Source: Pleurostoma richardsiae
Lineage: Eukaryota; Ascomycota; Sordariomycetes; Calosphaeriales; Pleurostomataceae
Direction: 5' to 3'
Assembly (NCBI GenBank): GCA_030052745.1
Contig: JANBVO010000030.1
Span: 388,133-452,132 of the forward strand
Length of the DNA: 64,000 nt
The notes beneath the pieces were generated by a model. The model ran no database searches and was not told where the DNA came from. It saw only the letters and a list, made by a program, of their open reading frames with translations. Positions 1 through 64,000 of this stretch are shown one piece after another (the stretch's first letter is position 1; each line of letters starts with the position of its first letter). A program made the position numbers and the translations under genes.

Positions 1-3
1 GCT

Positions 4-1379
4 CTATGACCTCCCGGTAAAAAGCTTCGTGAACGACACTTTATTCCAGTTTCCCAGCCCTTCGTCTCCTCTCTCGGTCATAGCTACGCTATTGTGATTC
101 GTCTTCCATTCATAGAATGTCTGTATGGATGAAGTAGACCTTGCCAGTGCAACTTCTGCCTCGAATGTCGGATACTCCCCGTTGGTGCGCATTCGGTGGG
201 CTTCGGCCGTCTGCTTGACCCTGTTTGTATGCTTAGGATTAGCTGCCTAGGTACCTACGCTTAGAGGAAAGGACGTCCAAGGGTGACACCTCCAGCCGAT
301 CTCTGCGTACACGATCTGGACGCCGCCATTCATTCTTATCAGCGTCTTGGCGAGAACGCCTGGGATGCTGGGCATGGGCTTCCCTGTTGCCCGCTTGTAG
401 GAGCTCATGATCTGAGGTGTGGTCACCGGTCCGGATGTCGCGCATAGGACCTTGTGGAGGTATCTCTCAGGTTCCTAGCGCGGTAGTTAATATTGGCTTT
501 GCTGTCTGGCCCGATGTTGTCGTCTTCAGTGGCCACTTACTCCAAACACTCCGGCCGTGACGTTTCCTATGTCCTCAGAAGCCTGTGTCGCCAGATCTCA
601 GTAGAAATACTCGAAGGAAATGTAGCTTGCACCGCGGGCCTTACTATCAGTGCTATCGTTGTACCTGCAGGGAGTCCCCTATGCAGCACACCGAAGGCAA
701 CCGCTCCTAGGAACCCATCGAAGTTCTCCATGAAGAAGCCCGGACGGATAATCCTGGAACCCAACCCACATTAGTGCCCGGCCATAAGGTAAGAGTATTG
801 GCGAATGTCTCGAACTCACACCCATTTAAGCCCTTTGCTTCCCAGGTCTTCACAGTACCGCTCGATCCTGAACTTAGCCTGGTGTGACATGTCTAGCGCA
901 TTGTCGTCCGTGGCGGAGGGAATCGCGCTTGAGTAAACGAAGACCTGCACTTGGAACTCGAGGGCAAGGTCCGCCATCATCTGCGAGTACACACAGCTCC
1001 CGTCAGCACATGGTCCCTAGCACCGGTCCTATACACCAGCGCTCCGTCGTCTTGCCTTGCCCTGCCTCTCCTCCCCATCAGCGTTGGCGCCAAGCCCCGG
1101 ATACGCCAGCACCGCGAAGACGCCCCATATTGCCTTCCCTACGGCTGCCGCGTCGGCGAAGACCCTTCGGATGCTATGTTCGTCATCCAGGGTAGCTTCT
1201 ATGAGAGTGATACGATCCTCGTCCTCTGCTGCGAGGAGGAGTCGGGCGGGCGGGGCGGCTGCCCTCCGTGTCAGCGCGAGGACGTGGTAGTCTGGCGACT
1301 GGCGCAGGAGGGCGTGGATGAGCGCCCGGCCTTGCTTGCCTGTTGCGCCGGTCACGAGGACAGTTCGCCTTTGGGACAT
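4..1379 (-). CDS. NmrA-like NAD(P)-binding protein, six exons
   Basis: Atypical short-chain dehydrogenase-like protein of the NmrA family, whose members bind NAD(P) as redox sensors or act as reductases; the substrate is unknown. The N-terminal Rossmann motif VTGATGKQG (residues 9-17) is intact, followed by the family signatures IIRPGFFMENFDG and EDIGNVTAGVFG and a tail with EYPTFEA. Raw frames look broken, but splicing restores one frame: exons 1379-1056, 980-820, 753-645, 582-541, 474-259 and 210-4, giving about 352 residues, normal for the family. Introns are 75, 66, 62, 66 and 48 nt. Intron 1 appears to use a GC donor (AAG/GCAAGA). The stop lies at the very edge of the window, so the last exon could be spliced differently beyond it. 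It diverges from the galactosidase gene. The family call is sure; exact exon ends are fairly sure. Confidence 0.82.
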
Positions 1380-3497
1380 TCTGGACTCTGAAGGGATGCC
1401 GCTGGCTGGGCGACGAGACTGGGGTTCTCAATGTCTGGGTTTGGGGGATTGGATACGGGCTTCGAGGTTCTTATGTATTTAGCAAGGGATACTAGCAAAG
1501 GTGCTTTTGCTTACACGGCCTGGTGTTATCACTAAGTGGATTAACCCGATGGCTCTGTGGACGGTGAAACAGTCTTACATGGTGATACGTAGTTGGCTAT
1601 CCACGCCGCTTCTCGTAATACAAGACACTGGCGGTCTCCTGAGCCATAAGCTGACGCGGGATATGTTGACAGGGGGCAAGCTATTACGAAGGTACTGTTT
1701 TCGACAAGATGGCTTAGGACCTAGAATTACCTATTGTGGTAAATGTTGCGGCTGCCACGATCTGATGCATATGTGTAGGTGGTGAAGGTAGCGTGCGACT
1801 ACTGGTTTTCAAGGTGAACCGAGGGAGAATTTCCCATGTATTGCTGAGTTGAGGTTTCTATGTATTGAAGGGAAGTAGTAAGGCATGAAATGTAGGTTGT
1901 CGTACATCGAGAGCCCTCTCCAATGTGAGAAGAAGGCGGAAGATATCTCCGTTCGCGGGGAGGACGTCCTCTCCATTACGCTAGATGCCGGCCGCGTAGG
2001 ACCTCAATCGATGCTTTGCATTCGGGTCACATGGACTACACTTCTCGATCCTGATTTATCAATCATCTCAAGCTCAATCGGAGTGTCTGTGGTGGCGGGT
2101 GCCGAACAAATTTCAGGTCAAACCCGGACGCGTGGAGGAGCTGGTGTGGGATGTGAACGTGGCCGATCGGAGGGCAACAAACTCGAAAAGACGCGAGTCC
2201 AACTCCCGCACCGGAGAAAAACACCGTGCAGGCTGTTTTTCGGCACCGTCCTCCCCTCGATAGGTGATGCGTGCGGAATTTCTGCTCTCTCCTCTTTTCT
2301 TTGTTCTCTCCTGGGTTCACGAGTAGCATGCTCTCCGTTGAACTGATTGCTGAGGGAAAAATCAGGCGCCTTGAGACTCATTCACAAATCTATTTTATCC
2401 ACTGATATCCTCTTGGGGACTAAAAGGAAAGTGTCGAACTTGTCTTACTTTGGAGCCGGGACAGGACATGTGGGCATGATTTCCGACCTGGGGATCTGTT
2501 TGGGCAAACGATTTAAAGATCAATGCTGGTCTCCTGGATCGAAACGGACAAGCAGTCCTGAATCTCTCACATTTAAGGTGGTGAACTGACGTGAAACATA
2601 CCTAAGACGATGAAAAGCACTATGGAAACGGTAATTGACTGGGCAAAGAACCAGCAATGGGAGGAAAGCCTCCACCGTCAGTTATGACGAGTTGAGAGAA
2701 CGCCGTAACGTTACACACTGCTGAGGTGCACATCACATACCTAAGAGGCTAGATCATCCGATAGGAGCGTATAAAAGGAGTCGATCGGCTCCTTCAGTCG
2801 AAGGAAATGTTCGATAACTCTGCATTTTCTTCTTCCATGTATAAATATTTACCCAAAGCATTGATATAGGACATTACCTGCCCTGTGAAAGTTTCATGCG
2901 AGTTTTGCGCTCCAAAAGTTCGACCAGACACTGACGATGAGACGCAGTTTCTAGGTCATCATATTCGGTTGTTTACACCACTAGTCCTAGGGAACAAGGC
3001 CCTCAAGAGCCGACGTGCAATTCTCAGAAGCCGAAAAGCCACCCCCTAGGCTTAATCCTTGGCGTGGTCCTACTGCAGGCCCCGCCTATCATATCTCCTG
3101 TGGCCGACATCCGACCGTCTGCAGTAACAGTTACTACGGTATGCTGATGCCTAGTTACGGTGGTAGGAATTGCTTGACATGATGGAGATAATGGGAGATC
3201 CCGGTACTCCGCTTGCCTTTTCCAATCTTATCACTACGTTTTAGCGTCTCAGTGCAACCTTCCGGATCTAGTGAAATGCGGTATTTGCACCTCAGATGGA
3301 CAATCATAAGGACAGAATGTGGTCCTCTCGCAAGTCTCGTTCCTGGTAATGTAGGCCGGTAAACCCCATGTTCCTGGGGTCCTATTTCTCCCTACACCGA
3401 CAGGGGATTGGCACAGAACGATCACGACCGGGATCGGCGTCTAAGACACAACAGACCTCGCATTGCCTGTGGTAGTCCCTGCAACGGAGCACCTCTA
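1380..3497. other. Intergenic region between divergent genes
   Basis: About 2.1 kb between the NmrA-like start and the galactosidase start. ORFs here are short, without recognisable domains, and their composition does not look coding. A TATAAAAG box at 2770-2777 is well formed but lies about 720 bp before the galactosidase ATG, with no convincing ORF just downstream. I see no repeat or transposon. Confidence 0.5.
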
Positions 3498-5120
3498 ATG
3501 GCGACATCAATCATCCTCGTTGCAGCAATAATAGCGGCAGCCTCCGCCGCACCCGGCGTGCTGTCCCCACTCCCGCCAATGGGATTTAACAACTGGGCGC
3601 GGTACATGGGTGCGCTGAACGAGTCACTATTCGTGTCTACAGCCGAGGCCATGATCTCGACAGGCCTTCTCACCGCGGGGTACAATCGCATCAACCTTGA
3701 CGATGAGTGGTCGACAATGGAGCGGAGCGCCAACGGCTCTATGGTTTGGGACAGCACCAAGTTCCCGCGTGGTCTACCATGGCTGACAGCGCACCTCAAA
3801 TCCAGAGGCTTCATTCCCGGTAAATATACCGATGCGGGTAACCTCTCGTGCGGTGGTTTTCCGGGAGCACTGAACCATGAGGAGACAGACGCGGCAGACT
3901 TCGCGCGGTGGGGTTTTGAGTACCTCAAACTGGACGGGTGCAACATGCCCGACACGTCCGAGGCGACATACCGACGGGTGTACGGCAAGTGGCACACGAT
4001 CTTGTCCTCGATGGCGGACCCGATGGTCTTTTCAGAGAGCGCACCGGCATACTTCGCCGAGGCGGCCAATCTGACGGACTGGTACGCCGTGATGGGCTGG
4101 GTGCAGCAGTACGGGCAGCTGGCGCGGCACAGTCGCGACAGCCTGGTGTGGAACAGTACCAACTATTGGCCCGACATCACCGGCTGGGATAGCATCACGT
4201 TCAACTACGGACAGCAGGTTCGGCTGGCGCGGTTCCAGCGGCCAGGCTTCTTCAACGACCCGGACTTTCTGACCGTTGATCACTTCGACACTACCATAGA
4301 CGAGAAGAGGTCGCACTTCGCGCTGTGGTGTGCCTTTTCGGCGCCTTTGATCCTAAGCACCGATGTTCTCAACATCACAGCGGAGGAAATCGCATATCTG
4401 ACAAACAAGGACTTTCTGGACGTCGACCAGGATCCCCTCGTCCAGCAGGCGACGCTTGTGAGTCAAGACGGGAGTTGGGACGTGTTAACAAGGAGCTTAT
4501 ACAACGGCGACCGACTACTTGTGGTGCTAAACCGCCAGGCAGAGATTGGCGACATTGAGGTCCCCTGGGCAAGGATCGGACTTTCGCCTGAGACACTGAA
4601 TACGCCGCCTTCGCTGCTCGCGAAGAACCTCTGGACAGGAAAAGAAACAACTGTGGATCTCGCAGCTGGGGGCATCATTGCCAAAGCCGTTCCCGCTCAC
4701 GGCACCGCCGCCTTCCGACTGTCACATCCAAGCCCCGGGTCGTCCGTTCGCGTCATCCCGACGGGGATGATCTTCAACACGTACTCATTGCACTGCTTGA
4801 CAGACTCGCGCTGCGGCTCTCTGATCTGGGCTAATTGCACCGCCAGAGATTCTCAGGTTTGGCGGGCACGGCCTGACGGAACGGTCAGTAGTCTGCTAGA
4901 CGAGAGCAAGTGCATAACGGAGGAAGCCGGCGGTGTTGTTGCCACGAAGAAGTGCGACGGAGAGGGGAAGAAGTGGGATTACTTCGTCTCGGGCAACCTC
5001 ATCAATGCACACACCCAGCATTGCCTAACTGAAGGAGAGGGCGGTGAGGCGTATGCTGCCGATTGCGGCTATCTCACGAACGAGCAGGTCATTGCCCTCC
5101 CCGCCGGTATGACTATATAG
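3498..5120 (+). CDS. Secreted GH27 alpha-galactosidase with C-terminal lectin-like tail
   Basis: Extracellular glycoside hydrolase that removes terminal alpha-1,6-galactose from galactomannans and raffinose-type sugars. The ATG at 3498 is preferred over the longer frame because it begins a typical signal peptide (MATSIILVAAIIAAASAAPG). The mature enzyme starts with the GH27 hallmark PPMGFNNWARY. The predicted nucleophile is Asp146 in YLKLDGCN and the predicted acid/base is Asp226 in YWPDITGWD; NDPDFL follows further on. The catalytic barrel and beta domain run to about residue 420. The last 115 residues hold paired Cys and QxW-like blocks resembling a short, divergent ricin-B/CBM13 module. 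It is a single uninterrupted exon of 540 codons. Several N-glycosylation sequons support secretion. Family call sure; substrate preference not resolved. Confidence 0.93.
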   Translation: MATSIILVAAIIAAASAAPGVLSPLPPMGFNNWARYMGALNESLFVSTAEAMISTGLLTAGYNRINLDDEWSTMERSANGSMVWDSTKFPRGLPWLTAHLKSRGFIPGKYTDAGNLSCGGFPGALNHEETDAADFARWGFEYLKLDGCNMPDTSEATYRRVYGKWHTILSSMADPMVFSESAPAYFAEAANLTDWYAVMGWVQQYGQLARHSRDSLVWNSTNYWPDITGWDSITFNYGQQVRLARFQRPGFFNDPDFLTVDHFDTTIDEKRSHFALWCAFSAPLILSTDVLNITAEEIAYLTNKDFLDVDQDPLVQQATLVSQDGSWDVLTRSLYNGDRLLVVLNRQAEIGDIEVPWARIGLSPETLNTPPSLLAKNLWTGKETTVDLAAGGIIAKAVPAHGTAAFRLSHPSPGSSVRVIPTGMIFNTYSLHCLTDSRCGSLIWANCTARDSQVWRARPDGTVSSLLDESKCITEEAGGVVATKKCDGEGKKWDYFVSGNLINAHTQHCLTEGEGGEAYAADCGYLTNEQVIALPAGMTI

Positions 5121-5766
5121 ATTTAGGCACAACAAACGCCATTGAGCAACTCTACAAACCTTAAGTGATAGGAAGCTACCCCCTGTCCCCCACCACCTCA
5201 TAATCCGAACTCATGATGATGCCCCGAGAGTGCTCCGGCCTGGGAGAAGGATAAAATTCTTCTTAGAGAGAAACGTACTGAGGATAGTCTATTGAATCTG
5301 AGTATAGCATCATGCAATGATAGCTCGTGCGATTATCCATCAAGGTGCTCTCTGCAGGTCCGCGTTGTCTCCATCTCCCCCAAGTGCCCAATTGGAAGCG
5401 AGACATTACTCAAGCGGCTAACGCAAGATCCCATAAAGCGGCAAACGGACCCCTACTAGATAGTCCCCTGCGCCCATCAAGGTACTTGTCGCTGCTCCTT
5501 GTCGGGTATCGTCGATGGACAGACAATACAGCCGGATGGTAACCAGGTGGGCATCGGCTGGCACAGAGAAGGGCAACTGCCTCTTCATCTTTTGAGTACC
5601 ACACGGTGACGAGGCGTTTCTAGGGGTAGTGGCAGCTCCTGCAGGGTATATGAGCCGAGCCCTACCCGCACAAAAGGGATGGTTCATCCTTCAACCTGCT
5701 TCCTCTCCTTCCTTTTGTTGTTCTAGGTAGTAGGTAACTGGTCTGCCTTCGAGACTAGAGAGCAAT
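5121..5766. other. Intergenic region
   Basis: 645 bp holding the 3' end of the galactosidase transcript and the promoter of the CobW-like gene. Only short non-conserved ORFs are visible. Confidence 0.5.
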
Positions 5767-7471
5767 ATGGCCCCGGCTGCCTTAGTTGACTCAGCACAAG
5801 ACACACGGCCGACGAAGGCGGATGACCGGCTCCCAGTCACTCTGTTGAGCGGCTTCCTCGGCTCAGGAAAGACCACCCTCCTGGAGAACATCTTGACCTC
5901 TCCGGACCACGGCCTGCGCATCGGCGTCATCGTGAACGATGTCTCGGCCCTCAACATTGATGCCGCCCTCCTGTCGAACCACGATGTTACTCGCAAACAG
6001 GAACAGGTCGTCGCAATGCAGAATGGATGCATCTGCTGCACGCTGCGTGGCGATCTTCTCGAAGAGGTGGCCCGTCTCGCCCACGATAAGCAGGTCGAAT
6101 ACCTAGTCATCGAGAGCTCGGGTGTCAGCGAGCCGATGCAGGTTGCCGAGACGTTCTCTGAGGAGTAAGAAGCAACATACATTGTATCTAGAAAGGAAAA
6201 ACACTCGTTGACCAATTCAAAAGATTCGCCGAGATGCACGTCGCAGCGGGTCATGACCTCGAAGCGGAGCAGGAGGGAGACATCGAGACTAATAAGCGTC
6301 TTGCTGCGATCCTCAAGGCTGGAGGATTGTCCAAGATAGCGCGACTGGATACGTGCGTCACGGTTGTGGACGCGGTGCACTTCATGCAAGACTTCGCCAC
6401 GGCCGACTTCCTCGTCGACCGACAGGACGACGTGCCCAAGGAAGACGACCGCAACATCTCAGACCTTCAGGTGGACCAGGTCGAGTTTGCCGACGCCGTC
6501 ATCATCAACAAGTGCGACCTCGTCCCCAAAGACGAAGTCCACCGCGTTCAGGGCGTGGTCAAGAAGCTCAACCCTGCTGCCAAGGTCTTTACCACAGTCA
6601 AGTCTAAGCTAGATGTGAAGGATATCCTCGACACCCGCACATTCTCTTATGAAAAGGCGGCACTGAGCGCCGGCTGGCTTAAGAGCTTGTCAGAAGAGAT
6701 CAGTCCCGAGACGGAGGAGTACGGCATCGGCACGTTCATCTACCGCGCCCGGCGCCCCTTCCACCCCGCACGGCTGTGGGAGGCTATCAGATCGGTCTTC
6801 GTCGTCATACAGACAGAATATGAGGATGCGGAGGACGGTATGGAAGTTGATGGAGAGGAGGTCGAGGAGAGTGAGGAAGAAGAGGGTGACGATTCCATGG
6901 ATGTAGACGAGGAGCAGCCGCAGCTCAACCCGAAAGCCCGGTTGGCGTCAAAGATGGCAGACGAGACCTTCGGGCCGCTTCTGCGATCCAAAGGGTTTCT
7001 TTGGCTTGCAACGAGGCCCACTCTTGTAAGCCCATGCCATCGCAAGTGAATGTTGGGGAAGCTAACCCTCTTACTTAGTTTGGCGAGTGGTCACAGGCTG
7101 GTGTCATGTTGACTATTTCCGGTGGCGATCGCTGGCGCTGTGAGATCCCCGAGGATGAGTGGCCTAAGGACCCACAGGTCCGGAAGGCAATCACTCGTGA
7201 TTTTGAGGGCAAATGGGGAGATCGTCGCCAGGAGATTGTCTTCATAGGGCAGCAGATGCGGTCGGGGGGGGAGCAGCGCCTCCGGAAAGCACTCGACACG
7301 TGCCTCCTCGATGATGAGGAGTTCAGGTTGTGGGAAGAAGCCATGGGATCTGAAAACGCTCTGGAGAAGCTGGATGATCTATTCGAGGACGGGTTCGAAG
7401 ACTGGTTGGACGACTCCCACGATCACGGCCACGAGAATAGCCACGAGCACCATCCTGGCCATAAACATTAG
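5767..7471 (+). CDS. CobW/ZNG1-type GTPase metallochaperone
   Basis: G3E-family P-loop GTPase with a CobW C-terminal domain. Relatives deliver zinc or cobalt to client metalloenzymes. Exons 5767-6164, 6224-7025 and 7079-7471 (introns of 59 and 53 nt) give about 530 residues. Walker A is GFLGSGKTT (residues 29-37), the metal-binding CxCC motif is at Cys88/Cys90/Cys91 (GCICC), and the guanine-specificity motif NKCD is near residue 228. An acidic Glu/Asp insert splits the GTPase from the CobW C-terminal domain. The protein ends in a His-rich tail ([16 protein letters not shown]) that probably binds metal. The tail and acidic insert suggest metal handling rather than cobalamin synthesis, which fungi lack. 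Splice sites agree in phase at both introns. Very likely a functional single gene. Confidence 0.93.
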
Positions 7472-7553
7472 ACACAAGTTGAAGCATGCATCAGGTGTGA
7501 GCTTGAAAATGACGCACAGGATATCGTGAACTGCAAGGGCTACATCACCTCTC

Positions 7554-9350
7554 CTACCTTATTCTACCAATATGCACCTTTTGCCCATCAGTTGAGATAC
7601 ATCGCCCCGGGAGGTATCCAGCTCCCACCCTCTCATACACATTAGTCTCACCAAGCAATCGAGACCTTGCTGGTTGAACGAGAATAAAGTAATGCAGCAG
7701 GGACCCAATTACCTGATTCCCATTCTCGACCCCGAGAACCACACACTGAGTCTTCTTCTTTTGGGATTCACTGGGTGTGTCATAATATAGCTTTCCGGAA
7801 GTCTCATCTTCTCGACCAACTATAATGTCTCGAACTTTACCAATAAGTGTGAGGCTGCCGTGTCGATCGTCTAGAGGTGCAACACGACTTTTACTGCTCA
7901 ACCACGGCGATCGTATCGCCATCCAGTTGATGTTCCCAAATGGCGGTTGAAGGAAGTCAACCTCGCCCATATACGCCATCCACGACCACGATGGCACTGT
8001 CGCCACTCCAGCATGGTCCTGCGGGAATTTGATACGGACTAGCTCCTTCTTGTCTGGGGGCCGGTACCACAGTAGACTCCGCCGTAGGAGACCAGGCCCG
8101 CGGCCCTTGTCGTTTTTCTCGGCGAAGATGCCGTACCCGCCATGCGTGCCGAAGGCCTTGAGCAGACAACTCTGGATTCCATCCACAGCGATGGGGCGGT
8201 CGTATGCCTTGGTGAAGGCGAGGCCCGAGTAGGTCTTGTAAAGATTCTGGAATCGGATGATCTTCTCGCCTTGGCTGGTAGACATGATGATGTGTGGGGA
8301 ATTGGGATCTTCGAGAAATGCAGCAAGATTGCTATAAGTCGCGAATGTAAGCTTGACGCTCGTTATCTCTGAGATTCCTAGGAAGATTGGCTTGCGAGAC
8401 GTACTTGCTCATCTTGGTCAAGGTCTCGCAGCGGACACCATCACCACACTCGAAGTATGTTTGGTGCTCCGTGAAGAAGATGGTACGACGGGCTAGGGCA
8501 TGCTGTTGGAGGACCCATCCCCGCTTGTTCAGGCGGCCGTTGAGGACATGAAGGTTGAAATCGTCTATGTTCTCGCAGATGTAGAACGGAGCTTTATCAG
8601 GACCCTCACTCATGGTGACATAGCCCCTTTCGCATCGCGGCTCCAAGAAACCATCCACTTGATTATGTGCACGACTGGCAGTTAAGACGCAGCACGCGGC
8701 ACTGAAGACATTATCCATCTCCCCCGGGCCCTTGAATGATGCAAATGGAATCAATCCACAAGTTCCGCTTGCTAATGGCCTTAGTTGTGAGGATGGCGTC
8801 TATGAAAGTGGCCGGTAAATCGGTCAGTCTGATCTCTTCCTGGTGCTATTTCAAGTGATTGACATTAATGACAGAGTGAGGTTCGCGGCCCCATGGCTGT
8901 GACAATGCAACATACTCGCCGGTGTCACCTAGACCTGGCTGCCATAGACGAATAGATTCGTCCCCGCTTTGACCCACATCGATGACCCTGGTGGGCATGC
9001 GTCTAGTTGGAGCATTCGGCGCGTGACACTTGGGATGTAGTCTCCTGTCGTCACAGAGTAGAAGCCACTGCCGTATGACCCCGGAGTTCGTCTGGCTACC
9101 GGGGCTTGGAAGCCTTCGGAACCCAAACTGGATCTCTTGCCTCGGCCTCGAACCTGCACATGTCGGGTTAGTGTGAAATGAAGGATTGCGGATTTGCCAA
9201 AGAGAACGCGGTGCCTAGGCTTCGATAAATTGAGAGTACTGGACGGCCAAGGCCGTTTATCCTTAGTAAAGACTGCGCTTTTTCGAACCCGATCGTGTTG
9301 GATACGATCGCAGAATTTCGTTGAGCTATTTTCTAGAATAGGGCGCAAAG
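7554..9350 (-). pseudogene. Broken HET-domain (heterokaryon incompatibility) gene
   Basis: HET proteins trigger cell death when genetically different hyphae fuse. Read on the minus strand, the N-terminal HET signatures are clear: MPTRVIDVG and EYVALSQPWG, then LPATFIDAI and LWIDSICII. The C-terminal half has RGWVLQQHALARR, TYFECGDGVRCETL and EKIIRFQNLYKTYSGLAF. The frame is interrupted three times: an in-frame TAG at 8848-8846 between HLK and HQEEI, a frame change around 8721-8735 just after the WIDSICII block, and another around 8331-8340 between YIRDL and the AFLEDP block. None of these has splice signals that would remove it. A plausible intron acceptor lies at 9154, so an upstream exon may reach about 9350. 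The stop at 7554 fits the family end. I read it as a recently disabled gene; three assembly errors would be needed to explain it otherwise. Confidence 0.82.
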
Positions 9351-9468
9351 TTCACAGGCTTTAGATCGCTCCTCCAAGCCGTAAGGGGTATATTCAACAG
9401 AAAATCCCAGGCTCCCCAAGCATTCGAGCTTTTGGCAAGAACTACACATAGTTGCAGGCCTACGGGAC

Positions 9469-11524
9469 TCAGGTAGCGCCAGCAGCCATCAGGTGGCCGG
9501 ACGCATTCTGCATTGCTCTTGGGGCGGAAAGGCGAAATTCCGGTTGCTGTGGCCGGGTTCCTGCCTTGAACCAGAAATCTTCCGGTCGGTCCTCGTCATC
9601 CATGACCTCTTCATTCAATCTATCCACCAATTCCTTAGAGGTGGCCCGATATGGTTGGATTTGCCGCGGGCTGAAATGTTCCTCCCGGCTCGTGGTTGAC
9701 GTCGCCATGAGCTGGGGAGTTCCCGGACTTTTCGGGGATGGCATTGATGGTTCCTGTCGCATTGGGACCTCCCACTCCTGGACGTATTTCGTCTGCCCCA
9801 TCTCAGGAGGAAGCTCAACGATAAGGAGCCTCTTCCTAACAAGTCTCAAAAAGGCACCGAGAGCAGTGTCCTCGCCACAAAGAGGCTCTTTGGCGAGATG
9901 ATCCATCCACTGTATCACGATAGGTCGGACCTTCGCTTTGTACCGGTCATCCTCCATTTCGATATCATAACACGTAACCCGGTCTCTCGACTGACCATTG
10001 ACGTCCGCCCGGAATCTCTGAACGCCGCGATAACCATACAGAAGCCAAATGATAATCTCCAAGATGACACATCCCATAGACCATATGTCGTATTGACGGC
10101 TCAGAAGCTTCAACTCGCCGAGCTCAACCTCCGGAGGTTCGTACAATGGCGTTCCATACTCAGTGGTTATGTCTAGTCCCACTTTTTGTCTCAGGACGGT
10201 AGCCATGCTACAGTCACCAAGCTTGAGAGTCCCGAAGATATTGCCACCAGTGGGCTCAAAGCGGAGGATGTTTCTTGGCTTCAGATCGCCGTGCCGGATC
10301 TGTGCTTCGTCATGCGTTGCTTGTAGAGCTTCGGCCAAGCCCCGCAATTGTATCGCCGCGAGTTTTAGGAGCCTCTTGCTCAGTATTGGATTCGGCTCCC
10401 AAGCGAAGAGGTCTTCAAGGCTTCCCCCGTTGGCCCACTCAAAGATCAAGTAATAAGATCTAGCTGTCCCAATATCGCCTTTGGTGAAAGCTGTGATGAA
10501 GCGGACTACATGATCCTTGTGGCGGTCGTTCATGTTCTTTAGTGTCGTAGCCTCGTTGGCCCAACTGTACGCGATCTTCTGCCGCTCCTCCGCGTCAGGG
10601 GGAATAATCTCTTTCACGGCGAAATACTCTGGCCATTCCGATTTCTACCGTATTTCATTAGTTGATTTTCAATGCCGAACGGTAAATGATACTCACTGGG
10701 CGAGTCTGGTCCTCAAAGTGGCCTGATTGTATCTTGACCTTGTACACTCTGCTGAACGGCCCATACAAGTTGCCGCGGTCGACGGCGACTTTGGTGAAGG
10801 GCAAGATTGTTTTCCTTTCAAAGTCGTAGTTGATCTTTGCCGTCGATAATACCGGAACTAAGATCTGCCATTGCACTTCACAGATTCGCCTCAAAATGGC
10901 CGCCCTCCATAATTTATCGTCGAGAGAAGTCAGATGCTCCATCTGGAGACACGGATGACTTCTCTGCTGCGAGCCAATGCTGCGGATGTCAATCTCGGCG
11001 GACAGGTTGCTGTCTTGAAAACCGTGCGTTTCAAAAAACTCCATCATCTTCAGTATTTTGCCATGGCCGGAATCAGCAAGTACTGCCATCGCAAACAGTT
11101 TCTTGGCATGATGAAGGATAAACTCAATCAGTTTCTCCTTATACTTCTTTCGAGCGCCAGCTAATTCGCGACGTACGACATGTTCTTGGATCAGCTGGTC
11201 AACTACGTCTTTGGACCAGTATACTTTCTCCTCGTCGGTGAAATTGCTTTTCACCATTCTCTCGTAGAGGTCATCAGCGAGGGATATGGAGTCGTCGACA
11301 TCAGGGACCGTAATATCCTCTTGGTTGCAGAGGGCGAGAAGCTGCATTATAAACAAGAATCCTGTGAAGTCGAGCTGTCTATGATGATGACCTGCCGTTT
11401 CTTCACCGGTAGCAGCAGCATGATAGTGGTTCCCGGAATGTGCTTTGAACAGCCAGCCAGTGACATCTTTAGGCATCTCATATTCTGTTCCAGCTAGGAA
11501 GTTCGTGAACTGCTCTAGATCCAT
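9469..11524 (-). CDS. Serine/threonine protein kinase-like protein (possibly the 3' part of a larger gene)
   Basis: Exons up to 10697 and 10644-9469, joined by a 52-nt intron. About 270 residues of helical, unrecognised sequence precede a protein-kinase domain. Visible kinase elements: a weak Gly-loop (LYGPFSRVYKV), the VAIK-like lysine in YFAVKE, a C-helix Glu in WANEAT, the catalytic loop HGDLKPRNIL (HRD changed to HGD), LGDCS in place of DFG, GTPLYEPPE for the APE region, and YDIWSMGCVILEI for helix F. Key Asp, Lys and Asn residues remain, so activity is possible. The first ATG in frame is at 11524, but the open frame and coding-like residues extend to about 11620. A 36-nt micro-exon and two phase-matched introns could join it to the C2H2/ankyrin ORF upstream. 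The tail (about 120 residues) is disordered. Kinase call sure; 5' end unsure. Confidence 0.78.
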
Positions 11525-11761
11525 CCGGAGAGTGTGTTGCGTAGCTAGAGAGTACTTTGACAGCAAACCAGTGAGATATCGCGTGAGATTGCTGGTCCTT
11601 TTGATTAGTGAGAATTTCAAGGGAATTTCTGAACTGCGTAGAAATCCTCATATACTTACTGAACTACCTCTAAGCTTGTAGCTTTTCGGGAGGCACTGAA
11701 TTGCCTTTCAAGAAAGGTTGTTCAGCACGTGATCTTCCAATGCTAACCTGTCCGAATCTAC

Positions 11762-13808
11762 TTACTGGTACAAGCTCTCCAAAATTTTCCTATCACGATG
11801 GTCGCTGAGGTCGAAAACAACACCGAAGTCGGAAAGCTCTCGGTGGAGCGACTCCAGCGTTTGCCCATCCGGTGGTTCGGCTGATGTGTATGTGCGTCGT
11901 GTTTCATCAGGATACGGGGCTTTAGGAGATATCTTGCCGAGCCTCGCTCCCTTTGCCAACAGGAGATCGATAATATCGTCACGATAGCTTGCTGATGCCG
12001 CGATAAGGGCGTTTCCCCAGGTCTCTCCAATAGAGTTGGGATCTGCCCCTTCGTCGAGGAGCCGCTTGGCTTCATTGAAGTCGCCATTGAATACCGCATG
12101 ATGGAGGGGCGGATCTGATTGCCAAACTACGTTCTTGACAGCCGTTACCCCCTGAGATGACGCCGTGCACTTGCTACCAGTCCATGATTGAGGTATTTGT
12201 GCTGCGTTACTAGCGTAATTCCCTTCTCCGTCATCTTCAGGACCGCGTGGAATTGCGAAGAGAGCTAGCTGCTGTAGATGAGCTCCAACATGTCGACGAA
12301 ATTGACGAGGATCTACCATAATGATCGCCTGCTGAGGCTTGGTCTCGGAGTAATTTCCAGTGCCATCCGTACTACCAGCCGTTTCTCTGAGTTTCTCGGC
12401 CCATTCATCACAGAAAGGGCAATCGTCGGCTGCTATCGCTTCCAAAGGGGCCTGACTGGCAGTGATAAGGACAGACAACTGAGCCTCGTTCAACTCAACA
12501 TGGACCGCCGCGTGAGCGATGAATCGCTCCTCGGTCTCAAAATTCATGCCGCTGCAAATGATGCAGGCCCAGTGTCGTCGATGGTTTTGGAGTTCATGGT
12601 CGAACCATGCCTGTGGGTTGCCAAACAACTCATCATCGCACCGACCCTTGCCCATGGTGCAAACGTAGGCTTTGAGATCTTGATAGGCATGTCGCTTCCA
12701 TAATCTCTCTCGTGTAATATTCTCCATTCTGTGGCAGAGAATACATTCGAAAATGGCCTCACCTCCGCTTACTTCATTTAAAGTCGGCAGATGCAGCCAT
12801 GCCTCCGCTTCCCCAAGGCCTACCGAGGATGCAGCCGATGAAGATGTGTTTCTATCGTCGTCGGTCTCGTGATCGACCACCTCTAATCGTTTTTCATCAA
12901 GTGTCGACGCTCTCGTTGAGGGTAGTGTCTGCGCTGATTCTGATGCATTGTGCGATGTCCTCGCAAGGGACGGTGCCATGTGATCCCTCGATTCCTTGTC
13001 TTCAACTACCTGACGCTTTTCGAAGCGACTGCTTGCTTTTGCTATCAAGCCGTCTACAACACGGCTCTTTCCTGTGCCTCCAGCAAGCCGATCTCTGTGC
13101 TCTCGGCAGTATCGCAGATAGTGGCGGCGGCTTGTGACCGCTCGTCCTAAACGCTCGAGGAGCCATCTGGCCTCTGGTCTCGCGAGCTTCGGGTACCGTT
13201 CTTGGACATAGTTGATATCAAACTGGTCTATGAAAGGCTCCCGTTTGTCCTGATGAGCTTTCATGAACCTGTCCCGCGGAGTTGCCTTGTAGATAAGTAC
13301 CGACACCTTGAGGAGGCCGCGGACACACTCGGACGCGATGTCGAAAACGTCTTGCGCTTCCGTTTTTGTCTGAGGCGAAACTTCAAGTGCGTCTTCTGCG
13401 CTTACGTTATCCTCGCTATCCTCGGAAGTGGGGAAGATAACATTTATCTCTCTGTTCTCTCTCTTTCCAGCGAGAATCTCGGATACTAGGCTGTATCAGC
13501 TATGAGGAAACACTCGATCGGCCCGAGGCCATCTCCGGGTACTTGCGGTCATTGAGAGCTTCAGATAGCTCGTCAAGCATGTTCATCAACATCCCTAGTA
13601 ACCTAGGGGCGTTTTGAAGCCGCGACTGAAGAGACGAGCTGACGTCTGGACGGAGGGCGGCCCCAATATTCCCTGTCCAGAGTTTGAACCGGTCTACCAT
13701 GTCCAAGACATCATCAGCAGAGATATCATGGCGGTTGTCCATCTCCAGCTGGCTGAGAAGGTGCTTCAAGCGATTTTCAACGCCAGAGACCTTATTGATG
13801 ATAGACAT
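11762..13808 (-). CDS. Fungal C2H2-family protein with ankyrin repeats
   Basis: Exons 13808-13543 and 13490-11762 give about 664 residues if it stops at the TAA at 11764. The N-terminal helical domain carries RFKLWTGNIGA, common in fungal signalling proteins, then a second helical block (YPKLARPEARWLLERLG). Residues about 335-400 form a Cys/His core: FECILC, WKRHAYQDLKAYVC, WFDHELQNH and WACIIC. A later CPFC/RRHVGAH pair follows, and two ankyrin-like repeats lie at about 548-610. The donor of intron 1 is weak (GTACCC), but the phase and the CTGAT branch point fit. The ORF ends in CAGTAAGT, a perfect donor, so the TAA may be intronic and the protein may continue into the kinase, giving 1365 residues. 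The start at 13808 is 268 bp from a divergent DUF7580 gene. Role in incompatibility or signalling is inferred from context. Confidence 0.8.
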
Positions 13809-14076
13809 TGTGGTAGCTGGACTATGGCGATTTCTGATGATGTTGTCGCGGATTCGGCAGAAGACAACAGTACTAAAGTCGCAACGTGATGGAGGAGCGA
13901 GATTACAGAAATCACTAAACCAACCATGCGTCGGCCAATGCACAGCCAATCGCGTCCCAAGCTGAAGATGTTACCCCTCACGCGGCTGTCATGTTTTCAG
14001 CTTGGACTGAACGTCCATCCATCCCTCCCTTAATGACTCTGGGACTCGACTCTGTTAATAGAGACTCGCGAGCAGC
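13809..14076. promoter_or_regulatory. Shared divergent promoter region, first DUF7580/C2H2 pair
   Basis: 268 bp between the two start codons of head-to-head genes. It is too short for two independent insulated promoters, so co-regulation is likely. I see no clear TATA box or known binding motif. Confidence 0.5.
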
Positions 14077-16046
14077 ATGTCAGGATTCGAGATTGCAGGC
14101 CTCGTGCTTGGCGCATTTCCGATTGCCTTATCCGCACTGGAGATTTATGACGAGATCTCACGCCGGTTCGGATTCTGGTACGAGATCCGGAGCGAGTACC
14201 AGAAATGTCAAAGAGATCTGGAGATCCATCAGGAGTTCTACAAGTTCCATCTCACACAGCTTTTGCTACCGCTTGTAGCAGATGATGAACTGGCGAGTCG
14301 ACTCATCGAGGATCCCGGCGCGGAAGGTTGGAAGGCACCAGCTGTCGCAGACGCCCTCGAGATGAGATTGCAGAATCGGTACACGCTCTACCTTGGCATA
14401 ATGTGCGAGATGAAACGGGTTATGGTGGAACTAAACAAGGAACTAGCGGTGGACGCAGAAGGATTTCAAGAGAAGATGAGCAAAACGGTATGTAACTTCT
14501 CGCTCGATAATACGAACCATATCTCGCAGTACCGCCGCTAACGCATGATGTTCTTTCCTTAGCAGGAATCACTAGATCCAAAAGCTACTAGCACCTCAAG
14601 ACTCAAACAAGCATTTGGGAAGAAAAGTCGAGAATACGAGCTTTACCGTATCAAATTCAGTCTAGGAGAGAGAACACGCATTCGACTTTTCCGAGAATTC
14701 CAGATGTACAACGATAAGCTTGAGAAGCTCCTAACGCTGAGCGACACTGTCTCGAATCTGGAAAAAACAAGACAAGAAGACAAAACACGGACTGGGGCTA
14801 CATCGATCAACTCGGCTCTGTGCAAATTCTGGCATCATGCCGACCGGTTGTACAAGGCTCTCTTTAGAGCGTGGGATTGCGATTGTCGCGACCAGCATTG
14901 TGCTCGACTCATGTTGCAGCATCGCCATTCTGCCGAGAGGGAATTTCAGCTGTGGGTATCATCTGGAGCCACTGCCCTTGATGTCAAACATAGTGAGTGG
15001 CTACATCGTCGGATGAGGATCAAAGAGTCGGAAATACTGGAGACCCAAATCATGGGAGTGAAGACCAGGTTGCCCACTTCTCCTTCCGCCTCGGCACCAG
15101 TCCCGCGGCATAGGAGTGCTTTACCAATCAGGTCAGCAGTCCTCAGAGATAAGACTAAGGGATTCACTGGAGCAAAGTCTACTAGGAGGTGAGTTCATCA
15201 GAGGCTGTCTGTGCCACGGAATATCACACGGTGACGGCAGGGACTAACAAGAACTCTTCCTAAAGCTCCCAAACGAGCACAGTTACACTAGTGCCGCCGC
15301 CAACAATCAGAGTCGAGTCGGGAGAATCAGACGATTGCGATCGAATAGTCAGCCTGTGCAGAAAACTCTCTAGCATCGAGAGTGTGGCTATGCAATGCGC
15401 CGGCTTCTTCGAAGCGCTGGACAGGAGGTACTATATTTATCCTGAAACCGAGCTATCCGCCACTCCAACTTCCTACACCAGTCTCGCTCAAATGCTCTCG
15501 AAAGATAGATGCGCACCGTTCACACGCCGGCAGAGGTACCACGTCGCGCTCGTCCTGGCGTCGTCTTTTGTTCAGTTAAAAGATACACCCTGGATTTCAT
15601 CTCCGTTGAGAAAGTCCAATGTAGAATTTTTCCAGGACCATACGAGCACAGTAGAGCTCAGCCAGCCATTTGTAATGAAGCTCTTTCGTCCAACCGAAGC
15701 TCCTGAAGTGCCGCCAAACAGCTTCGACGTCGGAGCCCTCAATTCCCTAGGCATTATGCTTCTTGAACTCTGCTTCGGCAGGGCCATTGAAGAGCATCAC
15801 AGCAGACAAAAATTGCCTCCTGCGGATGATGACGACCAGCGAGGAGCTGTATTTGATCTAATTGCAGCTCTGGAATGGCTGAGGGAGGTTAACGATGAGG
15901 CTGGAGGGGACTATGCCGAGGCCGTGGAGTGGTGCCTTGCGGGGTGTAGGACGCTGTCCAGCAACGCGTTCTGGAGGCAGGAGATGCTGAAGAAGGTTGT
16001 CACGCCCCTACAACGGTGTCATATGTACCTGGAAAGGCAAATATGA
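14077..16046 (+). CDS. DUF7580-family protein, first copy
   Basis: Exons 14077-14487, 14563-15188 and 15266-16046 give about 605 residues. The N-terminus begins FEIAGLVLGAFPIALSALEIY and continues as a long helical bundle with the family blocks FGFWYEIRSEYQKC and LLLPLVADDE, reminiscent of HeLo-like cell-death inducing domains. The C-terminal third has a kinase-like C-lobe remnant: DVGALNSLGIMLLELCFG near residue 505 matches the helix-F region of kinases, while catalytic loop and DFG motifs are absent. The acceptor of intron 1 is a TTAGCAG tandem site that can add or drop one Gln. It is transcribed away from the C2H2/ankyrin gene. DUF7580 proteins have no proven biochemical activity; a role in fungal recognition or cell-death signalling is inference from domain style and neighbours. 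Confidence 0.85.
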
Positions 16047-17144
16047 CTTTTTGAAGATGTGCAATATTATAACTGGATCGACAAATACATATTGCATTGC
16101 ACGATAGGCAACCTGCCGAGAGTCATATCAATTGACCCCGAGCCAACAGATAGGAATCCTCAGCTGATTCCCCACGACAAAATCTAACGTGCAATGCTCA
16201 CACAAAAGTTATCAGACCAATTTCCTTAGCACATAATGAATCCACAAGATATTTACAAGCTCTATTATAGCATGTTCTGCGGGAAAGTGTCCGTGGTTGC
16301 CGAGCCGGATGCAACTGATATTCTGCGAGGCTTTGCAGTACACTCGCTCCCGATTAGGGTTTCGTTGCCTAATCGGCGCTCAGATAGTTCCAAATTCAAT
16401 CCTGTGCTGGAACTGGGACTGTTTCATGCATGTTGATTATCGCGCCTGCATCTGGTGAAACAAAGAGGAAATGAAGTAGCTGCGACGTGGTTTGCCGTGG
16501 GCTTAGCAACGTCGTCTACAGATGGGAGGATTATTCCTAGTATGTTATTGGTCTGTTGTCTCTTGAAGGCTTATCATTGGGGGTGTGATGCGAATAAGGA
16601 CTCGAGGTTCAGCTCCATGATTCAATATAAACATCGTCTGTATTAGCCATGGGAACGTCATGCTAACGACTTTAACCTGCTACAGCGTAGAATAGGCAAA
16701 GCAATTCTCAACAAATACAAGCTCTGAGACGACAGCTCTAGCTCAACGATGCTGAATTCAGAGACGAGTTAAGTGCCGCTTTGTCATTGGAACGGGCCGT
16801 TGTCGGTGGCAGAGAGATATCATGCCGGTCGCGGACCAGGCCGGCAATGCGACATTCGGTATGAGGGTGACGTGCTAGCACTAGTGATAAGAGAGCACCG
16901 TTGAGACCATGCTGACTAGGTTTGGAGGCGAGATTGTGGGGCCGATCTATGTGCAACTGAAGCTCTAGATGGCGACACCGCGGGGGTGCGCCATATGCTA
17001 TGTCTGACTTATAATCAAGGCTGCCAACATCATGTCTCTTTCAATCACCAGCACGCCAGGAGGCACAAAACGCTGACCATATCCGTCGAGCCTATTGGCT
17101 AACCGAGTTGCGGTCTCATCTAGCACCTTTTACGTTTGCAGAAG
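16047..17144. other. Intergenic region
   Basis: 1.1 kb between two plus-strand genes, moderately AT-rich at its left end. Only short ORFs without recognisable domains. Confidence 0.5.
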
Positions 17145-19151
17145 ATGGCGCCCGGCATTCTTGTTGACGACGCAAGCAAAGAAGGGGGCCAAGGGACATT
17201 GACTGTAACAGTAACCGAGATAGTCACGAAAGCCGTGCAGACTTCAACACCAGACGACATACGGAAAGCCGCAGAGATTGAGTATCCTCCTTTAAGGACG
17301 ATATGGCCGCACCTGAAGCTAGAAGAGCACCCCATAGACGAATTCCCACCCCTTAGGGTTGTTGTCGTCGGTGGGGGTATCTCCGGCATCACTGCTGGTA
17401 TCCTGCTTCCCACGAAGGTGCCAAATCTAGATCTCGTCATTTATGAGAGGAACGATGACATTGTATGTGGAATCCCCTCCAGCGTGTGAAGGTTCGTTGA
17501 TGCTGACCTCTGAACCTCTTTCTGCTTATAGGGAGGAACATGGCATGCAAATGTGTACCCTGGAGTCCGGTGTGACGTGCCAGCACATGCGTATCAGTCC
17601 ACGTTCGCTCCGTCACCAGAATGGAGCGAACCCTATGCGCAGGGCGCGGAAATCAAGGCATACTGGGAGAAGGTGGCTGATAAGTTCGACGTACGCAAGT
17701 ACATCCAACTGCGAAGCCGTGTGCTTTCGGCAGAGTGGTCTGAAGCAAAGGGGAAATGGCTTGTCGAGGTCCAGACCCCTGAGGAGACCTTTATTGACGA
17801 GGCCAACTTCATTGTCACTGCTACTGGCCACTTCAGTGACCCAAGACTGCCTGACTATCCCGGCATTAAGGAGTTTCAGGGCCACCTCCGACACAGCTCC
17901 AAATGGGACCAAAGCTTCGACCCTACAGGCAAGCGGGTCGCGGTCATTGGCAACGGCGCATCGGGCATCCAGGTTACTCCACAGCTACAGAAAGTTGCCT
18001 CGCACGTGGACCACTACGCCCGCAACAAGACCTGGGTGGCTGCATCGTTTGGCGGAGAGGGCCACGCACAGTTCGTCGCCGATAACATTGACAAGGCGCG
18101 GGAGAGCCCCGAGAACTATGTGAAGTTCCGGAAGGAGCTCGAGTCGAGCCTATTTAGCCGTTTTGGCGGCATCTTCAAGGATACGGCGAAGAACCGCGCC
18201 GCACGTGAGACCATCACGGAGCTGATGACATCCCGGCTTGCGGGTCGTCAGGATCTGGCCGAGGCCATCATCCCGGACTTCGCGCCCAACTGCCGCCGGC
18301 TGACCCCTGGCCCGGGGTATCTGGAGGCTTTGGCGCAGGACAATGTTAGCTACATCACGACTCCCATTGAGAAGTTTACTGCGACTGGCATAGTCACAAC
18401 GGATGGTAAAAATCCTCTCACCCGTAACTGAACATGTAAGTGAGATGCTGACGTATGTTTTCATGCAGGAACGCATCGGGAGGTCGATGCAGTGATCTGC
18501 AGCACCGGCCACGACATCACCTTCAGCACGGCCTTCCCCATCCTTGCTCACGGCGTGGACCTGCAGAGCTCCTGGCGGCCAGGCGGCAATCCGGGCTTCC
18601 CGGACACCTACCTCGGCATCGCGGCCCCGAGCTTCCCGAACCTGCTCCTGGTCCTCGGCCCCAACGCGGGCGGCCCAGGCGGAACGCTACCGCACGCGGT
18701 CGAGAGCCAGCTGACGTACGTGGCCAAGGTGCTCCGCAAGGCCTCGACGCAGAGGATCCGCAGCATGGCACCGAGCGTCGCGGCGACGCTGGACTTCCGG
18801 GCGTACTGCGAATCCTTCTTCCCGCGCACCGTCATGAGCGAGTATTGCAGCTCCTGGTACAACGGCGGGATCAAGGGCGGGAGAGTGCACGGGATGTGGC
18901 CGGGGAGCGCGCTGCACGTCAGTCTGGCCCGGCAGGACCCTCGGTGGGAGGACTGGGAGTACACCACGTGGAATAGCCAGGGTAACAGGTTCGGGTACCT
19001 TGGAAATGGATGGTCGAAGAAGGACGTTCTGGCGAATGAAGGCATTGATGGGCTCGAGGTGGACTTGACGCCGTGGCTGATTCCCGAGTCCGTGGAGGGG
19101 AAGGTAGACTTGAAGAGTTATCATGAGAAGTGGTGGGAGAACTACGTGTAA
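17145..19151 (+). CDS. Baeyer-Villiger-type FAD/NADPH monooxygenase
   Basis: Flavoprotein monooxygenase that would insert oxygen into ketones or oxidise a small lipophilic substrate. Exons 17145-17462, 17532-18405 and 18469-19151 give about 624 residues; phases match at both introns. The FAD-binding Rossmann motif is GGGISG (76-81), followed by GGTWHANVYPGVRCDVPAHAY (107 onward), typical of class B monooxygenases. The Baeyer-Villiger-type fingerprint appears as FQGHLRHSSKW (221-231; the usual final WP is WD here). The NADPH motif is GNGASG (246-251). The in-frame TTG codon upstream was rejected in favour of the first ATG. An N-terminal extension of about 70 residues precedes the FAD domain, as in many fungal homologues. 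It has no obvious biosynthetic cluster around it, so catabolism or detoxification is as likely as secondary metabolism. Confidence 0.92.
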
Positions 19152-19493
19152 GAATCTGCACGTCCGAATAGCTATTTTCACAATATTCAACTCTATATTC
19201 AGAACCTATAGGCAATAGCACAGATAGTAAACTACAACCATAGGTGGCAAGATTATACGCGGTGGTAGAGCAAACGACGGCAAGCCCTCGGGCCCCTCTG
19301 AAAGGAGATATGGATCAGACCGCTGTGTCACAAAGCTGCTAATCTTTATCAAAAGCTTTATTTGTCACCAAAACCTGTTATTTTCAATGATACGCGCTGA
19401 TACAGAGTATTGCTGTCTCGCTGGTCTGGTGTTCGGGTGCCAACCCAACTTCAACTAGATCCACTTAATCTTACCTTGTGGTGAGGATTCACC
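19152..19493. other. Intergenic region
   Basis: 342 bp between the monooxygenase stop and the small Cys-rich gene, which converge. Nothing recognisable beyond expected 3' ends. Confidence 0.45.
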
Positions 19494-19727
19494 TTATATA
19501 CCGGAACCCTCGTCTGACGCGGTGAATTCGTAGACATCCTTCGTCTTCGTACAATCAGGAACTACCTCTTCCCTTGTCACATGGACCCTCCGGAGCCCAA
19601 GATCGCAACAGCCCAGACCACCGCGAGACCGAGCCTCTCGACACATCATGAGAGAAGCCTCCTTCCTGTAGTGCATGAAAGCCTTGCAGTCAGCACAGAC
19701 CACCCTGGCAATTACCTTCTGGCACAT
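19494..19727 (-). CDS. Small Cys-rich protein, copy A
   Basis: A 77-residue intronless ORF starting MCQKVI. Cysteines lie at positions 2, 11, 14, 29, 40, 41 and 59, with the block CREARSRGGLGCC. It has no signal peptide. I do not recognise a named family, but it aligns with the ORF at 20438-20674: the same MCQ start, Cys11 and Cys14 at identical positions, the same CREA-x2-RG-x2-G-x-C block with 12-residue Cys spacing, and nearly the same length. Such agreement between two otherwise different sequences argues that both are real coding regions. The CxxC arrangement suggests zinc binding, which is inference. Confidence 0.55.
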   Translation of the reverse strand: MCQKVIARVVCADCKAFMHYRKEASLMMCREARSRGGLGCCDLGLRRVHVTREEVVPDCTKTKDVYEFTASDEGSGI

Positions 19728-20437
19728 GGTGCTGGCGTCCTGACTCGCTCTGCCTGTTGTTGATAGAGGACTTCGTCTTGGGCAATCTGTGGTGTTTGAA
19801 TCTGTATCGAACCTGACTGACTGACTGACTGGTATCTGCTATTGAAAGATGGAGGAATTCGAGGTCGCATTGCTACCTTATAAGAATGACTCCGGCGGTG
19901 CCTTGACCGGGCACTTGACAAAGACATTGTTGAGCATTGTTGATGGGTGCACCGCCGGCCGACGCCGCCCAATAGAACATGGTGCTTTGTCTGACCTCTG
20001 GACTTTACTATTGTTTCCAATACCATTGCCGGGAGCTGTCCCTTTGTTTGTTATCAAAATGAACAGAGGGCTAGTAACCAACTCGGTTGGCTTGGACATG
20101 GTGCTCCGGGGCCGGAAGATAGCCTGATTGCCCCTGAAAGATATGTTGCATTGTGCCATCGGCAATTAAGCTGTCAACATCCCGTTGCTGCGCCACGAGG
20201 GTATTCAAACAACAGTAGTACGTCACTGTTAGTTGACCTAGATGCTGTACGCTGCATGACAAGTTGTATACACGGAAATGGAGAAGCCTAGGAGACAGAA
20301 GACCCTTCGTGAAGTATGACGCAGTAACGTACGCCATGACAGGCAGAGAATCATGTTTGAGACACAAGATAGAGCAGTGAGAATGGAATTACTAGCCTAG
20401 CTATTCCCCCGCGAGTAAAAGAATGAAGGAACACCAC
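19728..20437. other. Spacer between the two small Cys-rich genes
   Basis: 710 bp that should hold the promoter of copy A and the 3' end of copy B. It contains a short CTGA tandem at 19813-19831. ORFs inside are short and not conserved. Confidence 0.4.
19813..19831. repeat. CTGA microsatellite
   Basis: Four full CTGA units followed by a partial one, about 90 bp upstream of the small Cys-rich gene copy A on the minus strand. Confidence 0.8.
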
Positions 20438-20674
20438 TTAGATCTTCATCTTGGCCATGCCGCTTACCAGTCCCTTGAAGATACAACTGTCGCAACGGAG
20501 TGCTGAGACTCGGGACTCGAAGGTCTTCACCATACCCGTCACACAGAGGCCCACGGAACCCCTCACACTGGCTTCGCGGCAAGGAACATCCGGATGAGTA
20601 AGGGGGTCCTGATACCAGCGAACGTGGTCGCCGCAGATGCTGCACAAATCGTCAAGGATGATGGCCTGGCACAT
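20438..20674 (-). CDS. Small Cys-rich protein, copy B
   Basis: A 78-residue intronless ORF starting MCQAII. Cysteines lie at 2, 11, 14, 32, 44, 61 and 64. The inner ATG at 20674 is chosen over the one six codons upstream because the paralogue at 19494-19727 also starts MCQ. The shared core is CREA-x2-RG-x2-G-x-C. A C-terminal CDSC pair is present here but only one Cys is kept in copy A. Tandem duplication followed by divergence is the simplest origin. Function unknown. Confidence 0.55.
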   Translation of the reverse strand: MCQAIILDDLCSICGDHVRWYQDPLTHPDVPCREASVRGSVGLCVTGMVKTFESRVSALRCDSCIFKGLVSGMAKMKI

Positions 20675-22735
20675 CTTGTTGGCTAGAGTCACAATGATCA
20701 GATCTCTAAAGGGACTAGTGTCCTGGGGCTATTTGACTGGCTAAGTAGCTGTTACTGGTTATTGAGCAAACCCGAATGTGTACGGCAGGTCTAGATGGCA
20801 TTTATAGACTGCCGTAGTAGTCATGACGAATCATAGCAATGCACTCGAACAATGGCATTGAGGGTAGCGGCTCTTTATCATTGCCGAACACTGTTTCGAC
20901 GCAGAACCGCAAACTTCATTTGAATCTAGATGTGTTCAAAGGAGTTGATTTGAACATATGACTTGTGGAGATGCTGTGTGTGTCCCCTGGGCACCGAGGC
21001 AGTGCCGTTTCTATCGATCCATGGGAAGTCGATCTGACGGACGTGCGTCCATCAGAGCCCGGAAAGACGTTATCGCCTGGAGCTTTCTATTGGCATGTGA
21101 GATGCACGTGATGGCACTGGGGGTGAAGTTAACGGCATTTGGCGCAATCCGCAGTCTGCCCGGACAAAAGATGGAAAAGAAGGGAAGCAAACCACTTTTC
21201 CTCGCTTAAGGAATGACGGACTTCGTCTCAACTCATTTATTATGCGCTTGTCCTCGAGTGCGTTGCTCTCAGACGAAGACCGAGCGCATCTGCAGCGGGA
21301 GAATTGGTGACACGGGCTCACTCCTATTCTTTGCTCTCCAGCACCTGTGAGGCGGGTGAGGCTTGGGTGCCGCCCCGCGCGCAGTGATAAGGGGGCTAAA
21401 TTGTGAAACATGTCAAGCAGCCCCTCTCATTTTTGTCCCAGTCATTCCCGGGGGCCGAGGACTCGGTCTTGCACCAAGCACATGTCCTAGTGAGGCTCGT
21501 CCCATATAGTCGGCGAATAAACGCAACAGTTGCTGTAGTTCAACCGTCGGCTCAAGCCAGCAAAGTGAGGATGCCTTGTCTGTGAGACTTAGTCGGAGGA
21601 CAGAAGAATTCGAGGAGACGATGACATCGCCTCTTGTGCCTCCTCCGTTAGTCTTGCTTGCCCCTGACAGACCGACCCGCCTGCAAGGTTGGCGGGGAGG
21701 AACCCCTGCAAGCTGCAAGCCGCTGCCGCCCAGCCCACAGTTCTGCGTCCGGATGAACCGGTGACGAGATGAATGAGTGGCGGTTGGCGATCCATAGCCG
21801 TCCTTCAATAGAAGTCAGGGTAATGAGATGGGAGCACAGCTTCCAGTATATTGCTCGGCGGGCTCGCAGCGATGAAGCTGCCTGCCCAAGTCGTCTTCTC
21901 CGCTTCTCCTCCTGAGCTAGACTCTTAACAACAAAGCCCTAGCTTGGCCGCCTTCAGTCGGACCCAGCAACCTGAGAGAGACACGGAGGCCACTCGATTC
22001 GCGACCGGAGAGGGAGACGTGACTCGAAGACACTGACGTTTGTCGAGACCCGAGAGGTCGTGCCAACGGGCCGTTCATTCACCGCCAGCCAACTGGGAGG
22101 CTGGACCGGCTGGTGAGATTGACCAGTGGCGGAGAGGCCCTTGCAGCCCAATCCATGCGATATTCGCCGTCAATAAACAAACAGGAGGAGCAAGCGGCCA
22201 ATCGCCACGCCGGGGTTTAAAGTGCATGCCTGCATCCCATTAAACAACGCCAGCCAACACGGTTTGTGCCGGCCAGCGCGATCCCTGTGACGGCCAGCGA
22301 AGCAACATTGTTATTATCACAGTCACAGGCCCAGCCTCTCCTGCTCAGCCGGACTCAACTATAAACCTTGTTGATTCTCCCCGTCGGTGTCGAGCCTGGC
22401 ACTGCATGAACTTTTGCCTGCTCACCCACGCCAACGCGCACTGAAGCCCCGCGACGATCTTACGCTTACATTCCGGAATTTGCACAGTTGAACACGGCAG
22501 AACCTGGGATACCAAGAAGATCAATCGTCGGCTACCCGGTCGTTCCAAAGTTCGCCTGTCTCGCAGTCGGCACCTGAAGGCTGTCGCATTTCGGTTCCGG
22601 CTCCTCCCTCCTAGCCGTCAACCGCTCCAGCGATTCCTCCTTCGACAGCACTTTACAGACGAGGGCCAGGGACGGTTAGGCTGCGCTTAGTGGAGGTTTC
22701 GATTTAAGCATCGTGGGGTGACCCGAGACAGCGAC
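20675..22735. other. Intergenic region and probable long 5' UTR
   Basis: About 2 kb before the Ser/Pro-rich coiled-coil gene. The right half (from about 21.8 kb) is GC-rich with pyrimidine-rich runs, as expected for the promoter and long leader of a housekeeping or regulatory gene. ORFs present on both strands are short and unconserved. Confidence 0.45.
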
Positions 22736-25650
22736 ATGCCCGCCATGTGGGACCGATTTAGAACAGCGGGGGGGCCTCATCTCAAGCTCGACCGAGCGAG
22801 CCCCCTTGACGAGAAGAGCGCCAGCTCCTTCAGCGCCGGCGTCCCCTTTGGATACACATACCAGATCAAGGGCGGTCAGCCGCCGCCTCGACCGCCGAGA
22901 GAGTTCCCGGAGGAGCAGTTGTAAGTTGACTCTTCAGTAATTTCAGTCAGTTCTGTGTGTGGGTGAGACGGGTGTCAGAGTGAGAGTGAGAGCGAGTCCC
23001 AAAAGAGGGTGGCTTGGCGCATTGAATATCAAGGACACACCCCTGATATCCTCCGTCATATCCTTGGTGTGCAGCCCGGCCTTGACACTTTTCACGAAAC
23101 ACGATCGCTGTCGCGATAGCCTCAAATCCTCTCTTTTGTGTTTTTGTTGCCTTGTTGTTACTTTTATTTGCCCCTCGTCGCGAGAGACTTGGGATGAAGT
23201 CGAAAGCCATGCTGATGCGCCCCGCCTTCACCAGCGACCACGCAGCCGCACCACCAGCAGCCGCACAACCACCTCCGCGACCACCAGGTCTCGAGCTCCC
23301 GCCGCAGCGCAACAGCCACCGCAACACGTACCGCAGCTCCGGCTTCCGGCCGACCTCCTCCATCTACTCGCAGCCGTCTCCTCAGGCGCCGACATACGGT
23401 GCGAACGTGCACGCGACACGCTACCTCACGGGCGGGAGAGACGACGTCTCGCCGCCCAGCTCGCCTGAGGCGTTGACTCCCAGAGACGAGTAAGTCGCTT
23501 TGTTTCGTCGCTTTCACCTTTCACTGTGTCTCGTCGCGATTGTTTCCAGGACAGCCAAGGCTGCTCCAAGGAAGTGCTGGTCCTGCGGTGACAAAGGCAG
23601 CGTGGCCGGCAAGCGGGAAGTCGCGAACGATGGACGACCTCGCGGCGCCTTGTTCGCGCTTTGTCTACGCGGGCTCAATTATCGTCGACTGTTATGGGAT
23701 CTGCGGCCTTTACTTTATTATCCTTCGGGTATCGTCGACGGCACGATGACCTTCGGTTGCCTACGGCGGGCGCCGAACCGAACGAGGATTGTCCGGTTGC
23801 CTGTCAGATCAAGCATCGCTAACCTCTGCCGTCGCCTCACTAGGCACTACCGACCCGTTTCACCCGACATCTCACCCATTGACGAATACGAGCCCGATCG
23901 ACGCGCCATGTCACAGCTCAATTCATCCACCTCGCGGCCAGCGGGCCAGCGACAGGCGTCTGGCGACTCCGCCCGCACAAACATCCCCATGATGCGCCGC
24001 GAGCGCCGCAAGATGTCCGATGCCGCCCTGCGCGAGAAGAACAGCCGTGACAGATTGCGCCTCCAGGCACAAGCACAGGCCCAGGAAGGCGAAGGAGCCG
24101 AGGTCAGGTGGGACGCAATGACGGGCGAGTTGACGACAAGTGAGAAGGGAAGGCCGTCCCAGGTCAAGCCGGCCGAGTACGCGCGCGGCCTCGGCATCAG
24201 TGGGACGCCCACTTCGCCGCCCGCGCAAAAGAGCCCGACGACAAGTTTCGGGGATAGAGTGCGTAGGATGACCAAGACGTCGAAGGAGCCAGTCGCAAGG
24301 GACACGGACCCGGCAGCGGGCGCGTTCACCTCCTCCCGGCCCGGCTGGCGCGGTGCATCCGGACGGACCACTCTCGTCGATCCGGTCTACGACAAGCCCG
24401 ATGTTGCACCACTCAGGATCCCTCGCAAGAGCAGCAGACGCGCCGCGTCTCCTCCGTCGCGGCCTCGACCCAGCGATGGCGTTGGTGGTCTGGACGCTCG
24501 GCTGGCCAACACCCCGGTCAGCCCCCCTGCGGCTGAAACAGGCCGTGCAGGAGGGACGAGCACCAACGCCAACACCAACATGAACTCCAGCACGATCAGA
24601 AAAGTCGTACCCAGCTCTTCTTCTCAGCAGGATCAAGCGCAGCCGAGTCCCAGGAGCGTCAACTTGCTGCCCTCGCAGGTGGCCCCGGCCGGGCTCAACA
24701 ACATCAGCGGCAACGCACCAATAAGGAGGAAACCCCCGCCTGCTCATGCCGGCCACAAGAAGCAGGGCAGCGCCTCCTCGACGTACTCACAGCCCGATCT
24801 GGCCGCCCATCCCGCCCTCAGGGCCGACGGCAGCAACAACTATAGCAACGACCAGTCCCGCCTCCACGGCGCCGGCGAGTCGCCCTGGGTGCAGCCCCCG
24901 TCCCGCTTCAGCGTCACCACATACGCTCCTTCAGAGAAGTCGACTGCAACACCCCGCGAGTCCAACGACGGGTTCGTCGACCGTCCGCCCATGCCTACAC
25001 CGCCGCAGCAGTACCGGGACAGCCCCGGCGCTGGCGGCAATAGGCCGTCGCCCAACCCGGACTCGGTGATGGACCGCCAGCGGCCGAAGCTGCGCAGCGG
25101 CGGCGACGACTGGGCGGACCGCGAGCCCATCAAGATCTCGCTCGGGCAGCCGTGGATGTCCACCCCTTTCAGCACCAGCGCCTCCACATCCAGGCGAGAC
25201 ACCTCAGGCGACAGCCTCCCGCCCAGCCCTCCACCCCACGCCACCGACCCCTCCTCCCGCCTGGCGCACCCCTCGCGCCGCGAGTCCACCCTCAGCGTCA
25301 ACAAGACCCTGCCCGCGGCGCCGCCCGAGATCAGCGCGTCGACGGCGCGCGACCGCGTGGCGCTGCTCAACGCGCAGCTGCAGTCGCTGGCGAACCGGCG
25401 GACCAACCTGACGCGCAGCATCCGGCAGATGACGGAGCTGATGCCCACGGACAACCTGCTGGACTCGGCGGAGGTGGTGGCGCGGCGGGACGCGGAGCGC
25501 CGCAAGGTCGAGGAGCTGCGCGTCGAGCTAGCAGAGTGCCGCCGCGAGGAGTACGAGCTGGGGCTGCGGCTGCACAGGGCGTACAAGCGGATGGACCGGG
25601 ACGCGGAGTTCGAGCCGACGACGCTCTGGGTGAGGAGGGTTACGGGGTAG
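22736..25650 (+). CDS. Ser/Pro-rich disordered protein with C-terminal coiled coil
   Basis: Unrecognised by function. The best model is exons 22736-22920, 23235-23489 and 23844-25650, about 748 residues, with two unusually long introns of 314 and 354 nt. Both introns start GTAAGT and the phases agree; the second acceptor follows a CTAAC branch point. The protein starts MPAMWDRF, has Pro-rich stretches (PPPRPPREFPEE), a conserved-looking block RTNIPMMRRERRK, the block TTSEKGRPSQVKPAEYARGLG, a long disordered Ser/Pro/Thr region, and a charged coiled coil at about 640-735 ending KRMDRDAEFEPTTLWVRRVTG. The frame remains open across most of intron 2, so a longer form cannot be excluded. The architecture suggests a scaffold or cytoskeleton-associated protein, which is inference. 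Confidence 0.75.
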
Positions 25651-26095
25651 GTCGCAGAGGGGAAGCTTGGAGTCCTTAGGTGAGGGAGGTGGGGACGTGG
25701 AGTTTCGAGAGGGATGGAAGGGGTCATGATCCAGCAAGCGATTTTGTGCTTCTTTTTTGTCACTGTGAGAGTATGAGGGGAGCGTGCCGTGCTTCTAATG
25801 GGTTCATCGCTGTACTGTCACTTGTGGATACCCAGCCTTCGCTGTTTTTACTCTTTTGTAGGTAGATATTCTTCCTTCTGCGGCTCCCAATTGAATGATA
25901 CGAACAACAACCTGGTCCTTGCCGCCGGTGACCTACACTCCTATGCCTGCGCAGCTTACACGTGGTATCTACCCAATTAACCGTCCAAGCCATACCGTTA
26001 CTTACTCCCGAACATACGCCATAATCAAACCCAGAAGTCTTCCAGCCAGACCAAGGTTCAGGGTGCCAGCTGAGCCTTTGCCAATCCTTTCATAC
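25651..26095. other. Intergenic region between convergent genes
   Basis: 445 bp holding the facing 3' ends of the coiled-coil gene and the receptor gene. Nothing else visible. Confidence 0.5.
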
Positions 26096-27732
26096 CTACT
26101 CGTTCCCGACATTCAGACGTACTGTCTCCTGGACGACGTCCTTCCTGACTTGAATGCCGCTCAGGCTCTCCCTCGGCGACGAGGCGCCTGACACTGTCTC
26201 GGCGCGGATAGTCACGAAAGTTCCCTGCTGCAACCCGAGGTGCTGCTCAGAAGCAGTGCCCGCCGCAGCTGCCGCCATGCCGCGTCTCGCGCTCTCCAGT
26301 CCCATCACGCTCTCACCCGGACTTTCAGGGGGTACCGCAATGCCGACTATCCTCGCTAGGGAGACAAACGAACTTCCACCGAGCTCCAGATCGCCCAGAC
26401 GAGGCCGCTCCTTCTTGTCTTCGACGATTTTACCGCCTGGTCTCTGGGAGGAGCTTGATGACCTCGACATGGCATCCTCCTCCTTTCCGGTGAGGTCATC
26501 CGGGCCGCGACGTCGATACCGACTCCCTCCGTAGAGCATACGCGTAACACCGAAGTTCCGTGCCTGGCAGGCCTTTTGGGCCAGACTCCTGGCCAAGTGT
26601 CTTGATGCCGGGACTACACGGGAGAAGATGGGGCGCAGGGTGGGCAGGGAGGCGCAGACAATGGCTGAGCACAACTCGCCAATGGACCAACCCGCCGCGG
26701 AGACGTTGTCGTAGGTTGGATCGTCGCCCAGGTTTAGGAACTGGATCCGGATGACGGAGATGGCACAGGTGCTTTGGTCCTTCTCGTCAACAACCCATCG
26801 ATCGGCGATCATGTGTCAAGGAGATAGAGAAAGCGGCCGAGGACTTACAAGAACCCGAGGCAGAATATCCCAATCAGCGACAGCCTCTGCCCTCTCGGCA
26901 GGTCCAGCCGCCACAGCACCGGCACCGGCAGCGCGAGGATGATGACGTCGGTGACAATGTTGCCCGCGGCGTTGACGTACCACTGCGGCAGGCTCGGGAT
27001 GCAGCGCGTGCCGGGGGCGGCGCGGACGTCCGCGTTCCAGAAGCCGGCGACGGGGATACAAGCGAAAATGGAAGTCAGGACGAGGGCCATGCTCCACAGG
27101 CCAGTCAGAGCGATGGCGGCCAGGACGGCGAGGCGCATCTTGATGGCGAAGACGCGGTAGTACTGCAGGAGAAGGGCGAGCTTGACGGCACCGAGGCCGG
27201 TGTAGTAGAGGACGACGGAGACGTAGAAGCACTGGCGGCGGGTGGCTCGTCAGCACTGTCGAGATCTTCCTTCGATTGCGCGGCGACTCGCCTTGTAGTA
27301 CTCGATTATTTCGTTGCTCGTGAGCGTCCGAATGTGCTTTCCCAGTCCAGTTGTCGTCATTGCGCACATGTCAATACCAGTTGCGATGGCTATTATCTTC
27401 GCGTGTCAAGGTTAGCTGGGGAACATGCAGGTTGTCGCTTGTCAAAAGGGGCAGAGTGCGCGTACTAACGATGCAAGGGCCATCCAGTCATCCACTCCGA
27501 CTGAGCGAATGATGAAGGCTCTCGTGTAGAAGCGAAGCACTACTATGAGGCAAGAGAGCGGAAGGAGACCGCTTACGATGGCGACGATGACATAACTTCT
27601 GCTATCCGTGGGACGGTCGGACGGATATCGGGAAGCGGTCACGATAGTCTCCCCCATCTCTTCGACTACTAAGAGTGGTGCTAATGACGGGAGCTCTCTT
27701 GGGAGATGCATAGCGGTAACATTACTTAACAC
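26096..27732 (-). CDS. PTH11-like rhodopsin-domain membrane protein
   Basis: Seven-helix fungal integral membrane protein of the large rhodopsin-domain/PTH11-like family; no CFEM domain is present. Exons 27732-27466, 27396-27292, 27231-26849 and 26771-26096 give about 476 residues, phase-consistent throughout. Family signatures: VLRFYTR in helix 1, VGVDDWMAL, the GLGKHI block, EVLYY-like FYVSVVLYYTGLG, FWNADVRAAPGTRCI in the extracellular loop, VTDVIILALPVPVLWRLDLPRGQRLSLIG, and the final helix region SIGELCSAIVCASLPTLRP. Intron 2 uses a GC donor (AAG/GCGAGT). The cytoplasmic tail of about 180 residues is Ser-rich. Members may sense surface cues, but most have no assigned ligand. Start could also be one of two inner ATGs. 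Confidence 0.88.
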
Positions 27733-29723
27733 TGTTGCGCTATCTTCGTTAGACCTTGGCCCTGCGACCCAGCTGTCTCCTTTATAGAAAGCAGTTCCCT
27801 TCTGATGACTATCGCACTAGGAGGAGTACGACGTCTGTCGAGAGACTCTCCTCTCTCTTATCCCGACGAAGGAGCTTCGCACTTTGTAACCGTGATGGTT
27901 TGACCTCTGCAAGGGTCTGCGGGATCTCGGAGTGTGCGGTATCTTGCAAGGTGACACCGCATGCCTGCGTTCCAGAACGTTTCCACGGTGAGTTCGGACG
28001 ATTTCAGCTCCTTGTCGCAGCACCGCCGAGATAAAGTTTCGTAGTGAGCCCGGAAAGTCCAGACCCGCAAGACAAGCGGTTGTCATGTATATTGGCATAC
28101 AGATGTCACGTCTTTATTTAGCCACATCCCATATTTCGCCAAGACGTTCTTGCTGTATGCCAGTATAATTTGGTAGGTGAGACCTGTAGGCAGGAGGCTG
28201 AATGGTCTATAGGCCAAGATTCCTATCTTAGGCTGCCTGCATACGCCTTCGGTAGGATTGATTAGAGGTTGCCGTAGAAAAATGTAGACCCCAACGGAGA
28301 AAAAAACTTCAAGTTGCACACCTCATGAGTCCGAAACGGTTTCAAGCTTTCTGTCCGACCTCCACCATATGTAAGACTCGACTAACTCTATTTTCACAGC
28401 AGGTACGGCTCGTGCTAAACATGATTATGAAGACTGGACCAGATTTGTCACAGAAAACCGTAGATGAAGACGTCCCACGTCATGCTTAACACGTGGTGTC
28501 ACTGAAGTGTTGCCATTTCGAGGCCGTAATTTGAGCGAGACGAAACGAAACAAACCGGAAAAGCATCTGAATCAGCCTGGGGCATTGGAGGGAGACGTCA
28601 GGTGGCTCTGGAAGGTATGCCATGCTTCATACAGCTGATGGGGCTGAGAAAACCACAGCCCTTCTTCATGCCCTCGCCATCTGATCAAGAACAGCTACAG
28701 ACATAACGCTGACTGAGCCAATGTCCTAAGCTAAAACACTGGTAACATTTGGAGATGCGTCTCGTTCGGAGTTGGCAGGAGTACGTGTTCAAATCTGTAG
28801 CAGTGGCATGATAAGATACCAGGAGATCGAGATTGAGTAGGTAGATGCACATGGAGCCCAAGCTGCGCAACTGCATACTCACATGTGATTTGATCACAAC
28901 CGACTTCGTAACAGACCTCGATTTGCAGTTAGGAGAAACGAGCAATCCAGGCTGAGCGTGCCATAGCTAGGCGCCTAGTCGTGACGACGGCCTCGAACAC
29001 TAGTTGAGCTCGATTAGTGCAATATGACGATCCCTGGATTCTGATATAGCTCCCCTGAGCGGCTCTCGGCATGTCCTCCCCGAGGTACGTATGCCAATCA
29101 TTTTAACAGTTTCGCGAAAGCAAGCCGTTCCCGATTGAAAGCGGGTGCGATAATTACTCGTTCGTGGCATTTCCTTCTGTCGAGACTCGCACGCTGTGCG
29201 GCTTGTGCGATGGAAGGAATTTGAGGCGTCTGGTAACCGGAGTCTCGACATTGCCCGGCCGCTGGGACTTTCAGAAAGGGCTGATATCTTCTATTTGCAG
29301 AAGACTTCTGCGATATCAAGTGCCTAGATTTTCAATTGAGACTCCTGTCTAGCAGGTCTTCAGGCATGCTCGTCTTTGGTACCTCGTCCATACCACGATG
29401 TCATACTTCAAGGCCGAGAGCATTCTTCGATCAGCGACGATGTCGAGTCTGGCCCCCCTCGCTTAATGCTTAGTGCTCTACGGAGTGCGTATGGGTTACC
29501 GCATCTTGCTTAGTTTCAGCTGCTCCGCTGACTTGCATGGTCAAAGCGTGCCATGCAGAACATTTGTCCCACGATGCAGAATTGCAAGCTACGGGGCATG
29601 TGGGCAATTCAGGGGCTGCTTGAGAGCGCCTTCGATGAGCTACCGGGCCAGCACATTTGATCCGTGAAGATTCGGCGTCTAGCATTCTGACAGCTGTCAG
29701 GCATCTCTACACGGTATTACGGG

Positions 29724-30229
29724 CTACGCAGAACTGGATGTAGAATTTAGGTCACGTCGTCCGTCTCCTTCACCGCCACGATCTCCGGAAGGAGTACCCG
29801 ACAAAGGAGTACCCGACGGAGTAATCCCGTCTGCCTTCCTCCTGGCGAACAGACCCGTAGCAATCAATGCTTTCGCATTGTTCGCTGCAACTGTGAGCTT
29901 TCTCATGTCAGTGTCGAAGCCGGATCCCGTGATGTCAGACGCCTGCGCTTATCCTGGCCCTGCTGGGTATCATGGCAGAGCGATGTATCCATACGTGATT
30001 ACTGCCAGGGCCTGATCCCAATCCTGAAGCCGCACCCCTGGAATCAAGTGTGTCAATGGTAGCATCGCCTCCGCCGAGAATGTCGAGGTTTCTCGCAGTG
30101 GCTCCGCCGCTGAGGTAGTCCTCCATAGTGTACCTGACACTCCCGGAACCTTGCTTCGACATCTGCACGCACGATCCGCCGGTCGGATACTCTGGTCCAT
30201 ACGGAATGCGGCCTCCTAAGTTTTGGTTC
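29724..30229 (-). CDS. Doubtful small spliced ORF, 5' end unknown
   Basis: Two in-phase exons, about 30229-29995 and 29942-29724, joined by a 52-nt intron with GTATGG donor and GCAG acceptor, would encode a Gly/Ser-rich sequence with TGGSCVQMSKQGSGSVRYTM and GATARNLDILGGG. The second exon contains an in-frame 15-bp tandem duplication (SGTPL/SGTPS). I do not recognise the protein and found no convincing start exon upstream. It may be a real small gene, a decayed one, or chance. Confidence 0.28.
29789..29818. repeat. 15-bp tandem duplication
   Basis: Two near-identical 15-bp copies (AAGGAGTACCCGAC plus one variable base). The length is a multiple of three, so it adds five residues in the minus-strand ORF covering it. 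Confidence 0.8.
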
Positions 30230-30907
30230 CTGTAGCGCCGTCGTGTCCTTGAGAAACGTGCTTACAGTCCTGCACTTCACCACTACCATGTAGGTGTGTG
30301 TAATTTTGCACAGACCGCGCACCTGTCAAATCCTATTTGTCTTCAATTGCTAATTGTCGGCCGATTTTCTCGGCCTCTCTTCACGTTTCACGGTTTTTCG
30401 CTATGGGATCCCCGGCCGGTTCCCTTACCAAGCCTTGGAAGCGGGGGAGGATTGTTCCAAATAGGTCAAGCTGGCATTGAAGCTGCTCTTTGCCCAGCTC
30501 GCCGGCGTTTTATTAGCTGCCACACCAAGAAGTTAGCAGCCTCTAGCAGCGACTGTGTTCTCGCTGGCGGTTCTAGACAGGCTGTAGCCATTTGCCGAGA
30601 TGCGAGATAGAGGCTAGAAGCAGGGGTTTGCCACATGGCCCTACACTCGTTTGGGACATCTTTATCTCTGGGCGTGGCTCACGAGGATCAAACGCTGCAA
30701 CCAAAGCTAATTTGACAGTTCCAGCCTCTTTGTTCCCCTGCTTCTCTCATATCTCACATCGCTCAAAAGCCTGGGGAAGCCCCGATGAATCGGTGAGAGA
30801 TGTGACTGGCTTGAAGTCTGCCGTCGCACATCGCGTTTTTGCTTTTTCACCCTCGGGGCTCTCCTCTGTACTGTGCGCCGCTATTGTACGGACGAGTGAG
30901 CCGCTAA

Positions 30908-32569
30908 ATGGCTGGCTCGTCTGGGACAATGGCAACTTCACTGCTACCGCCCGACAGCGACACTCTCTCGCCAATTCCCGATTACCATAGGAGAGGTCTA
31001 ATCTGCGTTGTCGTCTTCTCCTTCCTATCATTTGTTTCGACAACAGCATTGTTTCTCCATCTCACATACAAGCTCGTACGCTGGCACATCAAGGTCAGGA
31101 GGCGATACAATGAGAAGAGGCGGAGGCAGCAGGGAGTCGACTTGTCGCTGGGGCTTGCCCAACGACATTTCGGGAATCGAGCTGGATTACGGCAGGTCCA
31201 GACGACGGAGTCGGAGACAGCGAGGACTGCGGCGGCACTCAAACGGCCTCAACCAAACCAGTTCGTGATACTCATCTACAATTTATTCCTTGCGGACATC
31301 CAACAGTCGATGGCCTTCCTGCTCAACACCGTATGGGTGAGCCAGAACTCCATTGAGGTCGGTACGACGACTTGCTGGGCTCAAGGATGGTTTGTTTCTA
31401 CCGGAGACCTGTCGTCTAGCATGTTCATAACCGCCATCGCCACTCATACATACATGACTGTGGCAAAGGGCTACAAGCCTCCACAGTGGGCATTGTACAC
31501 TGCCATCGTGCTCATTTGGGCCTTTGTATACGTTGTGTCTCTCAGCGGCATTGCGAAGACAAAGAATGGCCAGGACGGTGGTGGCTACTATGTTCGAGCC
31601 GCAGCGTGGGTAAGTTGTGCTCACAATAGGTCAGTCAACTCAGGGCGCATGAAGTACTTACTGCAATGACAGTGCTGGGTTAACGAGAAATATGAGAACC
31701 TCCGTCTCCTCAACCACTACCTCTTCATCTTCATCTCTCTCGCCGTGACTTCCATCCTCTATACCCTCATCTTCTTCAGCATCCGCTCTGGGGCCCGGGC
31801 TGCGAACCCCCACGCCAACCCTGATCCCACCAATACCCCCAACCCAAAGTTGTCTCTCGAGATCCGCCCGGCTGTTCCTCCTCCTGTCCCCACCAGCACC
31901 CCGCCTGCCGCAAGCGGGCACCACCCGGGCTTCCTGGTTTACCCCATCATCTACGTCGTCTGCACGCTGCCCCTCTGTCTAGGCCGTATCGCCACCATGG
32001 CCGGAGCCAACGTGCCCATCGGTTACTTCTGCGCAGCAGGTGCTCTGATTGTATCCAATGGCTGGCTGGACGCTCTGCTGTGGGGCACCACGCGGAGGAC
32101 CCTCGTTTTCGGCCCCGTCGACAACACCGACGCCCTCGGCCTCGACACTTTCACCTTCATGCGGACCCCGGCCGACCGGAGGTGGGGCAACATGGTATGG
32201 GTGCAGGGCGCCACCGACGGCATTGGCGACGAGCCGGTGTATTCGGATCGCGCGCCGGGCCGGAGGACGAGATGGTGGAACCGGGCGCTCCGGATTTTCA
32301 GCGGAGGAGGAGGTGCAGGCGGGAGAGCGACGGCGAGGGAGGCTCACCGGCACGGTGGCCACCGCAGAACGGGCGAGAGGAGCATCAGCCAAGAGTCACT
32401 GCGCGGGAGAACGGCCGGGAACAGCGATTTGGGGATGGCGATCCAGCTGGATACGGTGACGACGGTGGTGGTGGAAGTGGATGACGAGGGCAAGGACAGT
32501 CGGCCCCGGAGGCAGGAGAGTGCGCACTCGGTGAATGGGTCGGAGAAGAAGCTCTCATTTCAGGTCTGA
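30908..32569 (+). CDS. G-protein-coupled receptor, Gpr1/Git3-like family
   Basis: Plasma-membrane 7-TM receptor related to fungal glucose/carbon-sensing and cAMP-receptor-like GPCRs. Exons 30908-31609 and 31673-32569 (63-nt intron, phase 0) give about 532 residues. Helix 1 is ICVVVFSFLSFVSTTALFL. The helix 2-3 region has the characteristic NQFVILIYNLFLADIQQSMAFLLN, then CWAQGWFVSTGDLSSSMFI and the loop ending VAKGYKPPQW. Helix 5 follows the intron (NHYLFIFISLAVTSILYTLIFF), then a long Pro-rich third intracellular loop. Helices 6-7 include YPIIYVVCTLPLCLGRI and SNGWLDALLWGTTRR. The tail of about 180 residues is Arg/Ser-rich. The ligand is not deducible. It would act through a heterotrimeric G protein to cAMP signalling, based on relatives. 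Confidence 0.88.
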
Positions 32570-35512
32570 AGAGCTTCGTGGGCGGACTTTTGCTCTTTGC
32601 TTTGGGTGTGCGAACACTCCATGATGCGTGCATGACTCCCGGGTTGGGCGGCCTTCTGTATCATTTCCAATACCCAGGCGGGCGAGGAGCGCGGACAGCG
32701 AGCGGCTGAGGAAATTCTGGATGGAATTAAGCGTGAATTGTCGTTACTTCTTGTGGTTGTTGTGCTGACGGATGCGTATATATGAGCCTGGATGATGGGA
32801 GAAGGGCACGGCTCCCTCAGCTTACACCCACAAAAGACACTTGCGAATTTTGAGCCCACAACATCCTTCCCGGTCAGTTCTTGTATCATCCAGGGGCAGT
32901 TTGGCTGTCCCTGAAACATTGTTCAGTCATTTACGCGAGCGGTCACTCACCGCGTTGGGCTTCACTGCCCCCTTTCCTCTCACCGCCCTTCCAGGCCAGG
33001 GATTGTATGACGGTGGGTGCAGGTACCCGCCCCCATCTCGCCCAATAACATCTTGACACAGCACGACAAGATGGATGCCGGGGCCAGACCGCCATGCCCG
33101 TCCAGGTGAAGTCAAGCCTGCGCGAATGGCCTTCCAGCAGACGCTATTGGGTGGAGCATTGCCACCTACTGTGCGGTGGCCGCGCCGCCGCGAGCCCGGA
33201 GCAGTGACCTGTCATCGCCGGCAGCATGTTGGGCTGAAATGACTGGACATGACACGCCCGGAACGGACAATTTCTCGTGCGTTGGGGTGAATAGGGCTCT
33301 GCAAGATAAGATGGCCAAAACCTCCAATCTCGAATTCAGTTCTTTTCAACGTTTGGGTCCCCTTCCTTTACTCCTGGACGCGAAATCCTGTTGGGCAATA
33401 TATTGGCTGCCATGACCTTCTTGTGCTCCTACTTTAGGCTCTCCCGCTTCTACATGATCCGCACAAGACACGCCATTCCGAAGACAGACCTGCCCATAAG
33501 TCGTCAGCAACTCAGCCTTCAGCAACACGTTTCTCGAGATATTACGCCTTCGTCCCCGAAAATCCCACCCAGTCCTCAGATATTCACTGCCATCAGCCGA
33601 AATGACTCGCACCGGTTACGATACCACTGGGGTCCAGAAGCCTCCCCCTAAGAAGTAACCACAGCAGTGTGCGTGGACGCCCCGACCTAGATCAACCTCG
33701 CAGATGTAAGCAAACTGGGATTACATGGCCACAACTGTCCTTGCTGATATCCAACTTTAGTTGCTATAGGTACCTAATGTGGATGTGATCTTTGCGATAG
33801 ATATGGGCCTGGAAGCATCTGAAGCTTGTTTCCTCTGGTAGCCCTTACCGTGAGTTGTTCTTCCCCGTCACATACCTACTTATATCTGAGTTCCTGACCA
33901 GACAACCAGAGATACTTTCATAGCCTTCATGGCAGGGTCAGGCGAATAGGACGGCAATATCTTGAACCGGTCCCGTTGGTCTTCGTGGTATTACTGTCTT
34001 GTCGGCGTCGGCGTCTGGGAGTTATGGATGGAAAACGCTCTTCGAGGTCTCGGCTTTAGGGAGGGGCTACTTCCTAATACGTGGTGCCAGCGTGACACTT
34101 CTTTGAATAGGCCCTTGATAGACAAGACAGGTCGACGGATGAGAAGCAGATGAGCTTTCGCAATTATGAATAATACAGACTTCTTCCGATAGAGATGACA
34201 TGGCCAAATCGATCGTGGTGACTGCATGTGCTTTCCGGTTTTGTTGTAACAGCCAACCATCAATAGCGTTGGGTTCTAACTTGGAGCTCGTGGACCTGTG
34301 GGTTCCCTCAGATTGATAGCCATTAAATCCTCTGCATCAAATCACTTCGAGGTGTATTTGTTATACTTGCGCAGTGTGCAGAGTCCACAACTTAATACTC
34401 ATTCCTTCTACTTATACAATTTAGCCGTGCCGCAGGGGTCATGGACCCTTGACAGGCTATAACCATAGCATTCGACATATGTGTTCTCCAACAGGCGTTT
34501 CTTCGGTCATCATGAGCCAGATTGTATTGTTTCCTACCGATGCGCCGCGCTGTCCCCAGTAGTCATGCGCAACAAAATGAGCCGCGCCCATGCTTGTCTA
34601 CAGAATTGGACAGGCCACTTTGTAGACCATACTCCAATACCGGTGACTTTACTTATCCATTGGCCGAAGCCCGAAACTCCCCCGCCAAGAGGTAACCTTA
34701 AACCGACCTCCTCGCGGCGTATTAGCTCAGGGGTCCCACGGGGGTCCTTGTCCAATCCCCTCACATTCAATTCTATTTGGTTTAGTCCTACGGCAGATCC
34801 TAAACTCTGCATCTATGGGGAACAATTGTGCCGCCGTATAGGTGCAGCCGTTGCTTGCTGGCTGCGCTTGCGAGAACGAAGATGGCCACGGGCAAGAACG
34901 CGGAAAGCTAGCGCGTCCATTGTGAGGCACATATCCTTGCTATTAGTCTAAAGAACGATGGTTACAGTGAGAACCATACCCGTCGAATTGAAATATCTTG
35001 GGCTGCAACAAGGGTCTGCGCGCGGGAAAGATCTGGATGCCCAGAGTCCCTCACTTCAACTGATAGAAGTTTCCCAGTATCCCCGGGTCAGTCTGGACTG
35101 ATCACTAATATCCCGACTACATCCAGTTACATGTTCTCGCAGGAGTTGCTGAGGAGATGATGTGAGCCGAGGCCTCCGTAAGACACAACGATTGGCCGAC
35201 AATCAACAACGGCGTGACGACGCTCTACATCATTGCAGCAGTGATGGTACAACATCATCTTGTACACCCCTTCAAGGTCAAAGAGTTCATGGACCGGCCT
35301 ATCGCGTTTTAGGCTGACAAATGAGAGGCCATCGCATGCTCACCAAAGACCATTGCGTGCTCACCGTCGACACCCATATCTGACAAATTCCACGGGTTGA
35401 ACCCCGCATTCTTGGAGGTGGGTTGGGGATATATATGAAGGTCGGGGCACGTCGTTTCTTTGTTGGTGGAAGTGTACATACACGCATTAAACAACCTCGT
35501 CAGCTCGTGAAC
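32570..35512. other. Intergenic region
   Basis: 2.9 kb with only short, unconserved ORFs on both strands. The left part is the 3' region of the GPCR gene and the right end is the promoter of the CmcJ/AsaB-like gene. I see no transposon or RNA gene. Confidence 0.45.
35430..35436 (+). promoter_or_regulatory. Probable TATA box
   Basis: TATATAT lies 77 bp before the start codon of the CmcJ/AsaB-like gene, the position expected for a core promoter element. Confidence 0.45.
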
Positions 35513-36566
35513 ATGGCCGCAGCCGCAGTCCAGCAACCTCCCTCTTCCGCCCACGGCACGTTCGTGGAGCCTCTTGCCTCCGGCAAGACAGACGCCAGCC
35601 ATGACGTCGTAACCGTCCTCAACTACTATAAGGATCCGGGCGATGGGTCTCCTCCGGCTCCTGCTTATGTCGGGTAAGGCACCTCGATAACTTATACCGA
35701 CGCTATGCTGAATGAGACTCTAGGAAACCAGAGACATACGACCGCCCCTACATCACACAGGAGGTTGTGATCAAAGATATCAGCGGCCACGAGGATGATT
35801 ACACTCTGGACAGCCATGGCTTCCGGATCTACAAGCACGAGAGCAAGGAGAAAGACTTTTTGGACGACGAGAAGATCAAGGCGGAGTACTACCCCGAGAC
35901 CGAGCAGCTGCTCAAGGATGCGTATGTTCCCTATGGTGCGAATCTCCCAGGACGAGGATCCTAATAGAATGTCTTTCCAGCACGGGTGCTTCGCGCATTT
36001 TCATCTTCGACCACACCATTCGCCGCCAGACCAAGGACGAGCGTAGCGCAGGCGCGCAGCTGCGGGGCCCAGTACTCCGAGTGCACATTGACCAGTCATA
36101 CTCTGCCTCTGAGAACAGAGTCTCCCACCATCTCCCCGATGAGGCAGACGAGCTCCTGAGGAAACGCTTTCAGATCATCAACGTGAGTGAGCCCACTGGA
36201 ACTATGGTACGAATGAGCGGCTGACCTTGTCCTTTGCAGGTCTGGCGCCCCATAAAGACGATCTACAAGGACCCCCTGGCGGTTGCCGACGCCAACTCGG
36301 TCCCAGACTCGGACCTGGTCCCCACGGCCCTGATATACCCCGACAGGCGTGGCGAGACGTACAGCGTCAAGCCAAACCCGAACCACCGCTGGTACTTTAA
36401 GTATGCGCAGCGGCCGGACGAGGTGACTCTGATCAAGTGCTACGACTCGGTGAATGATGGGCGTCCCAGGCGAATCCCCCACTCTGCCTTTGTCAACCCC
36501 TCTGAGGAGGACAAGCCGCCCAGGGAGAGCATTGAAGTCAGGGCTCTTGTATTCTATGATGATTAG
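35513..36566 (+). CDS. CmcJ/AsaB-like hydroxylase or methyltransferase-family protein
   Basis: Member of the fungal family annotated as CmcJ-type (7-alpha-cephem-methoxylase subunit-like), AsaB-like or GA4-desaturase-like. Members occur in secondary-metabolite clusters and as orphan genes. Exons 35513-35673, 35724-35921, 35981-36182 and 36240-36566 give about 295 residues; all phases match and introns are 50-59 nt. Signatures: TVLNYYKDPGDGS at the N-terminus, IFIFDHTIRR, VHIDQSY with the conserved HxD pair, VWRPIKTIYKDPLAVADANSV, DEVTLIKCYDS and a C-terminal ESIEVRALVFYDD. The HxD suggests Fe(II)/2-oxoglutarate-type metal binding, though biochemical proof in this family is thin. It converges with an MFS transporter gene 735 bp away, a possible minimal metabolite unit. 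Confidence 0.9.
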
Positions 36567-37301
36567 CTAGCTCACCGGAAATGCGACCTGGCAGGCTAGG
36601 ATGTCTCGTCTAGTCCCTACCCTCCCTGCCGACATCGGGAGAAATCAGGCTGTTATTTAACTCTTCTAGATAGCAACGAATCTTCGCTACAGAGATATCT
36701 GTGATGAGTTGAGAGACTAGACTCCTGAGAATAATTCACCAAGTAGTTGTGTATGTCTAACACCAAGAAAACGAAGGGGGACAAGTAGAGCAAGGTCGCC
36801 AGGGTGAAGGTAGGGAGTCCTTACTGACCTAGGATTTTGGCCCAGTGGGGAGGGAATGCCGTCTTGCAACCATATCAGGGTTTATCAAGTTGGGGTGTGT
36901 CACAATCGCCCAGACCTATCCCTGGGCCGAGAGCCTGCTGGATCTCAGACCCGCTGCAAAGTTTGTGCCGGCTGCTTCATGATTCTACTCTCAGATCAGC
37001 GAGTTTTCTTTTCTTCTATTAGATGCCCATGCTTGACAGGCTAAGTATTTGTCGGAGAAAGATTCTAGCTTTATTCTAATGATTTGATGACAGTCAAAAG
37101 ATCCTGGGTACGGGCGTATATGGGGAAAATACGGAACCCAGACCGGTCGTTACACATGCTCTCACGACTTGAGAAAGAACGCGGTACAACGTTCTGGGCT
37201 CATAACATTTGTTCAATTGTCTTCCCTCGAGCCAAAGGCTGTAGAACTATCCCTTAGCTATTATGTCATTGAATCCACGCTTTGATCGAATATTAATGAG
37301 G
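36567..37301. other. Intergenic region between convergent genes
   Basis: 735 bp containing the facing 3' ends of the CmcJ/AsaB-like and MFS genes. Nothing else recognisable. Confidence 0.5.
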
Positions 37302-39143
37302 CTATCGAGGATGGGAAGGCGGCTCGGCCGGGCTCCGTTCGTTTGTCTCAAGTCCCTCCTCAAGCTCTCCGTCACTGGGGGGTTCTACCTTCTTCGGCGG
37401 CAGATCGTCCCGCTTGAGGCCCCAACCACCACTCCAGCCTATCCAGCGTTTCTCGCGCGGACCTCGGGCCAGGCACACGACGAGGGCGAAGCCGAGGAAG
37501 CCAACTACCAGTCGGTCAGCAACAACCAAAGAGATACATACCAGATATGTGTATTGGACTTACTGCTGCAGCCCCCGCTCCACCGCCACCCGCCCTCAGC
37601 GTACAGCCTGTTACCGACAGCCGTTCCAGTCAACTGCCCGCAAAATGCACACACCATGTAAGCAGTGTTGATCCTGTTCCTAGCCTTTGGGTTGATGGTG
37701 TATATGGCGGATCGGTTGGCGATGTTAATCGCCTGGTTCCCCAGGTCTATCACGACGGCCATGATTATTGGGCCGGCGACGGTAAAGGTTCCAATGAACG
37801 TGCCGATGATGACGCCCACGAGCTCAATCGAGATGCCAATCAAGTTCGAGTAAAGTGGCTGGATCTTGTCGATGACCCACCGGCTGTAGGCGGGGCCCCA
37901 ACATATGATAAAAATGCCGATGAGGGCGAACAAGCCGATTACAAGAGAGCTATATGAATAGGGCGGAGATGACAGAAGAAAGGAAAGCGTCGTCCAGTAT
38001 GAGGTAAAGACGGCGCTCAGCGAGTAGCCCACGAGGCTGGCCTGAACGAGAAGCGGCTCGGTGAAGATGAGGTACACGATACTCCAGAGCATGCTGAAGT
38101 AGTTGAGGCCTTCTGGGTTGAGGGAGGGATAATCCGGCATGAAGAAGTAGAGCAACACGACCACAACCCACTGTGCACCGAAGGAGAACCAGTAGATGTT
38201 CCGCCAGTCGGTGTAGTTTGCTACGATGCCAGAGAGAAGGCGAGCGACGAGCATCCCGAGAGACATGCCGGCTGCGACGATGGAGAGGGCGGTAGCCCGT
38301 CGGTGTGCCGGTGCAAGTCCTCCCACGAGCGGGAGCATTAGCTGGGGCGTGACGGTCATCACTCCGCAGATGAAGGATATGCCAATGAAGGCATTGAACG
38401 AATGCGTGAGACATAAGACGATCCACTGCTGAGTGTCAGCATAGCTGCAGTTGCAAAGGAACTTAGGGTGGTCTCCTTAGGTTCCCATAGAGCGGACGTA
38501 CCAGTGTTGCAGTCAGACAGCATAGCAAAAGGATGAATGGTCGACGTCGGAATTTGTCTCCCAGGGGACAGAGTAGCAGGAGTCCGCAGGCATAGCCTGC
38601 CTGCATCAGCGTCGCAACAGACGAAGCCCTTTCAAAGGATACGTCAAAGGTGTCTGCGATTCTGTTGAGGATGGGCTGGTTGTAATACAGGTTGGCAACC
38701 GTCATCATGGCAGCCTAGCAGAGAAGATCAGTTACGGATTCGGGGATGGCACCAAGCTGTCAGATGTGGTAAAATCAGCTTACTGCCGTGAAGAGGAAAT
38801 TCAGAGCTAGGGTGAATTTAGGGGGGTTCTCCGGGTCGTATCGACATGTCTTCGGCGTGTACTCCCAAGCATCTCTGACCTTGCCGGCCAACATTCGAAG
38901 CCATCCTGCCTCATCTCCGATTGAACCATCGAGAGTGGCCGAGTCCGGGGTTGCGGCTGGCCCCTTTCCTCTGCTGATATCAGGCAAAGCCTCGCCAATC
39001 TCTGCCACTCTACTCCTGTTCTTCTCTTCGGCTGAGGAAATGCCGATGCCGACGCTGGAAGTGGTGTCCTCCAGTATTGACTCAATTACTTCTCCGTCGT
39101 CTGATGGCTTTTCCTCCTGGTCTTTGGCGTCTGCGGTGCCCAT
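37302..39143 (-). CDS. Major facilitator superfamily transporter
   Basis: Membrane transporter with about 12 helices, of the AraJ-like/drug-efflux type. Exons 39143-38784, 38714-38502, 38425-37564 and 37504-37302 give about 545 residues, phase-consistent. A 120-residue cytosolic N-terminus rich in Glu/Asp/Ser leads to MTVANLYYNQPIL in helix 1. The motif-A-like loop is PLGDKFRRRP. Later helices include ATALSIVAAGMSLGMLVARLLSGIVA, TEPLLVQASLVGYSLSAVFTSYWTTLSF, and the final AYMVCAFCGQLTGTAVGNRLY. The acceptor of intron 2 is a CAGCAG tandem, giving plus or minus one Gln. Intron 3 uses GTAAGT and removes a stretch that otherwise reads open for a short way. Substrate unknown; efflux of a small hydrophobic compound is typical. 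Confidence 0.92.
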
Positions 39144-42100
39144 GGCTTCCGACGCCTCGCATTCCGGCCTGAGAAATCACGGCGCCGATTTGCGGAGCTC
39201 CGTCCACCCGCGGTCGGCAATCTGCCGAACAGGTCCGGTGTAGGCGACGGAGTCGGTGCGTGGACTTCGGCCTCACTTCACGGTGTAGAAATGTGTGACT
39301 GTTACTTTAGGAGATTCAGAATCCGATTGAAGCTCCAAGCTCTTTGTATTGTATTCTAGTCAATCAAGAGATGAATCAAAACGTCGGGCAGATAAACGGT
39401 GTGGATCTGAGTCCTGACGCAATTTACCCTCGGGGATAACACAGCACTAACACGCATGCAGCTCTACTGCATATTCCTCGCAATCTAAGGGCCACCATCG
39501 GCGTTAGGCGGGTGCTGGTGCGTGTTGCCGAACGGAGTAGCGGGGACTTCCGATCGGCTTGACAAAGCCTCTCGGCAACTTCCCTGCCGAGACCGGGAGC
39601 GAAAACAAGACCGGCACCGGCCGGCCTCGATGGCGGAACGGCCAGTCGACCCTCTGTTTATCACTTTATATTGTCACAGCTTAGCCGACCGATCGTAAAT
39701 ACGTTATACATTGAAGGACTCCTATCCTTAGGATGCTAGTCCTGCTGCCATTGAGTCAACCGGTTAGCCCGGTCCCTTTTATTTTTAGTTCATACAGGAT
39801 GAAAATTCAGAACTTTAAGACCACAGCTCGTGCATATCTCGCAGTCGAAGGGCTTGATGATTAAGGAGATGGTGGTCTTCGCGTCGTCTAGGGATTCAGT
39901 GCTTACGCGCCCGCCAATATGACAAATCATAACATGGCTGGCGGGCAGTATAAAGCCTGCTCGTCGGTCAGAAACGCTGATGACGCGACCACGAGCTCAC
40001 CCCCAGCCCGTGCGGTGGTCGTGCTCGGCGATGACATGCTCGTCTCGGTTGTAGAATTCGCCAGAGGCGAGGCTCAAGATAATCTTCGCTATGCTGCCGA
40101 CGACAAACCTTTCTTCGTTTTTATGCTTTGTAGAAGGGAGTCTCCGCCTCTGTGATCGCGGGGGTAACGGAACAAATCGTTTTCACTGAGCAGGAGAACT
40201 AGCCCGTGGTACATCTGACACAGCGTTAGAGCGGTTTTGAGACTGTGCCACTTACTTTTTCTTCAATTGCCATTGCTAAGAGTTGAGCCGTACCATTTCT
40301 CTTTTGCTTGACGGGGTAGAAACGTGATCTTTCGCTGCCTTGAGAATGACCCAGCAACACGGCTGGCAGTCTTCCTCGCCGGGCGTTTCCTCTCCGTTCA
40401 AAGTCGACTAACAAGTGACAGATTCGATATAGACATAACACTATGACATATGGTGTGTTAAGTCATCCTCCAGCTGTTATACCTGAAAACCAGGCTAGTC
40501 CTCCGACTGGCGGTGTTGCTTTTCCCGCGCGCCTTCCCAAGGCATATTCCCTAAATTAACCTTTCAGCTTCTGCCATCTATCGTTGCGTAGACGGATTCA
40601 TTTCTAATCATTGTCAACCGCCTTAGTCTGTAGAGGGGGTGCCGGGTAGCTGGCGAGAACCAGAACAGAGAAGGGTCGTTGTCGGACCTCCTCCAGAGGT
40701 ATCCGCAGAGCGTCAGGATGATTAGCACGATGGGCTAGGTTGTTGTAGTATAGAAGAACTACCTGGCCTGTATGTTGGATTGGCGACGATTGATTGGGTC
40801 AAGATAGTAGATATGGGGCCATAACCACAGTATAAGTCTGGCAAATGGGGTGCCGATCAATCTATCAGATAACTGATGCTGGGACATCTGGTGATAGCAG
40901 GAAGGGAAGGAGGAGAAAAAAATATAGAAGGGCCTGCTAGATTAAGACGGGAGGACCAGGGGGATGAGACGCTGGTGGGTACATCCCTGGCATGGCCTTC
41001 CACATCACACATGTGACTCAAAAGGGAACATAGAAAACTGCGACTGCGTCGCGACTGAGAACGTTGAGCAAGCCATCCATCCTACTGTTCTATATCCGTA
41101 CTCCCGTATGCCTCTCTGTTTCAGCCCAAGAACAATGGCATAATACCAAACATCAGTGTTTTCAAAGCACCCTTCGGAGCTCTGTGCTGATATTGACCCG
41201 GAGGAACAACCAGGTTCTGAATACAACTAGTACGCGGAACCCTCGGGAGCGAAGCGGGATGGCAAGGATGGCTCCGATGGGTACTGCTTCCAAAATGTGG
41301 AACTCTTTGCAGAATGGGATCAACCCAAGCGCCATTAGTATCGACACATTTGACACTAGTTACCTACTAGATATGTGATTAGCGCCCTCGATCAAGGAGC
41401 GAGGGGGGTTCGTCGTGAGCCAAAGGACGATCCAGCATCACCATGGCAATGAGGGACCCGAGCGCGCAGTAAGAATCGCAATTTTGCACATTCCGGACTC
41501 CAGATTTTGAATAGCATCTTCTAGCTCAAGCCTAGAACATAACGCCCCACTGTACTGCCGCGATGGATGTCTCAAGCCTACAGTCTTTCTCTGACCTCGT
41601 TGTTGTCGATGACCCTCGAAACTGGATAGCTCTCCTGAAGAAGCTTTCCAAACATCAAAAACGCTGGCCACAGCCAGGGCATCTCTTTCCCGGCGGATAG
41701 GCCGGAATAAAGGATTTACCTAGCGGGTTGATTGTCGCCCTGGATCGCGCTACATAGTGGAGATATCCGTTTTAGTGTACGGGAATCAGGATGTCAACGA
41801 TGCTGCCCGGTGTGCGGATCTTGACGATTTGACAATTAGCACGATTTACTAAGGTGAAAGAGGCCACGCCGTTCAATCTGATTGACGATATCTGAAGTCG
41901 GAAACGGGGTTACGCGTCATATGGACCCCGTTTGTGCCAGATCTCGCAATCCTGGGCAGGGGCCATAGCCGCGGCTCTCTCCTTATTATGACGCATGCTT
42001 CCGCACCCAACGGCGCGGTGACATTCTTTTAGGGCTGTTGCAGGATCGATTAGCCCCCTACAGCACTGCACACTCTTGGCGATTTCTGCTCGCGCTTCCT

Positions 42101-42210
42101 GCCCTTACCGATGTATTCTACGCGGCCTTGACACATGTTAGTTCGGGAGACTCTTGACGCTCGCTATCTGAATCTCACGAGGGCCTCACTCTGGCCAAGA
42201 ATAGGGCACG
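39144..42210. other. Intergenic region between divergent transporter genes
   Basis: 3.1 kb between the MFS and aquaglyceroporin starts. A weak minus-strand possibility around 39780-40140 (a short ORF starting MICHIGG and ending with a CEICTSC cluster) lacks enough support to call. Short ORFs around 41.0-41.7 kb have no recognisable domain. No repeat or transposon seen. Confidence 0.4.
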
Positions 42211-44155
42211 ATGGAGGAAAGGGCGGCTACGGGATCGGAGTCTGAGGTGAGTCTGAAGTGCAACATAGCACACTATTGGCTCCCGACTCTCGCGGTCTCT
42301 CGCTTACCGGCTAACGATCCCGCCGCAGCCGGAGATGTCTTCGGCCGTGGACGATCGACCTGCGCCCCGGACGTCGTCCACCCGAAGCCACAGAGACGAT
42401 GAGCCCGGTGATGTGGCCTCGCGACCCAGGAGAGCCACAGGCGTTGCTTCGGCGTCAAGAAGACGGGCTGCTACTGGAGTGGACGCGAGTGCGGAGGGTG
42501 TGCGCCGCCGCAACACGATTGCTACTTCGAGGAGGACCGGCGTGCCCAGCCTGTCCCCGCGGACTACGCTGGCCCAGAGAACACATGGCCAATTCACCCT
42601 TGCAGGCCCGGACGAGACCCCGCAGGTGATGGCCGCCCACGAACCGTTTGTGCACCCGGGCTATGTGGACCTCAACCCGGCATACGAGCAGCCCAGCAAC
42701 GCCAAGCCGGTCTGGAGCTTGGCCAAGCCTCTCCCGCGCGTTGTCCGGCCGGGGATGGTGCCGACGAAGAGCGAGCTGCTAGAGAACCGCATGAACGCCC
42801 AGCTGCCGGCCGAGAACTCGCAAAAGCTTGGCCTGGACGTCGACCCAAACGAGCTCGAGAAGGGCCGGATCGAGAAGTCAGCCGATTTACGGAAGATTGC
42901 TGCACAAGTCACAGATGCCCGGATTCAGCGAGAGAATAACTTCATCAAGACGGTTCTGGGGAGCGAAACCGCCGCCTCCACTCGTTTATCAGGGGCCAGC
43001 CTGAGCCGAAGTCGCACCGGCGTTCAGGTTCCCGCAGCTTCGTCTCCTCAGCTGTCAGCGGTGCCGGAGAATGGCGTGAAGGTCGATGATGGTGGTTCTG
43101 ATGAGCAGCACGACATTGGTGAGGGACAGGACACCGAGTTTGCGGAGCATTTGGATGGCCGTCATGACGAGCCCATTGAGGGTAATGTGTCCCTAGAGAC
43201 GCTCGGTCTCGACGAGGCAGCGTACCCAGAGGATCTTCATCCGTTGGTACAGAATCTCGTCGAAGAGGAGGTGCACAACAACCACACGGCGTGGTCTGTT
43301 ATCCGTACCCACCACCGTGAGGCCTTAGCCGAGTCCCTGGCCGTCTTCGTTCAGCTCACCGTCGGTTTCTGCGCTGATCTGTCCGTCACTGTGGCCAAGG
43401 CCGGCAATCCTAATACCACCGACTGGGCCTGGGGATTTGCAACAATGATTGCTATCTACATATCCGGTGGCGTCTCCGGAGCGCACTTAAATCCGACCAT
43501 TACGATCATGCTATGGTTCTACCGAGGATTCCCGAAGCGCAAGATGCCAGAGTACTTCCTGGCCCAGTTCATCGGCGCCTTCTGTGCAGCCCTGGCTTCG
43601 TATGGCGTGTATTACGTCTCGATCCAGCATTATCTCACCACCGACTCGGCGGACGGCATCATCACGAGTTTCGTGACGAGCCAGCGCTCGTCCTACATCA
43701 ATGCGCCCACCGCCCTGTTCAACGAGTTTGTGGGGACGATGTTTCTCACCGTCACGGTCCTGGCTCTTGGCGATGACCAGAACGCTCCACCCGGGGCTGG
43801 CATGAACTCGCTGATCGTCGGACTGGTCATCGCCTGCCTCAGCATGGCTTTTGCTAATCAGACGGGTGCTGCCCTGAATCCTAGCCGTGACTTCGGCCCG
43901 CGGCTGGCCCTCCTGGCTCTTGGCTACGGTTCCGAGCTGTTCACGAACCCTTACTGGTTTTACGGCCCCTTCGTCGGGACTCTTTGCGGGTCCTTCACGG
44001 GTGCTTTCCTTTACGACTTTATGATCTTTACTGGTGGGGAATCGCCCATCAATTATCCCCTAGACCGCACACGGCGGGCGATGCGAAAGAGCCGGATGAA
44101 GTGGCGGCGCCGCCTGCACGCAGGGAGGAGGGACGTGGATGGGAAAGTTGTCTAG
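42211..44155 (+). CDS. Aquaglyceroporin (MIP family, Fps1/Yfl054-like) with altered NPA boxes
   Basis: Membrane channel for glycerol or other small solutes. The best model has a 36-nt first exon (42211-42246), an 82-nt intron with GTGAGT donor and CTAAC branch point, and exon 2 at 42329-44155: about 620 residues. A start at 42335 alone would also work. A disordered N-terminus of about 330 residues precedes six helices. The first selectivity half-loop reads SGAHLNPTIT (Asn400) and the second AALNPSRDFGPR (Asn529), so both boxes deviate from NPA (NPT and NPS). The Asp after Arg in the second loop marks glyceroporins. Length and N-terminal extension match the fungal Yfl054-like/Fps1-like groups, which are much longer than ordinary aquaporins. 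Osmoregulation by phosphorylation of the N-terminus is plausible by analogy. Confidence 0.92.
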
Positions 44156-44418
44156 TTAGCGAAAGCGACTTATGTTTATGCCGATCACCGAGAACCATCC
44201 TCGCCGGAAACTAAAGGACGTTTCCGTCATTCCCGAGGCTACGCTACGCTCAGGTCTTGCGATATGAACCGGCTAAGACTGTCATTTACAACACGAATGG
44301 TAGTTTAGATGGAGTCAGTGGTGAAGGGAAGGACATGGGAACGGCTAAGACGTCTAGACCTAGAAAGAAGCTGCTTATCATTCCCAGGCTGTTCTCCTTA
44401 CGCTAAATTCTTCGCGCC

Positions 44419-46346
44419 TCACCCGCACCACGTCCTCAATTCCTCGGTCCGTCCCTCAAGTAACCCGACCATGCGCTCCAGCTCGCAGACTACGTTTTCG
44501 TAGATGGCGCTCTGAAGCTGCGTCTGTTGCAGGTCTGCACCGAAGCCGAAGTCGCAGTACAGGCACTGCTCGACGAGCCGGTCGTAAAGTGGCCCGAGGC
44601 GCGAAGTCTTTCCCGCGGCGCGGCGCACGCGAGCTACGTCGTCGGCGTCCAGCGCCATCCAGTGGCCGATTTGCACCAGCGCTGCGCCGAGGCTGTACAT
44701 TGTAGCGTTACGGATGCCGCAGTAGAGCGACGCATCGTTGTCTCCGACCTCGGCGTCGTTGGAGGAGGAAGGAGAAGGGAGAACTTGCTCGATAGCATCT
44801 TTTATCTCTACGTCACGCCCCGTGGTAGACGGGAGGATCTTAGTAGCGATGTGCAGAGTGCTCAAGGAACGGGACAGCTCAGTGTCGATGTCGAAGTACG
44901 ACAGGTCAGCAAGACTCCAGTTTTCCCTCCACCAAGGGGTTGAGTGGAACTGGAGCACGGAGCGAACGAGACGAAGAGCGAGGCGGAGCTGCTCGTTGAC
45001 GGAGAGCTCCACGATTTTGGTTGGATTCAGGATTGATGCCAAGGACTTAGGTGGGCAGCAGCTCGTCTGGATTGCGATGCTCTCTCGGTCTCTAGTCATT
45101 AGTAGCCGGTGTCTGAGATTGCTTGCCGAGTCAAAGTACCCGACGCATGCGTCTTGAGCTGGTTTGGTAGGGGGTTTAAAAACATCTCGGCAGACGTCTG
45201 TCGACTTGCAAAGATCGCTAGGTGTACATGTGCTTCGTCTCCCTTTCATGCACGGAGCAGCTAGATAGTCGCTCTTTTTTGCTGTCCGAACGGACGCTTT
45301 GATGGAATCATCAACGAATCTCACTCGTCGAACCTTGGGTGGTGGCTCTTCATTGTCAAGTGATGATGACGAGGATTCCGGTGTCGGAAGATCAGTCTCA
45401 ACCCAGGTCAAATCCTCGGATCGGACGCGAAGAAGCAATAGGCTCCTGCACGAAGAGTGAGTATAGTTATCAGTTCAGCTCTCGGGTCTGCTTGGAGGTC
45501 CTTGATGAGAGCACATACTTCTGCTGAAGAGCCTCCGAGATCGCCTCGTACTCTAATATCAGCCGTAGATCGATGTGTTCGTCTGAGGCGTCCGCATCAA
45601 GCAGAAGTTTGGCGGTGTGTCTAGAGTGCACGCCGTCGGTGTTCAGACAGGACCATTTGCGAACGAAGACATCGTGAAATGAGGTCGAGTATTTGGTCAC
45701 GAGACCGTAGGTCTGTGGCATGACTTTCTTTTCCAGTGTGCGCTTCGTTTTACGATCTTGGGTCGCCTTTGCCATCTTCCGCAACCTCCGAAGCTCATTT
45801 GTCGATCCAAGGAGGTCCTCAATAGCCTGATCCATCCTGGACTTGTTCAAAACAACACCAATAGCACCGCGTGCCTTATGGGCGGTCGCGGACAGCTTCA
45901 TCCATTAGCCCAGTTCAAGCCACTCAACTTACAGTAGTAAGACATGACCTTACCTTGCCAAGATTTGAATGATCATGGTCTAGATTACTCAGATCATCGT
46001 CAATAGACTCGATCTGTTCCCCAATCAGTTGAATAACGTCTTTGACGGCCTCATACTTCCTTCCGAGATGCTTTCGTAATTGGCCGTCGATCTCGGCAGA
46101 GGTCCATCGCTCGGAGGACAAGTTCCCCAGCATATCCTCTACAGTGGAATCATCGAAAACCTCGAGGAGCAGGAGCTGGGACTCGTCAAGGAAGATCGAA
46201 ATCTGCGTCTTGAGCCTTATGCGAAGGCGACGTGCCTCCTTATCGTAGTGGCGAAGCAGTCGCAATTTCTTCCTCGCAATCTTGGCCCCTGAGAAGACCG
46301 AGAGACAGAGCGGTGCAATGCCCAGTGCAAGTGACACTGGGTCCAT
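44419..46346 (-). CDS. DUF7580-family protein, second copy
   Basis: Exons 46346-45954, 45895-45519 and 45445-44419 (introns of 58 and 73 nt) give about 598 residues. The N-terminus MDPVSLALGIAPLCLSVFSG and the helical blocks RRLRIRLKTQ and FLDESQLLLLEV match the layout of the first copy at 14077-16046, with low identity. The middle has basic SKRM-type helices, then a Ser-rich linker. The C-terminal third keeps kinase-like C-lobe traces (QLRLALRLVRSVLQFHSTPWW; NATMYSLGAALVQIGHW) and a final helical tail, without catalytic motifs. The gene starts 408 bp from a divergent C2H2-family gene, repeating the arrangement at 13.8 kb. Function unproven. Confidence 0.85.
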
Positions 46347-46754
46347 GTTGTGACTGCTATGGTTGCGGATGAAGAATCAGAAATTGAGCGGGTGTCGCGT
46401 CAAGGGAGAGGAAATGGCCATAAGCCGACTTCTGGCGAATCACCTTAGGTACCTCCGAGATACCACCTGCAGTACGCCTTGCAGGCCGCCTTAGCCCTTG
46501 TTGGGGGGCTGAGCCGTGGCGGTGTGCAGGGTCGCATGCAAGTCGAGTAGTAGAACATCCTGCGATGCCAGGGCAGACGGCAGTCCAACAACTCTACAGC
46601 AACAGCTGTTATTATCGAATAGCCCACAGAAGTTTGGAGGGTTGGCTTCGATTCATTCCACAGCTTACGTTCTCGAATTTTTTCCCACTTCTCATCGCCA
46701 AGTCACGATCATTCTTATCGTTTTGCGTTGAATGTCAACGTCGCTAATTAAACC
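46347..46754. promoter_or_regulatory. Shared divergent promoter region, second DUF7580/C2H2 pair
   Basis: 408 bp between opposite start codons. Short enough for a shared regulatory region. No clear TATA box; no motif obviously shared with the 13809-14076 region by eye. Confidence 0.5.
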
Positions 46755-49527
46755 ATGAACGAGCAGATCCAGCAGTGGCAGTCGTCACTTCCGAGTGCTG
46801 ATCGTGATGATCTGGCTTGTACGAGAGGCGATGGTCTCGCGGCCCGCCTGACTTTGGCCGCATGCGAGGTGTACCAGCTAACTCTAAAGCACCTTGCCGG
46901 CCAGATTCCCAAACAGTCATATCGCAGGTTTGAACGATCGCGGGACTACCTAGTCCTATGGTCGGACGGCTACGGTGCACTTTCTGGAGATTTGGACATC
47001 GTTCTCAGCGACTCAAGAAGACTCCGGCATGCTACACTTGGTCATTTGGTTAGTATCTGTCGTACACTAGCCAACAGTACGTGTCCTATTCCACGCCTTA
47101 TCATACATAACTTCAGTTTGAAGCCGCATAGAAGTTTCGATAGGGTAATAAGCTGACGGCACTAGAACTAGGCCCACTCGCCCATAACCAAACCGAGACA
47201 CGGATAAATGAGCTGGCGGCGGAGGTTAGAGAGCTAGCCGAAGCCGCGGCATACACCATCCGAGACCAGGCGAAGAGTGATTCGGATAGTGACGGTGACG
47301 ACAGCGATGTCTCTTCTGACAATGGTGACAGCCGTCTCGAGGACGTGGCTGGAGATCTTGAGACAGAAATAGGGTGCCTCCAAACTCTAGGTCCGAGCTA
47401 CGAGGAGCCTGTTCAAGGAAAACCGATCAAAGAGAAGCCAGCAGTCGCGTCGCACGACATAACTTGGGATCCTGCGGAATACTTGGCTGCTCGGATCCGT
47501 GATCGCTATCCAAACGGAGACGATAAGCTTCTCAGTCTCCTCGGTAAAGCAAATTGGCATAGGATCCTAAGACTTCATGCGGTGAAAGAGGAGAATAGCC
47601 TAGTGGCAGAGGCAGATGGTCCCAGTCAAGGGAAAGCGGCAACCATTGGCGCAGCGAGTTTCCATGACTCTGGATTGGGGAGTTCTGTCTCGCCAGCTAG
47701 CTCCTATGCAGCAACCTTGGTGTCATATCGTGGTGGCGAGGGCGGATCAGTCAGGATACCATCTCTTCCTACAGAGGGAGCCGGTGGAAAGCCTTTCACC
47801 TGCTTCATGTGTGCGAGGAAGATCTGTACCCCAACAACATCAAGCTGGAAGTGAGTGAATTAGATGGACACCTCATCCACTGGAACTATAAGCTGATTAA
47901 CGGTCTATCTAGGCAACACGTTCTACTAGATCTCCAACCTTACGTGTGCTTCTTGCCGGCCTGCAGATTCAACTCTAGTCCTTTTGAGCACAAAAAGACA
48001 TGGATTCAGCATCTCGAGCTGGATCACGACTTTGCTAATAACTGGCAGGACATGACCTGTCTTCTCTGCAGGGCGCCTGCAGGCAGTAGCAAACAAGCAG
48101 TTGTTTCGCACCTCTCCCGTCACCTTGAAGAGACATCTCTGACCATTCTGCACACTAACGGGGATTCGGACGACGAAGAATCGGGTCATTCCAGTGATCT
48201 AGAGTCCGTCATTAATAGTACCTCTACGGTCGAAGAGAACGAGGAGAGAAGCGTCAAATTGGATTCAGCCAAGGAACCAAAACTGATAGTGGAGTACACT
48301 TCCTCAAAGTCGGGCTTGAAGAAGACAGCCCCCAAGCCCCCTGCTCCTATGCCACGGGACACAGAGGTCATTATTGACCCAGAATCACAAATTCATGTTT
48401 CCCCAGATGTCAAAAGTGTCAATCGAAAGCAGATAACCTTGACTGAACTTGCTATCGAGCCCGAGGAAGCCGACAGAGTATCGGTTCAATTCCCATCACA
48501 ACGCGCTGCAAGCAGAGAACTGGTTACAGAGAAGCTGATGCTCTCTCCAGCCTGGAGTCCAGAGCGGCCCTTCGCCAAGGAATCCGAACCCATGAAATGC
48601 TCCCACCCCGGCTGTGACAAAGATTTCAGACGACCTAGCGACTGGAGCAAGCATGAAATGGCGCATACCCGGGTGTGGAAATGTCCCAAGGCCACCTGCA
48701 AATACGGCGCATACGGCTGGTCGACTGAGAAGGAACTTGACCGACATATCAGGGACAAGCACTCTTCCAACCCTCCCAAAATGTATGAATGCTCGTTCAA
48801 GCCATGTCCTTATCGGTCCAAGCGGGAGTCCAACTGCAAGCAACATATGGAGAAAGCGCATGGCTGGACCTGGCTGCGAACAAAAGTCAAGGCTCGGAAG
48901 CACGGTACCTCCAAAGAGGTGCAAGCGGGTCATGGTGAAGGCGAAAATGACTTTTCCATAACCCAGGCACCAGTTCCGACAAAGTGGAATGCCGTGGACA
49001 GTGGCAATGAGGTTCCCAGTTTCGACCTCAACAACCGGTTTCCTTTTTTACACGATGACCAGCTTGGTTACACACCTCATGGTAATGAAATGCGCTCTAT
49101 TATGGACGATCCCTTCCCTTTTCTGGATTTGTCCGCAGGCTTACAGTCGTACCAAATCCCGACGTCGCTGCAGAATGAGAAGGGCAAGGCGGCAGTTGAC
49201 CCTGTCGGACAGGGCCACGGCATGCTCGCTCCTAGCTCTCTCTCGGACATTGACGAAGCCTTTGGGGATTTAGAAGGCGACCTTTTTTTTGGGAACCTTC
49301 CAAGCAAAGATGGACAGGGCTTTCTATTTGATAATTTTCCGAGCAAAGGAAGCGACCTTCTCTTTGGGGATTTTCCGAGCAATGAAGGGGACGGGTTTCC
49401 CTTGTCCCCTAGCGCTTCTTCGTCTCGAGAAGCCTATAAGGGAAACTCCCTCGCACAAGACATTTCGCAGAATGCCTCAGCACGCAAAGTGGAGGACACA
49501 GAGGATAATGGACCTTCGCTTCATTGA
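46755..49527 (+). CDS. Fungal C2H2-family protein with three C-terminal zinc fingers
   Basis: Exons 46755-47076, 47166-47850 and 47913-49527 give about 873 residues, phases consistent. The N-terminal part (DYLVLWSDGYGALSG, then EYLAARIRDRYPNGDDKLLSLLGKA) and the atypical Cys/His core (FTCFMC, SWKQHVLLDLQPYVC, WIQHLELDH, MTCLLC, VVSHLSRHLE) are homologous to the C2H2/ankyrin protein at 11762-13808. Instead of ankyrin repeats, the second half has three regular C2H2 fingers at about 565-656 (CSHPGCDKDF, CPKATCKYGA, CSFKPCPYRS), so DNA or RNA binding is likely. The acidic, hydrophobic C-terminus contains imperfect FPSK repeats and could be an activation region. A second reading frame starting CEEDLYPNN near 47809 looked like a frameshift but is a shadow, because the phase-2 intron at 47851-47912 restores the main frame. 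Confidence 0.87.
49264..49398 (+). repeat. Imperfect tandem repeat in the C-terminus of the C2H2 protein
   Basis: Three degenerate units of about 12-14 codons: FFGNLPSKDGQG, FLFDNFPSKGSD and LLFGDFPSNEGDG. The DNA copies share TTTTCCGAGCAA-like cores, showing duplication at nucleotide level. The acidic/aromatic pattern resembles activation-domain motifs. Confidence 0.75.
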
Positions 49528-51653
49528 GCACTGACTTGCATGTATGTACAGGGGGCCATAGCGAGTCGTTGACAGCCAGGAATATAGTTAGTATAACATT
49601 GGAGCTGAGAAAGAAGGGACGTTTTGGCAATGAATATTTGGGGGCAGAACAAGTATGTCTCTATGTTTGTAATGCAGTTGTCCTGCGTCCAAGACACAGG
49701 CACCGCCGGGCTTCTGCCAGGCGGAACAGGGACTTGCCACTCGCGAAGGAGGGCCTCGTGCAAGCTTCCTCTAAATCCCGCTCACGTCGGAGTGTCCTAT
49801 GCTACCACGGACTGTCGAGGTTGCGTTGAGCATTCCCGAAAATAGTGAGATGCGAATAAGAAGAGAGGAGGGAGAATACGCTCGAGAGTCGAGTGTGAGT
49901 TGTTGGTCGCCGCGTAGAGAACTAGTCATCCCCGCAGCCGACCCGGCTACCAAAAGCTCGTTCAGGAACTGTGACAGAAAATCTCTCGTCCCTCGAGCGT
50001 TTGTCCTCCCACAAGTTGGCCTTGAAGCGTGGATCTTCGGGCCGCAACAGCGACTAGCTTGTACTGCGAGAAAGTCAAGAGTGGTGAGGAGTTATCGTCA
50101 CTATGTGATTGTGGCGCTTTAGGCGATATTAGTGTCAATGTCAGTGACGTATTGCTTGCGAGATTGCATGGAATAAGGCGGAACAGCCTGGCAACTTGAG
50201 AGGCAAAAGTCAAGCTCCCAGGGAGGGACATGTTACAGTCGACTGTCACAGTAACGCTAACGGTCTGCTGAAGAGGAATTCTTAGCCATATTCATAAATA
50301 GAACGAGAGAGATGATCCTTCCAGGGTCTGGGCAGTTATCACGGCTTCGAATTGCATAGACCCGAAACACATAAGTAAGGCTACTGTCAGTTTATCATCC
50401 GGCAAATATATGTTCCCCTCTGGTGTCTGGCCGTACCACTCGATGACCGGTATGATGGTATGAAGGGGAGTGATAGGTGGCAGGAGGAAAGGGGTGGCCA
50501 GTCGTATCAGTACCAATAGACAGCCATTCATGTGCTCCCTCCCGAGCTATGGACTGGGGATCATCGGCATTTCCAAGCTGACTCACGGTGAAGGTGCGAG
50601 ACCTCGACAGTGCAGTTCCAAGGCTTGATCATTTGGTCATGACCGGGTATTCATGCCTTCTGTGGCTTAGACAAGAACAAGACATGTGCTAATAGTGGGT
50701 TTTCCGCCTGGCGATGCCGCTGGCCCCCGTCCGGTCACTGAACAACACTTGCTCTCATGCAGGATAAGCGTGAGCCGGATACCACGTCGCGGCCATAGCT
50801 CCGGGATATGAGCAGACGGGAGTCTACCATTCCGGCGTTATGAGTGACTCTGCATGTTCGCAACTCATATTAACCATGGCAGGAGAATCCTACCGAGTTG
50901 CTGGGTGGCAGACAATTCCCTTATTCAACAGTCCAACTCCTCGTTGAAGATTCGAGAGTGCCAGCTCAGCGCCGACCCAAACCGAGCATTATCTCACTCT
51001 GCTCACAACCATGATGCCATTGATGCTATACATCGGGATTACCAATTCGGTGTTTGAGGCTATCGACGGCATTCCGGGCTTTGCTTTGGAGCCCCTTTTC
51101 TGTTATGATGGCCATATCAAAGCCGTATTATAGAGCACGCACGACGGCGGGAGGGGTTAGGTAAGCAGGCCAGCGGCGGTGGGCCGACGCATGGCGCCAA
51201 GCAGCGGATCCCGCCTGATTGCGCGGCGATGATTCGGCGGGTTTGCAGGCCGGTCAGAGAGGCACTTTGACACTCATGCAGGCTGATTAGTCACTCACAC
51301 TCTCGCTTTGTCGAGCGGCAGAACGTTTGTGGGTAAAGTAGAAAACCCGGTTGGCTGGCGCTGGCTGGGCCTGGGATGACGGTGCCTTGGACGATGTCAT
51401 TACGGGGCTCTCGTCCGGCGCATGCGAGGGAAAATCGCGGTCCGACATATCGTGATACCTATAGGTAGATAACTCAGCGCCAGCCGCAAGCGCCAGCGCA
51501 AGGGGACCGTAATGCGCATATAAAGAGACCCGGAGCCGCAGGCACATCGACGAGCACAGAAAACCATCTCTTCCTGCTTCCACAGACCACACTCGAGCCG
51601 GCAAACACCCCTCTTCTTACTGCACCTTGCCCTCACCTCACAGCCCCTCTTTG
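49528..51653. other. Intergenic region
   Basis: 2.1 kb with no ORF I can support. It includes the 3' region of the C2H2 gene and the promoter of the oxidoreductase gene. Confidence 0.45.
51519..51524 (+). promoter_or_regulatory. Probable TATA box
   Basis: TATAAA lies 130 bp upstream of the oxidoreductase ATG, a common distance in filamentous fungi. The stretch after it contains CA-rich initiator-like sequence. Confidence 0.45.
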
Positions 51654-52989
51654 ATGATCTCAGCCGCCCGGACACCCCTCCGGTCCTTCGCGTCACAAGC
51701 GCGCCGCCACAGCCTCAAGAAGATGCTCGAGTTCAAGGTCTGGGGCAAGCCCGAGTACGCCGGGAAGACCATCGAATCCGAGGTCCCGTAAGTTTCCCCA
51801 GGCACCGGTGACTCCGCAGACGGGATCATGAGGTTGACGATGCGCTAGCAAGCCGGGGCCCAAAGAGGTGCTGGTCAAGGTGATCGCGGCGGGGCTGAAC
51901 CCCAAGGACTGGAAGGTATGCTATTCTCCCTGATCGCAGGCATCCTCCACCTCCCCCTTGAAGCCGGAGAGACTGCAGCTTCTTTTCTGAACGAGACCCC
52001 TCTTTCCCCACCATCTAGTTCGTCCAGAGCCGCGATGAGTCCCGCGCCCTCAACGCCGGCGACGACATGACCGGCATCGTCGAGGCCGTCGGCGCCGACG
52101 TCTGGGAGTACAAGCCGGGCGACCGCGTCGCCGCCTTCCACGTCATGGGCGCGCCGCACGGCGCCTACGCCGACTACGCCGTCGCCCCGGCCTCCACCAC
52201 CTTCCCCCTGCCCCCCAACATCTCCTTCGAGGCCGGCGCCGGCCTGCCCCTGTCCGCCATGACCGCCGCCCTCGCCCTCTACCAGTACCTGCAGATCCCG
52301 CTGCCCACCACCCCCGCCGGCCCCGCCGACGGCCGCGACGAGCCGCTCGTCATCTACGGCGGCGCGTCCGCCGTCGGCGCCTACGCGCTGCAGCTCGCAA
52401 AGCTGTCCGGGATTCGGACCATCATCACCGTCGCCGGCGGCGGCATCGAGTTCGTCAGGTCCCTCGACGCGGCAACGCACATCGTCGACTACCGCCGCGG
52501 CGCCGTCGAAGAGGACATCCTCGCCGCGCTGGGCGGGCGGCCGCTGACGCTCGCGTTCGACGCCATCTGCGGGCACGGCTCCTACGAGTACCTGTCCTCC
52601 GTGCTCGTGCGCTCCTCCGGCGGCGGGCACCTCAACATGGTGGACCCCCCGTCGCCCTCCGAGTTCGCCTTCCCGCCCGAGCTGCGTACCAGCCGGACCT
52701 TCGTCGCCAGCGCCTACTACCAGGAGCACGCGGCCATAGACGCCGACCAGGCCTTCAAGGACGGCGAGTTCGCCCTCGCCTTCTACCGCTACCTCAGCCA
52801 CCTGCTGGCCGAGGGCCGCTTCGCGCCGCACCCCTTCGAGGTGCTGCCGGGCGGCCTCCCCGCCGTCGTCGGCGGCCTGCGGGCGCTGCGCGAGGGCCGG
52901 GTCAGCGCCAAGAAGCTCGTCGTGAGGTGGGTCGACTGCTGCTCGCTGGGGAGAGATTGCAATTTCGCTGAACATTTTAGGCTCACTGA
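51654..52989 (+). CDS. Zinc-independent MDR-family quinone oxidoreductase / enoyl reductase-like enzyme
   Basis: NADPH-dependent oxidoreductase of the medium-chain dehydrogenase/reductase superfamily. Exons 51654-51787, 51849-51915, 52019-52921 and 52981-52989 give about 370 residues. The last exon is only nine bases: removing a 59-nt intron (GTGAGG ... CTGAAC ... TTTTAG) turns a strange extension into the family-typical ending SAKKLVAH. Motifs: VLVKVIAAGLNPKDWK, GIVEAVGADVWEYKPGDRVAAF, AGLPLSAMTAALALY, the nucleotide fold IYGGASAVGAYALQLAK (GxSxxG form), and FDAICGHGSYE. No zinc-ligand Cys cluster is present. The N-terminus is Arg/Ser-rich (MISAARTPLRSFASQARR) and may target mitochondria. 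Exon 3 is very rich in C/G third codon positions. Confidence 0.9.
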
Positions 52990-53516
52990 TACGCCGCACA
53001 TATGAAATTAAAAAAAAATAGAAATCAAGAAAAAAGAAAAGAATGAGAAAAAGAAGAAAGCGTTCCTGCATTTTGAGAAAGCGAAGCGAATCTGTATTAA
53101 GGGGGTTCTGCACGGCGGATGCATAGCTGGCGGCTGGATGGGCCGTTCCAGGTGGAGGCTGCTGAAGGAGGCCGATCCAGGGCCCTATCGCGGTATAAAT
53201 AGCAAGTAGGAGTTCAAGGGTAGACAAGTCGAACTATTTTGGAGGACGCAAGATTCTCAATCCGCTATTTGTCTTCAAACCCCGAATGCGAAAATCATTT
53301 TCAGCCGATGGCGGTCCCGAAGTGAAGAGGACAGAGAGCATGCGTCGATTCTCCCTGGGAATGGTCTGTGCAAGTCATGTCGTGGTTCTGTCATTGGCAC
53401 ATCACGGACGATGTCTCTGCTTCAGCGCTTCATCGCGACTCATTATATTGTAGACATCGTCTTTGGGGTATAAAGCGAGGGTAGAAAGCCAGACCATCAA
53501 CCGAAATGCATAGCGC
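52990..53516. other. Convergent 3' region with purine-rich tract
   Basis: 527 bp between facing stops. An A/G-rich run at about 53004-53062 (stretches of A broken by G) is the only notable feature and probably lies in the 3' UTR or polyadenylation zone of the oxidoreductase gene. Confidence 0.5.
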
Positions 53517-55926
53517 TCAGACACCACCACCGTTGCCACCCATCATCCGTGAGATGTCGACATCTATCCAAGTTACGCCTGCCGATTGCCCACCATCCCT
53601 AGGGTGGGTCTGCTGTTGCTGATGAGAGGGAGGCATTCGACTCCCCATTGCCTGCATCGACGCCTGACTCTGTTGAGCATGAGCCTGCTGGTGTTGCATC
53701 TGTTGGACCTGCTGCTGATGGTGATGCTGGTGCTGTTGCTGCATCGCGCTAGGCCCGGCGTGCTGCTGCATGTGTTGCTGCTGCTGTCGCTGCTGCTGGT
53801 ATGCCGCATCGCGCCTACTCCTCCTAGCCCGCAAGTCCTGCAGCACATTGCTGCTGAAATCCCTAAATCCCTCCCCTAGCTGCACGGCGTCGGCCCACCG
53901 CTCTCCGTACTTCTCCAGGGTCGCCGTGACGCGCTCCAGACACCTCAGGCTCCGATCCAGGTTATCGCCGTCGTCGACCCTCCGGCTCGGCATCGGCGGC
54001 GGCGGCGCCTTGCCCGGCAGCGTCAGCGGCACGGGCACCGACGCTCCCGCCAGGAAGGCATCGCCCGACTCGCGCAGGACGCCGAGGAACTGGTTGCCCA
54101 TGAAGAACACCCTCAGCGCGTCATGGTACGTGTAGAAGGCCGTGTTCAGCGGCCCGCGCGTGGCGACCTCGAAGATGCGGTCCACATAGGCGATGGCGTG
54201 CTCGAAGGTGAGCATGCGCCCGTACGCCGTCATGTGGTGCGCCCGGTTGTTGCGCGCGACGCAGTAGACATAGCTGTAGCGCAGCTCGAGGTCAAACAGC
54301 TCACGGATGCCGGTTGGCAGTATGTCCGGAAGGGCCTCGGCCCACTCGCGCATCTCGTGGCACATCTGCCAGACAAAGGAGGAGCCGTCGGGGAGCGCTT
54401 CAGAGGGGTCGGACTGAAAAAGCTCCTGATACCAGTGCGATTGGGCGCGGCGGAGCTGGAAGAGAAGGACGGCGGGGTCAGCGGACTGAGGGCCGGTAAT
54501 AGGACCGGAGTTGGAAGCAATGCGTGACAGGCCGGACATGGACGGGAAAGCCACATTAATAGAGTCGTCGGTAAAGGAGAAGGGGCGGGCGTAGATCATG
54601 CTGATAGATCTGGACTACCGTCAGTGACCCCAGATCATTACTGGATGATGAGAATGGTGATGGGATAAACCAACCGATCGAGTGAGTACACGCAGTAGAA
54701 TATCTTCCGCCGCATATCCAGCACGCCTTTATCAGCAAGCTGCTCCGCCGGGGGGTCCTGGTGGAGGCCCAGGTCGACGACTGCCCGGCAGGTGAATCCT
54801 ATTAAGTGCCAGCTGTCGAAATGGGCTGGGTCCAGCATAGAATATTGTGTGAGCAGGAGAAGCGACTGTATCTGGGTGATGTACCCGGGCATCAGCGCAC
54901 GGTCAGCGACCTCGAGAGCGTGTGAGACGAATTCGACGCCATTTGCATAGAAGTCATCCTGGTTGCTGCGGCTCTGTGCTATCGAGCCGATCGCCAGGAC
55001 CATGTAAAGAAGCCATCGGTCGACGCTCTTGATCGGGCGCTGGTCTGGTTGATACAAGTCGTCCAGCGCGGTCAGCAGCACCGTCTCCGAGAACGCGGGA
55101 AACAAGGTGTAAATGTTCGCCATGTAATACTGCACAATGCCGTACGCGGCTTGTCTCGAGGGGAGGCTCGTCATCTTCGGCTCGGGCACGGGGGTGTTCA
55201 TGGTTGCGGCGAGGACCAGACGCGCAAAAGTCATGTTGCTCACGGACGGCTCGAAGTCTCGCGTCGTTGCGTTAACCGATCTAGCTCGCATCAGCCACAT
55301 CCAGCTTCCAGGCGGTTACAAGGGGCTCACAGGAAACCAAAGTCGGAGACGAGCGAGTTCACGTCGGAATTCTCGCGCTTGCGGGCAGCTTTGCGGTGTA
55401 TGGCAGCCCGGATGGTCGCCAGCGAGTCTTTCCGATCGTGCTCTCCCATGAGGGGAGCTTCCTGCTCGTGCATTGCTACCGACGCCTTCCGTGACCGCGC
55501 ATAGGCTAGCCTCCGCTCTAGTTTCTCGACGCGGAGTTCCAAGGCGGCGACATAACTGGGGTTTGGACCTTAGCCACGCATGTTGGCCGCTTCTGTGGAT
55601 GGTGGCCTACCTTCGTTCCTTGCCGCGTGCGAACTGATCGTTGGCTGCCGAGCACTCGCTCTCACGCCCCGCCTTCTCGCAGGCGGTGCAAGCGGGGAGC
55701 TTTCCATCGCACTACTCCGCACGTCAGCCGCGAACATCGTGGAAATAAACGAAGGTCGCTGATTGACGAGTTACCTTGACTTTCGCAGCGCGACCTGAGG
55801 AGGACAGACCGTTAGAGCTGCGTGCGGCAGGCGATCACACACAGGGACGAACTTACATCTTGAACAAGCCGACACGGGTCGAGAGACTCTCAACAGAGGG
55901 TTATCGGAGAAGCTAGGTCGAGGCAT
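53517..55926 (-). CDS. Zn2Cys6 transcription factor with fungal_trans domain and Gln/His-rich tail
   Basis: Nuclear DNA-binding regulator. Six exons: 55926-55857, 55794-55775 (20 nt), 55711-55611, 55555-55331, 55280-54675 and 54609-53517, about 704 residues. Splicing assembles a perfect binuclear cluster from three exons: SACSRC, RAAKVK, then CDGKLPACTAC and ESEC (CX2CX6CX6CX2CX8C). It is followed by a basic/coiled-coil segment VAALELRVEKLERRL. The fungal_trans middle domain includes YYMANIYTLFPAF, RWLLYMVLAIGS, HLIGFTCRAVVDLGLHQDPP, RRKIFYCVYSLDRSISMIYARPF. The last 100 residues are rich in Gln and His. Start at 55926 is supported by frame and by the cluster sitting within the first 60 residues. 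Target genes unknown. It diverges from another Zn2Cys6 gene across 3.9 kb. Confidence 0.92.
53640..53815 (-). repeat. CAG/CTG-rich low-complexity coding tract
   Basis: Interrupted CAG and CAC codons coding for the Gln/His-rich tail of the Zn2Cys6 regulator (QQQRQQQQHMQQH and similar runs). Likely length-variable between strains. Confidence 0.75.
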
Positions 55927-58900
55927 CTAGTCTCGTCGCACAGCCGGGGCGTTGCGCCGGGGCTCTCCCTCGTCGTTGCGGGGGCCGTGTGATGGAGACT
56001 TGATTACAGGTAGTCGTCGATGCTGCCGCGATTGACCGATTGCTTTCCTTGCTTCTTCCCGTTCAGTCCCGGATGAATGGTCGTGCTGCGGTCTGATGGT
56101 CGATGACGCGAAAATGCGTACCGCGACCAGAGCCTCGCTGCCCCGAAAGCGCCCGCGTTGTGCCGCCCTCGGAGCTCAGATTCTGCCAGTCAGCGCAGTG
56201 GAGCGGGACGGGCCCAAGAATGCATGCGGCGCGCTGATAGATGATTCACGGTTCCTCTGCCTTCCCTATGTGAGCCTGGGAAGCTCACCAGTAGCTCGAG
56301 CGTCAGGGACTCGAAGCGATGTGGCGACGGGTGCTGTATTGAGGCCGTTCTGCAGCGGTTTGCGATGCGGACTAGTCGCAGTTTGACAGATGATCGGTCT
56401 CTTCTGAAAATGGGGGGATTTGCGAGATCGACAACCCGGCGTTTCGAGTGGGGTAATGCCCCCAAAGCGTTGGGATTCAGGGAAGGATTGGTCGATCGCT
56501 CGGTATTCCGATGGCGGCCGTCAGTGATGGTTCCGCTTGCCGCCAACTACTGCGCTGAGAACATCAGTCGGGAGTGAAGCCTGGCGCCCGAGTCGATGGA
56601 TGACGGATAGTCGTGATGACAGCATGGAGGAGGAGAGAGACAGAGTCGCGCCGAGTCTAGAGTAGTCGGCGCCCTTGACAACATCTAGAGCACAGACCGG
56701 CCGGCACGATGCGGTGGGGGCCGGGCGCACAGCCAGTGCGGTGCTGCTGCCGGGAACACGTACCTCGGGGGGATGGAGAGCTACGTTAAGGCCACTCCGT
56801 ACCTACGTGCGGATCCGCAGAACCGGCTGGCGTTGATCGTTGAGGGCGGCACTCACGAACCCTTTTCCTTATCTGAGCGTACCAGCGTCCCAATTAGGGG
56901 CTGCTGCCGCCTCTAGACAACTAGTCTCTGATCTTGTGTCACGGCGAAGTCCGTAGTGAAGGTCCGGCAATGAAGGCGCGAACTCTGGTGTACGTGCGTA
57001 TGCAGCAAAGTTCAACGCCTAATAGTCGCTAGCGCAGACGCGGCCCTGAGCAGAAGGGCTGGTCTCGCGTGACGTGCTAAGCCCAGGGGCCAAGGTTGAG
57101 ACATGCCTGGCTGCTTCACGCGGAGACAGATGCACAGGCTGTCTCCCCCATAGGTGGGAGAAACCTGCATCTCCCACTGTCCGGGACATGGGCGGTGGTT
57201 GCTGCATAGCGTTCCGGGTTCCCCGGGCTGCCGGTCCTCGGCGAGCCGCTACGGCGCTTATCGATCGATGCGCACGGATGAGCACGGATGAGCTATGAAC
57301 TTCCTGACTGCACCGCAATAACGTTAAGTATGCCATGTCCGAAAGGCGCGACGGTCCTTCGTAGGAAAGATACAAGGCGCCCATTAGGGCTGCTAGTACG
57401 AGTAGAGGTTCTAACGGTCTCCAGCGTTCAGCAGTAAAGGAGCAAACCCGCCCCAGTTAACTTCTTTTCACGCCGTTTGATGCCCTGCAGGCCCGTCTCA
57501 CCCGCAGCGACGGAATGCGTGTGGAGTCGGGGGTGTCCTGCGCTAGGGGAGGAGCTTCCGCTTCTTTAGGATGTTTTTGTCTTCGACTCCCCGGCGTGTA
57601 TCGCTGCATTGAAATCCTTCTTCTGCCCGATAGGGTGCAAATTTGCTTGCGCCAAGGCACGAAACGGGCAGGTCTAAGGAGAATCAGCCGCCCTCTCCTG
57701 GACCCCTGCTTCCTGCGGCGCCCCGACTTATCGCCGCATCTGCGCTGCATATAATGCTCGACGGGGACGAGCGAATGACCGCCAGCAGGAAGCCATGCAT
57801 TCATTCATTTCCTGCGCGCTGATGATGATGATGAGTGAAAATTTCAACATGATGGAGACGGCTTCTTGTTGGAGTCGAGAGAAAAGAGACCGATTCCCCG
57901 AAAATGGCAACTAGCCGAGTCCCAATGCTGCTGAAAGTCGGTCTCGCGGACGAGATTGGCTGCCGTGGAAAATTTGAGGTGCAGGCCTGCGGATCATCGA
58001 GAGATTGGCTTGGGGACGAGCCCCGAGTCTGGCCTCGTCATCATCAGTTCAGAAAAACCCCATAGCCAGGTCGAGACACACGACGGCGCGGGTGCCAGCA
58101 GCCCGTAGCGCACCTTACGGAATGGCTCTTGGTAGGAGTCAAGGGAGTGTAGGTGCGGAAAGGCGAGCGCATTAACTTGCGGAGCAGGGCGACCTCTCTC
58201 TCGTCCCCTCATCACCTCGACGCAACAAGAAGCGGAGAAGGGCCCAGAAAAAGCAACGACGTGACGAGGATGTGATGGAACAGTAACACGGTCCGACCAG
58301 GCGACGGCTGCTGTCTCTCAGAAGAGGCCCCTCGACAGCCAGGACAGCTCAGTCCTCCACTCGTGGACTCGCAGACCAATGGGCTTGCAGTGATAGCCGT
58401 CGGGCGACCATCAGGCCAATGTCGACATCGAGTTGAGGCTGTTTTCGCACCCACCACACACCCACCAGCATGCCCGTCATGCTCTGGGATGCCCCCTGCC
58501 CGCGCCTCCCCAAGGAGGGACAACGCCTCCCCGATGGGGACCCCAATCCAGCCCTTTTAGGGCTCGAGGGGGCCACAACGGGGTCGCGGCTCGACTGCAA
58601 CCACTATCCCACTTGCCCACTCTCGTAGCAAACCGCCGGCGCCAGTTCTGGCTCTCGGCGAATCGGATCTAGGACGGTTGGAGCTTGGGAGACCTCGAGG
58701 AACCAACCCGGTGTTCTCGGCCTTGGACGACGATAGGCAACAAACAGGCCAGGTTGATGAAGGATGCGGGCCCGGAGGAGAAGAAGCATGAGGAGCAAAA
58801 TGGAGCTCGTGTAACGTCGGTCACTTCGTGCCTCGGCGATGTTATCACTGCACGGGTATCCGTCGGTCTGCTCCGCCCGGTCTGAAGAGTGCCGATGTGC

Positions 58901-59829
58901 CCAACAGCTTGCGACCCATTGCCGTCCCCCGCAGCCGTAGCAGGAGCAGCAGGAGCAGCAGCCGTAGTACTGTAGTCGGCGTTTCATGTTTCAGCGGGAA
59001 AGCCAACAGATCCAGACTGCATTAGAGTGAAATCTTCTTGCCGGCCTAGAGTACAGAGTACAGTATACCAACCTTAGGTACATGCCCGGATGGAGGAGTC
59101 GGCCACATGTACCCCGGCGAGGTACCTTTCATCACCCGAGGCACCAAAAGGAAGCACTGCAGGTACATTGCGATGCAAGAAGAGGAAGGGAAACGAGCGC
59201 CCACCAGGCGTGTGTGTACCTGATTGCAGTTCCCAAAGAGGTACCCTAGGTTTCAAGTCGTTCATCGTTCATTCCCGGCCGTTTGTCCGGCAGGCTCTAA
59301 CAAATCCATTCCGTCTATGAAGTACTTTTCCTGTGCGCGTATTCTTGCCGTAAGAGCGCCGCCCGGCGAGTGAATCCTGCGTGTAGGAAGTACGGCCGGC
59401 GACGTGCGCGGGCGGTAACTACTGTACATGACCGTTCCCTTTCTGGCCAGCCAGCACCATCTCGCGCGGCCTAACCCAACTCCATCCACTCCCATCCCCC
59501 TCTCTGGCCCCCCGGCACGGAATCCTTTCGACGCAAAACATCTTCGCAGGGCTTCGACCTTCTGGGAACGTGCTTCAGGGCTGCATCGCATCGAATCTAC
59601 GCATAGGATAATGTCTCCGAGCCGCCGCGCATCTCGCCCTCCTCCCGTGCATTGAACCGCGTGACAGACAGCCTTGGACCGAATGCTAGATCGGGAGCCG
59701 CCCATCGCAACGAGGAGACCACGCCAGCGAACAAAGGAGCTGTGAGGTTGCGCATCACGGAAGGCTGCGCCGCGAGGCGACGTCCAAGCAAACACGATAC
59801 CGCGGAGCGACACGCGGAAAGGGCAGCAG
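55927..59829. other. Long divergent intergenic region between two Zn2Cys6 genes
   Basis: 3.9 kb with no supported gene. ORFs on both strands are short and compositionally random. It contains small direct repeats (for example GCACGGATGA twice near 57272-57291), CAG/GCAGGA-rich stretches near 58936-58965 and several AGGTAC words around 59075-59250. Such long upstream regions are typical for regulatory genes with extended 5' leaders. Confidence 0.5.
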
Positions 59830-62800
59830 ATGGACGCTCCAGATGTCCTTCGTCAAGGACCAGGACCAGGCTCTGTCATCCCCGGGCCGCCGCCCCAGCT
59901 CTTCTACTACACTCCGCAGCCGCCACCCGTCCCCGTCCAGCAGCGCGATGACGTCTCCGAGAGTGATGGCCCGTCGCATCGCATCGCACACACCTTAACC
60001 GCATGCTGCCGTTGCAGACAGGTACAGTTCCATCCCTCTCCTTCCAGCCTGTCCCCAACCAGCTCCCACCGCCATCGCTTGTCCACATCTTCGCCTAGCG
60101 TGCAAACGCTTGGACGGAACATATCTCAGGAGACGACGTGTCCGCGATCTGGAACAGGTGCACTGGCTGACAACCTTCTGTCTACCTACAGCGAAAGACG
60201 CGATGCGACCCTACTCTCCCTCGATGCCTTCCCTGCGAACGGTCCGGGTCTACGTGCGAATACTACGACACCACTAAGGGCCGGAGGATCAGCCGCTTCT
60301 ATGTTGTCAAGCTCCAAGACAAAGTCCGCCAGTTGGAGGCGGAGCTGGCTCAGTATACCGACGAAGACAATGACTACCCCCGGAGCATGGAGGATGTGGT
60401 CCGACCCGGCGGCCTGGTCCGCCTCAATGAGACCGACGAGACCCCGCGATATCTGGGCCCCAGCTCTGGAATCGCCATGACAAGGCTGTTGATGGAGCAG
60501 GCGAAGCGGTACACCGATTCGAAGCGGATAGCCGAGCTTGTCCCCGAACTACGGGCTAGGAGGCTAGATCGTATGAATCGAATGCAGAGCATCGTCAGCA
60601 TGGGCGGCAGTATCAGCGGACCAACTGGTCCTGCGGCGAGGAAGAGAAGCTACCCGATGATCAGTGCCCACCCTGCCCAGAAACTCCCGCAACGGCCTAT
60701 AGCAGACAAGCTCGTGGATGTATACAAGCAGAGAGGTAGGTGGAAGCACGCACAGCGAAGGTGGCTAATGTCCTGACGGGTGAACGCTGACTGGTCTCGC
60801 AGCTCAGTTCTTCACGCCAACATTGCACGAGACGGTTTTTGCTAAAGACCTGGAAGACGTGTACAACGACAGCACTGACCCGTACCAGAACTTCGTAGTT
60901 CGCATAGTCTTAGCCATCAGCCTGCAAAAACTCGACACCAATTATGCAGGTCTTGCGGACAGCTACTGGCTGGCAGCGATGCAATTCTTCGAGGATGTTA
61001 TCCGACCGAAGGACCTGAAAACACTGCAGTGTCTGGTGCTTATCGGCCAGTATTCGCTCCTCACACCGACACGGACGGCCGCATACTACATCGTCGGGCT
61101 GGCAACGAGAATATGCCAACAGCTTGGGTTAGCAGAGGAGGAGACGCTCTATACCCGATTCTCGGGTGATCGGTTGATCGAGGATATGGCGCGACGCATG
61201 AGTTGGATAGTCGCAGGCAACGAGTTCGGTCTGGCTCACACCATGGGCCGTCCAAATGGGTGGGCTAAAGGCAATGACTTGATAGATGTCAAGTTCTTCG
61301 AAGCAGTCGACGACGAGTATATTGTTGAAGGAGGTCCGACGGACGGTCCCCTGAGCGAGAAGAAGCTCGTGGCGATCCACTTCTGCAAGATGCGAGTGCG
61401 TCAAGCGGAGATTCGACGGTTGTGCTACGAAAAGAAACGGCCAGAGCCCCAGGACGATACGAGTCCTTCCTTCGTCGACATGGAGCGGAAACTCCAGCAG
61501 TGGTTGGACACAGCACCAGAGGAACCAGCCTGGTGCAGACCCTGGTGAGTGGCCGCGTCGTGTTCGTAGCACACATGAGAGGCTAATCGTTGCAGGTTCA
61601 CGGGCCGCTACCACGGAATGAGGTTGATTCTCAACCGCCCATCGCCTCAGATCCCGAAACCGTCGAGCCAGTCAGCATTGAAGTGTTATGAGTCGGCAGC
61701 ATACATAATAAACCTTTCCGACCAACAGGTGAAGAAGGCAGCAGTTGATATCACCTGGGTCTTCTTGATAGTGCTCAACAGCGCCGTTAACGCGCTGCTG
61801 TGGTCTGTCTCCTATCGGGAGGTGCGCGAAGCGCATCCGCGGGAAGAGGTCGGAACGCTTATACGCGTCTCCCTTGATATCATCCACCAATCGTCCGAAC
61901 GGTGGCCAGGGTCTCAGAGCGCCGAACATCTATACGTGACCTTGTCCCAAGCCTGCCTGCAGAGCTATGACGCAAAGGACGAGCCCCCGGACAGCATTGG
62001 GCAAAGCAACTTTACAACATCCCCTTCCATCGCAGATACCAGTTCACCATCCGCATCCGAGAATTCAATGCCGACAACCATATCATCGGCAACATCGCAA
62101 TCACAACTACCGCGTTTTAACGCTCCACAGTTCGGCTACGTTTTCGACTCAGCGCCTGAGCAAATGACAGCGTTCAACTACGACACGAGCCCCTTCCAGC
62201 ACCCGACATTTCGGTCCAACTCCATCTTCCTCAACCCTTCGACCGACCCGACTGGAAGAAGATTCTCCTATTTCCCACCTGATTTCACACATACAGGTGA
62301 ATCACCACTCGTCGAAGAGGCGACACCACCAGCAACTACGACCCCTCAGCAAGCACAATCGACTCCCGCCCAGACAACGCTGGTCAACCAGCTACCCACA
62401 CCGCCTGAGTCCCTCGTCCCGTCCTTCGCCAACACTAGCAGCCTCTCCCCGCCGGGTGCCGTGAACGTGCCGCATCGCAGCCCAACTCCGACTATGCCTC
62501 ATACAAGTCCTCCATCGCTCGCAGGCCCCGTACAACACATACGGCCTATGAACGTGAAGTTCGAGCCGCAACTAAACGCCACGTCGTTCGCAGTAAACCA
62601 GCAAGCCCCTCCCATCAATCTCAAGTTCGAGCCGCCCGAGACTCCGGCGTCACAGCCGACACCACGCCAGGTGGCTCCCCAAGCCGGGCAGCCAAAGCAT
62701 ACCCCGACCTTTCAGGTCCCGCCCCTTCCACCGCATGTCACGGGCGGTAGCGCGGTGCCTCAGCAGCGGCCCCTTCCACAGCAGCCAGCAAACGTGCACG

Positions 62801-63177
62801 ATTGGTTCTCGCCGCCGCCGCCCTTCATCTCCCCCTTTGCCTTCGGTGGTGGCATGGGCGGCGCTCTCGGCTTATGGGGCGACACTCCCGGTGCGGTCAA
62901 CCCCCCACCAGGCTTTCCTGGCAGTCTAGGCATTGATGGGGTCCCCTTCGGCGGTCCAGAGGGCATGCCGCCTCCTCCGGGTAACTTCGGCACCTCCGGC
63001 CTCCCGCAGTATGCGTTCCCGCCCGACAGGCAGGGGAGCCTCAGCCAGGAGCAGCAGATGGAGCTTATAGACTTGCTCGAGACGCAGGGCATGGGCGAGA
63101 TCAACAGCTTCCTGAGCATGGGCATGGGATTTAGCGGCGGGGACGGCGGTGATGGCGGAATCAGGTGGGGCTCGTAA
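59830..63177 (+). CDS. Zn2Cys6 transcription factor, Ppr1-like cluster, Pro-rich C-terminus
   Basis: Nuclear regulator of about 1019 residues. Exons 59830-60021, 60192-60735, 60803-61544 and 61596-63177; introns of 170, 67 and 51 nt, all in phase. The zinc cluster is split by intron 1: TACCRCRQ then RKTRCDPTLPRCLPCERSGSTC (CX2CX6CX6CX2CX6C). The linker YYDTTKGRRISRFYVVKLQDKV leads into a coiled coil (RQLEAELAQ), resembling the cluster-linker style of Ppr1-type factors that bind CGG-N6-CCG; this is a family resemblance, not proof. The fungal_trans domain has VLIGQYSLLTPTRTAAYYIVGLATRICQQLGL, RRMSWIVAGNEFGLA and FTGRYHGMRLILNRPSP. The last 400 residues are Pro/Ser/Thr/Gln-rich, with NVKFEP and NLKFEP repeated, then a Gly-rich end. 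Confidence 0.93.
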
Positions 63178-63746
63178 AAGCGAGCTCTGCCATGTTTTGA
63201 AGTAACAGAACTGGCTTTTCTCTTGGAGCGTCCCTAGAGTAGAATGGGGCCAGGTGTTGCGGTTTAGCGAGGGCATTACATACCTATTTTGGTCGGGCTA
63301 AGGGAAGCATTTTTCGGGACATATACCACTGGGAAGGGAAAGGAGCTTGGGTTAGCGGGACGGACGGTCTCCTTGGAATGAGTAAGCCTGTGCGAGATGA
63401 ACGTCTAGCAGCTACAAGGCAAATAGACGTTGAAGGGCTTAATATGTCTCTACCGAGACGGAGTTCGTGTACGCATTGGCGAGATCATCGTGAGGCATTT
63501 GCCACTCAAATCAGCCCGCGAGCAGCGAGCCGTGACGCACACACGAGGGCAGTCAAACGAAGCACTGACCACGGCCGGGGGATCCAGAACTGATTTCGAA
63601 GGCATGAGCAGTCGATCAACTGACCGCACGTCCTCTTTTAAAGCCTGCTCGGAGCGTGCTCGCAATCCGCGTCGCAGTATATATATACCGTCTATTGCTA
63701 CAGCATTAAAAATGCTACGAGGACGCCCTTCCACCCAGTCGTGCCT
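63178..63746. other. Convergent intergenic region
   Basis: 569 bp between facing stops. A TATATATATA run near 63680 lies in the 3' side of the edge gene and is probably not a promoter. Nothing else recognised. Confidence 0.5.
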
Positions 63747-64000
63747 CTACTCTCCTTGCGTCTCCGCCTCCGAGGCACCACCCTGCCCCGAGCCCTCCTC
63801 ACCAGCAGCACCGCCTGCTGCGTCAGCATCGCCAACAGCAGCGACTGCAGCAGGCTTCTTCTTCTTCAGCCCGCCCTTCTTCTTCCTCTTCCCGCCCGCC
63901 GCGCCGCCCACCGACCCCACCGGCGGCGCGTCGCGCACCCACCGCGCCACGGCCGCCGCGCGGTCCGTGAGGATGGGGTACTCACGGCCGTCGTCGGCGG
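63747..64000 (-). CDS. C-terminal part of an unidentified gene cut by the window edge
   Basis: The frame is open from the right edge to a stop at 63747 (84 codons visible). The readable start is DDGREYPILTDRAAAAVARWV, followed by a Lys-rich stretch (KRKKKGGLKKKKP) and an Ala/Gly/Glu-rich end. The basic cluster could be a nuclear or nucleolar targeting signal. I do not recognise the protein from this fragment. No ATG is needed inside the window. Confidence 0.65.
   Translation of the reverse strand, partial: ADDGREYPILTDRAAAVARWVRDAPPVGSVGGAAGGKRKKKGGLKKKKPAAVAAVGDADAAGGAAGEEGSGQGGASEAETQGE

Follow-up and report, generated by a model that had tools for sequence, protein, structure and literature searches.

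Two divergent gene pairs

In the window, the whole 64 kb stretch of Pleurostoma richardsiae DNA that was analysed, two pairs of genes were found head to head. The first consisted of a zinc-finger-like gene (A, minus strand) and a DUF7580 gene (B, plus strand), with exactly 268 bp from ATG to ATG. The second consisted of a DUF7580 gene (C, minus strand) and a zinc-finger-like gene (D, plus strand), with exactly 408 bp between the ATGs. The pairs lay 30 kb apart and in mirror order. Two head-to-head pairs of DUF7580 and C2H2-family genes had been proposed in an earlier, sequence-only reading of this DNA, and the gap lengths and opposite orientations bore this out. The features were as follows:

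11762..13808, minus strand: gene A, 664 aa, hand splice model (exons 13543-13808 and 11762-13490)
13809..14076, no strand: A/B divergent intergenic region between the ATGs, 268 bp, presumed shared promoter region
14077..16046, plus strand: gene B, 605 aa, hand splice model (exons 14077-14487, 14563-15188 and 15266-16046)
44419..46346, minus strand: gene C, 598 aa, hand splice model (exons 45954-46346, 45519-45895 and 44419-45445)
46347..46754, no strand: C/D divergent intergenic region between the ATGs, 408 bp, presumed shared promoter region
46755..49527, plus strand: gene D, 868 aa, hand splice model (exons 46755-47048, 47153-47850 and 47913-49527)

The splice models were picked by hand from the sequence alone, without transcript evidence. 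All four gave open frames with GT..AG introns; the acceptor of intron 1 was ambiguous by one codon in B and by a few codons in D. A search for extra copies in the window (tblastn, E ≤1) returned only the A–D and B–C cross matches and three hits with E values of at least 0.25. After gene A came a protein kinase gene, and after that a HET-domain remnant. The N-terminus of the neighbouring kinase gene showed no likeness beyond chance to B, C or A (scores reached by 756, 455 and 242 per 1000 shuffles, respectively).

When the genes in the window were merged by hand into 18 loci, five of the 17 neighbour pairs were divergent. The tight divergent gaps (268 and 408 bp) were exactly those of A/B and C/D, and the other three measured 3,092, 4,092 and 4,855 bp. 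In a permutation that took as given two genes per family in the window and 17–24 genes, the probability of both pairs being adjacent and divergent was 0.0009–0.0018, for families picked post hoc.

No 8-mer was common to the two intergenic regions when they were compared in the same orientation. In the opposite-strand comparison, which matches the gene roles, they shared a single 9-mer as well as four 8-mers, of which two lay within the 9-mer; the shuffle expectation, calculated for the same strand, was 0.39 9-mers and 1.54 8-mers. The promoter words common to both regions were taken to be about as many as expected by chance. Comparison of the partners with each other revealed no similarity or common motif beyond chance, with local scores reached by 52 of 300 shuffles for A–B and 35 of 300 for D–C (cross controls: A–C 115/300, D–B 236/300).

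DUF7580 proteins

The DUF7580 assignment of B and C was confirmed by the Pfam scan, in which B (82.1 bits, E = 7.6e-23) and C (39.0 bits, E = 9.6e-10) both exceeded the curated cut-off of PF24476 (27 bits), making them members of this family. They shared 20% identity over 482 aa. Each gene had three exons, and the intron phases calculated from the exons were 0 and 2 in both. In both proteins, no 19-mer was more hydrophobic than the one beginning at residue 6 (Kyte-Doolittle 1.84 in B, 1.74 in C).

A kinase-like C-lobe remnant had also been claimed for these proteins, and it received no independent support. Neither protein matched Pkinase in the Pfam scan or contained an HxDxxxxN motif, and DFG was absent from the expected place. 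When the aligned exon-3 sequences of B and C were compared by hhalign with the kinase encoded in the window, the probability was 2.2 (E = 0.021). The predicted structure of B exon 3 together with C exon 3 had a mean pLDDT of 34.4 and was judged unusable. Searched against PDB sequences at E ≤10, B exon 3 matched three distinct chains (E = 0.26, 1.2 and 1.9), which were DNA primase twice and an amino acid transporter, and the N-terminus of B (269 aa) matched none. No HeLo, sesA, sesB or other cell-death domain was detected in the N-termini of B and C by Pfam at E ≤10, a search in which the HMMER filters drop most hits above ~0.1. The literature searched contained no mention of DUF7580.

Cys/His-core proteins

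Protein A comprised an N-terminal region, an atypical Cys/His core (aa ~336–420), a further Cys/His set (aa 446–493) and an ankyrin-repeat C-terminus (Pfam Ank 23.2 bits, cut-off 21.1). Protein D likewise comprised an N-terminal region and an atypical Cys/His core (aa ~313–412), followed by three further C2H2-like fingers (aa ~558–647) and three imperfect repeats of 12–13 aa from aa 787. The C-termini of the two proteins thus differ, as the earlier reading had noted. Gene A had a single intron, of phase 2; gene D had a first intron of phase 0 and a second of phase 2, the latter within the core.

The cores of A and D were 27% identical over 134 aa (E = 1e-13), a score reached by none of 1000 shuffles. 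The homologous core contained the W-K-x-H / D-L-x-x-Y-V-C pattern quoted when a common atypical core was first proposed, and that proposal held. The similarity of the N-terminal regions was weaker: 14 of 1000 shuffles reached the score for residues 1–140 and two of 1000 that for residues 1–300, which lends weak support to the suggested shared N-terminal domain. The attribution to the C2H2 family stands on the Cys/His spacing. None of the Pfam zinc-finger models reached its cut-off in either protein, whether the whole proteins or the cores alone were scanned. The best zinc-finger match in D was zf-C2H2 with 13.9 bits, below the cut-off of 25.2, and the whole-protein scan of A gave none. A structure predicted for the A core together with part of D was judged unusable (mean pLDDT 39.9), and residues 1–505 of A matched no chain among PDB sequences at E ≤10.

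Relatives were searched in prokaryote genome contigs and viral contigs, collections in which blanks carry no information on fungi. Protein B gave 10 pattern-matched stretches in prokaryote genome contigs, none of them confirmed. The same was true of six pattern matches of the D fingers in prokaryote genome contigs, one of the A core in viral contigs and 15 of the B/C exon-3 alignment in viral contigs; the D fingers had no match in viral contigs.

Discussion

With two back-to-back pairs of the same families in one window, the partners may work together. The direct observations on the pairs are their open gene models, homology, orientation and short gaps. We tentatively prefer the reading that both go back a long way and represent one real pairing, in which a DUF7580 gene and a Cys/His-core gene share a short promoter region and their products are made together. 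This is favoured by the two DUF7580 assignments above cut-off and by each partner type being homologous to its counterpart in the other pair, by the two tight divergent gaps falling on these pairs together with the low conditional (post hoc) permutation value, and by the hydrophobic 19-mer at residue 6 of both B and C and the kinase gene and HET remnant after A. Nonself recognition in fungi offers a precedent for the pairing of unlike genes (excerpts of PMC3321046 and PMC10890737), which points the same way. Counted against the pairing are the missing partner motif, the lack of promoter words beyond chance and the lack of a Pfam HeLo or cell-death match in the N-termini of B and C.

If the pairing is real, divergent transcription from the short shared promoter region would yield both products together. 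The DUF7580 protein may be membrane-associated through its hydrophobic N-terminal stretch and act as a signalling or executor partner. In a response to stress or nonself, the Cys/His protein could serve as the sensor, as a scaffold or as the transcriptional partner, with C-termini that vary between ankyrin (A) and DNA-binding-type fingers (D).

In filamentous ascomycetes both are large families, whose members may cluster in fast-evolving regions, which would raise the chance of adjacency. Nearly as likely as a real pairing is that two lineage-expanded families that gather in variable regions came to lie side by side twice while being functionally unlinked. The two families were chosen after looking, and a random-order model with 12,000 genes gave 0.002 to 0.42 divergent pairs per genome for family sizes that were assumed, not measured (5–100 and 10–100). 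The lack of a motif common to the partners and the near-chance number of promoter words also suit a coincidence. So does the neighbourhood of A/B, which has a HET remnant and a kinase gene close by, as a variable compartment would. It is, however, at odds with the conditional permutation value for the double divergent arrangement and with the fact that both tight divergent gaps belong to exactly these pairs.

It is unlikely, in our view, that one ancestral pair was duplicated, inverted, moved by ~30 kb and then diverged, so that a single event kept by linkage, rather than two independent pairings, would be seen. Both members are homologous between the pairs, the two pairs mirror each other within one 64 kb stretch, and B and C agree in exon layout and intron phases. 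On the other hand, identity is only 20–27%, no reported repeat joins A/B to C/D (positions 7000–50000, ≥20 nt, seed 12), intron number and position differ between A and D, and so do their C-termini. A recent duplication is unlikely, given how far B and C and the A–D cores have diverged and given that A and D are unlike in their introns and C-termini. A very old duplication is compatible with the identity, repeat, intron and C-terminus evidence.

Among known systems, the HET-S/NWD2-type STAND/effector couples resemble the pairs in consisting of two adjoining genes, recurrent with related members and divergent in some species (excerpts of PMC3321046). Immediate adjacency was also found here, with 268 and 408 bp between the ATGs. 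The pairs differ from the couples described in those excerpts in three features: A, B, C and D contain no STAND domain (NACHT or NB-ARC; Pfam, E ≤1), B and C have no Pfam HeLo, and the partners share no motif. The likeness to NLR/HeLo couples suggested earlier fails on these features. Of the sequence-only interpretation as a whole, the existence of the pairs, their divergent arrangement and the assignments to DUF7580 stood. The kinase-like remnant gained no independent support.

The Bh/Bp genes of the het-B locus and the PII-like/HET pairs are likewise adjoining unlike genes, from other families than those found here. According to excerpts of PMC10890737, 89 PII-like/HET neighbour pairs occur in Pezizomycotina (~5% of PII-like homologs), and Podospora didyma has two PII-like paralogs, each beside a HET gene. 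MLKL and the fungal HELL/kinase or pseudokinase proteins (excerpts of PMC12881547) have a kinase-like part preceded by an N-terminal helical region that targets the membrane. B and C may have such a layout, with a putative helical bundle and a putative kinase fold. The words C2H2 and zinc finger had no occurrence in the available part of PMC10197012, and no description of a pair of DUF7580 and Cys/His-core genes was found in the titles and abstract beginnings of the papers listed by the literature searches.

A more specific form of the pairing would be an undescribed, NLR-free two-gene immune or allorecognition module of fungi. In it, a membrane-targeted, MLKL-like DUF7580 executor would be under the control of the Cys/His-core protein encoded divergently beside it. 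The C-terminus of that protein, exchangeable between ankyrin and DNA-binding fingers, would set what is sensed or switched. We regard this as a long shot. Should the pairing of DUF7580 and Cys/His-core genes prove enriched across fungi, it would open a first way into the function of two fungal protein families about which little is known, and would suggest an NLR-free paired module for immunity or allorecognition.

Two divergent gene pairs

The window (64 kb, GC 55%) contained genes of the HET, fungal rhodopsin and fungal transcription factor domain families, which suggest a filamentous ascomycete, together with two head-to-head pairs. Each pair joins a DUF7580 (PF24476) gene, B or C, to a gene for a zinc-finger-like protein with an atypical Cys/His core, A or D. 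Splice sites of the four genes were picked by hand from the DNA and the models were then checked by script. All four were open reading frames, although the acceptors of B intron 1 and D intron 1 may move by one or a few codons in these predicted models.

Hand splice models of the paired genes
11762-13808, (-), gene A, 664 aa, 2 exons
14077-16046, (+), gene B, 605 aa, 3 exons
44419-46346, (-), gene C, 598 aa, 3 exons
46755-49527, (+), gene D, 868 aa, 3 exons

The ATG-to-ATG gaps in the spliced models were identical to those in the sequence-only reading, 268 bp (A/B) and 408 bp (C/D). Merging the window's coding stretches by hand gave 18 loci, omitting weak pieces at 936-1322, 26815-27246, 35997-36194 (within a listed locus) and 37347-37634. 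Five of the 17 neighbour pairs were divergent, with gaps of 268, 408, 3,092, 4,092 and 4,855 bp; not all exons were modelled, and gaps for loci other than A-D run between ORF edges. The two tight gaps were exactly those of A/B and C/D. With two genes per family placed randomly in an order of 17-24 genes, 0.09-0.18% of trials put both pairs side by side in divergent orientation, an estimate that is suggestive only, since it is conditional on gene content and was framed after the result was seen. With random gene order across 12,000 genes and assumed family sizes, 0.002-0.42 such pairs would be expected per genome.

Relatedness of the paired proteins

Both B (82.1 bits) and C (39.0 bits) scored above the Pfam DUF7580 cut-off of 27 bits, confirming the family assignment made earlier. 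They aligned with 20% identity over 482 aa (E 6e-8), and the score was reached by 1/1000 shuffles for residues 1-150, 7/1000 for the middle and 0/1000 for the C-terminal part; judged by these scores, the proteins are related in each of the three segments. The 19-residue window of peak hydrophobicity in the entire chain began at residue 6 in both (1.84 in B, 1.74 in C), which is compatible with a membrane-inserting N-terminal helix, short of proof. The N-termini matched no HeLo or similar Pfam family at E ≤10 (HMMER filters remove most hits above approximately 0.1), and a PDB sequence search with the B N-terminus gave no match.

The proposed kinase-like C-lobe remnant in DUF7580 found no independent support from Pfam, motifs, profile comparison or the PDB. 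B and C had no Pkinase Pfam match and lacked the HxDxxxxN motif. Their sole DFG, at residue 555 of C, follows the 'SLG' helix and is thus not at the activation-loop place. Against the real kinase of the window, which lies two loci away from B, a profile comparison of the B/C exon-3 alignment yielded a probability of 2.2 (E 0.021), with the 'SLG' helix aligned onto the kinase 'SMG' helix. No kinase was among the PDB matches to B exon 3, and an AlphaFold model built from two sequences, B and C exon 3, was uninformative (mean pLDDT 34.4).

A and D shared the Cys/His core (27% identity over 134 aa, E 1e-13; score reached by 0/1000 shuffles), including the W-K-x-H and D-L-x-x-Y-V-C patterns noted previously. 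No Pfam zinc-finger model attained its cut-off in either protein, so the name 'C2H2' comes from the spacing of residues. Of the N-terminal domain said to be the same in both, a weak likeness stood (score reached by 14/1000 shuffles for residues 1-140 and 2/1000 for 1-300). The C-termini did differ: A has an ankyrin repeat barely over the cut-off (Pfam 23.2 vs 21.1 bits), whereas D has three additional C2H2-like fingers (approximately aa 558-647) followed, from aa 787 on, by three imperfect repeats of 12-13 aa. An extra Cys/His set was present in A (C446, C449, H489, H493). Near the D C-terminus, three imperfect 35-nt units at 49283-49392 (+), spaced 39 and 36 nt, encode these acidic/hydrophobic, LFxxFPS-like repeats, which could be an activation-type region.

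A very old duplication could lie at the origin of the two pairs. B and C both have three exons with intron phases 0 and 2, a common layout expected within one family. Recent duplication of one pair is very unlikely, given the large divergence between the pairs, the lack of any reported DNA repeat of at least 20 nt linking the two loci, and the different intron number and phase of A and D (from exon coordinates).

Neighbourhood and comparison with known couples

Gene A is followed on its strand, after 114 bp, by a protein kinase gene (9472-11647, (-)) that has the catalytic-loop motif HGDLKPRN and DCS at the expected DFG place; its N-terminal region had no Pfam match over the cut-off. At 7557-9479 (-) is a HET-domain gene remnant (Pfam HET 15.3 bits vs cut-off 22.5, the profile's second half only, one ORF scanned). 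Downstream is a PSWSW motif, and stops separate HET-like pieces lying in different frames. The gene looks decayed, with unmodelled introns possible. Both genes agree with a nonself-response neighbourhood, but any variable region would be expected to contain them too. Two fungal-specific transcription factor domain genes (53520-55315, (-); 60171-63174, (+)) are divergent, with approximately 4.9 kb between ORF edges.

HET-S/NWD2-type couples are described as adjacent genes, in some species divergent, with a prion-forming motif common to both (PMC3321046). The likeness to NLR/HeLo-type couples drawn in the sequence-only reading held for adjacency, which A/B and C/D share with HET-S/NWD2. It did not extend to a HeLo-type domain, to a STAND domain (none in A, B, C or D by Pfam scan) or, unlike in HET-S/NWD2 couples, to a motif common to the partners within either pair. 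The het-B locus is presented as an incompatibility locus of unlike adjacent genes, and 89 PII-like/HET cases as recurring neighbour pairs (PMC10890737). Some fungal HELL domains are described as sharing a protein with a kinase or pseudokinase domain, in a layout like that of MLKL (2025 review, PMC12881547), so an MLKL-like fungal executor would by itself be no new idea. Head-to-head NLR pairs are reported to be uncommon in Sordariales (13/225 two-NLR clusters), and 34 NLRs there to carry a C2H2-type zinc finger (PMC12258605). No relatives of the pair proteins were confirmed in prokaryote and viral sequence collections, which are uninformative on fungi.

Both pairs have open gene models, homologous partners, the same head-to-head orientation and short gaps. 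The likeliest reading, in our judgement, is that A/B and C/D are co-expressed divergent pairs. We infer that the DUF7580 protein may be membrane-associated and serve as the signalling or executor partner, that the Cys/His-core protein would be a sensor, scaffold or regulator acting via its variable C-terminus, and that the pairs may have a role in a nonself response.
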